Assembly: GCA_007182875.1 (NCBI GenBank)
Contig: AP019515.1
Coordinates: 124,001-188,000, forward strand
Reading direction: 5' to 3'
DNA from: Vreelandella sulfidaeris
GTDB lineage: Bacteria; Pseudomonadota; Gammaproteobacteria; Pseudomonadales; Halomonadaceae
Length of the DNA: 64,000 nt
The notes below the pieces were generated by a model. The model ran no database searches, was not told where the DNA came from, and worked only from the letters and a program-made list of their open reading frames with translations. Shown piece after piece: positions 1-64,000 of the stretch (its first letter is position 1; every line of letters begins with the position of its first letter). The translations under genes and the position numbers were made by a program.

Positions 1-285
1 GGGGAAAAATCCGTTCCGAGCTCGGTTCCAATACGGAAATTATCGGTATATATTAAAACTAGAATGGCTAAGCAGGCATGACGACCTCCGGATTCGCTGT
101 GCCTGCTTTTATAGAATTCGCTATTGCTCAGTTGAAAGATATAAAAATAACAGAGGGTGGGGAGGTAGGGCAGCAATTATACCATGCCGCTGTCCAGCTC
201 TTACCCCAATATGAACTCTTCGCCTGTCGATACCTCTCATTGGGTCCGCCGTCGTCAGGATAATCAAGCGTACAAGGAGGTACTA
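1..285. other. Upstream region of the first copAB operon, no convincing gene
   Basis: No recognisable gene. A purine-rich ribosome binding site (AAGGAGG) lies just before the ATG at 286. The TTCAG-N6-TTCAG promoter element found before the second copA set is absent here, so this first set is probably controlled differently. The short reading frames through this stretch have no recognisable protein features. Confidence 0.4.
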
Positions 286-2171
286 ATGAAAGATCAAAGC
301 CGTTTTAGCGAGCTAAGTTCGATGTCGCGTCGTAGGTTCCTCGTCACAACAGGCTCATCAACACTAGCCAGTTACCTGATGCTCAACCGCCCAGCGTGGG
401 CGTTGAATGCCGATGTTGCTCGTTCTGGAAACTTTGGTGAACTGGATGCGACTGCAGAGGAAGGAATCGATCTCTATCTCGAAAACCAGGATCTGCTAAT
501 CGGTGGCCGCGTTGGCAGGGGATTACCATTAATGGCTCTATCCCCGGACCGGTCATCCGCATGACAGAAGGCAAGGATGCGCTGATACGCGTCCATAACC
601 GCCTGCCTGAATCGAGTTCAATTCACTGGCATGGCATTCTTTACCATTCGACATGGATGGTGTGCCAGGTATTAGCTTTGCCGGTATTCCCGCAGGCGAG
701 ACCTTCACTTATCGCTTTCCGGTCCGACAGAACGGTACCTACTGGTATCACAGTCATTCCGGCTTTCAGGAGCAACTCGGTCACTACGGTCAATTAATCG
801 TCGACCCCGCCCAAACAGACCCGGTTGATTACGACGTTGAGCATACGGTTGTCCTGTCGGACTGGACATTTGAAGACCCTCATAATGTGTTCCGTAATCT
901 CAAAACCATAGAGGGCTATTACAATTTCCAGCGGCCGACCCTGGCAAATATCGATGACCAGATGCAGGCAACGGGCATGGCGCTGGGTGAGGTCATTGGC
1001 AAACGACTGTCCTGGCAAGGGATGCGGATGGACCCTACCGATATTGCCGACGTCACAGGTGCCACCTACACCTTCCTCATGAATGGCAAGTCGGCTGACG
1101 AGAACCCGGTGTTCCTTGCCGAACCCGGCCAGAAGGTTAGGCTGCGTATCGTCAATGCCTCGTCCCAGACCTACTATGATGTTCGCATTCCAGGCCTGCC
1201 GATGACCGTTGTTCAGGCTGATGGTCAAGATATCAAACCGGTCGAAACAGATGAGTTTCGCATCGCCGTAGCCGAGACCTACGATGTGATTATTACCTTG
1301 CCTGACGACCAGGCTTACACGCTCTTTGCAGAAACCATGGATCGCAGCGGCTATGCCCGCGGAACCCTGGCTTCACGGGTCGGCATGTCTGCAGCCATTC
1401 CCGAGCCCCGACGCAGGCCCATGCTTAACATGGCCGACATGGGCATGATGATGAAGGGTGGCATGGAAGGCATGGAAGGCATGGAAGGCATGGAAGGCAT
1501 GGAAGGCATGGAAGGCATGGAAGGCATGGAGGGATGAACCATGGTGCACTGACAGCATGGTGATGCCGATGGGTCGGCATGCTGCCAATGGGTTACCGAC
1601 CGAAAATTTGGTAGAACGCGTCAAACACGGCCCATCCGGTCATGGCCCGGCCAGTATCACCATGGCTCAGTCCGCCTACCGACGTCTGGACTATCCTGGG
1701 GCAGGCCTTGGGATGATGGCTGGCGGGTGCTGACGTATAGTCAGCTGCGGGCTCTGGAACGCCCCCGCTTAGGCGCCCACCGACCCGGAGTTCTACCTGC
1801 ACCTGACGGGCAACATGCACCAATTCATCTGGGGCTTCGACGGCAAGAAATGGTCCGAGTCGGACATGATCCGATTCGAGTATGGTGAGCGTCTGCGCAT
1901 AAATATGATCAACGACACCATGATGAGTCACCCAATCCACCTGCACGGCATGTGGATGGACCTATATGCAGGAGGCGACCTCGACACCAATCCGCGCAAG
2001 CACACGGTAAATGTTCAGCCGGCTGAACTGCTGACCGTAGACATTACCGCTGACGCACCAGGACAGTGGGCCTTCCACTGTCACTTGCTTTATCACATGG
2101 AGGCAGGCATGTTTCGTACAGTCGCTGTTGTCCGTTCCTTGGAAGGAGGATCGATCAATGCTGATGCATAG
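286..2171 (+). pseudogene. copA: Multicopper oxidase CopA (PcoA type), first copy, frameshifted
   Basis: Periplasmic copper oxidase of the CopA/PcoA family, which oxidises or sequesters Cu(I). The start at 286 follows an AAGGAGG site and begins a twin-arginine signal (SMSRRRFLVTTG). Copper ligands are visible in order: HWHG at about 624, YWYHSHSG near 740, HPIHLHGMW near 1930 and HCHLLYHMEAGMF near 2078. A Met-rich stretch of eight MEG triplets precedes the C-terminal cupredoxin domain. The reading frame breaks around 520-650 and between 1537 and 1815, so the protein is not continuous as sequenced. copB follows with overlap. A second CopA lies at 38242-40088. Family assignment is secure; whether the breaks are real is not. 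Confidence 0.85.
1463..1534 (+). repeat. 9-bp tandem repeat encoding (Met-Glu-Gly)x8
   Basis: Eight consecutive copies of ATGGAAGGC (the last ends GAGGGA) code for the Met-rich linker of the first CopA. Met-rich linkers in this family bind Cu(I). Such a near-perfect minisatellite can change copy number by slippage; the second CopA instead has degenerate MDHS/MSGM-type repeats. Confidence 0.85.
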
Positions 2172-3069
2172 CACTCGCCTCTTAACGGCGATGGCCGTCG
2201 CTGCTCTACTTTCCGCCCTGCGATGGGACAGAATAAGTCCGGCATGGGAAATATGCCGAACACCTCGGATCTTCCAGTCCATCAGGAATCCGCGAAGTAC
2301 CACCAAGGCTCAACGCCTGATCTTGAAGTTCCGCCGCTCCCTGAAGGCATGACGCTGGATGAGGTGTTCAACTATGCGGAAAGCGACCCACCCTCGCACT
2401 TCCCCGACCCGGTACCCGACGACCAATTGTTTGGGTTCGTGCGCTTCGACCAGTTTGAGTACCGTGTTACGGATGATGATGCCCCGGTAACTTAGGCTGG
2501 GAAGCTGATGCCTGGTTCGGTGGTGATATCAACCTATTCTGGTGGAAGACTGAGGGGAGGCGATTTTCGATGGCGCCAACGAAGGGGAAAGCGAGAACGA
2601 TTTCCTTTATTCGCGGCTTATTACACCTTTCTGGAGCGTTCAGACCGGTGTCCAGTACGCTAACGAATGGACCCCGATGATTACGAGGATCGCTGGTCGT
2701 ATGTGCTCGCGCTGCAAGGTTTGGCCCCTTATCAGCTCGAACTCGATAGTTCGCTGTATGTTTCCGAGGACGAGGATCTGACGTTAGAATTCGAAGGAGA
2801 GTACGACCTCCGTATCACCCAGCGTCTGGTGCTTCAGCCCCGTGCGGCAATGAGCTTTGCGGCTCAGGACATTCCTGAACGGAATCTCGGGTCTGGCATG
2901 ACCAATGCCGACTTGGACCTGCGCCTGCGCTATGAAATCAAGCGGGAATTTGCCCTATATAGGCGTACGCTACCAGTCCTTCGTTGGCGAAACTGAAGAC
3001 ATCATGGCTGCAGCCGGCGAGAAGACCGAACAGTGGCTACTTATGACCGGGGTGCGCTTTGCGTTTTGA
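2158..3069 (+). pseudogene. copB: Copper resistance outer-membrane protein CopB, first copy, frameshifted
   Basis: CopB/PcoB beta-barrel protein of the outer membrane, partner of CopA. The start at 2158 overlaps the end of copA. An N-terminal signal (LLTAMAVAALLS) is followed by a short linker with MGQNKSGMGNMP, then the barrel with YDLRITQRLVLQPRAAMSF and the terminal strand ending in VRFAF at 3069. A C-terminal Phe is typical of barrel proteins. The frame is interrupted near 2220, 2495, 2600 and 2960. The second copy at 37468-38232 matches in architecture (YDLRLTQRLYLQPRTE). Confidence 0.8.
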
Positions 3070-3268
3070 TTCTAGAAACAGCAGCTCGGGAAGGCTTTCA
3101 TCCTGAACATTCAACTATGCAAGGCGATGCGCGCCAACTCTGGCGATCCATTCGGGCTATTCTGGCACTGCCCGGCGATAAGCCAACCCGCTGCGTCTTG
3201 CAAAAGCCGACAGGCTATTGAGGTGAATCTCTAGTTGACCGTTCGCGAGCTATTGAAAGGATGTTTGA

Positions 3269-3890
3269 ATGGCGAAAAATAATATTCCGTGTCATGTCGG
3301 TTTCATTCCTGATGGAAACCGTCGCTGGGCCCTGGATCATGACCTGCCCAAAGAAGCCGGATATGCTCATGGTATCGACCCGGATTGCTGCTGTACGAGA
3401 AATGTAAAGAATGCGGGATTCAGGAAACAACAATCTTCTGTTTTACCCAGGACAACACCAAACGGCCTTCCATTCAGAAAAAGCATTCAGCGAGGCCACC
3501 GTTACATTCGCTTTAGAGATCGTACGCCGTGGAGCCGCGCTTCTTGTTGTCGGCGATGAGACCTCGGCACAATTCCCCGAGGAATTAAAGAATTCCGGCA
3601 GCGCCAAGGTGCTGGAATGAAAGTGAATTTACTCGTCAACTATGGTTGGGAATGGGATCTAGCCGGCCTTAAAACGGTGGCCTGCGTTCAGATGAAGTTT
3701 CACGTCTGGATTTAATAGTGGGGAGGGATCGCGCTTAAGCGGTTTTCTCCCGGTGCAATCAGTTTATGCGGATTTCTATGTCAGGGAGGAATATTGGCCA
3801 GACTTTGCACCGCACCATTTTGAGGACGCACTCGCTTGGTTTAAAACCAGGACCAGACACTCGGTGGGTAATGGCTTCAACGGCCTGTGA
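3269..3890 (+). pseudogene. Cis-prenyltransferase (undecaprenyl diphosphate synthase family), frameshifted
   Basis: Members condense isopentenyl diphosphate onto an allylic primer. The N-terminus HVGFIPDGNRRWA matches the catalytic HxxxxxDGNxRW loop. Further on, IVRRGAALLVVGD, KVNLLVNYGWEWDL (like the NYG motif) and, near the end, SGFLPVQSVYADFY followed by EYWPDF match the C-terminal family pattern (SxFLxWQxxYxExxF...WPDF). Conserved blocks fall in different frames, so there are at least three breaks. The start follows GAAAGG at 3254. Its position behind copAB is unusual: it may be an accessory paralogue, not the housekeeping uppS. Substrate unknown. Confidence 0.65.
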
Positions 3891-4299
3891 GAAAAACTTA
3901 CGAGCGCCGAGTCTATATGAAGACTTTGTGCAGGATAGCTAGGATCTCGCCGTCAAGAATGAGGAGTACGTCGCGTACTCTACACGGAAAACACCGTCAG
4001 CTAGTTGTCATTCCGCAGCGCCGGGCAGACCATCGACCTGGATCCGATCATGGCGGAGCTAAGTGGCATCGAACTGCATTCTTATGGTCGACAGCTGTGG
4101 CGCACGAGCTGGTTGGGGCCAACAAACGTGGCTTTTCTGGACGGATGCGAACGCAAGAAACTAATAGGACACTCACTCGAACAGAACTCAACAATGATTT
4201 TTCTGCCAATACAGTGCAGCCTGGGCAGTAGTACTAGAATAGACATGAAACAGCAGGGTGTGCCCGTTCCCTCAAAACGGTTGTGCATGTGAACTGCTA
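3891..4299. other. Unassigned stretch with broken coding signal
   Basis: Between the prenyltransferase and the EgtD-like fragment, short + strand reading pieces (for example around 4005-4200, containing ELSGIELHSYGRQLW) look protein-like but match no family I recognise. They may be the 5' part of the EgtD-like gene that follows, heavily degraded, or a separate gene. No clear start, terminator or RNA structure was seen. Confidence 0.3.
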
Positions 4300-4570
4300 A
4301 AATAGATCCCGCGAATTTTTCCCACCAGGCGTTCTTCAACGAAGAGTATTCCCGTATCGAGATGCATCTGGTCAGTCAGTAGTCTCAAGTCGCCACTATT
4401 GAAGGGGAGCGCTTCAGTTTTCTGGAAGGGGAGACGGTTCACACTGAAAACTCGTATAAATACACGGTCGAGGGTTTCAGGCGTTGGCTGGTCGTGCGGG
4501 ATTTGAGGCGCTCTCGTCCTGGACCGATGCGAATAGCTTGTTTAGCGTCCACTACCTGACGCGTGCCTAG
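4300..4570 (+). pseudogene. C-terminal fragment of an EgtD-like histidine N-methyltransferase domain
   Basis: In frame from about 4300 the sequence reads DPANFSHQAFFNEEYSRIEM, then (after a stop and shift) GERFSFLEG, HTENSYKYTVEGF, and after a second shift AGFEALSSWTDANSLFSVHY ending TRA. This is the C-terminal signature of EgtD-type S-adenosylmethionine-dependent methyltransferases (FFNxExSRIEMHL ... HTENSYKY ... LFSVHxL). The N-terminal methyltransferase core is not recognisable upstream, so this is a remnant or severely frameshifted gene. Members act on the histidine alpha-amino group in ergothioneine synthesis; any role here is inference. Confidence 0.6.
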
Positions 4571-4619
4571 GGGACACTGATAGCGCGGCTACTACAACTC
4601 CGCATCAAGCGCTGATAGG

Positions 4620-4915
4620 GAAGTCCGAGGACAGGCCAATCCGCTAGCACACATAAGGGTCACGCCAGCTCGCGGAGTCACTGGTAGAAACGCGGCGCGC
4701 TGAGCCACAAGCGGCCACTAACGAAGAGACACCTACGGCGACGTCGGTGGCAACTCCACCAGCTACGAAAGGTGCGGCGTTCCCGAAAATGAGAGGAGCT
4801 GGAAGCCGCCTTTACGGGCAACCATGGCTGGTTCTTCCGCAACCGAAATGACCAGGAGGTGACTGTTACACTGCGTATCGATGGCAATTACGGCGAGCTT
4901 AAATGTATGATGTAA
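4620..4915 (+). pseudogene. C-terminal remnant resembling metal-operon transmembrane anchor protein
   Basis: The stretch begins with an Ala/Thr/Pro-rich segment (about 4680-4780, ETPTATSVATPPA) and, after a frame change, ends with GNHGWFFRNRNDQEVTVTLR and a Gly/Tyr-containing tail at 4915. From memory, small envelope 'anchor' proteins in metal resistance operons end in a similar HGWxxxNR...VTVTLR strand. No membrane segment is preserved in the window, so only the C-terminal part remains recognisable. Moderate confidence. Confidence 0.4.
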
Positions 4916-5028
4916 GCTGCTAGAAAAGCAACGCCCCACCGTAAAAATGCATGACAGGGGCTTTGGTTAGCTGGCGTGACAAAGGATGAATTGTAAATAT
5001 GAAGAGAACAACAGCCTCATATGTGCCA

Positions 5029-5499
5029 TTATTCGGGCGTTGCTACAGATGACTCAGGGAATGGAGCTTGCTCGCTTTCGTCTGCTTGGTGACGCCTTTG
5101 CTCTTGTGTCCATAAGGTCTTGAGATAATTCACCACATCGCGTATCTCGCTGGGAGCCAAAACTTCCTGGTACGCTGGCATCGTTAGTCTATCGGTTTTA
5201 TTCCAGGGTCGCGCCAACCTTCGGCTACGATTCGATAAAGCATCGCATTCGAGTGTTTCCAAGTATGTCCCTCTGGCCCATGTGGTGGGGCGGGTAATTC
5301 TCCCGGAATTTTGCTGCTGCCAATTGGGCATGCCTTCGCCTTGTGTACCGTGGCAACTGGCACAGTATTGTCGGTAAACTTTTTCCGTCATCCAACTGAG
5401 GCGTATCGTTTGAAGAAGGGCGGCCCTCAGCCATAGCGTGCCCCACACCAACAACACTTAACGTCAGCCATGAGGCAATGAAAACCAGCGCTTACGCAT
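5029..5499 (-). pseudogene. c-type cytochrome, frameshifted
   Basis: Small periplasmic cytochrome c with one haem site CASCH (YRQYCASCHGTQGEG) and a distal methionine candidate in LTMPAYQEVLAPSEIRDVV, followed by YLKTLW, the usual end of a class I fold. The start MRKRWFS at 5499 leads, after a frame change, into a signal peptide ending GVGHAMAEG. The ATG lies inside the stop region of the upstream BNR gene (stop 5492-5494), suggesting translational coupling. It is the last gene of the minus-strand operon starting at 8847; a role in electron transfer during copper stress is inference. Confidence 0.7.
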
Positions 5500-6356
5500 C
5501 GGGATAAGTCCATGATTGGCCTTCGTCTTCACTGTGTAGAAGCTTCCCTTTCTGGTTTAAACCATAGAGCGTGCCTTTGGGGAGAGGGTAAGCGCAACGA
5601 GTACTGTGCCGTCACCAGCTACTGGTTGCCACTCTTGTCCACCCGTTTCGCTACGCCATAGGCCCTGCTGAGTAGCCACATAGACTCGCTTTGGGTTGTC
5701 AAGGCTATATGCCACATCATAGACGCTGCCAGCATCAAGTTCTCCGGTCGGTCTCCAGCCGCAAAAGCAGTCCATCGATAGACGCACCGCATCGTCAGAT
5801 ACCGCGTAAAGCCAGCCGGTCTGCATGCTGCCTTCCATGTCCGAGTGAACGAGTCGGTTAACCTTTGTGAAGGGCCGCTGTCCATTTTCTTCCAGGTGTT
5901 GCCAGCATCCTCGCTTTGGTAGATGCCGTTTTCGGCAATCACCGCATAAAGTGTTTCGTCCTGGCGGCGATGCACGGTTAGCGCAGTCACCCGGCTAGGT
6001 AGGTTAGCGCTGAGCTCTTGCCAGGTTTCTCCATTGTCGGTGCTACGCTGCACCCCAATTGAGGTGCCTGCAATATAGAGCGTTTGCGAGTCAGTATAGG
6101 GAACCGATACCGCTAGCAACTGGCCTTCAGTCACGTCTTCGGGCAAGGGAATCGCATTCCAAGCCATGCCTTCGTCGGTACGCTGAAATAGCTGGTTGGC
6201 CTCAATCTTAAACAGGCGTTTGCCTGTTACGTCATAATGCAATGAAAGCAACCCTTCTTCGGTTGCCAAGGCCGTACTGGTGCTGCCAAGGCTGACTGCG
6301 ACCAAACCTGCCAGCAAGAAGACACGTAAAACGACTCTTGATGTTGTACATTTCAA
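5492..6356 (-). pseudogene. BNR/YCF48-like repeat protein (secreted beta-propeller), frameshifted
   Basis: Signal peptide at the start (LAGLVAVSLGSTSTALA), then repeats of the BNR type: QRSTDNGETWQEL, YQSEDAGNTWKKM, WRSETGGQEWQPV and at the very end HSEDEGQSWTYPDA. The S/D-x-G-x-T/S-W pattern is diagnostic of sialidase/photosystem-stability type propellers. One frame change lies near 5830-5880 and a second near 5570. The stop at 5492 overlaps the start of the cytochrome gene by 8 nt. In such operons these proteins are exported; function unknown. Confidence 0.7.
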
Positions 6357-6374
6357 TATTTCCTTAAATAACCA

Positions 6375-7113
6375 TTAACCGATAACACCGAGGGCAGGGA
6401 AAGTGCGCAATAACCAATATGACAGCTCGGATAGTTTGCCAGTGATCATTAAGCTACCCATCAGAATCATGATCAATCCAGCCGCGATATGTATAAAGCG
6501 CCCCAGCGGCGCAAGAACTGCTGGTGCTTTATGAAGCGATCAAGTGAAAGGGCACTTAGCATGAAGGGCACGCCCAGACCCAAAGAATAAACGCCGAGCA
6601 ACGCCATCCCGCTCCAGGCGTTGGCCGTGGAGGCGCTGACGGTAAGAATGGCACCCAGAATTGGGCCAATGCAGGGGTCCAGCCAAATGCAAACGCTAAA
6701 CCAAGTAAGTAAGCTGCACTGCGGGTTCCACCGACGTCCTTCAGTCGACCCATAAACCGCCATTCTTGATGAAACCAGCGCCATGGCATGAGCCCGGTCA
6801 TGAAGGCGCCAAACAGGACGACGATAAGGCCACCGACTAGGTTTGCTTCTTGGCGATACACCAGCAGCAGACGACCAATGGCAGTGGAGCTGGCTCCCAG
6901 CAACAAAAACGGTTGAAAACCGAGCACGAACCATATCGACTGGGTTAACACCCGCAGACGTTCTCGTCTATCCGCTTCCTGTAATTGTCCGAGCGAGCGG
7001 CCGGTCATGAAAGAAAGATAGCCAGGCACAAGTGGCAAAACACAGGGCGAAATGAACGAGATCAGGCCTGCCAGAAAGGCAGTGACCAGTCCTATATTGG
7101 CTACTTCAAGCAT
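6375..7113 (-). pseudogene. CcdA-like cytochrome c biogenesis / thiol transport membrane protein, frameshifted
   Basis: Inner-membrane protein of the CcdA/DsbD-beta family, which moves reducing equivalents from cytoplasmic thioredoxin to periplasmic acceptors. Begins MLEVANIGLVTAFLAGLIS followed by the reactive motif FISPCVLPLVPGYLSF, and the second Cys-Pro block is WxPCIGPILGAILTVSAS in another frame near 6660. It ends GSLMITGKLSELSYWLLRTF near 6400. Two active cysteines are present. Frame breaks near 6490 and 6680. The partner TlpA-like thioredoxin is encoded just upstream in the same operon. Confidence 0.75.
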
Positions 7114-7129
7114 TACCCTTTACCCATGG

Positions 7130-7511
7130 CTAGGCTTGGAATTTAGATGAGGACTGCTTGATTGACTCGCTTTGATCGACTAGTTGGCGAGTGGTAGGCG
7201 CTGTTCCGGCATTCACTTCTGAAGCGTCTTCTACCCGAGCCTGAACATTGGTAGCGTCGCTTTGCTCGGTCGCTTCACCTTTTTGTCTTTGCACTTCATC
7301 ATGCATAGGCCTAATCCGCACATAATGAGACATGGCAATAGGCTCAATAGAATAGGCGCAATGCCTAGCAAAACCAGATTATCCCAGCCAAAAGCAAGGC
7401 CGCCAGCCACTGCCACGCTACCCAGCAACATCAGGCCGCGTGACCCTGTCAAAAGCCATTTAGCCCCGATTTTTGTTTGCCCTGTTGGGTTTTGTCGTCA
7501 CAACAACTCAT
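7130..7511 (-). pseudogene. Small cysteine-containing inner-membrane protein, frameshifted
   Basis: Starts MSCCDDKTQQGKQKS at 7511, then two hydrophobic segments (LMLLGSVAVAGGLAFGW and LVLLGIAPILLSLLPC) with a cysteine cluster LIMCGLGLCMMKCKDKK, then a polar tail ending SSSKFQA at 7130. A 1-nt shift after the N-terminus and another after MKCKDKK split it. The CC and CxxxxCxxxC pattern suggests metal or thiol chemistry. I do not recognise the family. It sits between TlpA and CcdA in the redox operon. Confidence 0.5.
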
Positions 7512-7523
7512 GGTGCTACCTCA

Positions 7524-8063
7524 TTATCTGGTTGCAATCATTTCGGCAAGAAAGTCGATCATGTCTTGAGTATTCCACTCGGCTTCCCCACGAGGCGCCC
7601 AATTTCTTTGCCTTGGCGGTCAAGTAGAAGCGTCGTGGGAATACCTACGGCCCCAAGATCTGCGCTAGCCATTCCGGTTTTATCTATATAGGGAGCCAGA
7701 TGTTCAATGCCTATCTCTTGATAGAATTCATTAACAATCTCGACCCCTTACGGTCGATCGATAAGGCGACCACCTCAAAATCATCGCTGCCAAGCTCATC
7801 TTGTAGGGCATCTAAAGTGGGCATTTCCTCTCGGCAAGGCCCGCACCATGTTGCCAGATGTTGAGTAGAATCAGCTTTCCTTCAAAGTCAGCCAACGTGA
7901 AGGGTACCGTCGCTATCCTCGAAGCTGATTTGTGCCACATCGTTGGGGTAGCCCAGAAGAAACCCTGTGGCCCTGAACTTTCTGACGGGGCGGCCATGGC
8001 AAGGGATGTGGCAGTCATCAGAAATACAGCTACGAAATGTCCTGTCAGGATGGGGTGTTTCAT
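7524..8063 (-). pseudogene. TlpA/ResA-like periplasmic thioredoxin, frameshifted
   Basis: Signal peptide MKHPILTGHFVAVFLMTATS then the thioredoxin fold: FEGKLILLNIW, and in the next frame TWCGPCREEMPTL with the CxxC site WCGPC, then DFEVVALSID and GIPTTLLLDRQGKEIGRLVG containing the cis-Pro loop. Ends MIATR at 7524. Reduces disulfides in the periplasm, probably fed by the CcdA protein downstream. Starts 8 nt after the DUF411 stop. Frame breaks near 7845, 7745 and 7700. Confidence 0.75.
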
Positions 8064-8070
8064 CGCCGCA

Positions 8071-8514
8071 CTATCCTTTAGTGAGTCGCGTAAATGTCGG
8101 GGTCTCAGTCGATTGCGAGGCGATGGCATAGACTTCCAACGGGCCACGCTTTTCTCCCGACATGCCCGGTGAGCCAAGCGGCATTCCCGCACACTCAGCC
8201 CTATGATAGAGGGCTTTTCATCAAGCACTTGTCACGCTCTCAACAGGCACATGCCCTTCGAAGAGATAGTCCCCTACGACCGTGGTATGGCAGCCATGCA
8301 GTTCTTCAGGGACGTTATACTCGGCTTTCATTTTAACAAGATCATGGGTGTCGATCGTCTCCACGTCGAAGCCGTTTTGTTCCAAATACTTGGCATATTC
8401 GGCACAACACCCGCAATTGGGATTTTTGTAGAGAGTCGCTGATATATCAGCCGCCAATCCCGATACGGGAAAAGCCAGCAAAGACGTAACGGCAAGCGCT
8501 TTCCAATGTTTCAT
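8071..8514 (-). pseudogene. DUF411 copper-associated periplasmic protein, C-terminal frameshift
   Basis: Signal peptide MKHWKALAVTSLLAFPVSGL, then LYKNPNCGCCAEYAKYLEQN with the C-x-CC motif of DUF411 (PF04214), HGCHTTVVGDYLFEGHVP, and in a second frame the PGMPLGSPGMSGEKRGPLEV segment, the usual Met/Pro-rich end. Members sit in copper resistance operons and are thought to bind Cu. A second DUF411 protein is at 46843. The shift is near 8220. Confidence 0.8.
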
Positions 8515-8571
8515 ATGTTGTGTGTCCGGTTAGATATCAGAGGAAGGTCCAAGCGACGCTATCCGCATGAT

Positions 8572-8598
8572 GAAAAGGTTGCTTGCGTACAAGCAACC
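8572..8598 (-). terminator. Intra-operon hairpin terminator/attenuator
   Basis: Read on the minus strand, GGTTGCTTG and CAAGCAACC form a perfect 9-bp stem with a 4-nt loop, followed by TTTT. It lies between the Met/His-rich small gene and the DUF411 gene, so the first gene may be expressed at a higher level than the rest. Confidence 0.65.
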
Positions 8599-8612
8599 CT
8601 ATCCGAGCCGCT

Positions 8613-8847
8613 TTAAGCGTCGTCGTTCTCATGCTGCATGTTTTCCATCATGGCGTTACATTTTTCCATCATGGACTTCATATCGCCCATCATGTCGTGC
8701 ATACCCCTGCTTGCATCATATTGCTATGCATGGCGTTGCCCTCCATCGGCTTCTGTTGATTCTCTTCTTGGGCAAGAAGCGAGCTAGCTCGAAGCTGCTG
8801 GCAGCAACAATGGCAGTAAACAGGATCGCAGTATTACGTTTACGCAT
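8613..8847 (-). pseudogene. Small Met/His-rich secreted protein, frameshifted
   Basis: First gene of the minus-strand operon. Starts MRKRNTAILFTAIVAASSFE (signal peptide), then EENQQKPMEGNAMHSNMMQA and after a shift MHDMMGDMKSMMEKCNAMME, ending HENDDA at 8613. Length about 78 residues. The density of Met, His and one Cys suggests Cu(I) binding in the periplasm. No named family. Preceded by a MerR-type promoter at 8937-8967. Confidence 0.6.
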
Positions 8848-8936
8848 GACACTCTCCTCTGTGTGTGAGTCACTCTGCCAAACGCGCTGGTGGTAGGACT
8901 TGATTACGGTTTTATCCTGTGGCAGAAGTGCTTTTT

Positions 8937-8967
8937 AAGATATCCTTAAAGCAGACTTTAAGGTCAA
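8937..8967 (-). promoter_or_regulatory. MerR-type promoter/operator for the redox operon
   Basis: On the minus strand TTGACC (8962-8967) and TATCTT (8937-8942) are separated by 19 nt, the long spacing typical of MerR-activated promoters. The spacer holds a perfect inverted repeat with arms CCTTAAAG and CTTTAAGG at 8944-8963 (4-nt centre). The MerR gene at 9091 is divergent and is the likely regulator. Confidence 0.75.
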
Positions 8968-9090
8968 GGCCTCATTTTAAATTTCGTTATACAACCTAAA
9001 TGTTTGTCATGAGCGCTCAGCTGAAGACTTGACCTTTGGGCAGCCTAACGGTTGTAAGCTGGCTACGAATAAACGAATGAGGATAAGCCA

Positions 9091-9516
9091 ATGCGAGTCT
9101 CAGAGCTGGCTCAGACGGGAGGAGTAACGGCAGAAACGGTACGCCACTATACAAGGGAAGGGTTATTGCAACCGCACCGCGACCCGCGCAACGGTTATCA
9201 ACTCTACGATGCAGAGTCCTTGGGGCGCCTACGTTTTATCGATTGCCTGCGTTCGCTGGGTGTTAGTCTTCCAGAGATCAAGCAAATATTATCTTGGGCG
9301 GATCAAGGCACTGCAGAGTTTATTGAACCAGTACCACTCGCCACTCAAAGGGGACGTCTTTACTTGCGGGCTCAAGAGTTCCAGGTGATAGCGCGCTGGA
9401 TAGATAATATGAATCAAGACAAGATGACTGAAAGTTTCAGCCTGAAGGAGCTCATCGAATCGCTTGGATCTAGAAAATCAGACGTCGAGATTAATGATAA
9501 GCGAGGTCATCATTAA
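9091..9516 (+). CDS. MerR-family transcriptional regulator
   Basis: Intact 141-residue frame starting MRVSELAQTGGVTAETVRHY, the N-terminal winged helix of MerR proteins (helix-turn-helix, then YTREGLLQPHRDPRNGYQLY). Only one cysteine is seen (residue ~56) and the usual metal-binding Cys pair in the C-terminal loop is absent. The C-terminal half (after LSWADQGTAE) is unlike typical members, so either it senses something else or an uncorrected double shift changed the frame. Its stop overlaps the convergent TauE/SafE gene by 4 nt. Confidence 0.8.
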   Translation: MRVSELAQTGGVTAETVRHYTREGLLQPHRDPRNGYQLYDAESLGRLRFIDCLRSLGVSLPEIKQILSWADQGTAEFIEPVPLATQRGRLYLRAQEFQVIARWIDNMNQDKMTESFSLKELIESLGSRKSDVEINDKRGHH

Positions 9517-10243
9517 TGTTGCGATGGGGTCATGGCACCGTGCGTATCCACCATCCCTATCATGGATTCCAAATACCAGAGTTGCCAGACGGCAAACGCA
9601 ATAATTAGCAGCGCTGCTAGCGTACGAGTCGCAGGACTACGTATCCATATTGAGACGCGGCGCGCTGCCACACCGGTCGCTAGGACGGCAGGCAGGTGCC
9701 GAGCCCGAAGGCCCCATCATCGCGGCGGCACGCAATGGCTCGGCTACGGCCAGACTCCAGGCCAGCATCGAATAGATTAGCCCACAAGGCATCCAGCCCC
9801 ATAGCGAGCCAAGTGCGAACGCTTGGGGCACTTTACAACAGGCATCAAGCGACGTCCTATTGGTTCGATGCGGCGCCACAGAACGCGCCCTAGTGCCTCG
9901 ATACGTAGCAAGCCCTTCCACCAGTTGGCGATATAAAGCGCCATCAGTATCAACATGACCGCCGCCAGGATACGCAATACCAGGGCGAAGCTGTCCAATG
10001 CATGGTTGAGCACGGAACCGAGCAGGGCCACCAAGGCACCCGCGATCATGTAGCTGCTGATACGGCCTAAATTATAGCCGAGCAACAGAGCTGCTAAACG
10101 GCTAGGTTGTCGCATGCTGGGGGCACAGCAAAGGTCAGGGCACTCATGATGCCGCCACACATGCCGATACAGTGCGCGCCTCCCAGCAAGCCGAAGACGA
10201 AGGCCGCCGCCAGCGGCGGCAGGCTCAGGTCGGCGGGATTCAT
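9513..10243 (-). pseudogene. TauE/SafE-type (sulfite exporter family) membrane protein, frameshifted
   Basis: Last gene of the minus operon from 16978. Starts MNPADLSLPPLAAAFVFGLL then GGAHCIGMCGGIMSALTFAV, the N-terminal Cys motif (GxHCxGMCGG) of the CcoS-neighbour/DUF2182-like SafE group found with copper ATPases. A second motif is SLWGWMPCGLIYSMLAW with another conserved Cys. Ends MIGMVDTHGAMTPSQH at 9513. Proposed in related operons to move copper or thiols across the inner membrane; substrate here is inferred. Frame breaks near 10120, 9840 and 9690. Confidence 0.7.
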
Positions 10244-10262
10244 TTAAGGAGCGCCTTTGGTG

Positions 10263-10779
10263 CTATCCGCCGTACCAAGGGAGGGGCTGGTGGCGAAGGT
10301 CGCCGGAGGAGCCGTACGGTGAGATAAGTTCGACCTGTTCGGGTGGATAGCAAAGTCCTTGATCGGAACAGCCCTGAAAGGTCACCACGACGGCCAACGG
10401 TCCGATCACGGTCTCGCTCGCCTCGATGGGCGCACTCACCAACACCTGATTGTAGAAAACATTAATGTCCCCAAAGATGCGTGCGACATTGGCTCACCAG
10501 GTGGCAAAGCCAGCTCTCCGAAATTGATACTTCGAGAGACTCTCAATCGCAAACTGATGCCGATGAAGGTAATAGTCTTCGGCGACGGTGAAACCGACAT
10601 AAACCCGATCATCGTCTCGCCAAGCGGTGGTTCGGAAGGCTTCTGTAGCCGGTAGAAAGTCACGTTGCGTCGAACGGTTAAAGGGGAGCTTTGTCACCAA
10701 CCCCAAATATCTCTTCACGTGCCGCTACCGGTGTGACTATAAAGAGTGCCACCATTAGAAAAGCGAAGACTTGTTTCAT
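10263..10779 (-). pseudogene. DsbD N-terminal (alpha) domain protein, frameshifted
   Basis: Periplasmic DsbD-alpha-like protein. After a signal peptide (VFAFLMVALFIVTPVAA) comes FLPATEAFRTTAWRDDDRVY, then EDYYLHRHQFAIESLS, SINFGELALPPGE, and VTFQGCSDQGLCYPPEQVEL, whose CxxxxxC pair matches the DsbD-alpha active cysteines (QGCADxGLCYPP). No membrane or gamma domain follows, so it is a stand-alone thiol acceptor. ATG overlaps the lgt stop (ATGA). Frame breaks near 10640 and 10440; the exact C-terminus is uncertain. Confidence 0.75.
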
Positions 10780-11585
10780 GAGTTTAACGCCGCCTTTGGC
10801 TTATCCACTGGCTGACGTCTGGACCAAGCGACCAGAGCAAAACCCGCTATGAGCATCGGTAGTGTCAACAGCTGCCCCATGGTCAACCAGCCAAAAGCGA
10901 TGAATCCCAACTGAGGGTCTGGGAGGCGCACGAACTCCACGATGAAGCGAAAGGCTCCGTACAGAAGCAGGAACAACCCAGAGATGAGGCCTCGCTGACG
11001 CGGTCGGCGCGATAGCCACCACAGCACGGCAAACAACACGACACCTTCAAGGGCAAACTCGTAGAGAGCCGAAGGATGGCGTGGCTCTGGGCCCAGCTCC
11101 ATCATGGATGGAAACACCATTGCCCAAGGTACATCACTAACTCTTCCCGGTAACTCGTGATTGATGAAGTTACCGGGCGACCCGCTCCCAGGCCGATCGG
11201 GACTAACGGAGCAATGAAGTCAGTCAGTTGAATAAAAGCCAGTTGATGTTTGCGAGCAAACAGCCAGGCAGCCACTAATACACCGGCAAGGCCGCCATGA
11301 AAGCTCATGCCTCCTTCCCAGATTTTTAATAACCAAAGGGGTTTGCTTGCAGTTGTTCGAGCCCGTAAAACAGCGCATAGCCAAGACGGCCGCCAACGAT
11401 GATGCCGATGGCGCCGTAGAAGATCAGGTCGCCCATATCATCGTGGCTTAGGCCGAGTCGGTGGGCTCGATGCCGACCCAACCACCAAGCAGCGACTAGC
11501 CCGATGACATACATTAAGCCATACCAGTGGATCTGAAGGGGCCTATGGCGATGGCGATCGGATCAATTTGAGGGTATTGCAACAT
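10776..11585 (-). pseudogene. lgt: Prolipoprotein diacylglyceryl transferase Lgt, frameshifted
   Basis: Inner-membrane enzyme transferring diacylglycerol to the lipobox Cys of prolipoproteins. Begins [20 protein letters not shown] and shows the family motifs [25 protein letters not shown] (HGG), and [17 protein letters not shown] (HPSxLYE) in successive frames. Frame breaks at about 11520, 11315 and 11150. It is probably an accessory copy beside the chromosomal lgt; its position suggests lipidation of envelope proteins in this copper module. Stop overlaps the next start by 4 nt. Confidence 0.8.
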
Positions 11586-11651
11586 ATACCTTCCTTAACT
11601 TAGCGTTACAGATGGAGTCATTAATAAAAATAATGCGTTTTCATAACCGTT

Positions 11652-12183
11652 TTATCGTTTCCACTTCTCGACTTCTTGGATGACTCGCTCAACATCTTCA
11701 GACGTTATGTAACCTGTATGTTTGTAACGAATAGTGCCTTCGGTATCGACCAGATAGCTTTCTGGGGCGCCATACACACCTAGCTCAAAACCTAGGTTAC
11801 CCTCTGGATCAAAGATGTTGACTTCAAAGGGTTCCCGAACTCGTCAAGAAACTCGAGCCCCTTTGCCTGGGTATCCTTGTAGTTGATCCCAACCAAGCGG
11901 ACGCCTCGCGCGGCTAAATCCAATAACTGCGGCATTTCATGTTTGCAAGTCGGACACCACTCTCCCACACATTGACTAATGTCACCTTTCCTTTAAAGAG
12001 ATTCATCAACGAGCCTTGAGGGTCTTCCAGCGTTGTCAGGCTGAATGGCGGAAACGGCTGAGCTAACAAGGGTGAATCTCTGGCGCTAGGATCCATTGAT
12101 AAGCCCTGATAAAGAAAAGCTCAAACCAAAAAGCCCAATAGGGGTAAAATAGCAATGTCCGAGATTTCACGTGTACGTCTCAC
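11652..12183 (-). pseudogene. CcmG/TlpA-like membrane-anchored thioredoxin, frameshifted
   Basis: N-terminal hydrophobic anchor (IAILPLLGFLV) from a probable GTG at 12183, then DSPLLAQPFPPFSLTTLED, FKGKVTLVNVW and, after a shift, GEWCPTCKHEMPQLLDLA with the active site WCPTC. Later LVGINYKDTQAKGLEFLDEF and GVYGAPESYLVDTEGTIRYK match CcmG/DsbE (GVYGxPExxxID). Ends EVEKWKR at 11652. Likely maintains reduced thiols for cytochrome or metal-protein maturation. Frame breaks near 12115, 11965 and 11840. Confidence 0.75.
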
Positions 12184-12260
12184 AGGTAGTAGCGGGTAAG
12201 TGCCTGCTGAGCATTGTTAATGCTTACGAAAGTTGATTTAGAGCACTCGGTTGCTATCGG

Positions 12261-12927
12261 TCATGGCTGTCGAGCCCATAAGCGTTTCGCCAGCAGAGGC
12301 AGCAATGTAATGCCACTGATGAGAATCAGCGCGATTGTGAGGCCACGGGAGTCGGCCGTAATCAGCACTTCGCCGAACATGACGATTAGATACGCCGTGG
12401 GGATCACGCCGGCCAGTGTGGCGATCAAAAGCGCCAGAAAGACAGGGTGATACCTGCCGCATAGCTGACGGCATCAAACGAAAGGAAGGGCACCAATCGG
12501 GATGCAAAACGATGAGCATCAAGCCTGTCTGAGAGCGCTCCTTTCCCAGCCAGTTGAGGATGGGCCGCGTACGCGGCCAGCGTTACATCACTTCATAGCC
12601 GAGCAAACGAGCAATGCAGAAAGCGAGCAGAGCACCGGCTTCGGCACCGATAACGACATAGATCGTCCCCAAACTGGGCCGTAAAGCGCACCAGCCACCA
12701 TCGCAATTGGGCCACTGGGAATCGGGCTCATGACAATGGCCGCCATCATCATAAAGATGATGGCCAACGGCTAGAAGCCCAGCCTATCAAGCCACTCACG
12801 CAAGGCCTGCTTGTCGGTCAAGACCGACAAGGCGCCGGTCTCCATCAGAATCAATAAAGGGCCGCCAAGCCCATCAATAGAGTGAGCCCCAAAAGAGCGT
12901 TTGCTTTACGCTAAGCTTGGTTGCCAT
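12261..12927 (-). pseudogene. TVP38/TMEM64 (DedA-like VTT) membrane protein, frameshifted
   Basis: Starts MATKLSVKQTL, then SPIPSGPIAMVAGALYGPVW, GAEAGALLAFCIARLLGYEV and FASRLVPFLSFDAVSYAAGI, matching the VTT domain core (R-x-x-P/F... xxxYxxGxxxxxxxxF). Ends LLAKRLWARQP at 12261. Multi-pass inner-membrane protein of uncertain transport role; often encoded with mercuric or copper genes. Frame breaks near 12880, 12780, 12580 and 12490. Confidence 0.7.
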
Positions 12928-12987
12928 GTGCATCTCAGTGGTCGTGATTGGGAGACTCGCATCTCAGCCCTGTACCGTTATGGTGTA

Positions 12988-13812
12988 TCATTCAACGCCC
13001 AATATTTCGCGAAACTGGTCGGTCGACACTGCGCCATTGATACGCTGAACTTTCCCGGCTTCATCACGGTAGTAGCTGGTCGGCGTTCCCGTAGCACCGG
13101 CCTCACGCATGATCTGGGCGTGATTTCTAAGAAGCTTGACTCTCCTCCGACGGCTCCACCGGCCTTATGCCGCCATTGCGAAATTCCAGTTCATGAGTTT
13201 CGAGAGCACTGGCCGGATTGTCGGATTCAAGGATTGCAGCAGCTTTGCGAAGACTGTCCTCTGATAGCACGCCGACCAGCACGTGACGAAGCTGTAACAC
13301 GCCTTGCTCAATGAGCGGGCGCGAATTTTCCAGAGTGCATTGCAGTAGGGGCAGTTGGGGTCTGTTAGTGTGTACACAATATGCGAAGCATCATCATTCC
13401 TCCGAGATAAAACGAGTGTTTTCAAACGCACTCCAGGTAGCTTCCAGCATGGGGTCCAGCACCAGAGCCTGAAGCTGGCTTTCCATAACGGCATTGCCCT
13501 GCGGGTCGATTAACGTACCAATGACGGCGTAGTCGGAAGAGGAGGAGATATAAGCTGCCATAGGCTCATTATCATAAGACAAGGCATAGCCTTGAGACCG
13601 TCAGGCGCTTCGAAGCTGCCATGGAAGGTGAACCCTTGATCCACCAATGCGGTAATCGATTTGGGCAAGGGAGACTCAGTATTCGTGGCACTGCTGGCCT
13701 GACGACTCTCAGTGGCATCAGTACTTGCTTCCTGCGCCAACGCAGGCAACGTTATAAGACCTAACAGACCTGCAGCAGCTAGGCAATAAGTGATAGGTAG
13801 GATATATCTCAT
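12988..13812 (-). pseudogene. dsbG: DsbG/DsbC-like thiol:disulfide isomerase, frameshifted
   Basis: Signal peptide MRYILPITYCLAAAGLLGLI, then FTFHGSFEAPDGLKG and YDNEPMAAYISSSSDYAVIG from the dimerisation domain, followed by the thioredoxin fold with active site YTLTDPNCPYCNALWK (CPYC) and in a later frame AGATGTPTSYYRDEAG, the cis-Pro loop. Ends FREILGVE at 12988. Repairs copper-induced incorrect disulfides. Frame breaks near 13590, 13395, 13330 and 13140. The start lies inside a longer open frame that reads in from the small membrane gene at 14001. Confidence 0.75.
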
Positions 13813-13849
13813 GGATGCTCTCTTTATTAGTTTCTGATCTACCCAAGGG

Positions 13850-14001
13850 GACGATTGTATTCGGTTGCCAGCTTCATCACTTCTTATTAAAAACAGGTAT
13901 TTGATGAGCGCAGCAACACCAAGCCCCAGCGCAATAATCAACAAGATCGCTATTAGGCCCATCCCTGCCATACCCCACATGCAGCTTTCACTTCCCATCA
14001 T
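13850..14001 (-). pseudogene. Small Met-containing single-pass membrane protein
   Basis: MMGSESCMWGMAGMGLIAIL followed by LIIALGLGVAALIKYLF forms one hydrophobic helix after a Met/Cys/Trp-rich N-terminus. Similar peptides accompany copper P-type ATPases and Spy-like proteins; one is also at 46700. The frame runs on into DsbG, probably because a base was lost near 13890 and the natural stop vanished; the true 3' end is therefore approximate. No named family. Confidence 0.5.
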
Positions 14002-14034
14002 TTTGAATTCCTCGTTAACACGACATTGTTTGGT

Positions 14035-16491
14035 TTAGGCGCGATGAACAGCATCGTTTGGACGTGGTGTGGCATTGCCGGTATCCGATGTGAAACGGCG
14101 TAGCCGCAACGAGTTAGTCAGCACAAAACACTGGAAATGCTCATGGCCGCCGCCGCCAGCATGGGGCTGAGCAATACGCCGATGAACGGATAGAGCACGC
14201 CCGCCGCTACGGGGATTAGTGCTACGTTGTAGCCATAGGCCCAAACGAAATTGCCGATAATGGTCCGGTGGGTACGCTTGAGAGCGCTGTGGCATTGACG
14301 ATGCCTCGCAAATCGCCACTCATCAGCACCACATCGCCAGACTCGATGGCGATATCGGTACCAGTGCCGATCGCAATGCCCACGTCGGCCTGCGCTAACG
14401 CGGGAGCATCATTGATTCCATCTCCCACAAAAGCGACACGCTTGCCCTCCGCTTGGAGACGCCGGATCTCTGCCGCTTTCTGGTCGGGCAGCACCTCGGC
14501 GAGAACCTGCTGGATGCCAACCTGCCGTGCGATAGCATCGGCAGTAGCACGGTTATCGCCGGTGAGCATGGCCACGTCCAGCCCTTGCGCTTTGAGTGCT
14601 GCGATAGCCTCGGCAGAGCCTTTAAGGGATCCGCCACCGCGATGACTGCAGCAAGCTGACCGTCTACCGCGGCATAGAGTGGGCTCTTGGCGTTCTCGGC
14701 CAACACCTTGGCGCGTGTTTCTGCCTGGCCGAGGTTGATTTCCAGCCGACGCATGTAACGATCAGCTCCTACTTGCACCAAGTGGCCGTCGACCTCGGCT
14801 TCAATGCCGTAGCCAGGCTCGGCACTAAAGCGACTGACCGGGGTAATTCCAGCCCACGGGCCTTGGCGCCCTGTACAATAGCCTCGGCGATGGGGTGCTC
14901 GCTTTGAGCTTCCACCGCCGCGACCAGTCGCAGCACTTCGTTTTCATGGCCGTTGATCGCTTCGAAGTCGGTCAGTTCGGGGCGCCCTTGGGTCAAAGTG
15001 CCGGTCTTGTCCAGTACCACCGTATTCATCTTGGCCAGCGTCTCAAGCGCCGCCCTTTACGAAATAGCACTCCCATCTCGGCCTTTCCGGTACTGACCAT
15101 GATGGCCGTTGGGGTGGCCAGACCCATCGCACAGGGGCAGGCAATTAGCAGCACGCTAACGGTAGTGACGAAGGCAAAGGACAAAGACGGCGCCGGTCCG
15201 AAAGCGAACCAGAGTGCAAAGGTAATCGCGGCAATAACGATGACCACAGGAACAAACACACCAGCAACCTTGTCGGCTAATTGCTGAATGGGGCTTCTCC
15301 GCTTGGGCCGTTTCCACCATCTTGACGATCTGCGACAAGACGGTGTCGGCACCGACTCGCGTGGCCCGAAAGGTAAGTGCACCGTTCTTGTTGATAGTGC
15401 CACCGACGACTTCGGAACCCTTCTGTTTGACGACCGGCACTGGCTCACCGCTGATCATCGACTCATCAATGTAGGAGTGACCCTCCTCAACGATGCCATC
15501 GACTGGAACACGCTCCCTGGGCGAACCAAAATACGATCGCCCGTGACGACGGCGTCGATAGGCAGCTCGACGGTTTCATCCTCGCGGATGACACGGGCAG
15601 TTTTCGCCTGTAATTGCAGAAGCTTCTTGATCGCCTCGGAAGTGCGACCTTTGGCAATGTGTTCAAAATAGCGACCGAGCAGAATTAGCGTCACAATGAC
15701 CGCTGCCGCTTCGAAATAGCTCACGGCTGTTCCGACGGGGAAGAGCGCGGGCGCCAGCAAGGCGGCGACTGAATAGAAGTAGGCAGCGCTCGAGCCGATC
15801 ATGACGAGGCTGTTCATGCCCGGATTAAAATGCCGGAGTTCGGCGAAGCCGGCACGATAGAAGCGTGCACCTGCATAAAACTGCACCGGTGTCGCCAATA
15901 ACCACTCGACGCCCATCCAGGCGCGATGCGGCATTAGACTTGTTAACAGCGTGTCAAAAGGGAATCATTTTCCCCATGGCGATAATGACCACCGGAATCG
16001 TGAATATTGCCGCGAGCACGACTCGGCGGCGAAGCTCAGCTCTCCCGGTCCTCGCTGTCCGTCGGTGGCGGCGTATCGGTATCCTGTGGTTCATAGCCTG
16101 CCTCGCGGATGGCATGCTGAATACGCGTTAACGAAACGGCTCCCGGCAGGAAGCGAACGAAGGCCTTCTGGGTAGCAAGGTTAACACTCACTTCCACCAT
16201 GCCGGGCAGCTTCGTTAGCGTTCGCTCTATCCGAGAGACACACGATCCACAACTCATGCCGGTGATGGGAATGTCGAGACTTTCCACCACAGGTTGATAG
16301 CCCGCTGTTTCAATGGCGTTGAGTAGGCTAGTGGTCGTGGTACCTGCTTCGACCTGGATAGCCGCCTTCTGGGTGGCGAGGTTCACTTGAGCGTTGATCA
16401 CGCCTGGCTGCTGGCTGAGTGCACGTTCCACACGTCCAACACAGGAAGCACAGGACATACCACGAATCTCGATATCGACGTTTTGCGCCAT
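14035..16491 (-). pseudogene. copA: Copper-translocating P1B-type ATPase (CopA ATPase), frameshifted
   Basis: Exports Cu(I) from cytoplasm to periplasm. Two N-terminal heavy-metal domains (IRGMSCASCVGRVE and ITGMSCGSCVSRIE), then membrane part with the CPC ion site ([20 protein letters not shown]), phosphorylation site [11 protein letters not shown], the SEHP motif [21 protein letters not shown] and [18 protein letters not shown]. The tail near 14200-14100 ([21 protein letters not shown] in another frame) carries the YN and MxxSS Cu(I) ligands. Six or more frame breaks (about 15950, 15480, 15290, 15040, 14830, 14640, 14280, 14130). Follows the CueR-like gene. Confidence 0.85.
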
Positions 16492-16571
16492 AATGACGAT
16501 CTCCTGTTAATTTATCGACGACCTGATATGCGAGCTTGATTCCCCATGTTCGCTATCGAGAAAATGCCCGA

Positions 16572-16978
16572 TCATTCAGTCTGCTCAGCGATAGCTTCAA
16601 CAATCGGGCAGCCTTCCTGCATAGGCCCTGCGCCTGCACATTCGTCCAGTGTTTTCGATAATACGGCTTCAATCCGCGTGAGATGTTTGATCTGCTCTCG
16701 CACCTTGTGCAGCTTCTCGCTGGCGATGCGTTTAGCTTGCGCCCGGTCGCCATTAGCATCCTGAAGCATTAACAGCTCCCGAATCTCTTGCAGCGTGAAG
16801 CCCCACTGCTTGGCATGGACGATAAACTGCAACCGATCCACAGCTTCCAGTGGGTAACGCCGATAGTTGGCATCGGTCCTCCTCGGAGGAGGCATAAGTC
16901 TCTCTTTTTCGTAGAATCGAATCGCCTGGCTAGCGACCCGCTTCGTTCGGCAAGCTCGCCGATACTTAGTGTTTGCAT
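16572..16978 (-). pseudogene. cueR: CueR/HmrR-like MerR-family copper regulator, frameshifted
   Basis: Starts MQTLSIGELAERSG, then (next frame) VASQAIRFYEKRGLMPPP, YRRYPLEAVDRLQFIVHAKQ and the C-terminal metal loop DECAGAGPMQEGCPIVEAI, in which two cysteines bracket a short loop as in Cu(I)-sensing MerR proteins. One shift near 16930. It precedes the copper ATPase on the same strand and probably activates that gene and perhaps the MerR-type promoters at 17714 and 17800. Confidence 0.75.
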
Positions 16979-17049
16979 AGCGTTACCTCACGACATTATT
17001 AATCCAAGCTTCTGGCAGCCTGACTCAACGAATCTACCGGTCGGGGCTC

Positions 17050-17681
17050 CTATTGCTCCGGTTGGCGCACGACCCTAAGGTAGGGCGTCTTGGTGTTCCA
17101 GCCTTCGGGAAAGTGTTGCCTAGCGTCATCATTCGATAGCGATGGCGAGATGATGACATCGTCACCATTTTGCCAGTCAACGGGGTGGCCACTTTGTGCT
17201 TGTCAGTTAGCTGAAGCGAATCGAGAACCCGCAGTATCTCGTCGACATTACGTCCTGTGCTGGGTGGATACGTCAAAGTGAGACGAATTTTCTTGTCAGA
17301 ATCGATGATGAAGACCGTACGCACCGTCAGTTTGGGGTCGGCTTTGGGATGGATCATTCCATAAAGCTTCGCTACCACCTGATCTTCGTCAGCCAGCAGG
17401 GGTAGTTCAGGGCCGTGCCCTGAGTCTGTTCAATATCCCCGCCCAGTCGTGGTGAGAGCTGAGGGGATCCACCGAAACCCCAACCAGTTTGGCACCCGCT
17501 GGGTGAATTCGTTCTTTCGCTTGGCAAACGCGCCCAGTTCTGTGGTGCATACTGGCGTAAAATCAGCGGGGTGCGAGAACAGCACCGCCCAGCTGTCGTC
17601 AAGCCATTGGTGAAAGTTGACCGTGCCTTGCGTGGATTCGATCGTGAAGTTTGGTGCTGTCTCGCCCAGTTGTAGCGCCAT
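17050..17681 (-). pseudogene. 1-Cys peroxiredoxin (Prx6/AhpC-TSA family), frameshifted
   Basis: Starts MALQLGETAPNFTIESTQG; catalytic motif HPADFTPVCTTELGAFAK with the peroxidatic Cys; then GVSVDPLSSHHDWAGDI, KLYGMIHPKADPKLTVRTVF and TLTYPPSTGRNVDEILRVLD, typical of the Prx6 subgroup. Ends RVVRQPEQ at 17050. Detoxifies peroxides generated by copper. Frame breaks near 17510, 17390 and 17200. Divergent from the CcdA-like gene at 17867, with a MerR-type promoter in between. Confidence 0.85.
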
Positions 17682-17713
17682 GGAAATGTCCTCATGTCAT
17701 TCATTGAGTAGCC

Positions 17714-17744
17714 ACCATAACTTTGAAGTCAACTTTAAGGTCAA
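17714..17744 (-). promoter_or_regulatory. MerR-type promoter upstream of peroxiredoxin
   Basis: Minus strand: TTGACC at 17739-17744, 19-nt spacer, TATGGT at 17714-17719. The spacer contains CCTTAAAG and CTTCAAAG in inverted arrangement (17721-17740, 6 of 8 positions symmetrical), similar to the site at 8944. Confidence 0.65.
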
Positions 17745-17799
17745 GCCTGATGTGTAATATTTGCAGTTCGGTAGGAGACAAATAATTTGCCAATAAAGG

Positions 17800-17831
17800 T
17801 TGACCTTAAAGTAGCTGTAAGCAAAATTCTT
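17800..17831 (+). promoter_or_regulatory. MerR-type operator upstream of the CcdA-like gene
   Basis: Plus strand TTGACC at 17800-17805 followed by CCTTAAAG (17804-17811) and the imperfect inverse CTGTAAGC (17815-17822). A weak -10 (AATTCT or ATTCTT) lies 19-20 nt downstream. Same half-site as the other two MerR-type sites, in back-to-back arrangement with the peroxiredoxin promoter. Confidence 0.55.
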
Positions 17832-17866
17832 ATGGCGCTAAAATGGACATGATAGGAGGTAGCACC

Positions 17867-18675
17867 ATGGGATTGGTATCAATACCCTTGTTGGCTGTCT
17901 CCATAACTTAAGTTGCGATAACACATTGGAATCTCTCTCTTCCATCGGCTTGGTCGGCGCCTTTATCGGCGGATTGGTCTCCTTCTTCTCGCCCTGCACG
18001 CTGCCCTGTTACCGGCCTACCTGTCGGTGGTCACAGGCGGTAGTGCCGGTAAAGCCGACAGGCGGTTAGAGGCATTGACCCTCAGTGCCTTCTTCGTCTT
18101 CGGCTTCAGCATCGTGTTCATCCTACTCGGGCTCGGCGCCAGTAGTATCGGGCAACTGATGCGAGGGTATCGTCAAGAATTCAACTGGGTTGCCGGCTCG
18201 GCGGTGATCGTGCTGGGCCTCTTCATGACCGGCGTGTTCCGGTTGCCGCTTTTCCAGCGTACCTTTCAGTTCACCCCAATGTCCAGGGTGGCTCCCCGCT
18301 GTCGGCGACTGTGTTCGGGATCTCTTTGCCATCGGTTGGACGCCTTGTATCGGCCCCATCCTGGGCGCCATCCTGATGGCCACGTCCAACGCTGCTAGTG
18401 CTCAGGCTGGAATGATATATCTCAGTGCCTACTCGGCTGGCCTAGCGCTACCTTTTCTTGCCAGCACTTTACTGATTAACCGATTCGCTCTGCATCGGCA
18501 AAGCCTAGGAAGGTGGAGCGCCTATGCTCGCCCCGTGGCGGGCACGATTGTGATCCTGATGGGCATCGCCATCGTTACGGGGTATATGACACGGCTTTCC
18601 AGTATCATGGTCGACCTTTTCCCCTGGCAACCTTGGGGTAGGCTAATTGTAAGTTGTTTAGTTTCTCCAAAATGA
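17867..18675 (+). pseudogene. CcdA-like thiol-transport membrane protein, second copy, frameshifted
   Basis: Start at 17867 after a strong GGAGGT site. Contains GLVGAFIGGLVSFFSPCTLP and, in the next frame, AYLSVVTGGSAGKADRRLEA, then FFVFGFSIVFILLGLGAS and LGAILMATSNAASAQAG near 18380, and ends near GIAIVTGYMTRLS. The first Cys-Pro motif is intact; the second (TPCIGPILGA) is read from yet another frame at 18345. Same family as 6375-7113. Breaks near 17910, 18005, 18290. Confidence 0.75.
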
Positions 18676-18927
18676 GGCTCTTAGCGAGGTGCTTATAACA
18701 TTTACATTACCATTAATGACTATTTAATAGCTCTTTTTCTGCATTACCTTTAACTTTTTACCAAAGTTTTGTATCTTTTGTTTTTATTTTATAGATTTAA
18801 TTTTCCTGAAAGCCTTTGTGAAAATGCCCTAAATGCACTGCAAAATACTGAAATAAAGCGTGATTATTGCTGCGCGATCATTTAGGAAGTCTTGTTATAT
18901 GAGTCTTTTTCAATAGAATGCCCGACT
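18676..18927. other. AT-rich intergenic region
   Basis: Low-GC sequence with runs of T and A between the CcdA-like gene and the cus cluster. No gene was found. The TTCAG-N6-TTCAG promoter element is not present; a single CTGAA occurs without a correctly spaced partner. Confidence 0.4.
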
Positions 18928-19312
18928 ATGAAATTATATACCCGGTTTTATTGTATTTATTTTGAGTTTTGCACTTCCCGTAACGGGAACGGCGCAAACC
19001 CTTATGATGACCGGTTCTTTCTCCATGGATCATTCGAATGTTTACGTTACCCCGGAGTCTAGTTTCTCGGGGACACCGAGCATGAATGCTGTTCGCAGCA
19101 CGAACGAGATGACTTTGCCGACTGCAAGAGCGGCAAGGAATGTAAAACCAGCAGCCTGCTCCAGGTAGCTGTTATCAAAAGCCTGCCGTTTTCGCCCAGC
19201 CAGCTCCCTCTTGTGTTGGCAATAAATTTTGTGCGGTCCCTCACCAGATGCCGTTTGGCATCCTCCCGCAGCTGATTCCTATTATGTAATGAATATCATC
19301 CGGCGCCCCTGA
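18928..19312 (+). pseudogene. CopL/DUF2946-like secreted metal-handling protein, frameshifted
   Basis: MKLYTRF then, in the next frame, LSFALPVTGTAQTLMMTGSF (signal peptide). The middle is Cys/His/Asp-rich: GDTEHECCSQHERDDFADCK, then a C-terminal part SLPFSPSQLPLVLAINF and, after a shift, DAVWHPPAADSYY, resembling the W-x-PP end of DUF2946-type proteins. The arrangement directly before cusC suggests a periplasmic copper-binding accessory. Frame breaks near 18955, 19070 and 19245. Confidence 0.5.
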
Positions 19313-19374
19313 AGCTTTCGGATGGTCATCGCGTGCCTTTGGTTCGCGCTGGAACATAAACGGAATCAATCACC

Positions 19375-20628
19375 ATGAAATACCGAATCAATTGGCTTCG
19401 TGCGTGCACGGCCGCCCTATTCGTCAGCTCGCTTGGCTTTCCTGGGTTGTCAGTCGCACTTACTTTGGAGCAAGCCTTGAATTTGGCTGAGCGTGAAGCT
19501 CCTTCGTTGGCTGCTCAAGCGGCCAATCAGCAGGCGACACGCAGTGCGGCCATCCCCGCCGGAGAACTGCCGGATCCCAAGTTGAGATTAGGACTGCAAA
19601 ACACTCCCATTGAAGGCGAATCACGCTGGGAGCTTGGCAATGAGCCGATGACCATGCAGATGGTCGGTGTAATGCAGGAAGTCCCTAACCGTGATAAGCG
19701 CCGGGCACGAATTGATGCAGCGGATGCTGCTGCGACGGTCGCTGATGCGGAGCAGGCCATTGAGCTTCTTCAGGTACGCCAGGAAACAGCAGACGCCTGG
19801 ATCACTACCTTAGCGATCGAGCGCAAGCTGGCCCTGTTCAAACAGCTTTATGCTGAAAACGAACTGTTTTCCCGAGCAGTAACAGCGCGGCTTGCCGGAG
19901 GACGTGGTCAGCTAGCTGACAGCATACTGCCGAAACAGGAAGCTGTATTGCTAGCGGATCAGGAGGACTTGTTACGGCGCAACGAAACAGCAGCCCGGGC
20001 CGCACTAAGCCGCTGGATTGGCCCGGCCGCCAGCCAGCCACTGACCGGTGGCTGGCCACAATGGCAGGACGATTTAGCTCATTACCAGTACAACCTGGAA
20101 CGGCATCCGCAGTTGCTGGCATTCAATCCGATGACGCGTCAGGCACAGGCTGAAATTGCTGAAGCCGTCGCTGAGAAAACTCCTGATTGGGGCTGGGGCG
20201 TGGATTACCAGCGGCGCGGTCGTGATTTCGGCGATATGGTTAGCCTCAGCGTCAATTTTGATCTACCCGTATTTTCCGGTTCACGTCAAGATCCCATTAT
20301 TGATTCTGAACGCTCTCGTCTGGCCCAGCTTGAAGCAGAACGAGAGGCAGTGTTGCGTAGGTACAACCAATCATTGGCAACTGATCTGGCTGAATACCAG
20401 CGGCTTGTTCAAAGCTTGGCTCGGCTTGAGCAGGCTTTGCTGCCGCTGGCTGAAGAGAAGGTGCGACTAGCTATGGCGGATTATCGTGCCGGTAGCGGTG
20501 AACTCATGGCCGTCATCAGTGCTCGGCAAGAGCTGGTTGAAACCCGCTTGCGCCGCGTTGATTTGGCTCGGGATCGCTCGTTAACCAATGCTCGCCTACA
20601 TTTCGCTTTCGGAGATAACCAGCCATGA
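19375..20628 (+). CDS. cusC: TolC-family outer-membrane efflux protein (CusC-like)
   Basis: Intact 417-residue protein: signal peptide (ACTAALFVSSLGFPGLSVAL), then TLEQALNLAEREAPSLAAQA, the usual start of the first TolC repeat. PDPKLRLGLQNTPI and MQMVGVMQEVPNRDKRRARI are characteristic of the metal-efflux CzcC/CusC group. A long helical hairpin with DYRAGSGELMAVISARQELV closes the second repeat. Acts as the outer-membrane duct of the CusCBA system. Its stop overlaps the start of the adaptor gene by 4 nt (ATGA). Confidence 0.85.
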   Translation: MKYRINWLRACTAALFVSSLGFPGLSVALTLEQALNLAEREAPSLAAQAANQQATRSAAIPAGELPDPKLRLGLQNTPIEGESRWELGNEPMTMQMVGVMQEVPNRDKRRARIDAADAAATVADAEQAIELLQVRQETADAWITTLAIERKLALFKQLYAENELFSRAVTARLAGGRGQLADSILPKQEAVLLADQEDLLRRNETAARAALSRWIGPAASQPLTGGWPQWQDDLAHYQYNLERHPQLLAFNPMTRQAQAEIAEAVAEKTPDWGWGVDYQRRGRDFGDMVSLSVNFDLPVFSGSRQDPIIDSERSRLAQLEAEREAVLRRYNQSLATDLAEYQRLVQSLARLEQALLPLAEEKVRLAMADYRAGSGELMAVISARQELVETRLRRVDLARDRSLTNARLHFAFGDNQP

Positions 20629-22076
20629 TATTCAAAATCAAGCGACGAGCGTTGCTGATCGGCTGGCCCAGGGTTCTTGGATTTACAGGCCTTGTCGGAC
20701 TTTCGTTGGCGACGTTGCCCGCTCACGCTCAGGCAGACGAACAGCAAGATAAAGAAGTGCTGTACTGGTACGACCCCATGTATCCCCAGCAGCGCTTCGA
20801 CGAGCCTGGTCCATCGCCCTTCATGGATATGGATTTGGTGCCTCGTTATGCCGATGAAGGTGGCGATGGCGCCTCCATGTCAATCGACCCTGGCATTATG
20901 CAGAACCTGGGGATGCGTGTAGCTACCGTAACGCGTGAGTCTGTCAGTGAGATTGTTACCGCGGCTGGAATCCTGACATTTGATGAGCGTGATGTTGCCA
21001 TAGTTCAGGCGCGTAGCGGCGGTTTCGTCGAGCGGGTTTATGGCCTAGCGCCGGAAGACGTAGTGGAAAAAGGGCACCGTTGGCCGATTTTCTGGTGCCT
21101 GCGTGGGTCGCTGCACAGGAGGAGTATCTCGCCCTGCGCAGTTTGGACGAGCCACAACTTTTAGAGGCAGCTCACCAACGAATGCGCCTGGCAGGTATGC
21201 CGGCTGAGTACATTACGCAACTGGAACGTGGTGCAAAAGCGATATCAGTATGGACCGTCAGTAGCCCCATCAGCGGCGTGCTGCGAACGCTTGAGGTGCG
21301 CGAAGGTATGACGTTGCCTGCTGGCGCCGCTGGCGCGCATCAACGGCTTGAAACCGTCTGGCTTGAAGTAGCGGTGCCCGAGTCTCAGATGAGCGTATTG
21401 GCAATGGGTCAACCTGTCGAAGCTAGGCTTCCAGCGTTTCCAGGTGAAGCGTTGCAAGGAACGATTGAGACTATCTTATCAGAAGCCAACCTGGACAGCC
21501 GAACAGTACGAGTCCGAATTGAGCTGCCTAATCCTGAGCAACGTCTGCGCCCTGGCATGACCGCTGAAGTAACGTTGACCCGCAGCGATGAGATGGCACT
21601 GGTCTTGCCCACCGAGGCTGTGATCCGCACCGGTCGGCGTACTCTTGTCATGGTGACTGAAGGAGAAGGTAAATATCGCCCGATAGAAGTACGAACTGGC
21701 CGTGAAGCTGGTGGTAAAACAGAAGTGCTTGAAGGGCTGGAGGAAAATCAGCAGGTAGTCGCTTCTGGTCAGTTCCTGCTTGACTCAGAAGCCAGTCTGC
21801 GCGGGTTAACTACCCAAATGAATCAGCCAGTATCGGCTCCTGAGCCTGCATTGCACGAGGCTGAAGGTACCATCATTACTTTGGAAGAGGGTGCGATTGT
21901 GCTATCTCACGGCCCCTTCAAAACACTTAATATGCCAGGTATGACAATGTCTTTCCAATCGCAGAGGAGTCTTTGCTGCAAGACCTGGCTCAGGACGACA
22001 GGGTGCGTGTAGGCGTTAGCGAAAGTGATGAAGGGCTGGTGATTAAGCGAATCGAAAACTGGGAGGCCAGTTATGA
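20625..22076 (+). pseudogene. cusB: Periplasmic adaptor of heavy-metal RND efflux (CusB-like), frameshifted
   Basis: N-terminal anchor (VLGFTGLVGLSLATLPAHAQ) then LYWYDPMYPQQRFDEPGPSP and FMDMDLVPRYADE, the metal-binding YxDPMxPxxxxxxPGxxPFMDMxLVPxY motif of CusB. The hairpin and barrel parts continue from 21080 (FLVPAWVAAQEEYLALRSLD), with KAISVWTVSSPISGVL, and an extra C-terminal CusF-like segment (EGTIITLEEGAIVLSHGPFK, MPGMTMSF). Breaks near 21080 and 21960. The end is near the ATGA that begins cusA. Confidence 0.8.
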
Positions 22077-25000
22077 TCGCAGCAATCATCCGTTGGTCGG
22101 TCGTCAACCGTTTTCTGGTGCTACTTGCCACGCTTTTCTGTGGCATGGGGCATTTGGTCAGTACAGAACACGGCGGTTGATGCACTACCGGATCTCTCTG
22201 ATGTGCAGGTCATTATCCGTACGCCCTATGCTGGGCAGGCGCCACAGATCGTTGAGAATCAGGTTACTTACCCGTTGACAACCACCATGCTATCGGTGCC
22301 TGGGGCCAAAACGGTGCGGGGCTACTCATTCTTCGGTGATAGCTACGTCTATGTATTGTTTGACGACGATACCGATCTGTACTGGGCTCGCCCCGAGTGC
22401 TTGAATATTTAAGTCAGGTACAAAGCCGGCTGCCGGCTGGTGTTGCCCCAACGCTAGGGCCTGATGCGACGGGGTAGGCTGGATTTTCCAGTACGCACTG
22501 GTCGATCGCACCGGCGCCCATGACCTTTCGCAATTGCGCTCATTACAGGATTGGTTTCTGCGCTATGAGCTGAAGACACTGCCGAATGTTGCCGAGGTGG
22601 CACCAATCGGCGGAATGGTCAAACAGTACCAAGTGGTGCTTGATCCGGTGCGTATGGCTAATCGCAAAGTGACGCAGCAACAGGTTACCCAGGCAATTGA
22701 CGCGGCCAATCGCGAAACGGGCGGTAGTGTGCTGGAGATGGGTGAGAGCGAGTTCATGGTGCGCGCCTCAGGCTATTTGGAGTCTCTTAATGATTTTCGC
22801 GACATCCCATTACGCCTGGAGAGTAGCGGTGTGCCGGTTACGTTGGGCGATGTAGCGCATGTCCAGTTAGGCCCGGAGATGCGCCGCGGCATTGCCGAAC
22901 TCAACGGCGAAGGTGAAGTAGTTGGCGGCGTGGTAATTCTGCGCAGCGGCAAGAACGCCCGCGAAACCATCACGGCGGTGAAGGACAAATTGCAGGAGCT
23001 GAAGAAGAGCCTGCCTGACGGGGTGGAGATCGTCACCACCTACGACCGCAGCACCCTGATAGACAGCGCAGTGAAGAATCTTAGTTACAAGCTGCTTGAA
23101 GAGTTCATCATAGTTGCACTGGTTTGCCTGATTTTTCTTTGGCATTTTCGTTCTTCGCTGGTAGCGATTGTTTCGCTACCGGTGGGCATCCTTATCGCCT
23201 TTATCATTATGCAGCGCCAGGGGTCAACGCCAATATTATGTCGTTGGGCGGGATCGCCATCGCCATCGGCGCGATGGTCGATGCGGCTATCGTGATGATT
23301 GAGAATGCACACAAGCACATCGAAGCCTGGCACAAGAAGCACCCAGACAAGGTGCTTAAGGGTGAAGCGCACTGGAAAGTCATTACTGATGCGTCGATTG
23401 AAGTGGGGCCGGCACTGTTTTCAGCCTGTTGATCATCACCCTCTCGTTCATTCCGGTCTTTACGCTGGAAGCCCAGGAGGGCGGTTGTTCGGCCCATTAG
23501 CTTTCACCAAAACCTATGCCATGGCAGCAGCAGCGGGCCTTTCGATTACATTGGTCCCGGTTCTGATGGGCTACTGGATTCGCGGCAAAATTCCGGATGA
23601 GCATCGCGAACCGATCTGGATCTGGATCTAAGCCACATAGCATTGCCGACTGTTAGCCGCTACTGACTTTTACCGGCGAGAGGGAGACTTGCTCTATATG
23701 CCAACAGCGTTACCGAGCCTTTCGGTTCAGAAGGCCTCGAGCTGTTGCAACAGACTGATCGGATGATCAAGTCGGTGCCGGAAGTTGAGCGGGTATTCGG
23801 CAAGGCCGGCCGCGCTGATACCGCGACCGACCCAGCGCCGTTAACTATGTTCGAGACCACTATCCAGTTCAAACCGAAAGACCAGTGGCGACCGGGCATG
23901 ACACCGGAAAAACTGATGATTGAGCTGGACCAGGCGGTGCAGGTTCCGGGTCTGGCTAACTTGTGGATTCCACCAATCCGTAACCGCATTGATATGCTTG
24001 CCACCGGTATAAAAGCCCCATAGGTGTCAAAGTATACGGCTCGGATCTGGTGCAAATCGATAAAATCACCCAGTCAGTGGAACGGATCGCCCAGACTATC
24101 CCAGGGTAAGTTCCGCAGTCGCTGAACGCCTCACGGGCGGGCGTTACATTGATGTCGACATTGAACGCAGCTCAGCAGCACGTTACGGGCTGAACATCTC
24201 CGACGTTCAATCCATCGTTGCTGGTGCGGTTGGTGGCGCGAATATTGGTGAAACCGTAGAAGGACTGGCGCGCTATCCGATCAGCCTGCGCTATCCGCGC
24301 GAATGGCGTGACTCACTGGACGACCTGCGCAATTTGCCTATCTATACTCCTCAAGGCAGCCAGATCACATTAGGCACCGTGGCGCAAATCAAGGTCACCG
24401 ACGGCCCGCCCATGTTGAAGAGCGAAAACGCCCGCCTGACAGGCTGGGTCTATGTCGACGTTCGCGACCGAGACATGGCCACGGTAGTGAAAGATATTCG
24501 TGCCAAGATCAATGATGAAATAGAGCTCGAGTCCGGCATGAGTATTCGTTATTCAGGCCAATTTGAATTCATGGAACGAGCCAACGCGAAACTCAAACTG
24601 GTGGTGCCAGCAACGATAGTCATCATCTTCGTGTTGCTTTATTTGATATTTAAACGCTTTAGCGAAGCGCTATTGATTCTGGCTACCCTTCCGTTCGCCC
24701 TTACAGGCGGGGTCTGGATACTGTATTTGCTCGATTACAATTTATCGGTCGCCACGGGTATCGGCTTCATTGCTCTGGCTGGAGTCTCTGCTGAGTTTGG
24801 TGTGATTATGTTGTTGTATCTGACCAACGCCTGGGTCGAGCGCAATAAAGCCGGTCATTTTGACGAACCAGCACTTTTGGGGCGATCCGTGAGGGAGCCG
24901 TGCAGCGCGTTCGGCCTAAGGTGATGACCGTGGCAGTTATTATCGCCGGTTTGCTACCGATACTGCTAGGAGTGGAACCGGAAGCGAGATTATGAGCCGC

Positions 25001-25132
25001 ATCGCTGCGCCTATGGTCGGAGGGATGATCACTGCCCCACTACTGTCTTTGTTTGTCCTCCCAGCGGCTTATCTATTGATGAGACGCCGATCTATTCACC
25101 TAACCCATCCAACCTCTGGAGAAACACGATGA
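22073..25132 (+). pseudogene. cusA: Heavy-metal RND efflux pump CusA, frameshifted with internal deletion
   Basis: Proton-driven copper/silver exporter. Start [80 protein letters not shown] with the proton-relay Asp; the C-terminal half shows [20 protein letters not shown] and [20 protein letters not shown]. Breaks near 22120, 22395, 22470, 23215, 23425, 23480, 24015, 24110, 24885, 24975. Between 23610 and 23700 roughly 30-50 residues normally present between REP and EGDLLYMP are missing, suggesting a small deletion on top of the shifts. Stop overlaps cusF start. Confidence 0.8.
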
Positions 25133-25484
25133 GAACCAAACTCGCATTAATGATAACCCTCGCGATAGCTCCTGCCGCTTTGCTGGCGACATGAACGCGA
25201 TGGAGCACGATCAGGATACTGCGATGGATAACATGCAGATGGATCAGAACGACGCTGCAGCTGAGATAGCCAAGGCTGCCGGCACCATACGTAAGATAAA
25301 TATGGAGAAAGGAACCGTTACCATTGCTCATGGTCCGGTGCCAGAGCTCGAATGGCCGGCCATGACAATGGGGTTCAAGGCTACGCCTGAGCAGCTTATG
25401 AATCTCAAGGAAGGCGATGAGGTCGAGTTTGAATTCACGTCCAAGGGCATGGATTCGGTGATTACCTCAATTAACAGCGATTAG
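25129..25484 (+). pseudogene. cusF: CusF-like periplasmic copper chaperone, signal-peptide frameshift
   Basis: [20 protein letters not shown], then after a shift MEHDQDTAMDNMQMDQNDAA and the CusF fold: GTIRKINMEKGTVTIAHGPV, ELEWPAMTMGFKATPEQLMN. The His (IAHGPV), Trp (EWP) and two Met (AMTMGF) reproduce the Cu(I)/Ag(I) site of CusF. Passes metal to CusB. Overlaps the cusA stop by 4 nt. Confidence 0.85.
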
Positions 25485-25741
25485 AACAATGCCGAATGAC
25501 CACCGCTAAGGGTGGCCACTCAGCAGCTTTTAGAAAGATGCAATTTGGTTAGACAAAACTACACCGCCATTGCTTGTTAATGTATTTAACCTGCCATTGA
25601 TATCAATGGTAATTAATTTTTATAAAAATTTAATGATTTTGAATTTCAGAGCACAGAGTGGTGTGAGAAAACGGCGCTTAAAATTAACGTTACTGTAACG
25701 TTTAAATATAAGGCGGCTATAGGTAAAATAAGGAGATAGTT
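25485..25741. promoter_or_regulatory. Intergenic region with perfect 17-bp palindrome
   Basis: At 25686-25702 AACGTTAC-T-GTAACGTT is a perfect dyad, lying about 40 nt before the ATG at 25742, so a likely operator of the small secreted gene. Just after cusF (about 25498-25517) a weak GACCACC/GGTGGCC hairpin may act as terminator. Confidence 0.5.
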
Positions 25742-25999
25742 ATGTTATTTAATAATCTAGCGAAAAATGTGCTTAGTAGGTCTTTGCATGGGTATCACTG
25801 CAAGCCCGCTGGTGTTCGCCAATAACTCAATAGAGCTAAACAAAGATTGCTCTGCAGGGCATGCGGTAATTGTTAAGCCACAATCTCAGACTTCGTTGAG
25901 AACTGATGCGTTTACTAAAATGATCTTTTATACGATAAAGGAAATCGTCAGTCGGATCAGAGGTTTATGGAAAAATTACTGGAAGCTCATCAAATGTAG
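25742..25999 (+). pseudogene. Small secreted protein of unknown function, frameshifted
   Basis: Start MLFNNLAKNVLS after AGGAGA; in the next frame GLCMGITASPLVFANNSIEL completes a signal peptide with cleavage after FA. Mature part NKDCSAGHAVIVKPQSQ continues to a third frame ending KLLEAHQM at 25999. One Cys and a few His in about 60 mature residues. No family recognised. Possibly regulated through the palindrome at 25686. Confidence 0.4.
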
Positions 26000-26061
26000 T
26001 CAGCTATAAACCGGAAGATTTGTTCCATGATGTGGGGACGGCATTCGCTGGTAGTTAATAA

Positions 26062-26432
26062 TTAGTAGGTAACATGCAGTTCATAGCTGTTATTATCATT
26101 TTTCTTAGCACCTCCCCTTGAGCTACCTGTCACATCAATCTGGTATTTCCCCGGTTGTAGCTGACTAACAAGTTCGAAGTGCCCCCGTGTGCTAGAAGCT
26201 TCTGCTTCTTGCTGTCCTACCTCGTTGAGTAGAACAGCTGAAATACGGTTGCCAGTACTGGTAAAGCCTGAAAGTGATCACTATCCACTTTCAGCGTAGT
26301 CGCTTGTTCAATGTTCATATTGAAACGCTTGGTTGCCCCTGGGCAAGCAGCTGTGTAGAAGACACTCCTCTTTCTAGTAAGGGCAGATCCTGGGTTGTAT
26401 TCCCGAAGTTAGCCCATACAGATGTTGAAAAA
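26062..26432 (-). pseudogene. 3' part of a small secreted protein gene (third paralogue), cut by ISL3
   Basis: Reading on the minus strand from the ISL3 end: STSVWANFGNTTQDLPLLER, then TKRFNMNIEQATTLKVDSDH, TSTGNRISAVLLNEVGQQEA, GHFELVSQLQPGKYQIDVTG and YELHVTY at the stop. It is homologous to the proteins at 27858 and 36928 but clearly diverged. The missing 5' end (start and signal peptide) is found at 35062-35110 beside another ISL3 end; both broken edges share ATTTTTC, consistent with a target duplication. Confidence 0.7.
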
Positions 26433-27774
26433 TGGCTCTTCGACGCTGAGTGTGGAATTCATGCCCTGAGCTAGGCCAGAATATAGTCTCCACAACGACA
26501 GTAGGTATGACATGGACGGCACCCAAATTCTGACTCTCGGCCTGGGCTTGGAAGCGCCCTGGATCCTCAAGAACCAGCACCTGGATACCGCCGTGTCGCC
26601 CCACCGACTGGATCTCTATGTCGAGGCGGAGCGCGGTAGTCTCTACCCTGTCCGGAGTGCGGTAAGGCCTGTCAAGCTCACGACTTTGCCGACAAAACCT
26701 GGCGGCATTTGAACTTCTTTCAGCATCACTGTTACCTGCATGCTCGCGTGCCTCGCACGAAGTGTCCTGAACATGGCGTCAAACGCATAGAAGTGCCCTG
26801 GCGCGGCCGGGCAGCGACTTCACCCTGCTGTTTGAGCAAGCGGCCATGTCACTGGTCAAAGAGATGCCGGTGCTGGCCGTCTCGCCAGTTGGAGATTTCC
26901 GACAAACGACTATGGCGCATCGTGCATCACTACGTAGGCCGAATGCTGGGGAACTGGATCTGTCCCGGTGGCGACGGTCGGCGTGTACGAAACCGCGTCC
27001 CGGCGCGGCCATCGCTATGTCCCGGTATTCCTCGACATGCAGTGCAAGCAGGCACCGGTGATCTTCGCTGTTCCAGGCTGCGGCAAGGATGCCATCCAAG
27101 CATTTAGCGCCTTCCTGACAACCCATGGCGGCAATACGGACAATGTGGTCGAGGTAGTCTGCGACATGTCGCCCGCCTTCCTTAGCGGCATCACCAAGCA
27201 CCTTCCCAAGGCAGAGGTAACGGTCGACTGGTTCCATATCGTGCAGACCTTTACCAAGCGGCTGGACGAGGTCCGCAAGAAAGAGCGCCGCGAGCAGGAA
27301 CACCTAAATCGCTGCGCTGGGCACTGCTGAAAAATCTGGACAACGAGAACCTGAGACCTAAACAGTTGGCGGCGCTCCAGGAGTTGGTAGCCGATCAGAG
27401 CGCCACGGCCGATGCCTGGATAATCAAGGAAAAGCTACGCTGGATCCAGAAGGCCCCAACGCCCAGAGCGGCTCGGTGGCGCATCACGAACTACCTCAAA
27501 GTTATGCAAGCGGCGGTTTCTGAAAAGTCACTACTGAAGCCGATGGGAAAGGCCTTGGTGACACTTGAGCGGCACGCGGAAGCAGTGGTTAGGCGCTGGC
27601 ACTCGGGACTGACGAACGCAAGACTGGAAGGGATGAACGGCCTGTTTCAGGCGGCTCGGTCACGCGCACGTGGCTATCGGAACGAGGCTAACTTCATCGC
27701 CATGATCTATCTGATTGGCAGCCCGGCGGGCCGCCTATTCGATCAGGCTAAATCCACATGAAGTGACGAAGAAC
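26433..27774 (+). mobile_element. ISL3-family insertion sequence
   Basis: Ends are imperfect inverted repeats: left GGCTCTTCGACGCTGAGTGT, right (reverse complement) with TTCTTCGTCACTTCATGTGG. Flanks do not match each other directly because the left flank is the split secreted-protein gene and the right flank is the start of inverted-repeat arm 1, so the element has recombined since insertion. Other ISL3 ends occur at 32370 and 35111. Confidence 0.75.
26512..27761 (+). pseudogene. ISL3-family transposase, frameshifted
   Basis: MDGTQILTLGLGLEAPWILK, zinc-finger-like region with CYLHARVPRTKCPEHGVKRI, then VPVFLDMQCKQAPVIFAVPG, VVEVVCDMSPAFLSGITKHL (DDE Asp) and VTVDWFHIVQTFTKRLDEVR (second Asp, then HxVK/Q). 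The C-terminal part SGLTNARLEGMNGLFQAARS holds the catalytic Glu. Breaks near 26690, 26810, 26890, 26965 and 27310. Domain order fits DDE_Tnp_ISL3. Confidence 0.85.
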
Positions 27775-27793
27775 TTTTGCTAAAACCACTAAA

Positions 27794-27820
27794 TTCAGCT
27801 TCAATTCATACTCTAAGGTT
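27794..27820 (+). promoter_or_regulatory. CopR-type promoter element, secreted protein (arm 1)
   Basis: TTCAG (27794-27798), 6 nt, TTCAT (27805-27809), then 10 nt and a TATTAT -10-like hexamer. Same geometry as the sites before the CopRS-linked genes. Confidence 0.65.
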
Positions 27821-27857
27821 ATTATTAAATTGTAAATAACCAACGGAGTAAACCACC

Positions 27858-28272
27858 ATGAAAATTAAAGCAATTGTTTTAGTGCAGTAGTAGCAAGTAT
27901 CCTCTCTACACCTGTATTAGCGAGCTTAGGCAATACAACACAGGATCTTCCCTTACTAGAAAGAGGCGTATCTTCTACACAGATGCTTGCTCAGGGGCAA
28001 TCGAAGCGTTTCAATATTAACATTGAACAAGCGACTACACTGAAAGTAGTGAGTGAGCACTTTCCAGGATTTACCAGCACTGGCAACCGCATTTCAGCTG
28101 TTCTTTATAATGAGGCGGGACAGCAGGTAGCAGAAGCTTCCAGCCCACGGGGCACTTCGAACTTATTCGTCAGCTGCAACCTGGAAATTATCAGCTTGAG
28201 GTGAGTGGTAGCTCATTGGGAGGTAATAACCAAAGTGACAGTAACCGTTATGAACTACATGTCGCCTATTGA
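27858..28272 (+). pseudogene. Small secreted PPC-like protein (arm 1 copy), frameshifted
   Basis: Start MKIKAIV after GGAG; signal peptide ends TPVLASLG in another frame. Mature part: SKRFNINIEQATTLKVVSEH, STGNRISAVLYNEAGQQVAE, and after a shift GHFELIRQLQPGNYQLEVSG, ending NRYELHVAY at 28272. The alternation of strands and the closing G-x-Y-x-L-x-V are reminiscent of small beta-sandwich PPC-type domains, a fold guess only. About 130 residues. The GGGG-for-GGGGG loss that shifts the frame is shared with the arm 2 copy, so it predates the duplication or is a systematic error. Confidence 0.55.
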
Positions 28273-28299
28273 TATCCTTTAGTCTTGACATGAATTAAG

Positions 28300-28325
28300 A
28301 AGGTCAGCCATGAGCTGACCTTTTA
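28300..28325 (+). terminator. Rho-independent terminator after the secreted protein gene
   Basis: AAGGTCAGC and GCTGACCTT form a 9-bp stem around CATGA, followed by TTTTATG. Mirrored in arm 2 at about 36876-36901. Confidence 0.75.
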
Positions 28326-28351
28326 TGAAAACTAGTATCTCGGCAAACAAA

Positions 28352-28367
28352 TTCAGCTTTAATTCAG
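28352..28367 (+). promoter_or_regulatory. CopR-type promoter element severed from porin gene (arm 1)
   Basis: TTCAG at 28352 and TTCAG at 28363, 11 nt apart. In arm 2 the same element is followed by the porin leader; here IS3 starts at 28374, so the -10 region and gene lie 2.7 kb away. Confidence 0.7.
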
Positions 28368-29323
28368 GAGTTTTGATCCTGCCCAGTAACGGTGGACACC
28401 TCAAGAACGTCATACGTTACGATGAGGTGAACCATGGCAAGATCGACAACATCAATGAAGAAAAATCATATACCCGTTACTCAGATGCCTACCGGCAAGA
28501 AGCCTTAGCGCTTGCGGATCGCATTGGCGTTGCAGCAGCGGCGCGTGAGCTGGGAATACACGCGAGTCAGCTCTATCAGTGGCGATCTAAAGCACAGCTG
28601 CAGCAAGACACATCCGAGCGAGAGCGGTCGTTGGCAGAAGAACGCCCGCTTGAAGCGCCAACTAGCCGAGGCAAATGAAGAGCTGGCCATCACAAAAGGC
28701 CGCGGTGTACTTTGCGAAAAGCCTGAAGTGAAGTACGCCTTTATCCACCGTCATCGTCAGGCGTTCAGTATTCAGCGTATGTGCCATGTTGTCGGGGTCG
28801 CTCGGAGTGGCTACTACGCTTGGCGGCAACGCGAAGGCGCATCGTCCCCAAAACGCAGCCAGCAAGCCATTATCGATCAGCATGTGGCCAAGGCTTATCA
28901 CCAACGCAAAGGCCGCTCAGGCGCCCGAGACTAACGCTAGACCTGCGAGATGATGGGATGCCGATCAACCGTAAGACGGTGGCTGCCAGCTTACAGCGTC
29001 AGGGCCTGCGCGCTAAAGCAGCTCGTAAGTTCAAGGCCACCACGAACTCACGGCATTCGCTGCCAGTCGCACCGAATCTACTAGAACAAAACTTCACGGC
29101 CTCAGCTCCTAATCAAAAGTGGGTGGGTGACATTACCTACTTGGCGACGGGCGAAGGCTGGCTTTACCTGGCAGTGCTCATTGATCTTTACTCTCGTAAA
29201 GTGGTCGGTTGGGCAATGAGTGAGCGTATGACGGCCGATCTTGTCTGTGACGCGCTACAGATGGCGCTATGGAGACGCAAAATGCCCAAAGGCGTGATAG
29301 TCCATTCGGATCGAGGTAGTCAG

Positions 29324-30770
29324 CTTAGGTTCAAGGGGCCGTCGCAACACTGGCTTATGATGCTGAAAATAGTAGTTCTTTGAGAGCTTCAGCAGGTGTT
29401 TTCCAATCAAGTGTTTTACGAGGTCTGTCGTTGAGAGTCGTCGCGACAGCGTCAAGCTCATGCTCAGAATACCTGCTAATGTCAGTACCCTTGGGAAAGT
29501 ATTGGCGCAGCAGACCATTGGTGTTCTCGTTAGTCCCACGCTGCCAGGGACTTCGGGGTCACAGAAGTAGATTGCCAAGCCAGTATCAAGTCGTAGCTGT
29601 GCATGCTGGGCCAGCTCCGCGCCTTGATCCCAAGTGAGCGATTTCCGCAGCTGTTCGGGCAGTGTGGCGATCTTTATGGCGATAGCATCGCGAACAGCCT
29701 CAGCCCCGTGACCAGCCAAAGCAGGTCCGTTCTTAACTCTGGCGCCCGTTCCATGATCATGCATGGGCGGCAAGTGAAGAAGTAGCGTGAACCGACTCGT
29801 GCGCTCGACTAAGGTACCGATTGCGGAGCTGTTCAATCCAATGATTAGGTCGCCTTCCCAGTGGCCGGGGACAGCGCGATCAGCAACCTCCGCCGGGCGC
29901 TGGCTGATCATCACCTCGGGCGAGAGTAGTGTTTACCGCGCTGCTGGGTTCTCGCTCGTGGTACCCGCAATGCCCGGCCAGTACGCAGACACGCGGACAG
30001 TTCACGACGAAGTGCACCGCGGCCTTGAATGTAGAGGGCCTGATAGATCGCCTCGTGAGAAATCCTCATCGTCTCATCATCTGGAAAGTCTACCCGCAGT
30101 CGACGGCTGATCTGCTCAGGACTCCAACTGACTCCCCACCGCCGGTCGGCTCGGCGACCATGCCGCCGTCCTCGCCATGGCAATTCGGGCCGGGAATAGG
30201 TCTGCCTTCAGCATCGGTCACCTCGCCAGCCAGACGTGATTGCACGTAAGCCTGCAACCAGCCATTCCCTGCAAGCTTGGCAGTTTTGGGCCGTTTGGCG
30301 GCTAGCTCTGCTTTCCACTGCGCGACTGTGGCCCGGTACTCCAACACACCGCCCCGGGTCGCAGCGTTACGGCGCAATTCGCGCGAGATCGTCGACGGTG
30401 ACCTTCCTAGACACCGTGCAATCTCACGAACCCCGTGCCCTGGACTCGCAATAGTGCGAGTTCCTCGCGCTCTGGGAACGACAAATAACGCCCTGAGGGT
30501 GGCACCAAGTTAGAGGGTGCCATCCCGCCTGCCTCGCGGAACCACCGTGGCCCCAACGGTTGTGATACACCACACGCCAAAGCTGCATCCTCGCTCGATA
30601 ACCCCTCAGCTATTCGCTTCCAGAATGCGCGATTGGTACTCCGCTGATTGATGCTTGGTCGACCAGGCGAACGCATCGGTGCTCGCCCAGTCTTTCAGCG
30701 ATCCAACTAGATGATCTTCCCATGTAACACCTCCAATATCGAGGTGTTGCGTCGACCGATTGAATCCGCC
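29324..30770 (-). mobile_element. IS30-family element inside IS3
   Basis: Ends share GTTCAAGGGGCCGTCGCAAC and its inverse counterpart ATTCAATCGGTCGACGCAAC. CAG at 29321-29323 and 30771-30773 is a probable 3-bp target duplication; removing the element restores the orfB reading [13 protein letters not shown]. Confidence 0.75.
29355..30676 (-). pseudogene. IS30-family transposase, frameshifted
   Basis: N-terminus MRSPGRPSINQRSTNRAFWK, RYLSFPEREELALLRVQG, then STISRELRRNAATRGGVLEY (helix-turn-helix), WSPEQISRRLRVDFPDDETM, SHEAIYQALYIQGRGALRRE, and the integrase core VPGHWEGDLIIGLNSSAIGT with catalytic Asp; C-terminal reading in another frame gives [20 protein letters not shown] and [20 protein letters not shown], the family signature. 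Ends LKELLFSAS at 29355. Breaks near 30410, 30150, 29915 and 29560. Confidence 0.85.
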
Positions 30771-31136
30771 CAGTACTGTTCCACGCGTTACCAATCGCTG
30801 CTTACCCGGCATGAGCTTACGTGCAGCATGAGCGCCAAAGGCAACTGCTATGATAATGCCTGTGCCGAAAGCTTCTTCCACAGCCTCAAGGTTGAAGCGA
30901 TCCATGGGGAGCAATTTACAACGCGAAACGATATGAGGCGCCAGGTGTTTGAGTACGTCGAACTGGACTACAACAAACAACGGCGGCACAGTGCTATTGG
31001 GATGATCAGCCCAGAGGCCTTTGAAGCCCGAATGATCGCTTAAACCAGTGTCCACTGTTGCTGGGTAAGATCATTTTCGCTAACCTTATAGTGCCGCAAT
31101 CGGCGTAAAACAAACCAATTCATAAAAGGTGTCATC

Positions 31137-32302
31137 ATGTGGAATAACAAAAAGGCTTCCCTAGGCGGACTGACGGCTATGGCCCTGGCAATGGGGACGA
31201 CTTCTGCGCTGGCCCTGGAAAGCCAGGTGGGAGAAACCACCGTGGGGCTGTATGGTTACGCTAGGCTCAATATGGCCTACAGCTTCGATCAAGATGCCGG
31301 ATCGGCTAACGAAGGTTACTTTGGAGATATCGAAAGGTCGGAAGATAAGGTCGGAGATCAGTTCCAGGCATCTGCCACACAGAGCCGTATCGGCTTTCGG
31401 ACCAGTACGCCTGTCGAGGGGAGCACGCTTTACACCGTAATCGAAGGGGACTTCTGGTCCTATAATGATGATAATTCGCGCTTCAGATTACGGCATGCCT
31501 ATGGTTCCTGGAATGGGATCCTTGCCGGACAGACCTGGTCGAATTACAACACCTTCGTCGCCGCCACGCCCACACTGGATTTCCTCGGCACGGCGGGAAG
31601 CAATGGCTATGGGTCGCGCCTAGCCCAGTTGCGCTACACCATGGGAGGATTCTCGATAGCTGCGGAGGATCCAAAGGCACAGCTGGCGGAGAACATCGAT
31701 GGCTCCGTGCCAGAAGATGATTTGCTACCGGATAATGACGATGCCGTATCATCGATGCCCGCGTTGAGCCTGCGCTATGAAGATAGTATGGGTGACTTTT
31801 CCTACTCAATCGCCGGCATCGCCCGGCAGCTGAAGTACGATACCGGAAGCGAAAAGGATACGGAAATGGGCTATGGGGCCTTCGCCGCAGGTGCCTACCA
31901 TGCCGGACCGGTGACCTTGAGAGCGATCGTGAACGCCAGCGAGGGGCGAACAGTTACCTCTATCTGTCTGGCGATTACTTCAACGGTGCCGATGCCTACG
32001 TCGATACCAACGGTAAGCTGCAAACGCTATCTGGCGATGGCGGAGCCCTTGGTCTTTCTTATCAAATATCACCACAGTATTCACTGAACGCGTCCCATGG
32101 CTATACCGATGTCGAATTGGGCGACCCTACCGTAGGTGGGAATGCAGGTAGAAAGAACAAGAATACATTTCTTAATCTGATGTGGACTCCCAACGAACGC
32201 TTGATGTACGGAATTGAGTACGGCTACTTCGAAACGGAGTTGGCCGATGGCCGTGAAGAAGATGCGAGCCGTGTGATGGTGGCTGCCCAGTATAGTTTCT
32301 AG
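31137..32302 (+). pseudogene. DcaP-like outer-membrane porin (arm 1 copy), frameshifted
   Basis: Signal peptide KASLGGLTAMALAMGTTSAL ending ALA, then ESQVGETTVGLYGYARLNMA and FRLRHAYGSWNGILAGQTWS, LAQLRYTMGGFSIAAEDPKA, and the C-terminal strands MYGIEYGYFETELADG and VMVAAQYSF (terminal Phe). This matches DcaP-type trimeric porins. A frame shift near 31945 (NASEG...) is shared with arm 2. IS3/IS30 separates it from its promoter element. Confidence 0.7.
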
Positions 32303-32343
32303 GGTGAGTTAGTAGCATAGCAGAGAAGCTGTTTTGATCGATT

Positions 32344-32367
32344 GCTTGGGCGTATGCCCAAGCTTTT
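32344..32367 (+). terminator. Terminator of porin gene (arm 1)
   Basis: GCTTGGGC-GTAT-GCCCAAGC perfect 8-bp stem followed by TTTT. The mirror copy is at 35542-35561. Confidence 0.75.
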
Positions 32368-32369
32368 AT

Positions 32370-32662
32370 GGTTCTTCGTCACTTCATGTGGGGCCTGATC
32401 GAACAGGCGACCCACAATACCACTGTCACTAAACTGAATAAGAAAGATCAGTCGCGTCGGGAACACTTTTGATGACCAAATCGATACAGATGAAGTCGCG
32501 CATGGCCTGGCTGTCATAGATGGCATCTTCAAGCGCTTCGTCGACCAGTGCATACCATTGCTGAAGGAAGTAGATCCGCAACATCTGTCCCAGGAACCGT
32601 TCCCGGCGGGTGACCTTCTTATTGTTCTGGTGCTCAGCCTGAGCAAACGAGATCTGTTTCAT
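32370..32662 (-). mobile_element. ISL3 right-end scrap fused to IS5-family transposase remnant
   Basis: GGTTCTTCGTCACTTCATGT at 32370 is the ISL3 terminal repeat. It runs into a fragment of an IS5-type transposase on the minus strand starting MKQISFAQAEHQNNKKVTRR at 32662, then IYFLQQWYALVDEALEDAIY; the family's usual segment between RERFL and LRIxFLQQWY is shortened, indicating an internal deletion. Only the N-terminal region survives. It forms the outer border of the inverted duplication. Confidence 0.65.
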
Positions 32663-32894
32663 CGAGAACTCTGGCGGGTAGTGGAAAACTGTATTTTGCC
32701 TGCCGGTGGCACTTAGGCAGCAACGGTCGTATTTATGCAGTGTTTCCTTAAAAGAGGCTCGCAGTAGGCTTGCTTCTACTAGAGTTTATTTCAAAATAAT
32801 TACCTCAATAATTTGAAAGCCTGAGTTAAAGCAAATGAATTTCTCCATAGAAGTTCACGTCGAGCCGGAGCGCTCGCCCCGGCTGGCTTAGAGC
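32663..32894. other. Intergenic, no gene seen
   Basis: AT-rich sequence between the IS5 remnant and the Csp gene; probably the outer end of the IS5 element plus the 3' flank of the Csp gene. No recognisable gene. Confidence 0.3.
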
Positions 32895-33219
32895 TTAGCT
32901 GGCCATTGCGGCACATTCTTCAGCGCAGCGGTGACAAGCTTGGGCACACTTGGCAGTGGGATGCATCATGTTTTTCACACTCATCACCACATTTCTTACA
33001 AATGTCGGCACATAGACGGCAGATCTCGTGCGCAAACTCACTTTCTTGTGCCATAAATGAGGCGGCTAACCGACAAATTTGAGCACATTGCATGTTAAGG
33101 CGAATACATTCCGCCATCATTTTACGTTGTCTTCTTTAGACACTCAGTTGCACACTTGTCGCAATAAGCAGCGCATATGTGACAAGCTTCAATGCAGTTT
33201 TCGTATTTTTGAAGTCCAT
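32895..33219 (-). pseudogene. Four-helix-bundle copper storage protein (Csp/DUF326), frameshifted
   Basis: Cys-rich helical protein: YENCIEACHICAAYCDKCAT, MMAECIRLNMQCAQICRLAA, AHEICRLCADICKKCGDECE, then in another frame HCAKCAQACHRCAEECAAMA. Repeated CxxxC/CxxC spacing lining a four-helix bundle is the hallmark of Csp proteins, which bind many Cu(I) ions. Ends at 32895. No export signal is obvious, so probably cytosolic (Csp3-like). Breaks near 33200 and 32960. Confidence 0.8.
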
Positions 33220-33493
33220 CCGGTTCTCCATTTATTAAATCAAATTTTATTTACCATAGTTCTTGCTTGGCATAATAAAGCTAGAACAACCTAAAAGATA
33301 AATCAAGGAAAGGGAACCTGGTAACTAATCAAAAATATAAAAATAAACCAGGTAGCTGTGCGTTACTTGCCGTAATTTTATTATTCAGCTAGGATTCAGG
33401 AAGGCCTACTATAATAAATTTTTGTCAAAAACACTGAAACGTTCGCTGCGCTTGTAAGTTACCTCGCCACGAGCTCCTAATTAAAGCAATTAG
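33220..33493 (+). promoter_or_regulatory. CopR-type promoter of the third secreted-protein paralogue, cut off by IS1380
   Basis: TTCAG at 33384-33388 and TTCAG at 33395-33399, then 10 nt and a perfect TATAAT (33410-33415), pointing right. The gene it should drive (5' end at 35062) is now behind the IS1380 element inserted at 33494. The remainder of the stretch is the 5' flank of the Csp gene with no other gene. Confidence 0.65.
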
Positions 33494-35047
33494 TCCGGAT
33501 TTCATAGCCTCTCAGCCAGTACCGAACTCAGGCTGTAACACCGCTAAACATCTACTGGCTAGACTTACATTGGCTACTTTTAATCACTTTCCGTCGTTCA
33601 GACACACTTCCCCTTCCCCATTGCGTCGGGCCGGGGCGCCCGAGCAGTCAGTTCGGCACCAACCGCCTGACGAGGTTGGATAGCGCCGTTTTATAAGGAT
33701 AGCTGTCACTCATCAGCACTCGGATGCGGCACGTATTGCGGATGATGACCGCCCCACTTTGATGAGCTTGAGCCTCAGGTTGCTCGGGCTCATGCGCGCG
33801 AAGGACGTTTTCTTCAGGTAAGTCCGTAACCGCTCGAACAGCGTATAGGCGAAGCCTGACAAGATTAGCCGCATCAGCCGCCACTGATTGGCCCACCAGT
33901 GCGTACTGGAGGTCCGGTCAGCGAACAGGCTCAGTTGTTGATCTTTGATTCAGTTTTCCATGTTGTCTCGAGCAAGTACTGCGCGTAGTAAAGCTTGAAG
34001 CTGTCATCGTAACGGGAACTGATGATAAACCGGGGTTGGAGCCCAGCTCGCTCTCTTCTAGACGAGCCACCACTCAGCGTGGGCATTGCCAGGAGTGGGC
34101 TTGATACGGGAAGCGGAACGTCCCTGCCACTTTTCTCCCACCTGCCATTGGGTTTTGCGTACCAGCATCATGGGCACATCCACTTCCTTGAGCAGTCGGT
34201 TGTTCTTGGCGATTCCCACGATGTAGTCGACGTGATGCCGATCGCACCAGTTCAGCATCTGGGGACGACAAAGTGGCTATCACCTCGTAACACGATACGG
34301 GTATCAGGCCAATATTGACGGATAAAGCGTACCAGTAGTGAGAGGATGGTCCAGCTATGGCGGCTGTCGCTTCGGTCACTGGTGCGCAGATAGCTCACCA
34401 GTAAGTGGCGACCACAGAAGACATACAGCGGGAAGTAGCAATGGTGGTCGTAGTAGCCGTTGAAGAACTTGCCCGGCTGCTCGCCGTGAACCGGGATATC
34501 AGTACCATCAAAGTCCAGCACGATTTCTGTCGGTGGCTCCTCGTGCTGCTCGATGAAGTGGTGCCACAGCACCTCATGGGCCTTCACTATTGCTTGCCAA
34601 TCGGCGTGCTGTTCCACCCGGCACAGCGTCGACTTGCCCGCCAGCGCCTCCACTTCACCGAGCGCCGTCTGAAGCGCCTGGTCATAACGTAGGGCCTCAT
34701 GGTCGTTGAAATCTTCGTAGCCAGCAGCGACACCGAACACCCGCTGACGAACCAGAGTGTCGAGCTTATGACGAATCTGTTCCGGTGCGCGGGGATCATG
34801 AAGCACGGCGGCCAAGCGGCGTGTCAGGCGATACTGTTTATCGACTTCACGAAGCAGGAGTAATCCGGCGTCTGACGTAATGTGGCCCCAGAGAAGTCGG
34901 CTTCAATTTGGCGGCGTGAGAATGGCTAGAAGGTGAGCTTTTCAGGTACCATTTTGGAAGCGGCTGTTGGTGTTTGATGGATTGGTTAGGTTCTTGAAAT
35001 CATAGCTCTTTCAGCCGCTTTCTTTTATACCCTGTGAGAAAACCGGG
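33494..35047 (-). mobile_element. IS1380-family element, copy 1
   Basis: Ends resemble CCGGATTTCTCAT: left TCCGGATTTCATAG at 33494, right GTGAGAAAACCGGG ending 35047. Flanks TTAG (33490-33493) and CTAG (35048-35051) suggest a 4-bp target duplication with one change. About 1.55 kb; clearly diverged from copy 2 at 41436. Confidence 0.75.
33648..34952 (-). pseudogene. IS1380-family transposase, copy 1, frameshifted
   Basis: MVPEKLTF, then QIEADFSG, RVFGVAAGYEDFNDHEALRY, AGKSTLCRVEQHADWQAIVK, EIVLDFDGTDIPVHGEQPGK (catalytic Asp region), YFPLYVFCGRHLLVSYLRTS, IVLRGDSHFVVPR and WCDRHHVDYIVGIAKNNRLL. This is the IS1380 (DDE_Tnp_1-like) pattern, ending LSNLVRRLVPN at 33648. Breaks near 34900, 34255, 34070 and 33900. 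Confidence 0.8.
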
Positions 35048-35061
35048 CTAGAGTAATTAAC

Positions 35062-35110
35062 ATAAAAATTAAATCTATTAATTTTGGAACGCTAGCAGCC
35101 AGCATTTTTC
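35062..35110 (+). pseudogene. 5' end of the third secreted-protein paralogue, cut by ISL3
   Basis: Reads (ATA in place of ATG) IKIKSINFGTLAASIF, closely matching the signal peptide start of the paralogues (MKFKAIIFGATVATIL). It stops at an ISL3 end; the missing part, beginning STSVWANFGN, is at 26062-26432. The flanking ATTTTTC is present at both broken edges. Confidence 0.65.
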
Positions 35111-35389
35111 GGTTCTTCGTTACTTCATGTGGATTTAGCCTGATCGAATAGGCGGCCCGCCGGGCTGCCAATCAGATAGATCATGGCGATGAAGTTAGCC
35201 TCGTTCCGATAGCCACGTGCGCGTGACCGAGCCGCCTGAAAAGGCCGTTCATCCCTTCCAGTCTTGCGTTCGTCAGTCCCGAGTGCCAGCGCCTAACCAC
35301 TGCTTCCGCGTGCCGCTCAAGTGTCGCCAAGGCCTTTCCCATCGGCTTCAGTAGTGACTTTTCAGAAACCGCCGCTTGCATAACTTTGA
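35111..35389 (-). mobile_element. Truncated ISL3 element (3' part of transposase)
   Basis: Begins with the ISL3 right-end repeat (GGTTCTTCGTTACTTCATGT) and encodes, on the minus strand, MQAAVSEKSLLKPMGKALAT and WHSGLTNARLEGMNGLF, nearly identical to the C-terminal part of the transposase at 26512-27761. Truncated at the border of arm 2. Confidence 0.8.
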
Positions 35390-35541
35390 GACAGCCAGGC
35401 CATGCGCGACTTCATCTGTATCGATTTGGTCATCAAGAGTGTTCCCGACGCGACTGATCTTTCTTATTCAGTTTAGTGACAGTGGTATTGTGGGTCGCCT
35501 GTTCGATCAGGCCCCACATGAAGTGACGAAGAACCATAAAA

Positions 35542-35561
35542 GCTTGGGCATACGCCCAAGC
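35542..35561 (-). terminator. Terminator of porin gene (arm 2)
   Basis: Same 8-bp stem GCTTGGGC/GCCCAAGC as at 32344, followed on the minus strand by TTTTATG. Confidence 0.75.
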
Positions 35562-35602
35562 AATCGATCAAAACAGCTTCTCTGCTATGCTACTAACTCA
35601 CC

Positions 35603-36765
35603 CTAGAAACTATACTGGCAGCCACCATCACACGGCTCGCATCTTCTTCACGGCCATCGGCCAACTCCGTTTCGAAGTAGCCGTACTCAATTCCGTACAT
35701 CAAGCGTTCGTTGGGAGTCCACATCAGATTAAGAAATGTATTCTTGTTCTTTCTACCTGCATTCCCACCTACGGTAGGGTCGCCCAATTCGACATCGGTA
35801 TAGCCATGGGACGCGTTCAGTGAATACTGTGGTGATATTTGATAAGAAAGACCAAGGGCTCCGCCATCGCCAGATAGCGTTTGCAGCTTACCGTTGGTAT
35901 CGACGTAGGCATCGGCACCGTTGAAGTAATCGCCAGACAGATAGAGGTAACTGTTCGCCCCTCGCTGGCGTTCACGATCGCTCTCAAGGTCACCGGTCCG
36001 GCATGGTAGGCACCTGCGGCGAAGGCCCCATAGCCCATTTCCGTATCCTTTTCGCTTCCGGTATCGTACTTCAGCTGCCGGGCGATGCCGGCGATTGAGT
36101 AGGAAAAGTCACCCATACTATCTTCATAGCGCAGGCTCAACGCGGGCATCGATGATACGGCATCGTCATTATCCGGTAGCAAATCATCTTCTGGCACGGA
36201 GCCATCGATGTTCTCCGCCAGCTGTGCCTTTGGATCCTCCGCAGCTATCGAGAATCCTCCCATGGTGTAGCGCAACTGGGCTAGGCGCGACCATAGCCAT
36301 TGCTTCCCGCCGTGCCGAGGAAATCCAGTGTGGGCGTGGCGGCGACGAAGGTGTTGTAATTCGACCAGGTCTGTCCGGCAAGGATCCCATTCCAGGAACC
36401 ATAGGCATGCCGTAATCTGAAGCGCGAATTATCATCATTATAGGACCAGAAGTCCCCTTCGATTACGGTGTAAAGCGTGCTCCCTCGACAGGCGTACTGG
36501 TCCGAAAGCCGATACGGCTCTGTGTGGCAGATGCCTGGAACTGATCTCCGACCTTATCTTCCGACCTTTCGATATCTCCAAAGTAACCTTCGTTAGCCGA
36601 TCCGGCATCTTGATCGAAGCTGTAGGCCATATTGAGCCTAGCGTAACCATACAGCCCCACGGTGGTTTCTCCCACCTGGCTTTCCAGGGCCAGCGCAGAA
36701 GTCGTCCCCATTGCCAGGGCCATAGCCGTCAGTCCGCCTAGGGAAGCCTTTTTGTTATTCCACAT
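35603..36765 (-). pseudogene. DcaP-like outer-membrane porin (arm 2 copy), frameshifted
   Basis: Same protein as at 31137-32302: signal peptide, ETTVGLYGYARLNMAYSF, LRYTMGGFSIAAEDPKA, terminal AAQYSF in one of the frames. Three shifts: near 36480 (GGGG to GGG, arm 2 only), near 36295 (arm 2 only) and near 35960 (shared with arm 1). Its promoter element at 36832 is intact. Porins of this type admit small organic acids; a link to copper tolerance is inferred only from the shared promoter element. Confidence 0.7.
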
Positions 36766-36820
36766 GATGACACCTTTTATGAATTGGTTTGTTTTACGCC
36801 GATTGCGGCACTATAAGGTT

Positions 36821-36847
36821 AGCGAAAATTCCTGAATTAAAGCTGAA
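36821..36847 (-). promoter_or_regulatory. CopR-type promoter element, porin (arm 2)
   Basis: On the minus strand TTCAG (36847-36843), 6 nt, TTCAG (36836-36832), 10 nt, then TAACCT, with TATAGT a few bases further on. Uninterrupted version of the element at 28352. Confidence 0.7.
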
Positions 36848-36927
36848 TTTGTTTGCCGAGATACTAGTTTTTCATAAAAGGTCAGCTCATGGCTGACCTT
36901 CTTAATTCATGTCAAGACTAAAGGATA

Positions 36928-37342
36928 TCAATAGGCGACATGTAGTTCATAACGGTTACTGTCACTTTGGTTATTACCTCCCAATGAGCTACCACTCACC
37001 TCAAGCTGATAATTTCCAGGTTGCAGCTGACGAATAAGTTCGAAGTGCCCCGTGGGCTGGAAGCTTCTGCTACCTGCTGTCCCGCCTCATTATAAAGAAC
37101 AGCTGAAATGCGGTTGCCAGTGCTTGTAATGCCCGGAAAATGTTCACTTGTCACTTGAGGGTAGTCGCTTGTTCAATATTAATATTGAAACGCTTCGAGT
37201 GCCCTTGTGCAAGAATCAGCGTAGAAGATACGCCTCTTTCAAGCGTCGGAGCGCCTTGAGAGGTGTTACCTAAGCTAGCCAAGACAGGTGTAGATAGTAT
37301 AGTTGCTACCGTTGCGCCAAAAATAATTGCTTTAAATTTCAT
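36928..37342 (-). pseudogene. Small secreted PPC-like protein (arm 2 copy), frameshifted
   Basis: MKFKAIIFGATVATILSTPV signal peptide, then GAPTLERGVSSTLILAQGHS, RFNINIEQATTLK, and in other frames the same strands as the arm 1 copy, ending YELHVAY at 36928. Compared with arm 1 there are several amino-acid changes near the N-terminus (FKAIIFGATV versus IKAIV), so this end of the arms has diverged more than the porin part. Confidence 0.55.
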
Positions 37343-37379
37343 GGTGGTTTACTCCGTTGGTTATTTACAATTTAATAAT

Positions 37380-37406
37380 AACCTTAGAGTATGAATTGAA
37401 GCTGAA
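37380..37406 (-). promoter_or_regulatory. CopR-type promoter element, secreted protein (arm 2)
   Basis: Minus strand TTCAG (37406-37402), 6 nt, TTCAT (37395-37391), 10 nt, TATTAT. Equivalent to 27794-27820. Confidence 0.65.
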
Positions 37407-37420
37407 TTTAGTGGTTTTAG

Positions 37421-37443
37421 CAAAAATGCCACCTTCCGGTGGC
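37421..37443 (-). terminator. Terminator after second copB
   Basis: GCCACC-GGAA-GGTGGC stem followed by ATTTTTG on the minus strand, 25 nt after the copB stop and before the secreted-protein promoter. Confidence 0.75.
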
Positions 37444-37467
37444 GCAAGTTATAGAGTGCTTAACGAT

Positions 37468-38232
37468 TTAAAATATTAACCTGACACCTGCCACCACGCC
37501 GGTATCTTCGGTATTATTCCCGCCAGCACGAGAAAGGTCAGCGGTATCGCCATACTCTTTACCCAGTAAGCGCCCACGTAAGGCGCAAAGCGTCTGGTCA
37601 CTTCGTAGCCCAGGCGCATGCCGACACGCACTGAGTTAAGGCCCTCACCCACACCAAACTCCTTAACTTCGCTGGCAGCTACGGCAATTTCGGTACGCGG
37701 CTGTAGGTAGAGCCGCTGAGTCAGGCGCAGATCGTACTCGCTTTCCAGGCTGGCGGAGATATCGCCTTCATCGCTTATCATCAAGTCGAGATCGGTCTCG
37801 AAGCGATAGGGGCGAGCCCCAATAGGCTGATGACGCCGAAATAGCGTTCGGGATAGTCATTCGTAGCGATACCGCCCTGATAACCGATGCCGCCCTGAAG
37901 TTCCCAGAAGTCGGCAATCAAACGACTATAAAGCAGGTTGAGGGACTCGAATTCTGCATCTTCGCCATCGCCCTGGACGTTTTCGCCTTCGCCTTCCACG
38001 TATAGGCGATTGAAATCACCGCCATACCAGGCCTGGAAATCCCAGACCAAGGCATCCCCTTGTCGGGCGAAGCATATTCCAAGCGATCGACCCGTACCGT
38101 GGTCATCGGGTGCTCCACGACCGGTGACGGCCAGCCGGCCGGGGCGTCATAGCCGTCTTCGGCTTGAGCAGTCGTGGCGGCGGCCATGCCGAGGGCGGCG
38201 CTGGCGAGGGTTAAGTAGTGCTTGGTTTTCAT
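37468..38232 (-). pseudogene. copB: Copper resistance outer-membrane protein CopB, second copy, frameshifted
   Basis: Signal MKTKHYLTLASAALGMAAAT, then APAGWPSPVVEHPMTTVRVD, and in other frames LVWDFQAWYGGDFNRLYVEG, LLYSRLIADFWELQGGIGYQ, SEYDLRLTQRLYLQPRTEIA, GMRLGYEVTRRFAPYVGAYW and the terminal VAGVRLIF. Unlike many CopB it has no long Met-rich N-terminal extension. Starts 10 nt after copA. Breaks near 38110, 37930, 37800 and 37545. Confidence 0.85.
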
Positions 38233-38241
38233 ACTGCCTCC

Positions 38242-40088
38242 TTAAGAAACCTGAACAACGCGGAACATGCCGGCATCCATGTGATAGAGAAGGTGGCAGT
38301 GGAACGCCCAACTGCCCTCGGCGTCTGCAGTGATCAGCGCAGACACGCGCTCGCCGGGCTTCACGTTCAAGGTGTGTTTGCGCGGAATCAATTCACCCTG
38401 GCCGTTTTCCAGCTCCATCCACATGCCGTGGAGGTGGATAGGATGCTCCATCATGGTGTCGTTAATCAGAATTAGGCGCAGCCGCTCATCTTTCTCAAAA
38501 TGAATAGGGCCGGTCACTTCGCTAAACTTCTTACCGTCGAACGACCACATATAACGCTCCATATTGCCGGTCAGGTGCAGCTCAAGCTCACGGCCTGGCT
38601 CACGGCGATCAGGCCATGGTGTGAACGCTTTGAGATCCCGGTAAACCAATACGCGTCGTTCGTCAGGATCAATGCCGATTCCCGCCTGGTTATAGCGAGA
38701 GCCCGGCTGAGCTTCACCGGCGAGAAGCAAACCATTTGCGCCTATTTTGGCCTGCTCGGCTGCCATCCCCATAGTAGAGTGATCCATGCCTTGCATGTTG
38801 GACATACCGGAGTGATCCATCCCAGCCATGCTGGAATGATCCATCCCCGACATGTTGGACATGCCAGAGTGATCCATCCCCGACATGTTGGACATGCCAG
38901 AGTGATCCATCCCCGCCATGTTGGAGTGATCCATACCGCCCATACCGTGGGCACCCATGGCTTCCATGCCGCGGTCGGCAATTTGGCGGCGCTTGGGAAT
39001 CTCCGCCTGCATGCCTTCACGCGGGCTAGCGTGGCGCGAGCGTAGCCACTCCGATCCATGGCTTCGGCGAAGATGGTATAGGCTCGATCATCTTCTGGTG
39101 AAACAAGCACATCGTACGTTTCCGCCACGCCAATACGGAACTCATCAACAGGCACGGGTTGCACTGGCTGGCCATCGGCGGCCACCACGGTCATCTTCAG
39201 GCCAGGTATACGGACATCGAAGTATGACATGGCCGAACCGTTAATCACGCGTAGCCGTACCCGCTCACCGGCCTTGAACAGCGCGTTCCAGTTTTCCTGG
39301 GGAGTGGCCGTTGAGCAGGTAGGTATAAGTGCTGCCGGTGACATCGGCGATATCCCGCGAGCTCATACGCATTTGGGCCCACATACCGCGCATCTCGGCG
39401 GTTTGTGAGAAACCCTTTCGCGTACATCGGCGAAAAATCAGCAATCGTGCGCTCTTGGAAGTTGTAATAGCCTTCCATGGTTTTCAGATTACGGAACACC
39501 GACATCGGTTCTTCAAAGGTCCAGTCGGTGAGCAGTAACACATGCTCACGGTCGTAACGGATAGGCTCGCGCTCGGCGGCGTCGATAATCAGCGGCCCCG
39601 CATGGCCTAGCTGTTCCTGCAGACCTGAGTGGCTGTGGTACCAGTAGGTGCCGTTCTGCCTGACAGGGAAACGATAGGTAAAAGTTTCACCAGGGGCGAT
39701 ACCGGCAAAACTGACACCAGGCACACCATCCATTTCCGGCGGTAGAATAAGACCATGCCAGTGGATGGAGGTGGACTCGTCCAGCAGGTTGGTGACACGC
39801 AGTACGGCGTCTTGACCTTCTTTCAAACGAATCAGCGGGCCAGGACTGGTACCGTTAATGGTAATTGGTTGGGCTTCTTGTCCGTCAATAGGCAACGATT
39901 CACGGCGGATCGCCAGCGATACCTCGGGTCCTTCTTCAACGCCCTGCGCGTAGACATTGCTGCGGCCCCAGGGTTTGCCCAGGCGGGGTTAATCCCATTG
40001 CCGCAGCGGAACCTATTCCTAGGGCAGCGCCGCCTTTTAGGACCTGCCGGCGAGAAAGCGGGTGAGAAATGATGCTTGAGCGTGCCAT
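38242..40088 (-). pseudogene. copA: Multicopper oxidase CopA (PcoA type), second copy, frameshifted
   Basis: Tat signal (HPLSRRQVLKGGAALGIGSA), then SIHWHGLILPPEMDGVPGVS, NGTYWYHSHSGLQEQLGH, a Met/His/Asp-rich insertion (38780-38960, repeated MSNMSGMDHSGM) and C-terminal HPIHLHGMWMELENGQGE and WAFHCHLLYHMDAGMFRVVQ. All four copper ligand clusters are present. Breaks near 39985, 39410, 39310 and 39030. Preceded by a CopR-type element at 40135 and located after the copS kinase gene. Confidence 0.85.
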
Positions 40089-40123
40089 GTGTAACTCCCA
40101 TCAATGATGAATGGCACCATCTT

Positions 40124-40150
40124 GATGGAAGAAGCTGAATCAAAGCTGAA
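40124..40150 (-). promoter_or_regulatory. CopR-type promoter element, second copA
   Basis: Minus strand TTCAG (40150-40146), 6 nt, TTCAG (40139-40135), 10 nt, then CAAGAT, a weak -10. About 47 bp upstream of the ATG at 40088, so copAB can be transcribed separately from copRS. Confidence 0.65.
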
Positions 40151-41435
40151 TAGTGATTAATTAATCACTTCAACTGCAAGAGGCAACGTAACCGTAACGC
40201 GCAGTCCACCCAGTGGACTACGCTCAAAGCGCGAGTGCCCTGAGTAGCGGGCAATTAACTGCGCAAGAATCGACAGGCCTAAGCCGTAGCCGGGACGGCG
40301 TTCATCCATCGTGTGCCACGCTCTCCCAAGCGCGAAAGATCTTCTTCTGCAACGCCGAAACCGTCATCATCAGTGGTGAGCGTGAGTGTGGTAGCGGAGG
40401 CGGCAATATCGCAATTAACGCACCTATTCGCCCATTTGCCAGCGTTATCGAGCACGATGCCTAATATTTCAGAAAAGTCGTGAGCCTCAATAGGCACGGT
40501 CTTTCTCGCCTGCCGAGTGGGCGAGGTTGAAGATACGCTCAGGGTAAAGGCTGCGGAACATCTCGATGAGCCGTGAACTATCACGCGTGACGTTGGCCAT
40601 TCGCCCCGCGTTAGGGCCTGCAATACGTGAGCGACGCAGCTCCGCATCCAGCTGGGCGTTAATATCCTCAATACGGCTGAGCAGTTTATGGCGTCGGGTT
40701 TCATCAATGGGCCGATTGCCACGCAGTACTTGGGTAACGGCTGCCAGCGGGTTTTAATGCATGTGATAGGTTCGCGACCGACTCTCTGGAGCGCTTCAAG
40801 CGAAGGTCAATGTCATCCATAAACCAGTTCAACTGGTCGACTAATTCATCTAGCTCAGAAGGGCTATTAATGACAAGCGATCACGTTTGCCCGCTCGCAA
40901 TGCTTCAAGCTGTTGACGCAGTTGCCAGAGTGGCTTGAGTCCACGATTAACCGCTAACATGTTGAGTATGATGAGCATTCCTAACAGCGCGCTGGCAATC
41001 CCACCGACCCACCAGTGCAATGTTGCAAGCCCTGCTTCTACTTGAGAGAAGTCCTCACCCACCAGCAGCACACCCTGCGTGCCCTGCCATTCAAAATGGC
41101 GACGATAGACGAGCATGTGTTGCTCGCCGCGATTCACGTCTATTAGAGCATCACCGCTTTCATCTAGCAGCGAAGCCAGCTGTTGCTGCCATTGTGGGTC
41201 GGAAGCGCTGACCGAGCCGTTGAAGCGGAGTACGTAGAGATGATGAAAGACTTGATAGCCTTGGCTAACCGAGTCAAGCGCGGCAGGCACGGCGGCTTCA
41301 CCTTGCTCAAGCTGCGTGACGGCATGGTCGGCTTCGCGCTGAAGACGCTCACCCAAAATCCCGAGCAAGATTCTGTAGCAGTATGCCATGCAGTAGCCAG
41401 GTCGTCACCACTACGAATAGTGCCACGCCTCCTAG

Positions 41436-42983
41436 CCCGGATTTCTCATAGGTCCCCAGCAAGTCTCGCAGACTGTGCGGGTTACCGCCATTACCGCTCA
41501 TTGGCGGCCGTGACTGATCAATAATCGATCAATTTCTGTTGTCCGGACACGGCCCCTTTCCCCATTGAGTCGGGCCGGGGAGCCCAGGCTTCTATTCCGG
41601 AACCAGTTGACGCACCAGGTCAGAGAGTTCGTCTTTGTAAGGATAGGCATCGCTCATCAACACCCGTATGCGTCGAGTGTTGCGAATGATGACCGCGCCC
41701 ACCTTGATCAGCTTCAGCCGCAGGTTACTGGCGCTCATTCTCTCGAAGGGGTCTTCTTCAAGTGGGCCCGTAATCGCTCGAACAACGTGTAGGCAAAGCC
41801 CGATAAGAGCAACCGCCACTGATTGGTCCACCACCGCGTGCTGGAGGTGCGATCTGCGAACAGACACAACTGCTGATCCTTGATCCGGTTTTCCATGTCA
41901 CCCCGGCACAGTATTGCTCGTAGTAGAGTTTAACGCCGTCGTCGTAACGGGAGCTGAGAATGAACCTGGGGTTGGCACCCAGTTCGCCCTCCTCCAGACG
42001 CGCGATCACCCAGCGGGGTGTTTCCAGGTGTGGGCCTGGTACTGGAATCGATAGGTGGCGCAGACTTTTCACCCAGTTCGTTGTGAGCCTTGCGAACCAG
42101 CATCGAGGGTACGTCTACCTCCTTGAGCAGCCGGCTGTTCTTGCTGAGGCCCACCAGATAGTCCACGTTGTTCCGGTCGCACCAGCTCAGCAATCGGGGA
42201 CGGTAAAAGCCGCTGTCACCCGGAACACGATGCGGGTATTCGTCCAGTACTGCCGGATGAATTTCACCAGCAGGGCCAGAATGGCCCAGCTGTGGCGGCT
42301 GTCGCTTCGGTTGCTGGTGCGCAGGTAGTTCACCAGCAGATGGCGACCGCAGAACACGTACAGTGGGAAGTAACAATGGTGATTGTAGTAGGCGTTAAAG
42401 AACTTGCCGGGCTGGTCGCCATGCACCGGAACGTCGGTGCCATCAAAATCCAGCACAATTTCCTTGGGTGGAGTCTCGTGCTGTTCAATGAAGTGATGCC
42501 ACAGCAGTTCGTGGGCCTTGACCACGGCCTGCCGGTCTACGCGCTGCTCCATTCGGCACAGTGTTGATTTGCCCGCTAGAATGGCCGCTTCGCCAGTCGC
42601 GGTCTGAAGTGCCTGGTCAGCGCGTAACGTTTCGTGATCGTTCAGATCTTCGTATCCGGCGGCTACGCCAAAGACCCGTTGCCGGATCATGGTTTGAAGC
42701 TTGTGGCGAACCAGTACCGGATTACGGGCATCGTCCAGCACCGTAGCCAGGCGCTGAGTGAGCTGGTGTTGGTTGTCGACTTCGCGAAGCAAAAGCAGGC
42801 CGGCATCGGAGGTGATATGACCACCGGAGAAATCGGCTTCAATTTGACGGCGAGACAGTGGCGAGAAGGTCAGTTTTCAGGTACCATTTTGGATAGCGGC
42901 TGTTGGTGCTTGGTGAACGGTGTAAGGTCCTGAAACTATAGCACTTTCAGCCGCTTTCTTTATCCCCTCATGAGAAATCCGGG
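41436..42983 (-). mobile_element. IS1380-family element, copy 2, inserted in copS
   Basis: Perfect inverted ends CCCGGATTTCTCAT at 41436 and ATGAGAAATCCGGG ending 42983, flanked by CTAG on both sides (41432-41435, 42984-42987). 1548 bp. Excision would rejoin the copS signal-anchor reading. Confidence 0.9.
41592..42897 (-). pseudogene. IS1380-family transposase, copy 2, frameshifted
   Basis: Homologous to 33648-34952 (RVFGVAAGYEDLNDHETLRA, EIVLDFDGTDVPVHGDQPGK, YFPLYVFCGRHLLVNYLRTS) but with many substitutions, so a separate family member and not a recent copy. Ends LSDLVRQLVPE. Breaks near 42850, 42225, 42060 and 41850. Confidence 0.8.
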
Positions 42984-43039
42984 CTAGCCAGGCGAGTAGT
43001 CGAAAACGTAAACTGCGCCGATCAATGTGAAGCAAAGAA

Positions 43040-43684
43040 ATACCCTGGCCGCGGCGAGTTTGGATAATTGATTTGCCTAGATAACGGCGCAGACGAGCGA
43101 TATAGACTTCGACCAAGTTAGGTGCGGCGGCATCCTGTTCCAGGGCATAGAGCTGCTCTAATAACTGCTCTTTGGAGTGAATGCGATCTGGATGCAGCAT
43201 TAAGTAGCGTAGTAATCGAAACTCTGTCGCCGTTAGCGAACGCCAAGTTTCTCCCTCTAGGCATACTCGTTGACCTGCTTCATCCAGCGATACGCCATTG
43301 AGCGTCACAACTTGAGATAACTGACCAGACTGCCTGCGCAGCAGTGCCTTCAAACGGGCCATAAGCTCGGCTTCATGGAAGGGTTTAGCTAGGTAATCAT
43401 CGGCACCCGTTTCAAGACCAATGACTTTATCTTCCCAAGTATCGCGCGCCGTCAAGATCAAGATAGGCGTGCTGCGTTTTGCTTGCGCCACTGGGCTAGT
43501 AGATCTAGTCCCGAGCCATCGGGCAAACCGGATCTAAGATAGCCAGCTCGTAATGCTCGGTTGCCATTAGCGACTTGGCCGCTTTCAATGAAGCGGCCAA
43601 GTCGACAAGGTAACCGTTGTCCTTGAGACTCTCTGCCAAGCTTTCTGCCAGCAAATCATCATCTTCGAGTAGCAACAGTTTCAT
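43040..43684 (-). pseudogene. copR: Response regulator CopR/CusR (OmpR family), frameshifted
   Basis: Receiver domain MKLLLLEDDDLLAESLAESL (acidic pair), phospho-Asp region AILD near 43530, ILILTARDTWEDKVIGLETG (T/K switch) and GADDYLAKPFHEAELMARLK; winged-helix effector ATEFRLLRYLMLHPDRIHSK and PNLVEVYIARLRRYLGKSII. Breaks near 43520 and 43060. Likely binds the TTCAG-N6-TTCAG elements (inference from the OmpR family's direct-repeat sites and from their distribution). Downstream of the cupredoxin gene. Confidence 0.85.
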
Positions 43685-43698
43685 GGGTAAACGTCAGA

Positions 43699-44202
43699 TT
43701 AGAAAGTAAAATTGCCGTACATGCCGGATTCGTAATGGCCGGGAATGTTACAAGCATACTCTAGCTCGTTAGTATTATCAGGAACACTCCATAATAGAGT
43801 CCCGGTGTCACCAGGTGCAATTGTGACGCCTGCCATGCTCATATTGGCCATATCGTGGCCTTCACCTTGTGACATGTTTGACATGTCATGACCTTCGCCA
43901 TTTGCCATGTCTAGCATCATTTTCGATGCTCTTCATGGGCTTCTTTACTGCCAATCACAAATTCATGCTCTAAATTGCCGGTGTTGGTGATTTCAAATTT
44001 AACCACCTCCCAGCCGCCAGTTCTAGCTCTTCAGGGTCGAACCACATATCGCCAGCCTCGAGACTGATCGTGCGGTCGACGTCAGACTCAGTTAGGCCGC
44101 TATCCCCGCCGCCATGGCCAGGTGCAGCCCACGTGGCGCTTGTTACTAAGCCTAGTGAAAGAGCAAATAAAGACGTTACTAAAGTGTTTTGCGCATGGTC
44201 AT
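43699..44202 (-). pseudogene. copI: CopI-like periplasmic cupredoxin, frameshifted
   Basis: Signal peptide SLFALSLGLVTSATWAAPGH, then AGDMWFDPEELELAAGGWE, FEITNTGNLEHEFVIGSKEA in other frames, a Met/His insertion (MANGEGHDMSNMSQGEGHDM) and the copper site YACNIPGHYESGMYGNFTF with Cys, His and Met ligands. Length about 168 residues. Start either 44202 (MTMRK) or 44196. First gene of the copIRS unit; CopR-type element at 44247. Confidence 0.8.
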
Positions 44203-44487
44203 TTACCTCAGAGGTTATTGCCACTTGTTCTTTATACGGTGTTAACCTGAAACGAGCCTGAACCTAACGTAATAATAGGATCTGCTGCACAACAGTATTT
44301 CTAATATGATGATGGATCCTGACTAGATACTGCTCTCTAATTAGTGTCAACACTGCAGCAATGACTTTTCGTCTTTTGGTGCAATGCCTATGGCAGCATC
44401 CGCCTAAACCTCAGTGTACGGCCCACAAGAAGGCGACCGTTAATGTTCGATCTCTGGATCGGCTCTACAAGGTGGTTGCCCTGTTGG
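44203..44487 (-). promoter_or_regulatory. Promoter region of copI-copRS with CopR-type element
   Basis: Minus strand TTCAG (44262-44258), 6 nt, TTCAG (44251-44247), 10 nt, TATAAA at 44231-44236, about 29 nt upstream of the ATG at 44202. The remainder up to 44487 has no gene. Confidence 0.7.
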
Positions 44488-45761
44488 TCACCCATTCGGT
44501 GATGTCACCCTTGTCAGCACCGCCGTAATCAACAGGACAACCACGACCAGCACCACCTCCAGCGCAATACTGCGCTGCAAACGTCGTGGGGCTGTTGCGT
44601 CGCCGCTCTCAAAGGCAGGTACAAGCCGCCACTTGTTCGCGGCAGCAAATAACAGCAGCACCGCGACAATCAATACTTTGCCGATCAAGAACTGTCCATA
44701 TGCCGTGGTGAGCAGGTGTGAGACCGCCTGTTAGCAGCGTGGCCAACGTGACGCCCGCCAGTACCAACACGCCAACTCCGCCCATGGCGAGTTGCCCGAA
44801 ACGGGTCAGAATACGGGCGGTATTGCCGTGGTTGTAATGTTGCCCCACTAAGTGGAACAGCGGCCACAGCGAGGCTACCCAGAACGCCGCCGCCATCAAG
44901 TGAATGATCAGCAAGCCAGCCAGAACGAGGCGTGGGGTGTTCACCGTATGTCCCACCTGCACGAACGCCAGCATCACCAGTAACACGCCCACTAGGCTCA
45001 AGCTATTGGCTGTTTTGAGAGTGTTAAGTTATTGAGCTGAATCGCCTGGACCAACAGCAAGCCAGTTACCACCAGTATCAGCCGGGTCCCGGACGCACCC
45101 TCGAACACGATCCCGAGTAGCATTGGGTTGGTTGCAGCCGCTATATTGCCGCCCCAAGGTAACCAGCTTCTAAAGGCCACTGGAACAGAATCAGGATAAT
45201 CCCGGCCCAGACAGCAAGGACACCCATGCGGGCGACGTGCCTCCGGTCATGTTCAGGAGTTGGGGAAATGCTAGACGAAACAACACGGCTCCCGTCGCGA
45301 CTAGGGCACTGAGGTAAACCCCGGCCGCCACGAGAATCATCGCGACGGTCCAGACGTCGAGGCTATTTACGGAGAACCACCAGGCCATGGGTCGGGGCTC
45401 GACCGAGAAGTTAAAACCGTCGGTCATCATGTGCCCGTCATCCGATAGGCCGCGCCAGCATACCTGGTAGTCCCCAGCCGAAAGAATTTCACCTGGTTTT
45501 ACGAAGTAGCGTTCGACCTGTTCACTGCCTGGCTGACCATCAAGAGGAACAGAGCCGTCCGGGCCTGTCACTTCAAACTGGGTGATACGCATCATGCCAC
45601 CAAACTCAATGCCAATCTCTGCTGGGGAATCCTGAATGGTCACGCCATCCTTAGGTGAAGTGCTTGCGCCCCTTCATGGGCCAGCACTGGGATTGCTAGC
45701 GACAGCAACAGCGTTGCTAAGGTAGCGTGAATGATAGGGAGCGAACTCGTCTTCTTTGCAT
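44488..45761 (-). pseudogene. copD: CopC-CopD fusion, copper resistance/import protein, frameshifted
   Basis: N-terminal signal (ATLATLLLSLAIPVLAHEGA, with the mature His that binds copper in CopC), then AEIGIEFGGMMRITQFEVTG and YQVCWRGLSDDGHMMTDGFN (CopC fold, HxMTD-like His). From about 45380 the CopD membrane part follows: VWTVAMILVAAGVYLSALVA, IAAATNPMLLGIVFEG, MAAAFWVASLWPLFHLVGQH, IGKVLIVAVLLLFAAANKWR. Fusions of this order occur in YcnJ-type proteins. Breaks near 45700, 45195, 44995 and 44700. CopR-type element upstream. Confidence 0.75.
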
Positions 45762-46116
45762 ACCGTATCCTTATATATTTTAGGGTTGAATGGATGCCGT
45801 TACTTCATCGCGGAGGCGCTAAAACTGATTCGGCTGAGCCTTCTTACATCGTTCATCTGCCCTGTTTGGCGAACAAGGCGCATGGCGTCGTGCTTTCTTC
45901 ATGGAAATGAGTCGGTGTTATAACGTGCCAACCTGAAACAGGGCTGAAAATGGCGGAAAAATGATCTGTGACAACACTTAGGTATTGGGATCGGTTTCTC
46001 CTTTACCTTTGGGCCACCTATAGGTTGTAGGTTTATAACGAAAGCTAACTCCGCCTTCTTCCATTTTTAATGGATAAGGCGATGTCTCGACCAACAACAT
46101 GATAAGAGGAAATATC
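45762..46116 (-). promoter_or_regulatory. Divergent region with CopR-type promoter element of copCD
   Basis: Minus strand TTCAG (45948-45944), 6 nt, TTCAG (45937-45933), 10 nt, TATAAC at 45917-45922. On the other side, an AGAGGA site precedes the Met-rich gene at 46117. A short minus-strand frame (45978-46115, ending YRWPKGKGETDPNT) looks protein-like but I cannot place it. Confidence 0.65.
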
Positions 46117-46659
46117 ATGGTTAAGCACAAGATGATCTTTGCCATTGGTCTGGCTGCAAGCCTCAGTGTCCCCAGCAGCGCCATTTTCGCTCAAGGTATG
46201 AGCCAAGGCGCCCAAGGTCAGGGCAATATGATGGACGGCCAAGTCGGTATGGGTTCGGGCATGATGATGGGCAGTCAAGAAGACATGTACCCAGGAATGA
46301 TGATGGGAGGGCAAAGCGGGATGATGCCTTGTCCAATGATGGGAGGCATGGGGAGCATGGGCGGTATGCTCGACGAGCAGCAGATGAGTACCATGCGTGA
46401 GATGCGCCAAGAACACCGCGCGGCCCAGCTTGAGCGGATGGGCGAATTGATGAACCTGCGCGACGACATGATGCAAATCATGCAGACTGAACGCCCTGAA
46501 CAATGGAAAGTAAAGACGCTGCATGCTCAAATGGCCAGCCTTCATGGCGATATGATGGCTGATAACGTGCGCATGCATAACCAGATGCAGGACTTACTAA
46601 CCGACGAGCAGCGTGAACAAATGAGTGGAAGCATGCCCAGCCACCATGGCTCGCAATAA
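46117..46659 (+). CDS. Spy/ZraP/CpxP-like Met-rich periplasmic protein
   Basis: Intact 180-residue protein: signal peptide KMIFAIGLAASLSVPSSAIF ending AQG, then a Met/Gly-rich stretch with MMMG, MYPGMMMGGQSGMMPCPMMG, followed by a helical part EQQMSTMREMRQEHRAAQLE, LMNLRDDMMQIMQTERPEQW, LLTDEQREQMSGSM. The helical hairpin with LTDEQREQ is typical of the Spy/CpxP (LTxxQ) superfamily; the Met-rich half suggests Cu(I) binding. First gene of a small plus-strand unit with a membrane peptide and DUF411 protein. Confidence 0.7.
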   Translation: MVKHKMIFAIGLAASLSVPSSAIFAQGMSQGAQGQGNMMDGQVGMGSGMMMGSQEDMYPGMMMGGQSGMMPCPMMGGMGSMGGMLDEQQMSTMREMRQEHRAAQLERMGELMNLRDDMMQIMQTERPEQWKVKTLHAQMASLHGDMMADNVRMHNQMQDLLTDEQREQMSGSMPSHHGSQ

Positions 46660-46699
46660 GCCATGGGGATTGCCTATTCCTTATAGGAGTGATGCCATA

Positions 46700-46829
46700 A
46701 TGAACGCGAAATGCTTTGCTTTATGGGGTCAATGGGGTGGTTAGGCTGGTTGATGCCCTGGCCATGCTGTTATTAGTTGGCTTGGCGATCGCGTCGCTGG
46801 CCAAGTACCTCTTCAGTCGTTCACGTTAA
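46700..46829 (+). pseudogene. Small single-pass membrane protein, frameshifted
   Basis: Starts at 46700 after GGAGTGATG. Corrected reading MNREMLCFMGSMGWLGWLMP followed by LAMLLLVGLAIASLAKYLFS, one membrane helix with an aromatic/Met N-terminus. Similar to the peptide at 13850-14001 (ends ALIKYLF versus SLAKYLF). Two one-base losses. No named family. Confidence 0.45.
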
Positions 46830-46842
46830 GGAGTTGAAAATA

Positions 46843-47254
46843 ATGCGACATATGACAACCAAACTTTTGCTCTCGGGTTTCATGCTGCTTGGGACGGTCT
46901 CCGCTCAAGCGGCGTTACCGCCAGAGGCAACACTGTATAAAACCCCAGTGCGGCTGCTGTGATGAATATGCGCGCCATCTTGAGAAACTTGGCGTAGACG
47001 TCACCATTATTGATGACGTCGAGCTGGGTGATATCAAGCAGCAGGCGGGCGTTCCCTATGGTCTGGGATCGTGCCATACCATCGAAATAGGCGAGTATTG
47101 GGTTGAAGGTCACCTTCCGATGGAAGCCGTAAAGGCGCTGTTTGAGCAACAGCCTAAAATAGATGGAATTGGTTTAGCAGGTATGCCGATTGGTACGCCA
47201 GGTATGCCAGGGCCACAAGACGGTCCTTACGATGTCTACGCGTTTACAGACTAG
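46843..47254 (+). pseudogene. DUF411 copper-associated protein, second copy, frameshifted
   Basis: Signal TTKLLLSGFMLLGTVSAQAA, then LPPEATLYKTP and (shifted) QCGCCDEYARHLEKLGVDVT with the CxCC motif, GSCHTIEIGEYWVEGHLPME and the C-terminal AGMPIGTPGMPGPQDGPYDV. Same family as 8071-8514 but divergent. One break near 46945. Confidence 0.75.
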
Positions 47255-47458
47255 GAAGATGAGCAGTTTATGACCCTTTAATTGAGTGATCAAAGCTGGC
47301 CTGTTGGTTGCGGTGCTCTTTCGCTGACTCTAAAGCTTTTCATTTATAAAAATTCTACCGATTTCGCTTACGTCAACCATATTGTTTACGGCTCGAGAGT
47401 TTTCACATAGCCTCGGCCAAAAGCAGCCTATTATTTGCGTCTATCAAACTAATTAAAA
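47255..47458. other. Intergenic, no gene seen
   Basis: Boundary between the copper cluster and the plasmid backbone. No recognisable gene, terminator or repeat. Confidence 0.3.
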
Positions 47459-48131
47459 TTAGAGACAGTGCAAGTATTTCTCAGTAGTTGCGACCGAGGC
47501 ATGGCCCAGTCGGTCGCGCACGTAGAGCAAGGCATAGGTCTGAGCCTTGGATTGCATCATTGAGTACAGCGTATGCGTGGGATTGGTGATGGCACTCAGG
47601 AGATCAATCGATTGATGCTTGCTTAGCACCCAAATTACGGTTCGTGGCGTCTTCAGCGTGACATCTGCGGTCGTACGTCTTCCTCCACTCGCACCGACGT
47701 GAGCGAGGAGGCCTGTAGGTTGCCTAACCATTACCGTTTTCATGGCATACGGAACAGTCATCACCCAACCACACTTGGTGCCATACCGATAGAATGCGCA
47801 AAGAAGTCGTAGCCGGGCATTCACCGTTGCTGCGGCAAGGCACCGCCCTCGGGGCTTAGGTTCCAGCCCGGAACTCCGCGAATACCGTAGTTTCTCGGTC
47901 ATTGCCCACATCACGCCAGTCAATAGCATTCACCTCACACCAGCCAAAGAACTGATACAACGCTTTCCGGCATGTTATCCACGACTTCCTGGATTGAACC
48001 CTGCCACGCTTGATCAGATGCGCTATACAAATGTCCAGGGCTTCCTCAGTAATCTTTCCCTCCCTAGATATAAGGATTGGAAAGCCGGTGTAATTTGGGT
48101 TTGAACTTGCTCGTGCTGGAGAAGAATCCAT
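47459..48131 (-). pseudogene. Tyrosine recombinase (integrase) remnant
   Basis: N-terminal core-binding domain KITEEALDICIAHLIKRGRV and ALYQFFGWCEVNAIDWRDVG; then VNARLRLLCAFYRYGTKCGW and, at the end, YVRDRLGHASVATTEKYLHC with the GH and catalytic Tyr. The central part with the catalytic Arg and HxxR boxes is missing or severely reduced (about 47560-47700). Breaks near 47900. Probably a dead copy of a plasmid or transposon integrase. Confidence 0.65.
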
Positions 48132-48212
48132 TCTGCGCTTCTACCAGGGTGTATCACTTTGGCAATCGGTAATCAGCCAAGCTGGCGCACGTACCAGGTG
48201 CCTATGATAATA

Positions 48213-49321
48213 TCAGCAGTGGCCACGGTTGGTGCCATTATCAGCATGAGCCCGGTCAGTAACCTGGCTGACCTGTACCTCATCACTCTGCCTTTGGTCC
48301 CTAGTCTTTTTGTTTGATTTTAGCCGTTTCTGATGGTCAGCTAACTGCTTGCGCAGATCCTCTTCGCGGGATAAAGCGATTGCCAGCTGTGTCCGGGTTT
48401 CTGAGTGCTCTTCCTGAATATTTGCCAACTCCTCAATCCGCTTAGTCGCTGTCTTCAGCTCGCTACGGGCGTCGCTGGAAGATGTCTTGATCTTGTCGAG
48501 ATCGGTACGAAGCGTTGCGTTCTCGTCCTGCAGCTCACCGCTGCGCCTCATAACAGAGGCATTCTCCGCACGTAGGCTGGCATGTTCCTGCTGAAGAGAA
48601 GAGTCTTCGTTGACGGCCTCGAGCGTTTTCTGGAGCTGCAATTCACGTTTACTAGAGGTTTCCAGTTCCCGTGTAGCGGCTTTAAGCTCGCTTTCAATTG
48701 TGGCCAACCGGGCGCTGCTATCGGCTTTCGTCTCGCAAGTGGTCGACCAACGTTTGTTGCCGTTGCGCTTCAACACGCATGGTTTCCAATTGCTGATTCT
48801 GGCGGGAGAGCTGGTCTTGTAAATCGGTAACTCGTCCCATAGCATCCGCTGCCCGCTGCCTTGCGGTGGCATTCTCCGTCACAAGCGTATGGATCTCCTC
48901 CGTCTGCTGCTCAATGCGCTGCCCATCCTGATGGCCGTGTTCACGCAAGGTTGCGATGCTGGCCTCTAGTCGCTCAATCTCGCGTAGCGCCTCATCTCGC
49001 TCTTCGTTGGCAGCTTTCTCGCGCTGTTCGGACTCTGCGCGTATCTTCTCGACTTCTTCATCAGCGTGCTGGCTAGCGGAGCGCCATAGTTCAACTCCAA
49101 CCCGCTCCAAGACAGTGCGGATCTCATTCGGCATTTCTCGCACAGCGATGGCATTGTCTTTAGGCTATCGCGCCACTCACGCATGACCGGGGAAATATGC
49201 GACAGGAGCCACCACCCAGGCATTCGCGCACCTGTTCATTGGTGGGCCTGTCGATGCCTTCGGATACCAGCTTCTCGGCAGCATCAATGATGCGTTGCCG
49301 TATTTCCGGCTTAATAGTCAT
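48213..49321 (-). pseudogene. kfrA: KfrA-like plasmid DNA-binding protein, frameshifted
   Basis: N-terminal KfrA domain MTIKPEIRQRIIDAAEKLVS, PTNEQVRECLGGGSLSHISP, VMREWR, then a very long coiled coil (EIERLEASIATLREHGHQDG, QIETEELK-type heptads, SELKTATKRIEELANIQEEH) to the end at 48213. KfrA proteins repress their own promoter and help plasmid maintenance. Breaks near 49160, 48960, 48730. The 36-bp inverted repeat upstream (49348) is the likely binding site. Confidence 0.75.
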
Positions 49322-49347
49322 GCCGGGCTATCTCCTAGTGTATGTAT

Positions 49348-49383
49348 TGTATGTATGTATTATACATAAGATACATACATACA
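49348..49383 (-). promoter_or_regulatory. Perfect 13-bp inverted repeat upstream of kfrA
   Basis: TGTATGTATGTAT and ATACATACATACA separated by 10 nt, 27 nt upstream of the kfrA start. Rich in the repeating GTAT unit. Strong candidate operator for KfrA autoregulation. Confidence 0.75.
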
Positions 49384-49444
49384 ATATAGTCAACAGCTTC
49401 GCTAACCCTAAAATAATGCTAGCGCAGCCTACTAGATGATCTGC

Positions 49445-49553
49445 TGTGCAACATTCCCACCTAAGAATGCAACCAGTGCAGGAAATCTATTGGGAAAGAT
49501 CGTGCCAATGTTGAAAGCCATAGCTGTTGCGGGATCGGTGCAACATCCCCACC
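49445..49553 (+). repeat. Two outlying replication-type iterons
   Basis: TGTGCAACATTCCCACC at 49445-49461 and GGTGCAACATCCCCACC at 49537-49553, matching the iterons at the origin (52834-53556), in the same orientation, between the kfrA operator and ardC. Confidence 0.75.
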
Positions 49554-49568
49554 GCAGTGACTAAACAC

Positions 49569-49592
49569 AAAAGCCTCCCGAGGGGAGGCTGT
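49569..49592 (-). terminator. Terminator of ardC
   Basis: Minus strand GCCTCCC/GGGAGGC stem (49573-49579 with 49583-49589) followed by TTTTGTGTTT, 18 nt after the ardC stop. Confidence 0.7.
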
Positions 49593-49609
49593 TGAATGGT
49601 AAAGAAAAA

Positions 49610-50504
49610 TCAAGCTGCCGCGGTTGCTGCAGTTGAGTCTTCTTCTCCGTCGATCAAACCGCACTGTTGTGCCATTTGCTCGATGAAGTTGACCGCCTTC
49701 TGCGCATCAGCCAGAGCACGGTCGATCTCTTTGGCCTGGTCACCTTTGAGCCGTGAAGCCCATCCAGTGAGGTGGGACGCCGAGTTTTCGGGGTAGCAGG
49801 AGACCAAAGCGCATGGCTGCAAGCCAGGCGCCAGCTTCTACCACTACTTCCTCTCGAGCGCGATCGCTCTTGTCCCGGTTGAGGCGCGAGGGAGCACCAG
49901 TAGCATGGATCAGCTCATGCAGGCCGGTGGCCGCAATTTCACTAACCTCATGGAACTGTTCAGGACGGGGCAGGCGTATGCCATCCGTAGAGGGCCTGTA
50001 GTAGGCCTTGTCACCGCCCCAGCTTAAAGGGATGCCCGATGCTTCAATCAGCCGTGCAACGAACTGCACGGGCTCAGGTTGAGCTTCTAAGACAGGTGGC
50101 TTTGCAGCCTCTGTCAATGGGTCCGCCAGCTGCTCCTCGTTAAACACATAAAGATACGGTTCACGGGGATGATTTTCTCCTCCGTTGTGCCGTTCTCCTT
50201 CTTCTCGCGCTTTTGTGGAATTTCCAAAATTCCACGGGGTGGCCTTTCGCCCTTGCGGGTGAGTGCAGAGATCCTTCGCTTGCTTGAAAGTCACCCAGGC
50301 AGGGCTGGTGTAGCCGTTTTATCTGAAGCAATCCAGAGACTGATGATATTTGACCAGCCAGTGTAAGAACGCCCTGAAGAGGCGTTATAGGGCTGGCTCA
50401 CATCTTGTCGCCGCCTGGTTTCCAAGGCTTCTGCCAGGGGCTGTGCCTTCCATCAAACCTTGTATGAGTGCTTCGCGGATACCATCGATTGCACGTTTGC
50501 TCAT
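49610..50504 (-). pseudogene. ardC: ArdC-like antirestriction protein (zincin-like domain), frameshifted
   Basis: Starts MSKRAIDGIREALIQGLMEG and in another frame APWQKPWKPGGDKM (the PWxxPW element of the ssDNA-binding N-terminal domain), WVTFKQAKDLCTHPQGRKA, then the metalloprotease-like C-terminus AYYRPSTDGIRLPRPEQFHE and AATGLHELIHATGAPSRLNR with HExxH (HELIH). Ends EEDSTAATAAA. ArdC proteins protect incoming plasmid DNA from restriction. Breaks near 50450, 50390, 50270, 49830. Confidence 0.75.
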
Positions 50505-50806
50505 GATCTATCTCCTCTCTCATTCCTGCAGTAGTGCAGGTCTCAAGAAGGGATAGGGCGCTAGGTGACAGCCGGTGGGGGTCAGTGCTTCCCCTAACTC
50601 TAATCGAGACCCGGCAGCGGGAATGAGAGGAGAGAATGATGAAGCACACCAACCAGTTGGATATGTTCGCAGTTAGTGAGGCGGCCAAAGTTTATAGTTT
50701 CCCTGGAAGGGAACCGTAGAGACCGCAGAGCAGCGTAAAGAGAGTGAAGATGCTGTTATCTCAGAGGCACTGAACATCATCGAAGCACGGTTCTATGGTC
50801 AGCTTG

Positions 50807-52182
50807 GAGTTAAGCTCAAGTCTGGTGTATGGGAGGTAGGAAGGGTGGCGTATCCTGTTGATTGATCACGACCAAGATCTCAACCAACACGAGTGGATAC
50901 GCCATGGCCGATTCTACCCTCCGGACTCTTTCACAACCAGAACCCCAGGTCGCTGACCCGCTGCACGAGCTGCTGCGCCAAGGTGCCCGTGACCTGATCG
51001 CCAAGGCCGTCGAGGCCGAGTTGGCCACCTTCTGGCGCAGTATGCCGATCAGCGGCTCGACGATGGACGCCAGGCCGTGGTCCGCAACGGCTACCTGCCC
51101 GAGCGCACGGTCCAGACCGGGATCGGGGATGTCAGCGTGCAGGTGCCCAAGGTGCGTGACCGCAGTGGCGGTGGCGCTCGCTTCAACAGCAGCCTGCTGC
51201 CGCCCTATCTGAAGCGAGCCCGCAGCATCGAGGAGTTGATCCCTTGGCTCTACCTGAAGGGGATCTCCACTGGCGACTACCAGGAGGCGCTGGCGGCACT
51301 GCTGGGCGACCAGGCCAAGGGTCTGTCGGCCAACACTGTGTCACGGCTCAAGAAGCAGTGGGAGGACGAGCATACCGAGTGGCGAAAGCGGGACCTGTCA
51401 GACCGTCGCTACGTCTACTGGTGGGCCGACGGGGTGTACAGCAACGTGCGCATGGATGACCGCCTGTGCCTGCTGGTGATCATCGGGGTCACCGAGCAGG
51501 GCCGCAAGGAGTTGGTGGCCGTCGAGGACGGCTTCCGCGAGTCGGCGGACAGCTGGAAGACCCTGCTGACAGGCCTGCGAGAACGCGGCCTGACCCAGGC
51601 TCCAAGCTGGCGGTGGGCGACGGCGCCATGGGGTTCTGGGCGGCCCTGAGCAAGATTTACCCGGAGACCGACCATCAGCGCTGCTGGGTTCACAAGACGG
51701 CTAACGTGCTGAACAAGCTGCCAAAGTCAGTACAGCCCAAGGTCAAGGCCGACCTGCATGACATCTGGATGGCCGAGACCCGCGACGAGGCGCACAAGGC
51801 CTTCGATCGCACGCTGAAACGCTTCGAGGCCAAGTACCCCAAGGCGATGGCGTGCCTGGCCAAGGATCGGGAGGAACTGCTGGCGTTCTACGACTACCCG
51901 GCAGAGCACTGGGTGCATATCCGCACCACCAACCCGATTGAGTCGACCTTCGCCACGGTCCGCCTGCGGAGCAAGCGCAGCCGGAACTGCGGCTCCAGAG
52001 CGACGACCCTGGCGATGGTCTTCAAGCTGCTCCAGAGCGCCGAGAAGCGCTGGAAGCGCATCAAGGGTTCAGCAAGCTGGAACTGGTCGTGAACAACGTC
52101 CGGTTCCAGGATGGAAGCAAGTAACCGATCAGTCAGACAGGACTGCCGCCTGACCGCCATCCACCAGATTTGACTATAACTC
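50807..52182 (+). mobile_element. IS256-family element, copy 1, inserted in radC
   Basis: Ends are inverted: left GAGTTAAGCTCAAGTCTGGT, right (reverse complement) GAGTTATAGTCAAATCTGGT. Left flank GTCAGCTTG and right flank CCCAGCTTG match at 7 of 9 positions, a slightly altered target duplication. Near-identical to copy 2 at 59794. Confidence 0.85.
50904..52153 (+). pseudogene. IS256-family transposase, copy 1, frameshifted
   Basis: [20 protein letters not shown], then the same protein as 59891-61143, but with single-base losses near 51031 (CCTTTC to CCTTC), 51602 (CTCCCA to CTCCA) and 52064 (AAGGGG to AAGGG). DDE residues lie in [23 protein letters not shown] and [13 protein letters not shown]. 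All three losses are homopolymer deletions relative to copy 2. Confidence 0.85.
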
Positions 52183-52600
52183 CCCAGCTTGAGAGTGAGG
52201 GTGCAAAGATAACGGCTCCTTGGATAGCGGTTGATTATCTGACGCTCAAGTATGCGGAACTGCCTTACGAAGTGTTCTCAGTGACGTGGCTGAACTCGCA
52301 ACATCAAGTCATCAAGCATGAGGAGCTTTTAGAGGCACCGTGGATAAGGCGGCTGTCTATCCTAGGAAGTGGTTAGAAGTGCGATTGAAACGAATGCTTC
52401 CGCCGTATTGTTGTGTCACAACCATCCTAGCGGTAGTCCTCAAGAGAGTGATGCTGATCGTCAGATTACGAAGAAGCTACAAGAGGCTTTGGATGTGATC
52501 GACGTAAAGGTGATAGACCACATTATTGTGGCTGGCACCGAGCATGTCAGCTTTGCAGAGAGGGGCTGATATAACTTCAACGGTTATGCCGTTTTCATGG

Positions 52601-52631
52601 CCTCACCAGCATTCCAGCTGGTGAGGCTTTT
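52601..52631 (+). terminator. Terminator after radC
   Basis: CCTCACCAGC and GCTGGTGAGG form a perfect 10-bp stem with ATTCCA loop, followed by CTTTT. Confidence 0.8.
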
Positions 52632-52639
52632 ATGGGCTA

Positions 52640-53785
52640 TCCTTTAATTGTTAAACCTGCTGTGATGTTGATACTGCTCTTCTAACGGCCCACAAAGAAA
52701 CTCGGTGGCTTGGGGGTGTTAGGAAAGGCTGGTTAATATAAAAGGTTAAAGGGTTAAGGCTGGGTTAAAACAGGGTTACGAGCGAGTAAAGAAGCATCAA
52801 ACCACTGAAAAGTATGCATTATCTTTCAAAACCGATGCAACGTCCCCACCGCTTGCTATGCAACATTCCACCGCTTGCTGTGCAACATCCCCACCTGGGG
52901 CTCAAAGTTATCCTCCTGATGTCCACAGAAAACGTCTTTTGTCCACATTTTGGCTCATTTAGGCACCATCTGTGCAACATTCCCACCTGCAAGATTTAAG
53001 GCATGATAGGTTGACAGGATCGATTCGATTCGCTCTGCATCTCCTGTGCAATATACCCACCTACTATAGAGGGCTAAATTGCTGGTCAGAAAATAACCTG
53101 TGCAGTATCCCCACCGAAACGATGCAACATTCCCACCTATAAAACGCTACTTTTCCACAGGCTTACCCACAGTAAATGTGGATACGTTGATAGCTATCAG
53201 AGCACTTTTATACCGTTATCATTTGAAGCTGCTTAATATAGTGCCTTACCTTCTTTGTTGTCAAATTGTTACTGATCGACAATCCTGCCAGGGAGGAATG
53301 ACACTTTGAGCACGCTGGCCGTGCTTTAAAGACCTGTCGCGGGGCTGATGGTGCAACGTTCCCACCTACGTTCTGTGAGCTACACTCTTGAATGCCTACT
53401 GTGATAGCAGTCTGCTTACAAGGGTGACTGGACGTTGGCTACGGTCATTGGCGCGGTGATTAAGGAGGTCTGGAAGCATCTATCTGTGCAACATTCCCCT
53501 ATTGAGCAAGGTGATCGAGAGGGTCTGGAATCGGCTATCTGTGCAACATTCCCCAATGATGGCACACGCTTGGACTGCAATGCGCGCCTCAATGGTTCCT
53601 GCAGCACAGCCCGTTAATTACGATCCTGGCTGGCTGGGGTTTGAAGGGCGACGAGTTGCCCGTGTGTACATTATCCCCTAAGCAGTAAAGGCCATCTAAA
53701 TGCATTCAATGATCCAGACTTCACAAAGGAAATAAGATAATATTATTTTAAAGTGATGTTTCGCTAATAGTATGTAAGTCTTTCT
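52640..53785 (+). other. Probable plasmid origin of replication with iterons
   Basis: No gene. About ten copies of a 17-nt iteron (consensus TGTGCAACATTCCCACC), all in the same orientation: 52834, 52857, 52879, 52971, 53045, 53099, 53121, 53350, 53485, 53540. A stretch with repeated GGTTAA at 52733-52780 and TTTTCCACA at about 53152 (DnaA-box-like) complete an origin layout. Lies 3' of the rep gene. Confidence 0.75.
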
Positions 53786-54776
53786 TTAACCGTATTGAGT
53801 TACTTTTGTAATTTGCTCTTTTAACAGTTTTGACAAATTTATCTGTAGGAAAGATTGTGTAGTAAATATCAACAAGTTTTTCCCTTCCGTTATTCTCTTC
53901 GCTTTATAACTAGCTATAACCTCATGCTCAACGAGTACGTCTAGGGCAATTTTCATAGCCCGAACATTACTGCCCATGCGATCAGAAAGCCCGCGAGGGC
54001 TACCTGACAGGTAAGGAATAAGACGAGGCGTATAGGGATCGTTGGCTGATGCCTGGCTCCAGTAGTGACTCATTCGCTTATGCATGTACCGGGCAAGAGG
54101 GCTCTTAATCGACATCGAAGTGCTATAGTCATATAAACGGAAAGTTTGTTTAAGAATGCTCTCAGTTACTAAAGGGTTAAACTGTACATAGCATTTAGTA
54201 TCGCCTTCACGCATCTGAATATCTTTTCGCGTGGTTAGGCCGACCATAGGAAAAAGCTTGAGGAAATAACAGTTTCATTATCATTGGTGACCGTTTCAAG
54301 CTGTGCGCCACGGCATACAAGTATCGCCTCCTTTATCTCGCTGAGTTTGAACTCATGTTTGTTCCGGCGTAACTCAGCACGCAACTCGTAGAAAGTAAAA
54401 GAACACCAACTTTACCATCGATCATGACGCTTCCGCCATTAACAGCCAGTTTTCTTAAAGCGTCTTCTATAATCTCTTCACGCTCACCAGGATAAACTAG
54501 CTCATGTTTGCCTTTACTATTCTCGATAATAGCTGGCTTAACTTTAACCTTTATAACGCGGTCGCCTATACGGCACTCGCGCTCTCTTACCGCGCTGTTA
54601 AGGTCTGTGAATCGACGACGCTTCTCCAGAGAATATTTAGGCAATGCATCGTAAATGTCGATGCTATTACTATAATTTCTGTCCCGGCTATCGCTCAGGC
54701 TGAATAGGTCAAGCTGAGGCGGCTTATTAACCGCAACTGCTTGTATGTCCTTGTCTTTATTGCTATCGCTGGCCAT
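53786..54776 (-). pseudogene. rep: Plasmid replication initiator protein, frameshifted
   Basis: Starts MASDSNKDKDIQAVAVNKPP, then RNYSNSIDIYDALPKYSLEK, VKVKPAIIENSKGKHELVYP, and in other frames FFYELRAELRRNKHEFKLSE, MVGLTTRKDIQMREGDTKCY, VQFNPLVTESILKQTFRLYD and RMSHYWSQASANDPYTPRLI. Position next to the iteron array and overall layout support a Rep function; the exact Rep family was not assigned. Two one-base shifts near 54400 and 54255. Confidence 0.7.
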
Positions 54777-54809
54777 ATCTAACCTCTGTCAGCCTACAGT
54801 AATAACCTG

Positions 54810-55161
54810 CTATTTCTCTTCGACAAGCCAAGAATCAACGACCTCGGCACCGTACTGATCCTTCCAAGCCCTCAGGGTTTTATGATTGCCACCTCTTGTT
54901 TCGACAATCTCCTTTCATAAGGATTGCGATATTCCTTTATCATTCGCTTCTTACGTATAGCCGGAGACTCGCTGACGCTTTTTCAGTATTAACCAATTTA
55001 ATAACGTCCAGGGCCGATTCATTATAATCAGCCATTAACGTTTTTAAGCGGTTAAAAGCACTTTCACGCTTGAAATCTTCTCGATTCTCAAACGATATAA
55101 GTTGTTCTCGAAGAGACTTCGATTGCTCCTGCAGCTGTTGGTATTCACGCAATATAGGCAT
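54810..55161 (-). pseudogene. mvaT: MvaT/H-NS-like xenogeneic silencer, frameshifted
   Basis: MPILREYQQLQEQSKSLREQ then a coiled coil (FNRLKTLMADYNESALDVIK) and, after shifts, KRMIKEYRNPY, GGNHKTLRAWKDQYGAEVVD and SWLVEEK, which matches the MvaT DNA-binding end (YxNPxxGExxETxGGNHxxLKxWKxxYG). Plasmid-borne MvaT paralogues damp the fitness cost of incoming DNA. Start chosen at 55161 because the coiled coil begins there. Breaks near 54955 and 54895. Confidence 0.8.
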
Positions 55162-55753
55162 GTGTTTCCAGACAAGGCAATGTGAAAGTGTGCAAAGCAC
55201 ATTTTGTAGCTAACTCGGCTGTATGTCAACGATATGAGACCGTTGGCAGTGGTCTAAAGCTAGCGCAAAATATCTCCAAGGATGTGTTTTCCATTAAAAA
55301 TACCCTTATTTCGCAAAATCTACGGGTGATGGCCCTGCCAAAAGCCTAGATTTTGCGTACAGGCTTTCAGGAAATGGCTTTTACCTTGAGAAATAGAATA
55401 TAGAACAATAACTTAGGGTGATATTTTCCGTTTTGAGTGATCCTGTGTACACAGTTAAAAGGCCGTAGTGCTGGCGCTTAGGTTCTCTACTTATTAAAAT
55501 AGTTATTTAAGAAAGTAGAGAAGGGCAGCGAACCCGAGTAGGCTGTATCAGAGTCACATGAATAAGGCTGTGCTGAATGACTTGGAAGGCAATCTACAAA
55601 ATTGCGGTAGTTACTTCATATGCTCAGATGGTCGTCAATAGCATTGCAGCTGATTTAGGTGGTCTTCACATATTGGTGCCAGGACGCTGCCCAGTCTGAA
55701 GCCAGGCACTAACCCTGATCAGGGGAAAATCACAACCAAAAGGGAGCAATTGG
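55162..55753. promoter_or_regulatory. Non-coding region with several long inverted repeats
   Basis: CGCAAAATCTA (55312-55322) and TAGATTTTGCG (55347-55357) are perfect inverted arms 24 nt apart; CGCAAAATATCT at 55264 is a near repeat. CTGTGTACACAG at 55443-55454 is a 12-bp palindrome, and TTCTCTACTT/AAGTAGAGAA (55483-55492, 55513-55522) a third dyad. The stretch lies before a tyrosine recombinase gene and after mvaT. A short frame at 55558 (27 codons) is of uncertain status. Confidence 0.55.
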
Positions 55754-56072
55754 ATGTTTGATCACTTGATTATGCCACCCCGCGCAGGATATGCGGTCAT
55801 CACTACCAACGATTTCATGGTCATTGTCCGTGATACGGGCGATATTGTTAGTGTCCTAGAGGACGCCGATGCAGTTCTTGAGCACTTGAGCTTAACGATC
55901 CTGGCGGGCTGCGTCGCAAGCGAGTCTATGTCGAGTCCGCACCAAGCGCATCAGATTTTTACGAGGTGATGCATGAAAGCGGGATTTGCTCGATATTGTT
56001 ATGTGCTCTGCAGACCAGGCTGATTATTTGCAGCAACACATTGCCAGCTTAGAGGGGCCCGGAAATGGCTGA
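55754..56072 (+). pseudogene. Small protein of unknown function, frameshifted
   Basis: Starts MFDHLIMPPRAGYAVITTND after GGGAGC, continues DTGDIVSVLEDADAVLEHLS, and in other frames RVYVESAPSASDFYEVMHES and ADYLQQHIASLEGPGNG at 56072. No signal or membrane segment. Its end overlaps the start of the tyrosine recombinase, so they are probably co-transcribed. Family not recognised. Confidence 0.45.
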
Positions 56073-57006
56073 TTCACTAGCGATGATTCCTTATAACGTC
56101 ACTGGGGCCTTGCTGAAGCATCGAATTCTTTGACAGAGGCCAAGGGAAACCCCGCGCTCTCTTATGGGGCTTGGCTCCCGCCGTAGCCGGGTCACGATGC
56201 GATCTCACCTCCAGCAAGTTGCCTACCTTAGCGGCGGTCATGACATTAAGAGTTGTCCGTGGCATATGATCCGGCGCGAACATGTGCGCTCAATCATCGA
56301 GATGATGAGTGAACTGGGCAAGGCTCCATCCACTATTAATACTGCATTGTCTGCTATGAAAGGTGTGGCGCGTGAGGCTTGGGTTGCGGGTCGCATGGAT
56401 AGTGAGAGCCACCATCAGATCAGCGATCTCAAGTCTGTCAGGGCTCAAGGTTGCCGAAGGGCGTACACCTTGATGATGTAGCTATCCAAGCCCTTTGTTC
56501 CGCATGCGAAACAGACGAGACCCCAAAGGGGAGATGCCGTGTTACTCCACTTACTGGTCAACACGGGGCTGCGTCGATCGGAGAGTGTATCCATAGACAT
56601 CGAGATGATTGACCGCGGCCGGCAGTCGATCAGGATTCTGGGCAAGGTAACAAGGAACGCCTCGTCTTTCTGCCCAATGAAACGTTCCTGAAAGTCATGG
56701 CATGGCAATCCCGGTTGGGGCGGGATGTCGGGCCTCTTTCCTAGAGTGCGCCGACATGGTGTGATTACTGATCTTCGTATTACTGACCAAGCTGTGTACT
56801 TCATCATAAAAGAAAGGGCCGTTCAGGCGGGCATTAAGGAGTGCGCGCCTCACGATTTTCGCCGCACCTTCGCTACGAATATGCTAGATCGAGGTGTCGA
56901 CGTTCTCACGGTGCAATACGCTCTAGGCCATACCAACCTAGTCACCACACAACGCTATGACCGAAGTGCGGAAAGGCGCCTGGAGGAGGCGATGAAAAGA
57001 ATATGA
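56065..57006 (+). pseudogene. Tyrosine recombinase (phage-integrase family), frameshifted
   Basis: Core-binding part MADSLAMIPYNVTGALLKHR and STINTALSAMKGVAREAWVA; catalytic part LLHLLVNTGLRRSESVSIDI (Arg I), LGK-GNKERLVFLPNETFL, CAPHDFRRTFATNMLDRGVD (HxxR), GHTNLVTTQRYDRSA with the Tyr nucleophile. All active residues are present. About 310 residues. Breaks near 56130, 56445, 56645 and 56735. Possible roles: plasmid multimer resolution or gene mobilisation. Confidence 0.8.
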
Positions 57007-57286
57007 AACAACAGAGCAGTGCTTCACCCCAAGCTATGGGTGTCATCTAACAGTGACATAACGTTCAACACCAGCCACGATGGCCTAGCTGGCAAGATAA
57101 CCGTGACGCTAACGCCAGGTCAGCTCGAGGTGTTCTGGAGCGATCCGGCTGCAGCTTTGCCAGTGTCTATGGTATTACCTGGGAGACTGCCTCGCCTGGC
57201 AAGCAGCCGGGTACATGGCGCAGTGTGCCGAGCTGACCACGAAGGGTGGCAATGCCGGAACCCAGTCCATGGTGGCCATCCTGTAG
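57003..57286 (+). pseudogene. Hypothetical protein overlapping the recombinase, frameshifted
   Basis: ATG at 57003 overlaps the recombinase stop (ATGA). Corrected reading MKQQSSASPQAMGVI, SDITFNTSHDGLAGKITVTL, TPGQLEVFWSDPAAAL, then GDCLAWQAAGYMAQCAELTT and GNAGTQSMVAIL. About 95 residues, at least two shifts. No family recognised. Confidence 0.4.
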
Positions 57287-57353
57287 CAACCCCAGATCGA
57301 TGGGTAGCCATGCGCGGCAAATACAGCCTAATTCATCAGGAAGGGGTCAGCAA

Positions 57354-58082
57354 ATGACTGGTCAGCGAGAAGTAAACGGTTTATGGAGCATCGGACCTCT
57401 CTACTCCCGTCACCCTGCGACCGACCCTCGAGATGTTTTCGTTGGTGGGAAGAACCCCAGCCAAGCGGAAAGTGATTTTGAGAATGGCATCGCTCGCATG
57501 GGTGGGTTTTGGCGCCAGCCATCTTATGTGGGGCCTATCTGACTGCAGCCTCTTTGCTCGTTGAGCAAGGGCAGGCACGTGGTAGCTTCGATGAGATAGG
57601 ATTACCAGCTTTTATCTTCAGCGTCACGCTGCGGAGTTGATTCTTAAAAGGCTACTGCAGTGGTGTTTTGAGATTATTGAATGTCGGAACCAGATCAAAC
57701 CTGGGCAGGCTATTATGATTACAAATCGGCATCGCCGTTCTCTAAATAATGAGCATGACCTGCGGAAAATTCTGAATAGTCTGAAAAGGCAGCCAAGCTA
57801 GCCGATGAGAAAATTCCTCCAGAGTGCTTGGCACAGCTAGTTGAAACCATCAGCTCTGTGGAGGCTTCACCGCACTGGTCCCGCTACCGAGTTGATTCTC
57901 GCAGCACACAGAAGAAGCTATGGGAAACCACGGAGATAGTTATTCCAGTTGCAAGCCTTCAGACCCAATTGGATCTTGTCGCCAGTGACGTGCTGGCGCG
58001 TAGCCTTGAGCAGGAATGTTATGAAAACGAGCTGTATAGTACCTGGGCTGGATTGACGTCAGCCTTAGAGGGATCACAGTAG
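57354..58082 (+). pseudogene. HEPN-like protein of unknown function, frameshifted
   Basis: MTGQREVNGLWSIGPLYSRH, NPSQAESDFENGIARMGGFW, then in following frames AASLLVEQGQARGSFDEIGL, LQRHAAELILKRLLQWCFEI and RRSLNNEHDLRKILNSLKRQ, and ISSVEASPHWSRYRVDSRST. The pairing of RHAAELxLKxLL with HDLxxxLxxL is reminiscent of HEPN-type helical domains (HAxELxLK...HDLxxL). About 240 residues in total with four or five shifts. Faces the YaaC-like gene. Assignment is tentative; structure prediction would decide. Confidence 0.4.
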
Positions 58083-58133
58083 CCAGCTCAGTCAATCGGC
58101 TTGTCGGCTATTCATATCGTACATTGACAGTTC

Positions 58134-59188
58134 TCACGGGGTTCGTATGGCTGGTCGCCAAAACTGAAACCCTGTAATTTCCGACGCCATCTGATCAATG
58201 AATTGATCTGCTGAATTTGTCATGAATTCCGTAATTAACCAGTTCGATGTGCCGTAGAGATGTCTCTCTAGGCCATTAGGATCGTAACGGGCTAATTCGC
58301 TCAGCCGATGCATCGCAGCAAATATAATGGTAAGACCGTGGCGCTCAGATGGTGGGTTGCTGCTCAGATTTCGTTTGATGTACCACAAGTCGCGATTCCC
58401 AGAGATAGGAACTATGATCCGACGAGTCTTGCTGTGATATGTGCCTAGCCGCTTTTGGGCCAAGAGTTTTCAGCCTGTGGGGCTTTACCTCGCCACCAAT
58501 TGAAGCGCTTTTCGGCGAATATATGTTCTACCGTCTTCAGTGAACCATTCAAAGAGTGAGGGATATTTCTGAGCATCCGACCATCTGCATATCTGGGCGA
58601 CACTTCAGCCTGGAACCAGCATTCACGAGCCTTGGGGTCTGGATGTTTTACGTAGCAAGCACTTTCTAACGGTATGAAGAGCTCTGGGGCCGACCTGAAG
58701 GTATGCAAGAATGCTCTATGCACAAAAGGTACATTCCAGAGTAAGTCTTTGAGGTTGTACTTTTCGGCGGTGTGCGTGACGGTGCTTTCGCCGAGATACG
58801 TACACAAAGCTGGCAAGATACCGCCAGACTTAAAAGTTATGGCCTCATTAGCCAAGCTAGCCTTGGCTTTGCTGGCCTATCTCCGGTTACACCATGATTC
58901 TCTGCATGTGTGGCGCCTCGAACCACCAGAAGAGCTTTGGTTGCGTTCAAAAGAGTAATAAAGGGACAGTGGCGACGCTTCAACATCCATATACTTAGCG
59001 GCTTCATGGAACCTTAGTGCCTGTGACCAGAAGGATAGTGCCTCACTCTTATTCTGTCGCTTAAGCCAAAGCTCTACGAAGCTCCATGGATCTCTTGTGA
59101 GTACGCTCTCAGATGCGAAGTCAGGGTGGTTGATAGCTTTGTGCATCCATACCCGACGATTGCCAATTTTAATATTTTCTCCAAGCAC
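58134..59188 (-). pseudogene. YaaC-like protein, frameshifted
   Basis: Begins MLGENIKIGNRRVWMHKAIN, then WSQALRFHEAAKYMDVEASP, LYYSFLNATKALLVVRGATH (the A/S-x-P-L-x-x-YY-x-x-LN-x-x-KA motif of YaaC-like proteins), FNWWRGKAPQAENSW and at the end HRLSELARYDPNGLERHLYG and NSADQFIDQMASEITGFQF. About 350 residues. Three shifts near 58940, 58850 and 58460. Biochemical function of the family is not established; it occurs in accessory regions. Confidence 0.55.
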
Positions 59189-59793
59189 TTTCGCTCCTTA
59201 AGAGGCTGTACTGCGGGATATTAGGCTAAAATCTGTAGTATGTTTGGTCGTCATCAGCCTTAGCGAGCCTTTTAAGGTAGTTTCGTTCTCATTCATTTAT
59301 GATTTTAGCTTTCGCGGGCCTGTGAACCTCGTCAGTTTCTGGCTAAGCATCATGCCAGATGTTACACCCACCAAGCCAATCCCTGTTCTGATCGACCAGT
59401 CATGATCAAACTTTACTAGCAATAAACCTGTAAATAGCAGGAGGCACATCACTACAATATTGCGATTCCAGTCAAGACGATATGGGCCGAGATCATGACA
59501 ATGAAAATACTGCTCCTGACTGTCCTTGGCCATTCGAGCGAGATGAGCCTGCAGATCAAGAGTCCTATCGATTTCCTTCCGTGTTCTGGCTGGTCGATGA
59601 AGCCGGCGCTCGTAAATCGCCAATCGCACCATCTTTTCATCTGGTAGATGATCTATATTCTGCCAGCTCGTTGTCTTTACGCCGTAAGCATCAAGTATTT
59701 TCCTTGCAATGTTCGGACGCCGCAGTACCTGAATGTAGCGACCATCGAGCATTGCTAACCATTCGTCACGTTCATCGCTGGGCTCAATTATCG

Positions 59794-61172
59794 GAGTTAA
59801 GCTCAAGTCTGGTGTATGGGAGGTAGGAAGGGTGGCGTATCCTGTTGATTGATCACGACCAAGATCTCAACCAACACGAGTGGATACGCCATGGCCGATT
59901 CTACCCTCCGGACTCTTTCACAACCAGAACCCCAGGTCGCTGACCCGCTGCACGAGCTGCTGCGCCAAGGTGCCCGTGACCTGATCGCCAAGGCCGTCGA
60001 GGCCGAGTTGGCCACCTTTCTGGCGCAGTATGCCGATCAGCGGCTCGACGATGGACGCCAGGCCGTGGTCCGCAACGGCTACCTGCCCGAGCGCACGGTC
60101 CAGACCGGGATCGGGGATGTCAGCGTGCAGGTGCCCAAGGTGCGTGACCGCAGTGGCGGTGGCGCTCGCTTCAACAGCAGCCTGCTGCCGCCCTATCTGA
60201 AGCGAGCCCGCAGCATCGAGGAGTTGATCCCTTGGCTCTACCTGAAGGGGATCTCCACTGGCGACTACCAGGAGGCGCTGGCGGCACTGCTGGGCGACCA
60301 GGCCAAGGGTCTGTCGGCCAACACTGTGTCACGGCTCAAGAAGCAGTGGGAGGACGAGCATACCGAGTGGCGAAAGCGGGACCTGTCAGACCGTCGCTAC
60401 GTCTACTGGTGGGCCGACGGGGTGTACAGCAACGTGCGCATGGATGACCGCCTGTGCCTGCTGGTGATCATCGGGGTCACCGAGCAGGGCCGCAAGGAGT
60501 TGGTGGCCGTCGAGGACGGCTTCCGCGAGTCGGCGGACAGCTGGAAGACCCTGCTGACAGGCCTGCGAGAACGCGGCCTGACCCAGGCTCCCAAGCTGGC
60601 GGTGGGCGACGGCGCCATGGGGTTCTGGGCGGCCCTGAGCAAGATTTACCCGGAGACCGACCATCAGCGCTGCTGGGTTCACAAGACGGCTAACGTGCTG
60701 AACAAGCTGCCAAAGTCAGTACAGCCCAAGGTCAAGGCCGACCTGCATGACATCTGGATGGCCGAGACCCGCGACGAGGCGCACAAGGCCTTCGATCGCA
60801 CGCTGAAACGCTTCGAGGCCAAGTACCCCAAGGCGATGGCGTGCCTGGCCAAGGATCGGGAGGAACTGCTGGCGTTCTACGACTACCCGGCAGAGCACTG
60901 GGTGCATATCCGCACCACCAACCCGATTGAGTCGACCTTCGCCACGGTCCGCCTGCGGAGCAAGCGCAGCCGGAACTGCGGCTCCAGAGCGACGACCCTG
61001 GCGATGGTCTTCAAGCTGCTCCAGAGCGCCGAGAAGCGCTGGAAGCGCATCAGGGGTTCAGCAAGCTGGAACTGGTCGTGAACAACGTCCGGTTCCAGGA
61101 TGGAGAGCAAGTAACCGATCAGTCAGACAGGACTGCCGCCTGACCGCCATCCACCAGATTTGACTATAACTC
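59794..61172 (+). mobile_element. IS256-family element, copy 2
   Basis: Same ends as copy 1 (GAGTTAAGCTCAAGTCTGGT and its counterpart). Perfect 9-bp target duplication CAATTATCG at 59785-59793 and 61173-61181. 1379 bp. Confidence 0.9.
59891..61143 (+). CDS. IS256-family transposase, copy 2
   Basis: Mutator-type DDE transposase: [80 protein letters not shown] (Asp), [20 protein letters not shown] (Asp), [14 protein letters not shown] and [20 protein letters not shown] (Glu). The open frame runs to 61081; a one-base loss near 61052 (ATCAGGGG; copy 1 retains ATCAAGGG) hides the last 25 or so codons, which resume [17 protein letters not shown] and end at 61143. An upstream in-frame ATG at 59849 exists but lies in the element's end, so 59891 is preferred. 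Confidence 0.85.
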
Positions 61173-61783
61173 CAATTATCGTAATTCGAGATGGAGCTGG
61201 ATAATCAGCTTCCTGAACCCACGCTGCTATAGCCGGTTGATCATGCGATCGCATAAAAGCGACCCTGTGTTTTCCCTCATGAGCAATGAATATCCCAAGT
61301 GGCTTGTACCAGACATATAAGGCGTTATCCCTTGAGCCAAAGTAGGTCGCGTAGCGCTCGATCCTATTCACCACCTCCTCTGGTGGCACGTTCTCAGGAT
61401 GCCCTTTGATGCTTGCCCCAATAACATGTTTTGGATCTACAAAGGCTCGATAAGCCTGTCCATTCTGGTCTTCCCAGTTTAAAAGGTATCAGCACAGCTA
61501 TTAATGAATCTGGGTGTAGTGCGCAGGTTCCTCGATCATTGTCCACTATGTCATTAAGCAACGGTTGCCCAATTGTCTTACGTGCGTATCTATCCAGCTC
61601 GACCTTAAAAGTAGCAAGCTCTTTAACTACGTCTTCATGACCAATTGAAACAGGTTGCTTGATGAGATTCAGTGGGGATGGTCGGGTTCAGGCACTGCTG
61701 ATGACTCCGTGTTGACTGGCTCAGAAAGGTGGGGCTGGTTTGACATAATTCGGGGAGCTATTTGCTCCCCGGGTGTCAGCTGG

Positions 61784-62065
61784 CTAGGAAGTGCTGTCTC
61801 CAAAATGCACTCGAAAGGAGTTTGGGTCCAAGATTCCCCAGCCTTCAAGTGCGTAATAGCCCATTGCACCTTCAGGTGAGCTAGGGTCACGAATAAAGAG
61901 GATTTTTACCTTAAACTCTTCCCGGATCGAAGTCAGCTGCCGTTTAACCGTGCCAGCCGGGATGCCCGTAGCTTCAGAGATGTCCTGAAGGCTTGGGCGA
62001 TCCATGTGGTCAATAGCACGGATAATGTCGTATTTTCGCTGTGTGTCACGCGATAGGCTCGGCAT
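61784..62065 (-). CDS. Small winged-helix DNA-binding protein
   Basis: Intact 93-residue protein MPSLSRDTQRKYDIIRAIDH with RPSLQDISEATGIPAGTVKR as helix-turn-helix, followed by SIREEFKVKILFIRDPSSPE and YYALEGWGILDPNSF. Small stand-alone HTH proteins of this type act as repressors of backbone genes. Starts 5 nt after the ParB stop, so is probably in the parAB operon. Target unknown. Confidence 0.7.
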   Translation of the reverse strand: MPSLSRDTQRKYDIIRAIDHMDRPSLQDISEATGIPAGTVKRQLTSIREEFKVKILFIRDPSSPEGAMGYYALEGWGILDPNSFRVHFGDSTS

Positions 62066-62069
62066 AGAG

Positions 62070-63232
62070 GTCAGTCCTCACCCTCGACACCAAGTAGCTG
62101 AACGTCAGAGACTCTTACCCTCAGTGTGTCTTTTCATCATTATCTAGTCGAACCCAGCAATAGCCAGGCTCATGATCGATACGATCAGTCTGTAGCATGC
62201 CACTACGTTGTGCGCCCTTCACGGTAACGCCTACCACGACCCGAGCCCGGGTGGGCTCCTTTGCCATTACTGGCGCTGGTGTATCAAGTTCGGCGCCAGC
62301 AGCCTTTTAGGCTGGGGTTGCTCAGTATTAGTGGCCGATTTAGGTCTCGGTGGCTTTTCCTGTGCAACATCCCCTTACCAAGAGGAGTCATCTTTCTCGT
62401 TAAACTGGGGCGGCATTGCGGGCTGGACATCATCAACAGTGTTCCCCATGCCAGAGTTTCCAGCGGAGGGATGAGTCGAATCCGCTCAGTGGTGGCTGGT
62501 CATCATTCGTCCCTAGAGCTGGCGCTGGAACCTGAGCCTCCATGGGAACTGTTTCAGGGTCTTCAGCCAGAGTGCCACCCTTTGCCTGTTTCAGCAGCTC
62601 ACGGCAGGCTTTTCGGCTGATTCCGTCTACTAAGGCCTTTTCGCAAATGCGTTCAGCCTTCTCTGGCGCAATTTGATAAATCTGCCTGAGCGAATTCAGC
62701 GATTCGGGGTCAGCCGTGACATCTTCCTCGTATAGCTTCTGTACGCATTCGGGGAGCTTGAGCAGCGATAGGTGCTGCGAGATATAACCACGCGATTTAC
62801 CTAGACGCTTAGCCACATCGACGGCCTTCCACTTAGCGTCAATGAATTTCTGAATCCCCTTGGCGATTTCCATCGGAGTCAGGTTTTCCCGCTGAATGTT
62901 TTCAATCAGCTCGCCGGCTGTTTCGTCCAGCTCCTCCTGGTCCTTTTGTTGACGATCGCCTCAACCGGCACACCGGCCAGTTTACATGCACGCCAACGGC
63001 GCTCACCTTTCTGAATTCGATACTTACCGTTAGCATCCTTAGGAGATACGATGATCGGCTGTTCCTGGCCATGCGACTTAATTGAGTCGGCTAGCTCCTC
63101 AATACCGCCGAATTTCTCTCGGACTTGGCCATTTTTCGGCACCACTTCAGCTGTATCCAGCACCAATACTTCCTTGGCGCCTTTAGAGCGGCGTGAGAGG
63201 CTTTGCAGGTTGTCTAGTTGTCCTAATGCCAT
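62070..63232 (-). pseudogene. parB: ParB/KorB-like partition protein, frameshifted
   Basis: MALGQLDNLQSLSRRSKGAK, IEELADSIKSHGQEQPIIVS and YRIQKGERRWRACKLAGVPV (ParB N-terminal GERRWRA box), ENIQRENLTPMEIAKG in another frame, helix-turn-helix VDVAKRLGKSRGYISQHLSL. The C-terminal end RVVVGVTVKGAQRSGMLQTD, PGYCWVRLDNDEKTH, VRVSDVQLLGVEGED resembles the SH3-like KorB C-terminal domain. Ends 62070. Binds centromere-like sites, works with ParA. Breaks near 62940, 62450, 62400 and 62120. Confidence 0.8.
62361..62377 (+). repeat. Iteron-like sequence inside parB
   Basis: TGTGCAACATCCCCTTA matches the origin iteron (TGTGCAACATTCCCACC) at its first 14 nt apart from one base. It lies in the linker-coding part of parB in the same orientation as the others. 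Confidence 0.55.
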
Positions 63233-63233
63233 G

Positions 63234-64000
63234 TCAGCCCACCTTTTCCATGAGTTCTTCGATAACTGCACGGATCTCTTTGCCAGCCTCTCGTGCCGAT
63301 GTCTTTTATGCTCCAAACGGGTACGCCATTGAGGTTGGCCACGTCGAGTTGCCCTCTAACGCCAATCTCAGATTTGTAGACCAGATCCGGCACCGCCTTG
63401 CGAAGCTCATCTCGCGTGATCATGTCCTCCTCGAAACCGCGTTTGAGGTTATTGATCACCATCCCGGTGTTTTCCAACTCGGGATTCAGCTCCTCCTGAA
63501 CGCTTATGATCGTGTTCAGCAGACCCTCTACGCCATCCAGTGCGAAACCACTTACTTGCACCGGACAAATGACATGAGTGGACATAGTGAGTGCAGCTAC
63601 TAGCTTACGGCCCAAACTAGGGGCAGTCGACAAGCACGTAATCGTAATTATCCAGTATGCCGCTAGCCTTCAGGTTTGTGATCGGGTTGACCACACAGTT
63701 GAGCGGTAGGGACTCAATCTCAGATAGCTCTGGATCGTTCTTGGTTGTCCAAATCAGATCCATTCCGCGCACGCACTTCATCGGCTGGATTTCATGCATG
63801 TTCTCATCGAACAACCGGACTGATGGTGTGCCTGTATAGGTTGCCTCATCGCTCTGGCTCAACCGGCTAGATGTGTTGCCCTGTGGGTCGAAATCAACTG
63901 CTAGTACGCGATAGCCCGCCTCCACGAGGTAGAAGACTGTTTGAAGGCAAATGGTCGATTTTCCGACCCCGCCTTTCTGATTGGAGAAACTGATTATTTT
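63234..64000 (-). pseudogene. parA: ParA partition ATPase, partial at window end, frameshifted
   Basis: Reads in from the window edge with KIISFSNQKGGVGKSTICLQ (deviant Walker A KGGVGKST), YRVLAVDFDPQGNTSSRLSQ (Walker A'), YDYVLVDCPSLGRKLVAALT (Walker B) and STHVICPVQVSGFALDGVEG, ending MEKVG at 63234. The start codon is beyond 64000. Two bases separate its stop from the parB start, as usual for parAB. Breaks near 63620 and 63290. Confidence 0.85.

Follow-up and report, generated by a model that had tools for sequence, protein, structure and literature searches.

The TTCAG direct-repeat promoter box and a predicted CopR regulon in Halomonas-type bacteria

Boxes and genes of the window

The window, a 64,000-nt stretch of Vreelandella sulfidaeris contig AP019515.1 (positions 124,001 to 188,000), carries copper genes, genes for a secreted protein and a DcaP-type porin, insertion sequences, and eight copies of a promoter-like box in which two TTCAG pentamers are separated by six bases (Table 1). 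These paired half-sites with their 11-bp period had been described in the original prediction and were all found where claimed, the TTCAT variant forming the second half-site at 27794 and 37391 and the remaining six sites being exact. Against a mean expectation of 0.14 exact TTCAG-N6-TTCAG matches in the window, six were found, and at least six were reached in 0/100 shuffles. Some of the copies are near-identical duplicates, lying in inverted orientation among insertion sequences.

Table 1. Boxes, copper regulatory genes and neighbouring insertion sequences, in window coordinates
Feature	Position	Strand	-10 hexamer	Gene or remark
Secreted-protein box TTCAGCTTCAATTCAT	27794-27809	+	TATTAT 27820-27825	gene ~27857-28269; score 22.6
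Orphaned box	28352-28367	+		~2.7 kb insertion between box and -10; porin copy 31137-32299
Box without close gene	33384-33399	+	TATAAT 33410-33415	
IS1380-like transposase near 33384	33651-34887	opposite to box		
DcaP-type porin box	36832-36847	-	TAACCT 36816-36821	gene ~36765-35617
Second secreted-protein box, TTCAT second half	37391-37406	-	TATTAT 37375-37380	gene ~37342-36931
copA box	40135-40150	-	CAAGAT 40119-40124	copA ~40088-38245
copS	40160-41501	-		truncated near start by IS1380
IS1380-like transposase	41598-42876	-		between copR and copS
copR, PmrA/BqsR-like response regulator	43042-43684	-		frameshifted in assembly
copI and copR box	44247-44262	-	TATAAA 44231-44236	copI ~44197-43702
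copC-copD box	45933-45948	-	TATAAC 45917-45922	genes ~45761-44491; leader ~150 nt

A -10-like hexamer had been placed 10 nt 3′ of every box, and this stands for seven of the eight. At 28352 the sequence there is CCTGCC: the box and its original -10 region have been parted by an insertion (about 28.37-31.07 kb), and the -10 region lies intact directly before the porin copy at 31137. The porin copy to which this box had been assigned is therefore cut off from it. The box at 33384 had been assigned to a third secreted-protein paralogue, a claim that fails since no ORF of at least 40 aa starts within 600 nt downstream and an IS1380-like transposase occupies the region. The paralogue itself sits at 26065-26470 on the minus strand, with a best box score of 2.4 within 450 nt upstream. 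The secreted protein is modelled (mean pLDDT 77.8) as strands throughout, apart from one 4-residue helix; three members of its family gave no match in Pfam, and one gave none in NCBIfam.

The genes copR and copS are not contiguous in the window but split by an insertion sequence. Many genes of the region are recognised only through comparison with relatives, since the assembly holds many frameshifts; the recognition helix of the window copR was read by eye as PNLVEVYIARLR. As had been noted, the box is absent upstream of the first copA (286; best score -3.4 up to the window edge) and of cusC (best score -2.3 within 450 nt), and the lack of a box at the first copA and cusCBA was counted against the model of CopR control set out below. 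A box for the first copA just upstream of the window was considered and rejected, the box at C2:122394 preceding, at a distance of ~160 nt, a cytochrome c gene and not copA.

Across the whole genome the exact pattern has 23 matches, 10 of them chromosomal, where the background amounts to a mean of 14.6 matches per spacer genome-wide (454 matches over 31 spacers). The genome scan that had been proposed as a check therefore finds the bare pattern on the chromosome at background level, and the 10 chromosomal matches were rejected as a chromosomal regulon. TANNNT stands at the correct place in one of the 10, C1:2048702, which looks like a remnant of a complex-I-like promoter also present at C2:84283.

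Conservation in Halomonadaceae

In 67 loci with a Halomonadaceae-type CopR, including Chromohalobacter, Cobetia, Kushneria, Salinicola, Litchfieldella, Vreelandella and Halomonas, the N6 spacing yields 176 exact matches, and any other spacer between 0 and 30 yields at most 10. Among 73 non-redundant sites, information is found in both pentamers, a few adjoining bases and the -10 element, with outer flanks near zero, and YANNNT lies exactly 10 nt downstream at 39, against at most nine at any other offset; with 39/73 sites the -10 rule is not universal. The copA hexamer, of the form C-A..T, is kept in relatives. The first ORF behind the box (69 loci) is most often copA (56) or copI (51), followed by the secreted family (11), copC (10) and copR (7); in several genera the box lies upstream of copA, copI-copRS, copC and a secreted protein of ~138 aa. 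Related copper islands occur on plasmids of Halomonas sp. KO116 and HAL1.

That the repeats are merely inherited promoter copies, spread by mobile copper islands and answering to no common regulator, would agree with the inverted duplicates of the window and with those plasmid islands. However, the preserved pentamers and -10 element beside near-zero flanks in 73 non-redundant sites, drawn from loci of several genera, argue against this, and we regard simple inheritance as very improbable.

The box also goes with the regulator. Among 201 family genomes, an exact box followed by TANNNT (a definition outside which the CANNAT copA sites fall) is present in 59/103 with CopR versus 9/98 without (Fisher 1.4e-13), and an N7 control is present in 4/103 versus 12/98; these relatives share common descent, so the counts overstate independence. 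The 44/103 CopR genomes without an exact box and TANNNT, and the nine boxed genomes without CopR, were counted against the CopR model. Site, spacing, -10 register, conservation and co-occurrence are thus all directly observed. A recognition helix of the form P/S-N-x-x-E-V-Y-x-A/G/S-R-L-R is shared by 66/67 CopRs, that of locus L086 being unreadable.

The regulator and operators of related systems

Judged from its sequence, the CopR of the window is of the PmrA/BqsR type and not of the CusR/PcoR type. CopR belongs to the OmpR/PhoB family by its receiver and winged-helix domains and full-length homology, and the box has the tandem form of that family, an 11-bp direct repeat at fixed distance from the -10, with an overlap of the -35 deduced from the spacing. 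The best full-length match in both PDB and NCBIfam is PmrA (BasR) (residues 1-220, E 4e-48); CopR is nevertheless not PmrA, since it scores 211 bits on the PmrA equivalog NF007928, under the curated cut-off of 330. The nearest solved structure of its DNA-binding domain is CarR (9yfa, 1.1e-21), and in trees CopR groups with regulators that adjoin the same box elsewhere in Gammaproteobacteria, with CreB on a distant branch. For TIGR01387, which covers CusR/PcoR/SilR-type heavy-metal regulators, the CopR of HAL1 reaches 146.7 bits, below the cut-off of 279.2, and a placement of Halomonadaceae CopR in the CusR/PcoR clade was rejected by a tree test (p-AU 0.005, 21 rows).

BqsR (CarR) of Pseudomonas aeruginosa, which senses Fe II, is described as binding TTAAG(N)6TTAAG with one pentamer over the -35 (PMC4682146). 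The two boxes share two pentamers, a six-base gap, an 11-bp period and a metal-sensing regulator, but the half-sites are TTCAG and not TTAAG, which sets the present element apart from the BqsR box; position 196 is Arg in CopR and His in BqsR, and copper genes stand in place of a ferrous-iron response. PmrA is likewise described as bound head to tail to tandem half-sites, with the -35 at half-site 1, and its position 196 as contacting a base (PMC4660055); the likeness lies in the tandem half-sites and the -35 position, and the difference in the helix, where HN of PmrA is AR, GR or SR in CopRs. The cre/blr-tag of CreB/BlrA, TTCACnnnnnnTTCAC, likewise consists of directly repeated halves six bases apart (PMC3660660), but its last base is C, not G.

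By contrast, operators given for copper and silver regulators are inverted repeats: TGACA-N4-TGTCA (PMC12428095), ATTCATnnATGTAAT (PMC11195947) and ATKACANNNNTGTMAT (PMC7380067). CopR, CusR, PcoR and AgrR of those systems do the same job, as OmpR-family regulators of copper-inducible copA, copC and cus genes, yet the conserved Halomonadaceae element is a direct repeat, and an inverted-repeat operator was accordingly rejected. Among the matches listed in open-licence PubMed Central, no paper was found that assigns directly repeated TTCAG half-sites to a copper regulator, and the text examined of PMC10127602 gives no operator. The comparison indicates that copABCD-type resistance operons can run under a regulator of another branch, and an operator of other symmetry, than the CusR/PcoR paradigm.

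Predicted control by CopR and the box in other families

The original prediction had put all boxed genes under CopR. There is good support for action of CopR through the box on the copper, secreted-protein and porin genes, since the box is conserved, is placed as autoregulation would require, occurs together with CopR and correlates with the recognition helix; two of the assignments, those at 28352 and 33384, do not hold. We consider it highly probable that TTCAG-N6-TTCAG is the operator through which Halomonadaceae CopR activates a copper regulon, and a CopR regulon in Halomonas-type bacteria very likely. Binding, activation and copper as the signal are what we infer. Specifically, the half-sites, spaced by one helical turn, would be occupied by two CopR DNA-binding domains in head-to-tail arrangement. 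The upstream one of the two half-sites overlaps the usual -35 location, and RNA polymerase would use the hexamer 10 nt downstream in activation of class-II type. With CopR at the box and polymerase at the -10, phosphorylated CopR would therefore switch the genes on: copI-copRS, in positive autoregulation, as well as copAB, copCD, the secreted beta-strand protein and the DcaP porin, to which relatives may add DUF411, Lgt, cytochrome and complex-I-like genes. The whole family would thereby gain a predicted, scannable copper regulon that takes in a secreted protein, a porin and respiratory genes rarely filed under copper.

Another regulator of the same specificity class could be the main or a shared binder, such as RR2 beside the second cusCBA of KO116 or one of the PepSY-operon type, and the regulon would then answer several signals. 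The RR2 helix NVVQVYIARLR has Arg at the position-196 place, a weak site precedes the adjoining TolC gene (L025:31256, score 16.5), another 120 nt away from where RR2 starts there is a box (L025:39279), but on the opposite strand and directed away from RR2, and in Pseudomonas several regulators are reported to cross-regulate one site (PMC11195947). Box presence nevertheless tracks CopR orthologues, in the studied loci it stands most often before copA and copI, and RR2 was not found within the window, so that this alternative appears unlikely beside control by CopR.

A class-wide scan found the box in 66/274 genomes. Outside Halomonadaceae it precedes PepSY/cytochrome b561/cytochrome c and RND-efflux operons; it is therefore not limited to copper genes, and its reading as a purely copper mark was rejected. 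A CopR-like regulator accompanies 36/94 class-level box loci outside the family, 35 of the 36 being 42-53% identical, and at 46/94 a search for the associated genes found none; a literature search for the PepSY/cytochrome module returned no matching paper. At PmrA position 196, Arg or Lys occurs in 28/29 readable TTCAG-linked regulators versus 1/12 TTAAG-linked ones. A wider reading, whose chances we judge to be even, is that residue 196 dictates which base comes third in the half-site (Arg/Lys for TTCAG; mostly His, or Asn, for TTAAG), so that PmrA/QseB/BqsR-like regulators of Gammaproteobacteria would use two largely separate promoter languages of the same geometry. In many families the TTCAG language would serve RND-efflux operons and those for PepSY/cytochrome b561/dihaem cytochrome, and Halomonadaceae would have recruited it as a copper code, reaching respiratory genes (complex-I-like, cytochrome c maturation). 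For the many regulators that sense metals or the envelope, the base read could then be predicted simply from the residue. TTAAG also occurs as the first half at a few sites, for instance L053:7557.

Boxes in the window and in the rest of the genome

The window (G000:C2:124001-188000) lies on a contig, C2, of 273,549 bases in a two-contig assembly of 4.48 Mb, and the plasmids that match it best in a plasmid collection come from Halomonas sp. KO116 and HAL1; their annotated genes were used to recognise frameshifted genes here. The proposed CopR operator, TTCAGN6TTCAG, occurs six times in the window (mean 0.14, maximum 1, in 100 shuffles), two window boxes are TTCAG/TTCAT pairs, and a pattern search recovered paired half-sites at all eight positions of the original prediction. 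The -10-like hexamer expected 10 nt downstream is present at seven of the eight; the box at 28352 has none in register because an insertion separates it from its -10 region, which now adjoins the porin copy at 31137, beyond the insertion. The arrangement at 28352-31137 is a natural promoter split in one of two near-identical porin copies. The assignment of the box at 33384 to a third secreted-protein paralogue did not hold, as no ORF of at least 40 aa starts within 600 nt downstream; the same box in the relatives L031, L034 and L038 is followed by no ORF until about 510 nt. A box does precede copI, as proposed for a copI-copRS unit, but copR and copS are parted by IS1380 (41598-42876); in KO116 the two genes are about 13 kb apart, each adjoining an IS1380. 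A search upstream of the first copA and of cusC confirmed that both are without the box.

In the whole genome, exact TTCAG-N6-TTCAG occurs 23 times (13 on C2, 10 on the chromosome, C1), and spacers 0 to 30 together give 454 matches genome-wide, or 14.6 per spacer; the chromosome is therefore at background and the excess lies on C2, which is only 6% of the genome. A second cop cluster and further boxes on C2, with family names from Pfam matches of the genes or their relatives, are listed in the table. In this cluster copS has no insertion, and a secreted-protein gene that follows the cluster is preceded by just one weak site, scoring 15.6.

Location of box-associated features (C2, contig holding the window; L numbers, loci of this and other genomes)
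Feature	Location	Strand	Remarks
Secreted ~138-aa family	window 27857-28269, 36931-37342, 26065-26470		family members aligned
Third secreted-protein gene	window 26065-26470	-	without box
Second cop cluster	C2:72-79 kb		boxes before copC, copI and copA as in window; frameshifted too
Good-scoring box	C2:122394		precedes cytochrome c gene
Two good-scoring boxes	C2:81112 and C2:113128		precede amino-acid permease
Good-scoring box	C2:84283		precedes NuoA-like gene
Box before complex-I-like operon	L027:4283-7400 (C2:84283 on); L109:2827-6175; L110:461-3801; L083:13879; L053:14716

Conservation of the box and the genes behind it

CopR orthologues (best E at most 1e-78; next value 3e-63) are found in 103 of 201 family genomes. 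The box with N10-TANNNT (143 matches, 68 genomes) is present in 59 of the 103 genomes with CopR versus 9 of the 98 without (Fisher 1.4e-13), while a control with a 7-base gap gave 19 matches in 16 genomes (4/103 with CopR, 12/98 without).

A search with CopR returned 73 loci, of which 67 of ‘Halomonadaceae type’ (including L089, a record labelled only "Gammaproteobacteria bacterium") were kept after dropping L094, L096, L097, L099, L100 and L101 from other groups. These hold 176 exact pairs with the N6 spacer; the runner-up, spacer 22, has 10. Exact pairs from these loci and two Halomonas plasmids (187 sites; 12 without an ORF behind them removed) were reduced to 73 by removing windows at least 70% alike, and YANNNT stands at offset 10 in 39 of the 73 (any other offset, at most 9). 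Information outside the pentamers lies mainly in C and T after the first, GTT/CTT after the second and this YANNNT. The -10 of copI sites is mostly TATAA or TACAA; copA sites share C-A-N-N-A-T, and the weak -10 of copA is therefore a conserved feature.

When ORFs behind boxes were clustered (the same 69 loci, 212 sites, TTCAT halves accepted), copA was found in 56 loci, copI in 51, the secreted protein and DUF411 in 11 each, copC in 10, Lgt in 8, copR itself in 7 and the porin in 5, besides smaller groups. A score scan with a threshold of 20 adds further loci in which the secreted protein follows an altered half-site, Chromohalobacter (L053:7557) among them. Together with Cobetia (L078) and loci L087-L090 of the Kushneria/Salinicola group, this extends the association to several genera, in which the family is predicted to be box-driven. 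Its proteins yield a beta-rich model (pLDDT 77.8), and neither three members in Pfam nor one in NCBIfam found a match. The boxed complex-I-like operons, inside or close to copper islands, encode NuoA, a 49-kDa-like subunit and NuoH (Pfam), presumably with NuoJ- and NuoL/M-like proteins, and are possibly a copper-linked ion-pumping module.

The proposed operator and its probable regulator among known systems

With the -10 placed at -12 to -7, the half-sites would occupy about -38 to -34 and -27 to -23, the upstream one overlapping the -35 position. The relevant passages on PmrA put -35 at half-site 1 (PMC4660055) and those on BqsR let one pentamer overlap -35 (PMC4682146), on which ground the box is taken as a predicted class-II activator site; copper as signal, phosphorylation and activation we infer from gene content and family knowledge. 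As a direct repeat it differs from the inverted repeats described for the copper and silver regulators CopR/CusR (TGACA-N4-TGTCA; PMC12428095), CusR (ATTCATnnATGTAAT; PMC11195947), AgrR (ATKACANNNNTGTMAT, at sites that can bear an additional direct repeat; PMC7380067) and P. syringae CopR and PcoR (PMC7380067). It resembles the direct repeats of BqsR, PmrA and CreB with a half-site of its own, and is hence, in function, a predicted copper operator that by family is not CusR-type.

CopR of HAL1 falls short of the cut-offs of both the PmrA model (211 of 330 bits) and the cztR_silR_copR model (146.7 of 279.2). Its top full-length solved relative is PmrA/BasR (4e-48) and that of the DNA-binding domain alone is CarR (1.1e-21), which we take to be one protein with BqsR from the pairing 'BqsS/CarS' in the title of PMC12666569. 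In a 21-row tree, with groupings chosen for testing after inspection of a first tree (25 rows), Halomonadaceae CopR groups, with support of 95/98, with five regulators that adjoin TTCAG boxes in other genomes; a clade uniting it with CusR/PcoR was tested and rejected (p-AU 0.005).

Class-wide occurrence and residue 196

Across the class, TTCAGN6TTCAGN10TANNNT occurs in 66 of 274 sampled genomes, our own included, and the 101 listed matches outside it gave 94 loci (20 + 74). A CopR-like regulator is found in 36, 35 of them at 42-53% identity; that of L184 (25%) is probably unrelated. Genes were labelled by similarity to chosen proteins of the first loci and partly by characteristic motifs (presumed for PepSY, dihaem cytochrome and DUF1924). 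Cytochrome b561 is found in 32 of the 94, a PepSY-like protein in 28, a dihaem-type cytochrome in 18, a TolC-type protein in 11 and an RND pump in 4; 48 have the regulator or any of these genes and 46 have none. Against NCBIfam, PepSY-like and DUF1924-like examples had no match and cytochrome examples nothing above cut-off; cytochrome b561 is backed by Pfam in the Halomonas relative L046. Islands in G051 and G110 (genus g19) and G193 (g20) carry several boxes each, ahead of TolC-RND efflux, CcmF, YHS, SHOCT, MerR and NuoA-like genes, and presumably ccdA. At L105:13709-15847, in G193, the distance from a box to the CcmF-type cytochrome c maturation gene behind it is about 130 nt.

The variant TTAAGN6TTAAGN10TANNNT occurs in 87 of the same 274 genomes, and 70 of its loci were taken (30 as returned, 40 chosen). 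Regulators at E of at most 1e-20 numbered 35 in the 94 TTCAG loci and 14 in the 70 TTAAG loci, from which 6 and 2 with an unreadable helix were dropped. At position 196 (PmrA numbering), 28 of the 29 regulators linked to TTCAG have Arg or Lys (26 R, 2 K, 1 H), against 1 of the 12 linked to TTAAG (8 H, 1 N, 1 A, 1 S, 1 R). The Fisher value of 4.4e-8 overstates independence, since the two sets correspond for the most part to two clades and include some closely related loci. The lone Arg-196 regulator of the TTAAG set, with a CusR-like helix, may be a bystander. The residue is Asn in E. coli PmrA and His in CarR; Asn196 is a base contact in the PmrA-DNA structure (PMC4660055).

Some genomes (G292, G265, G263 and others) carry 16-21 TTAAG-N6-TTAAG-N10-TANNNT sites each, which suggests large regulons of a TTAAG-reading regulator. 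In the window, about 150 nt of leader (45761-45917) separate copC from its promoter. Within it a short stretch looks coding-like and seems to be present elsewhere in relatives too, near L039:18330 and L049:14863.
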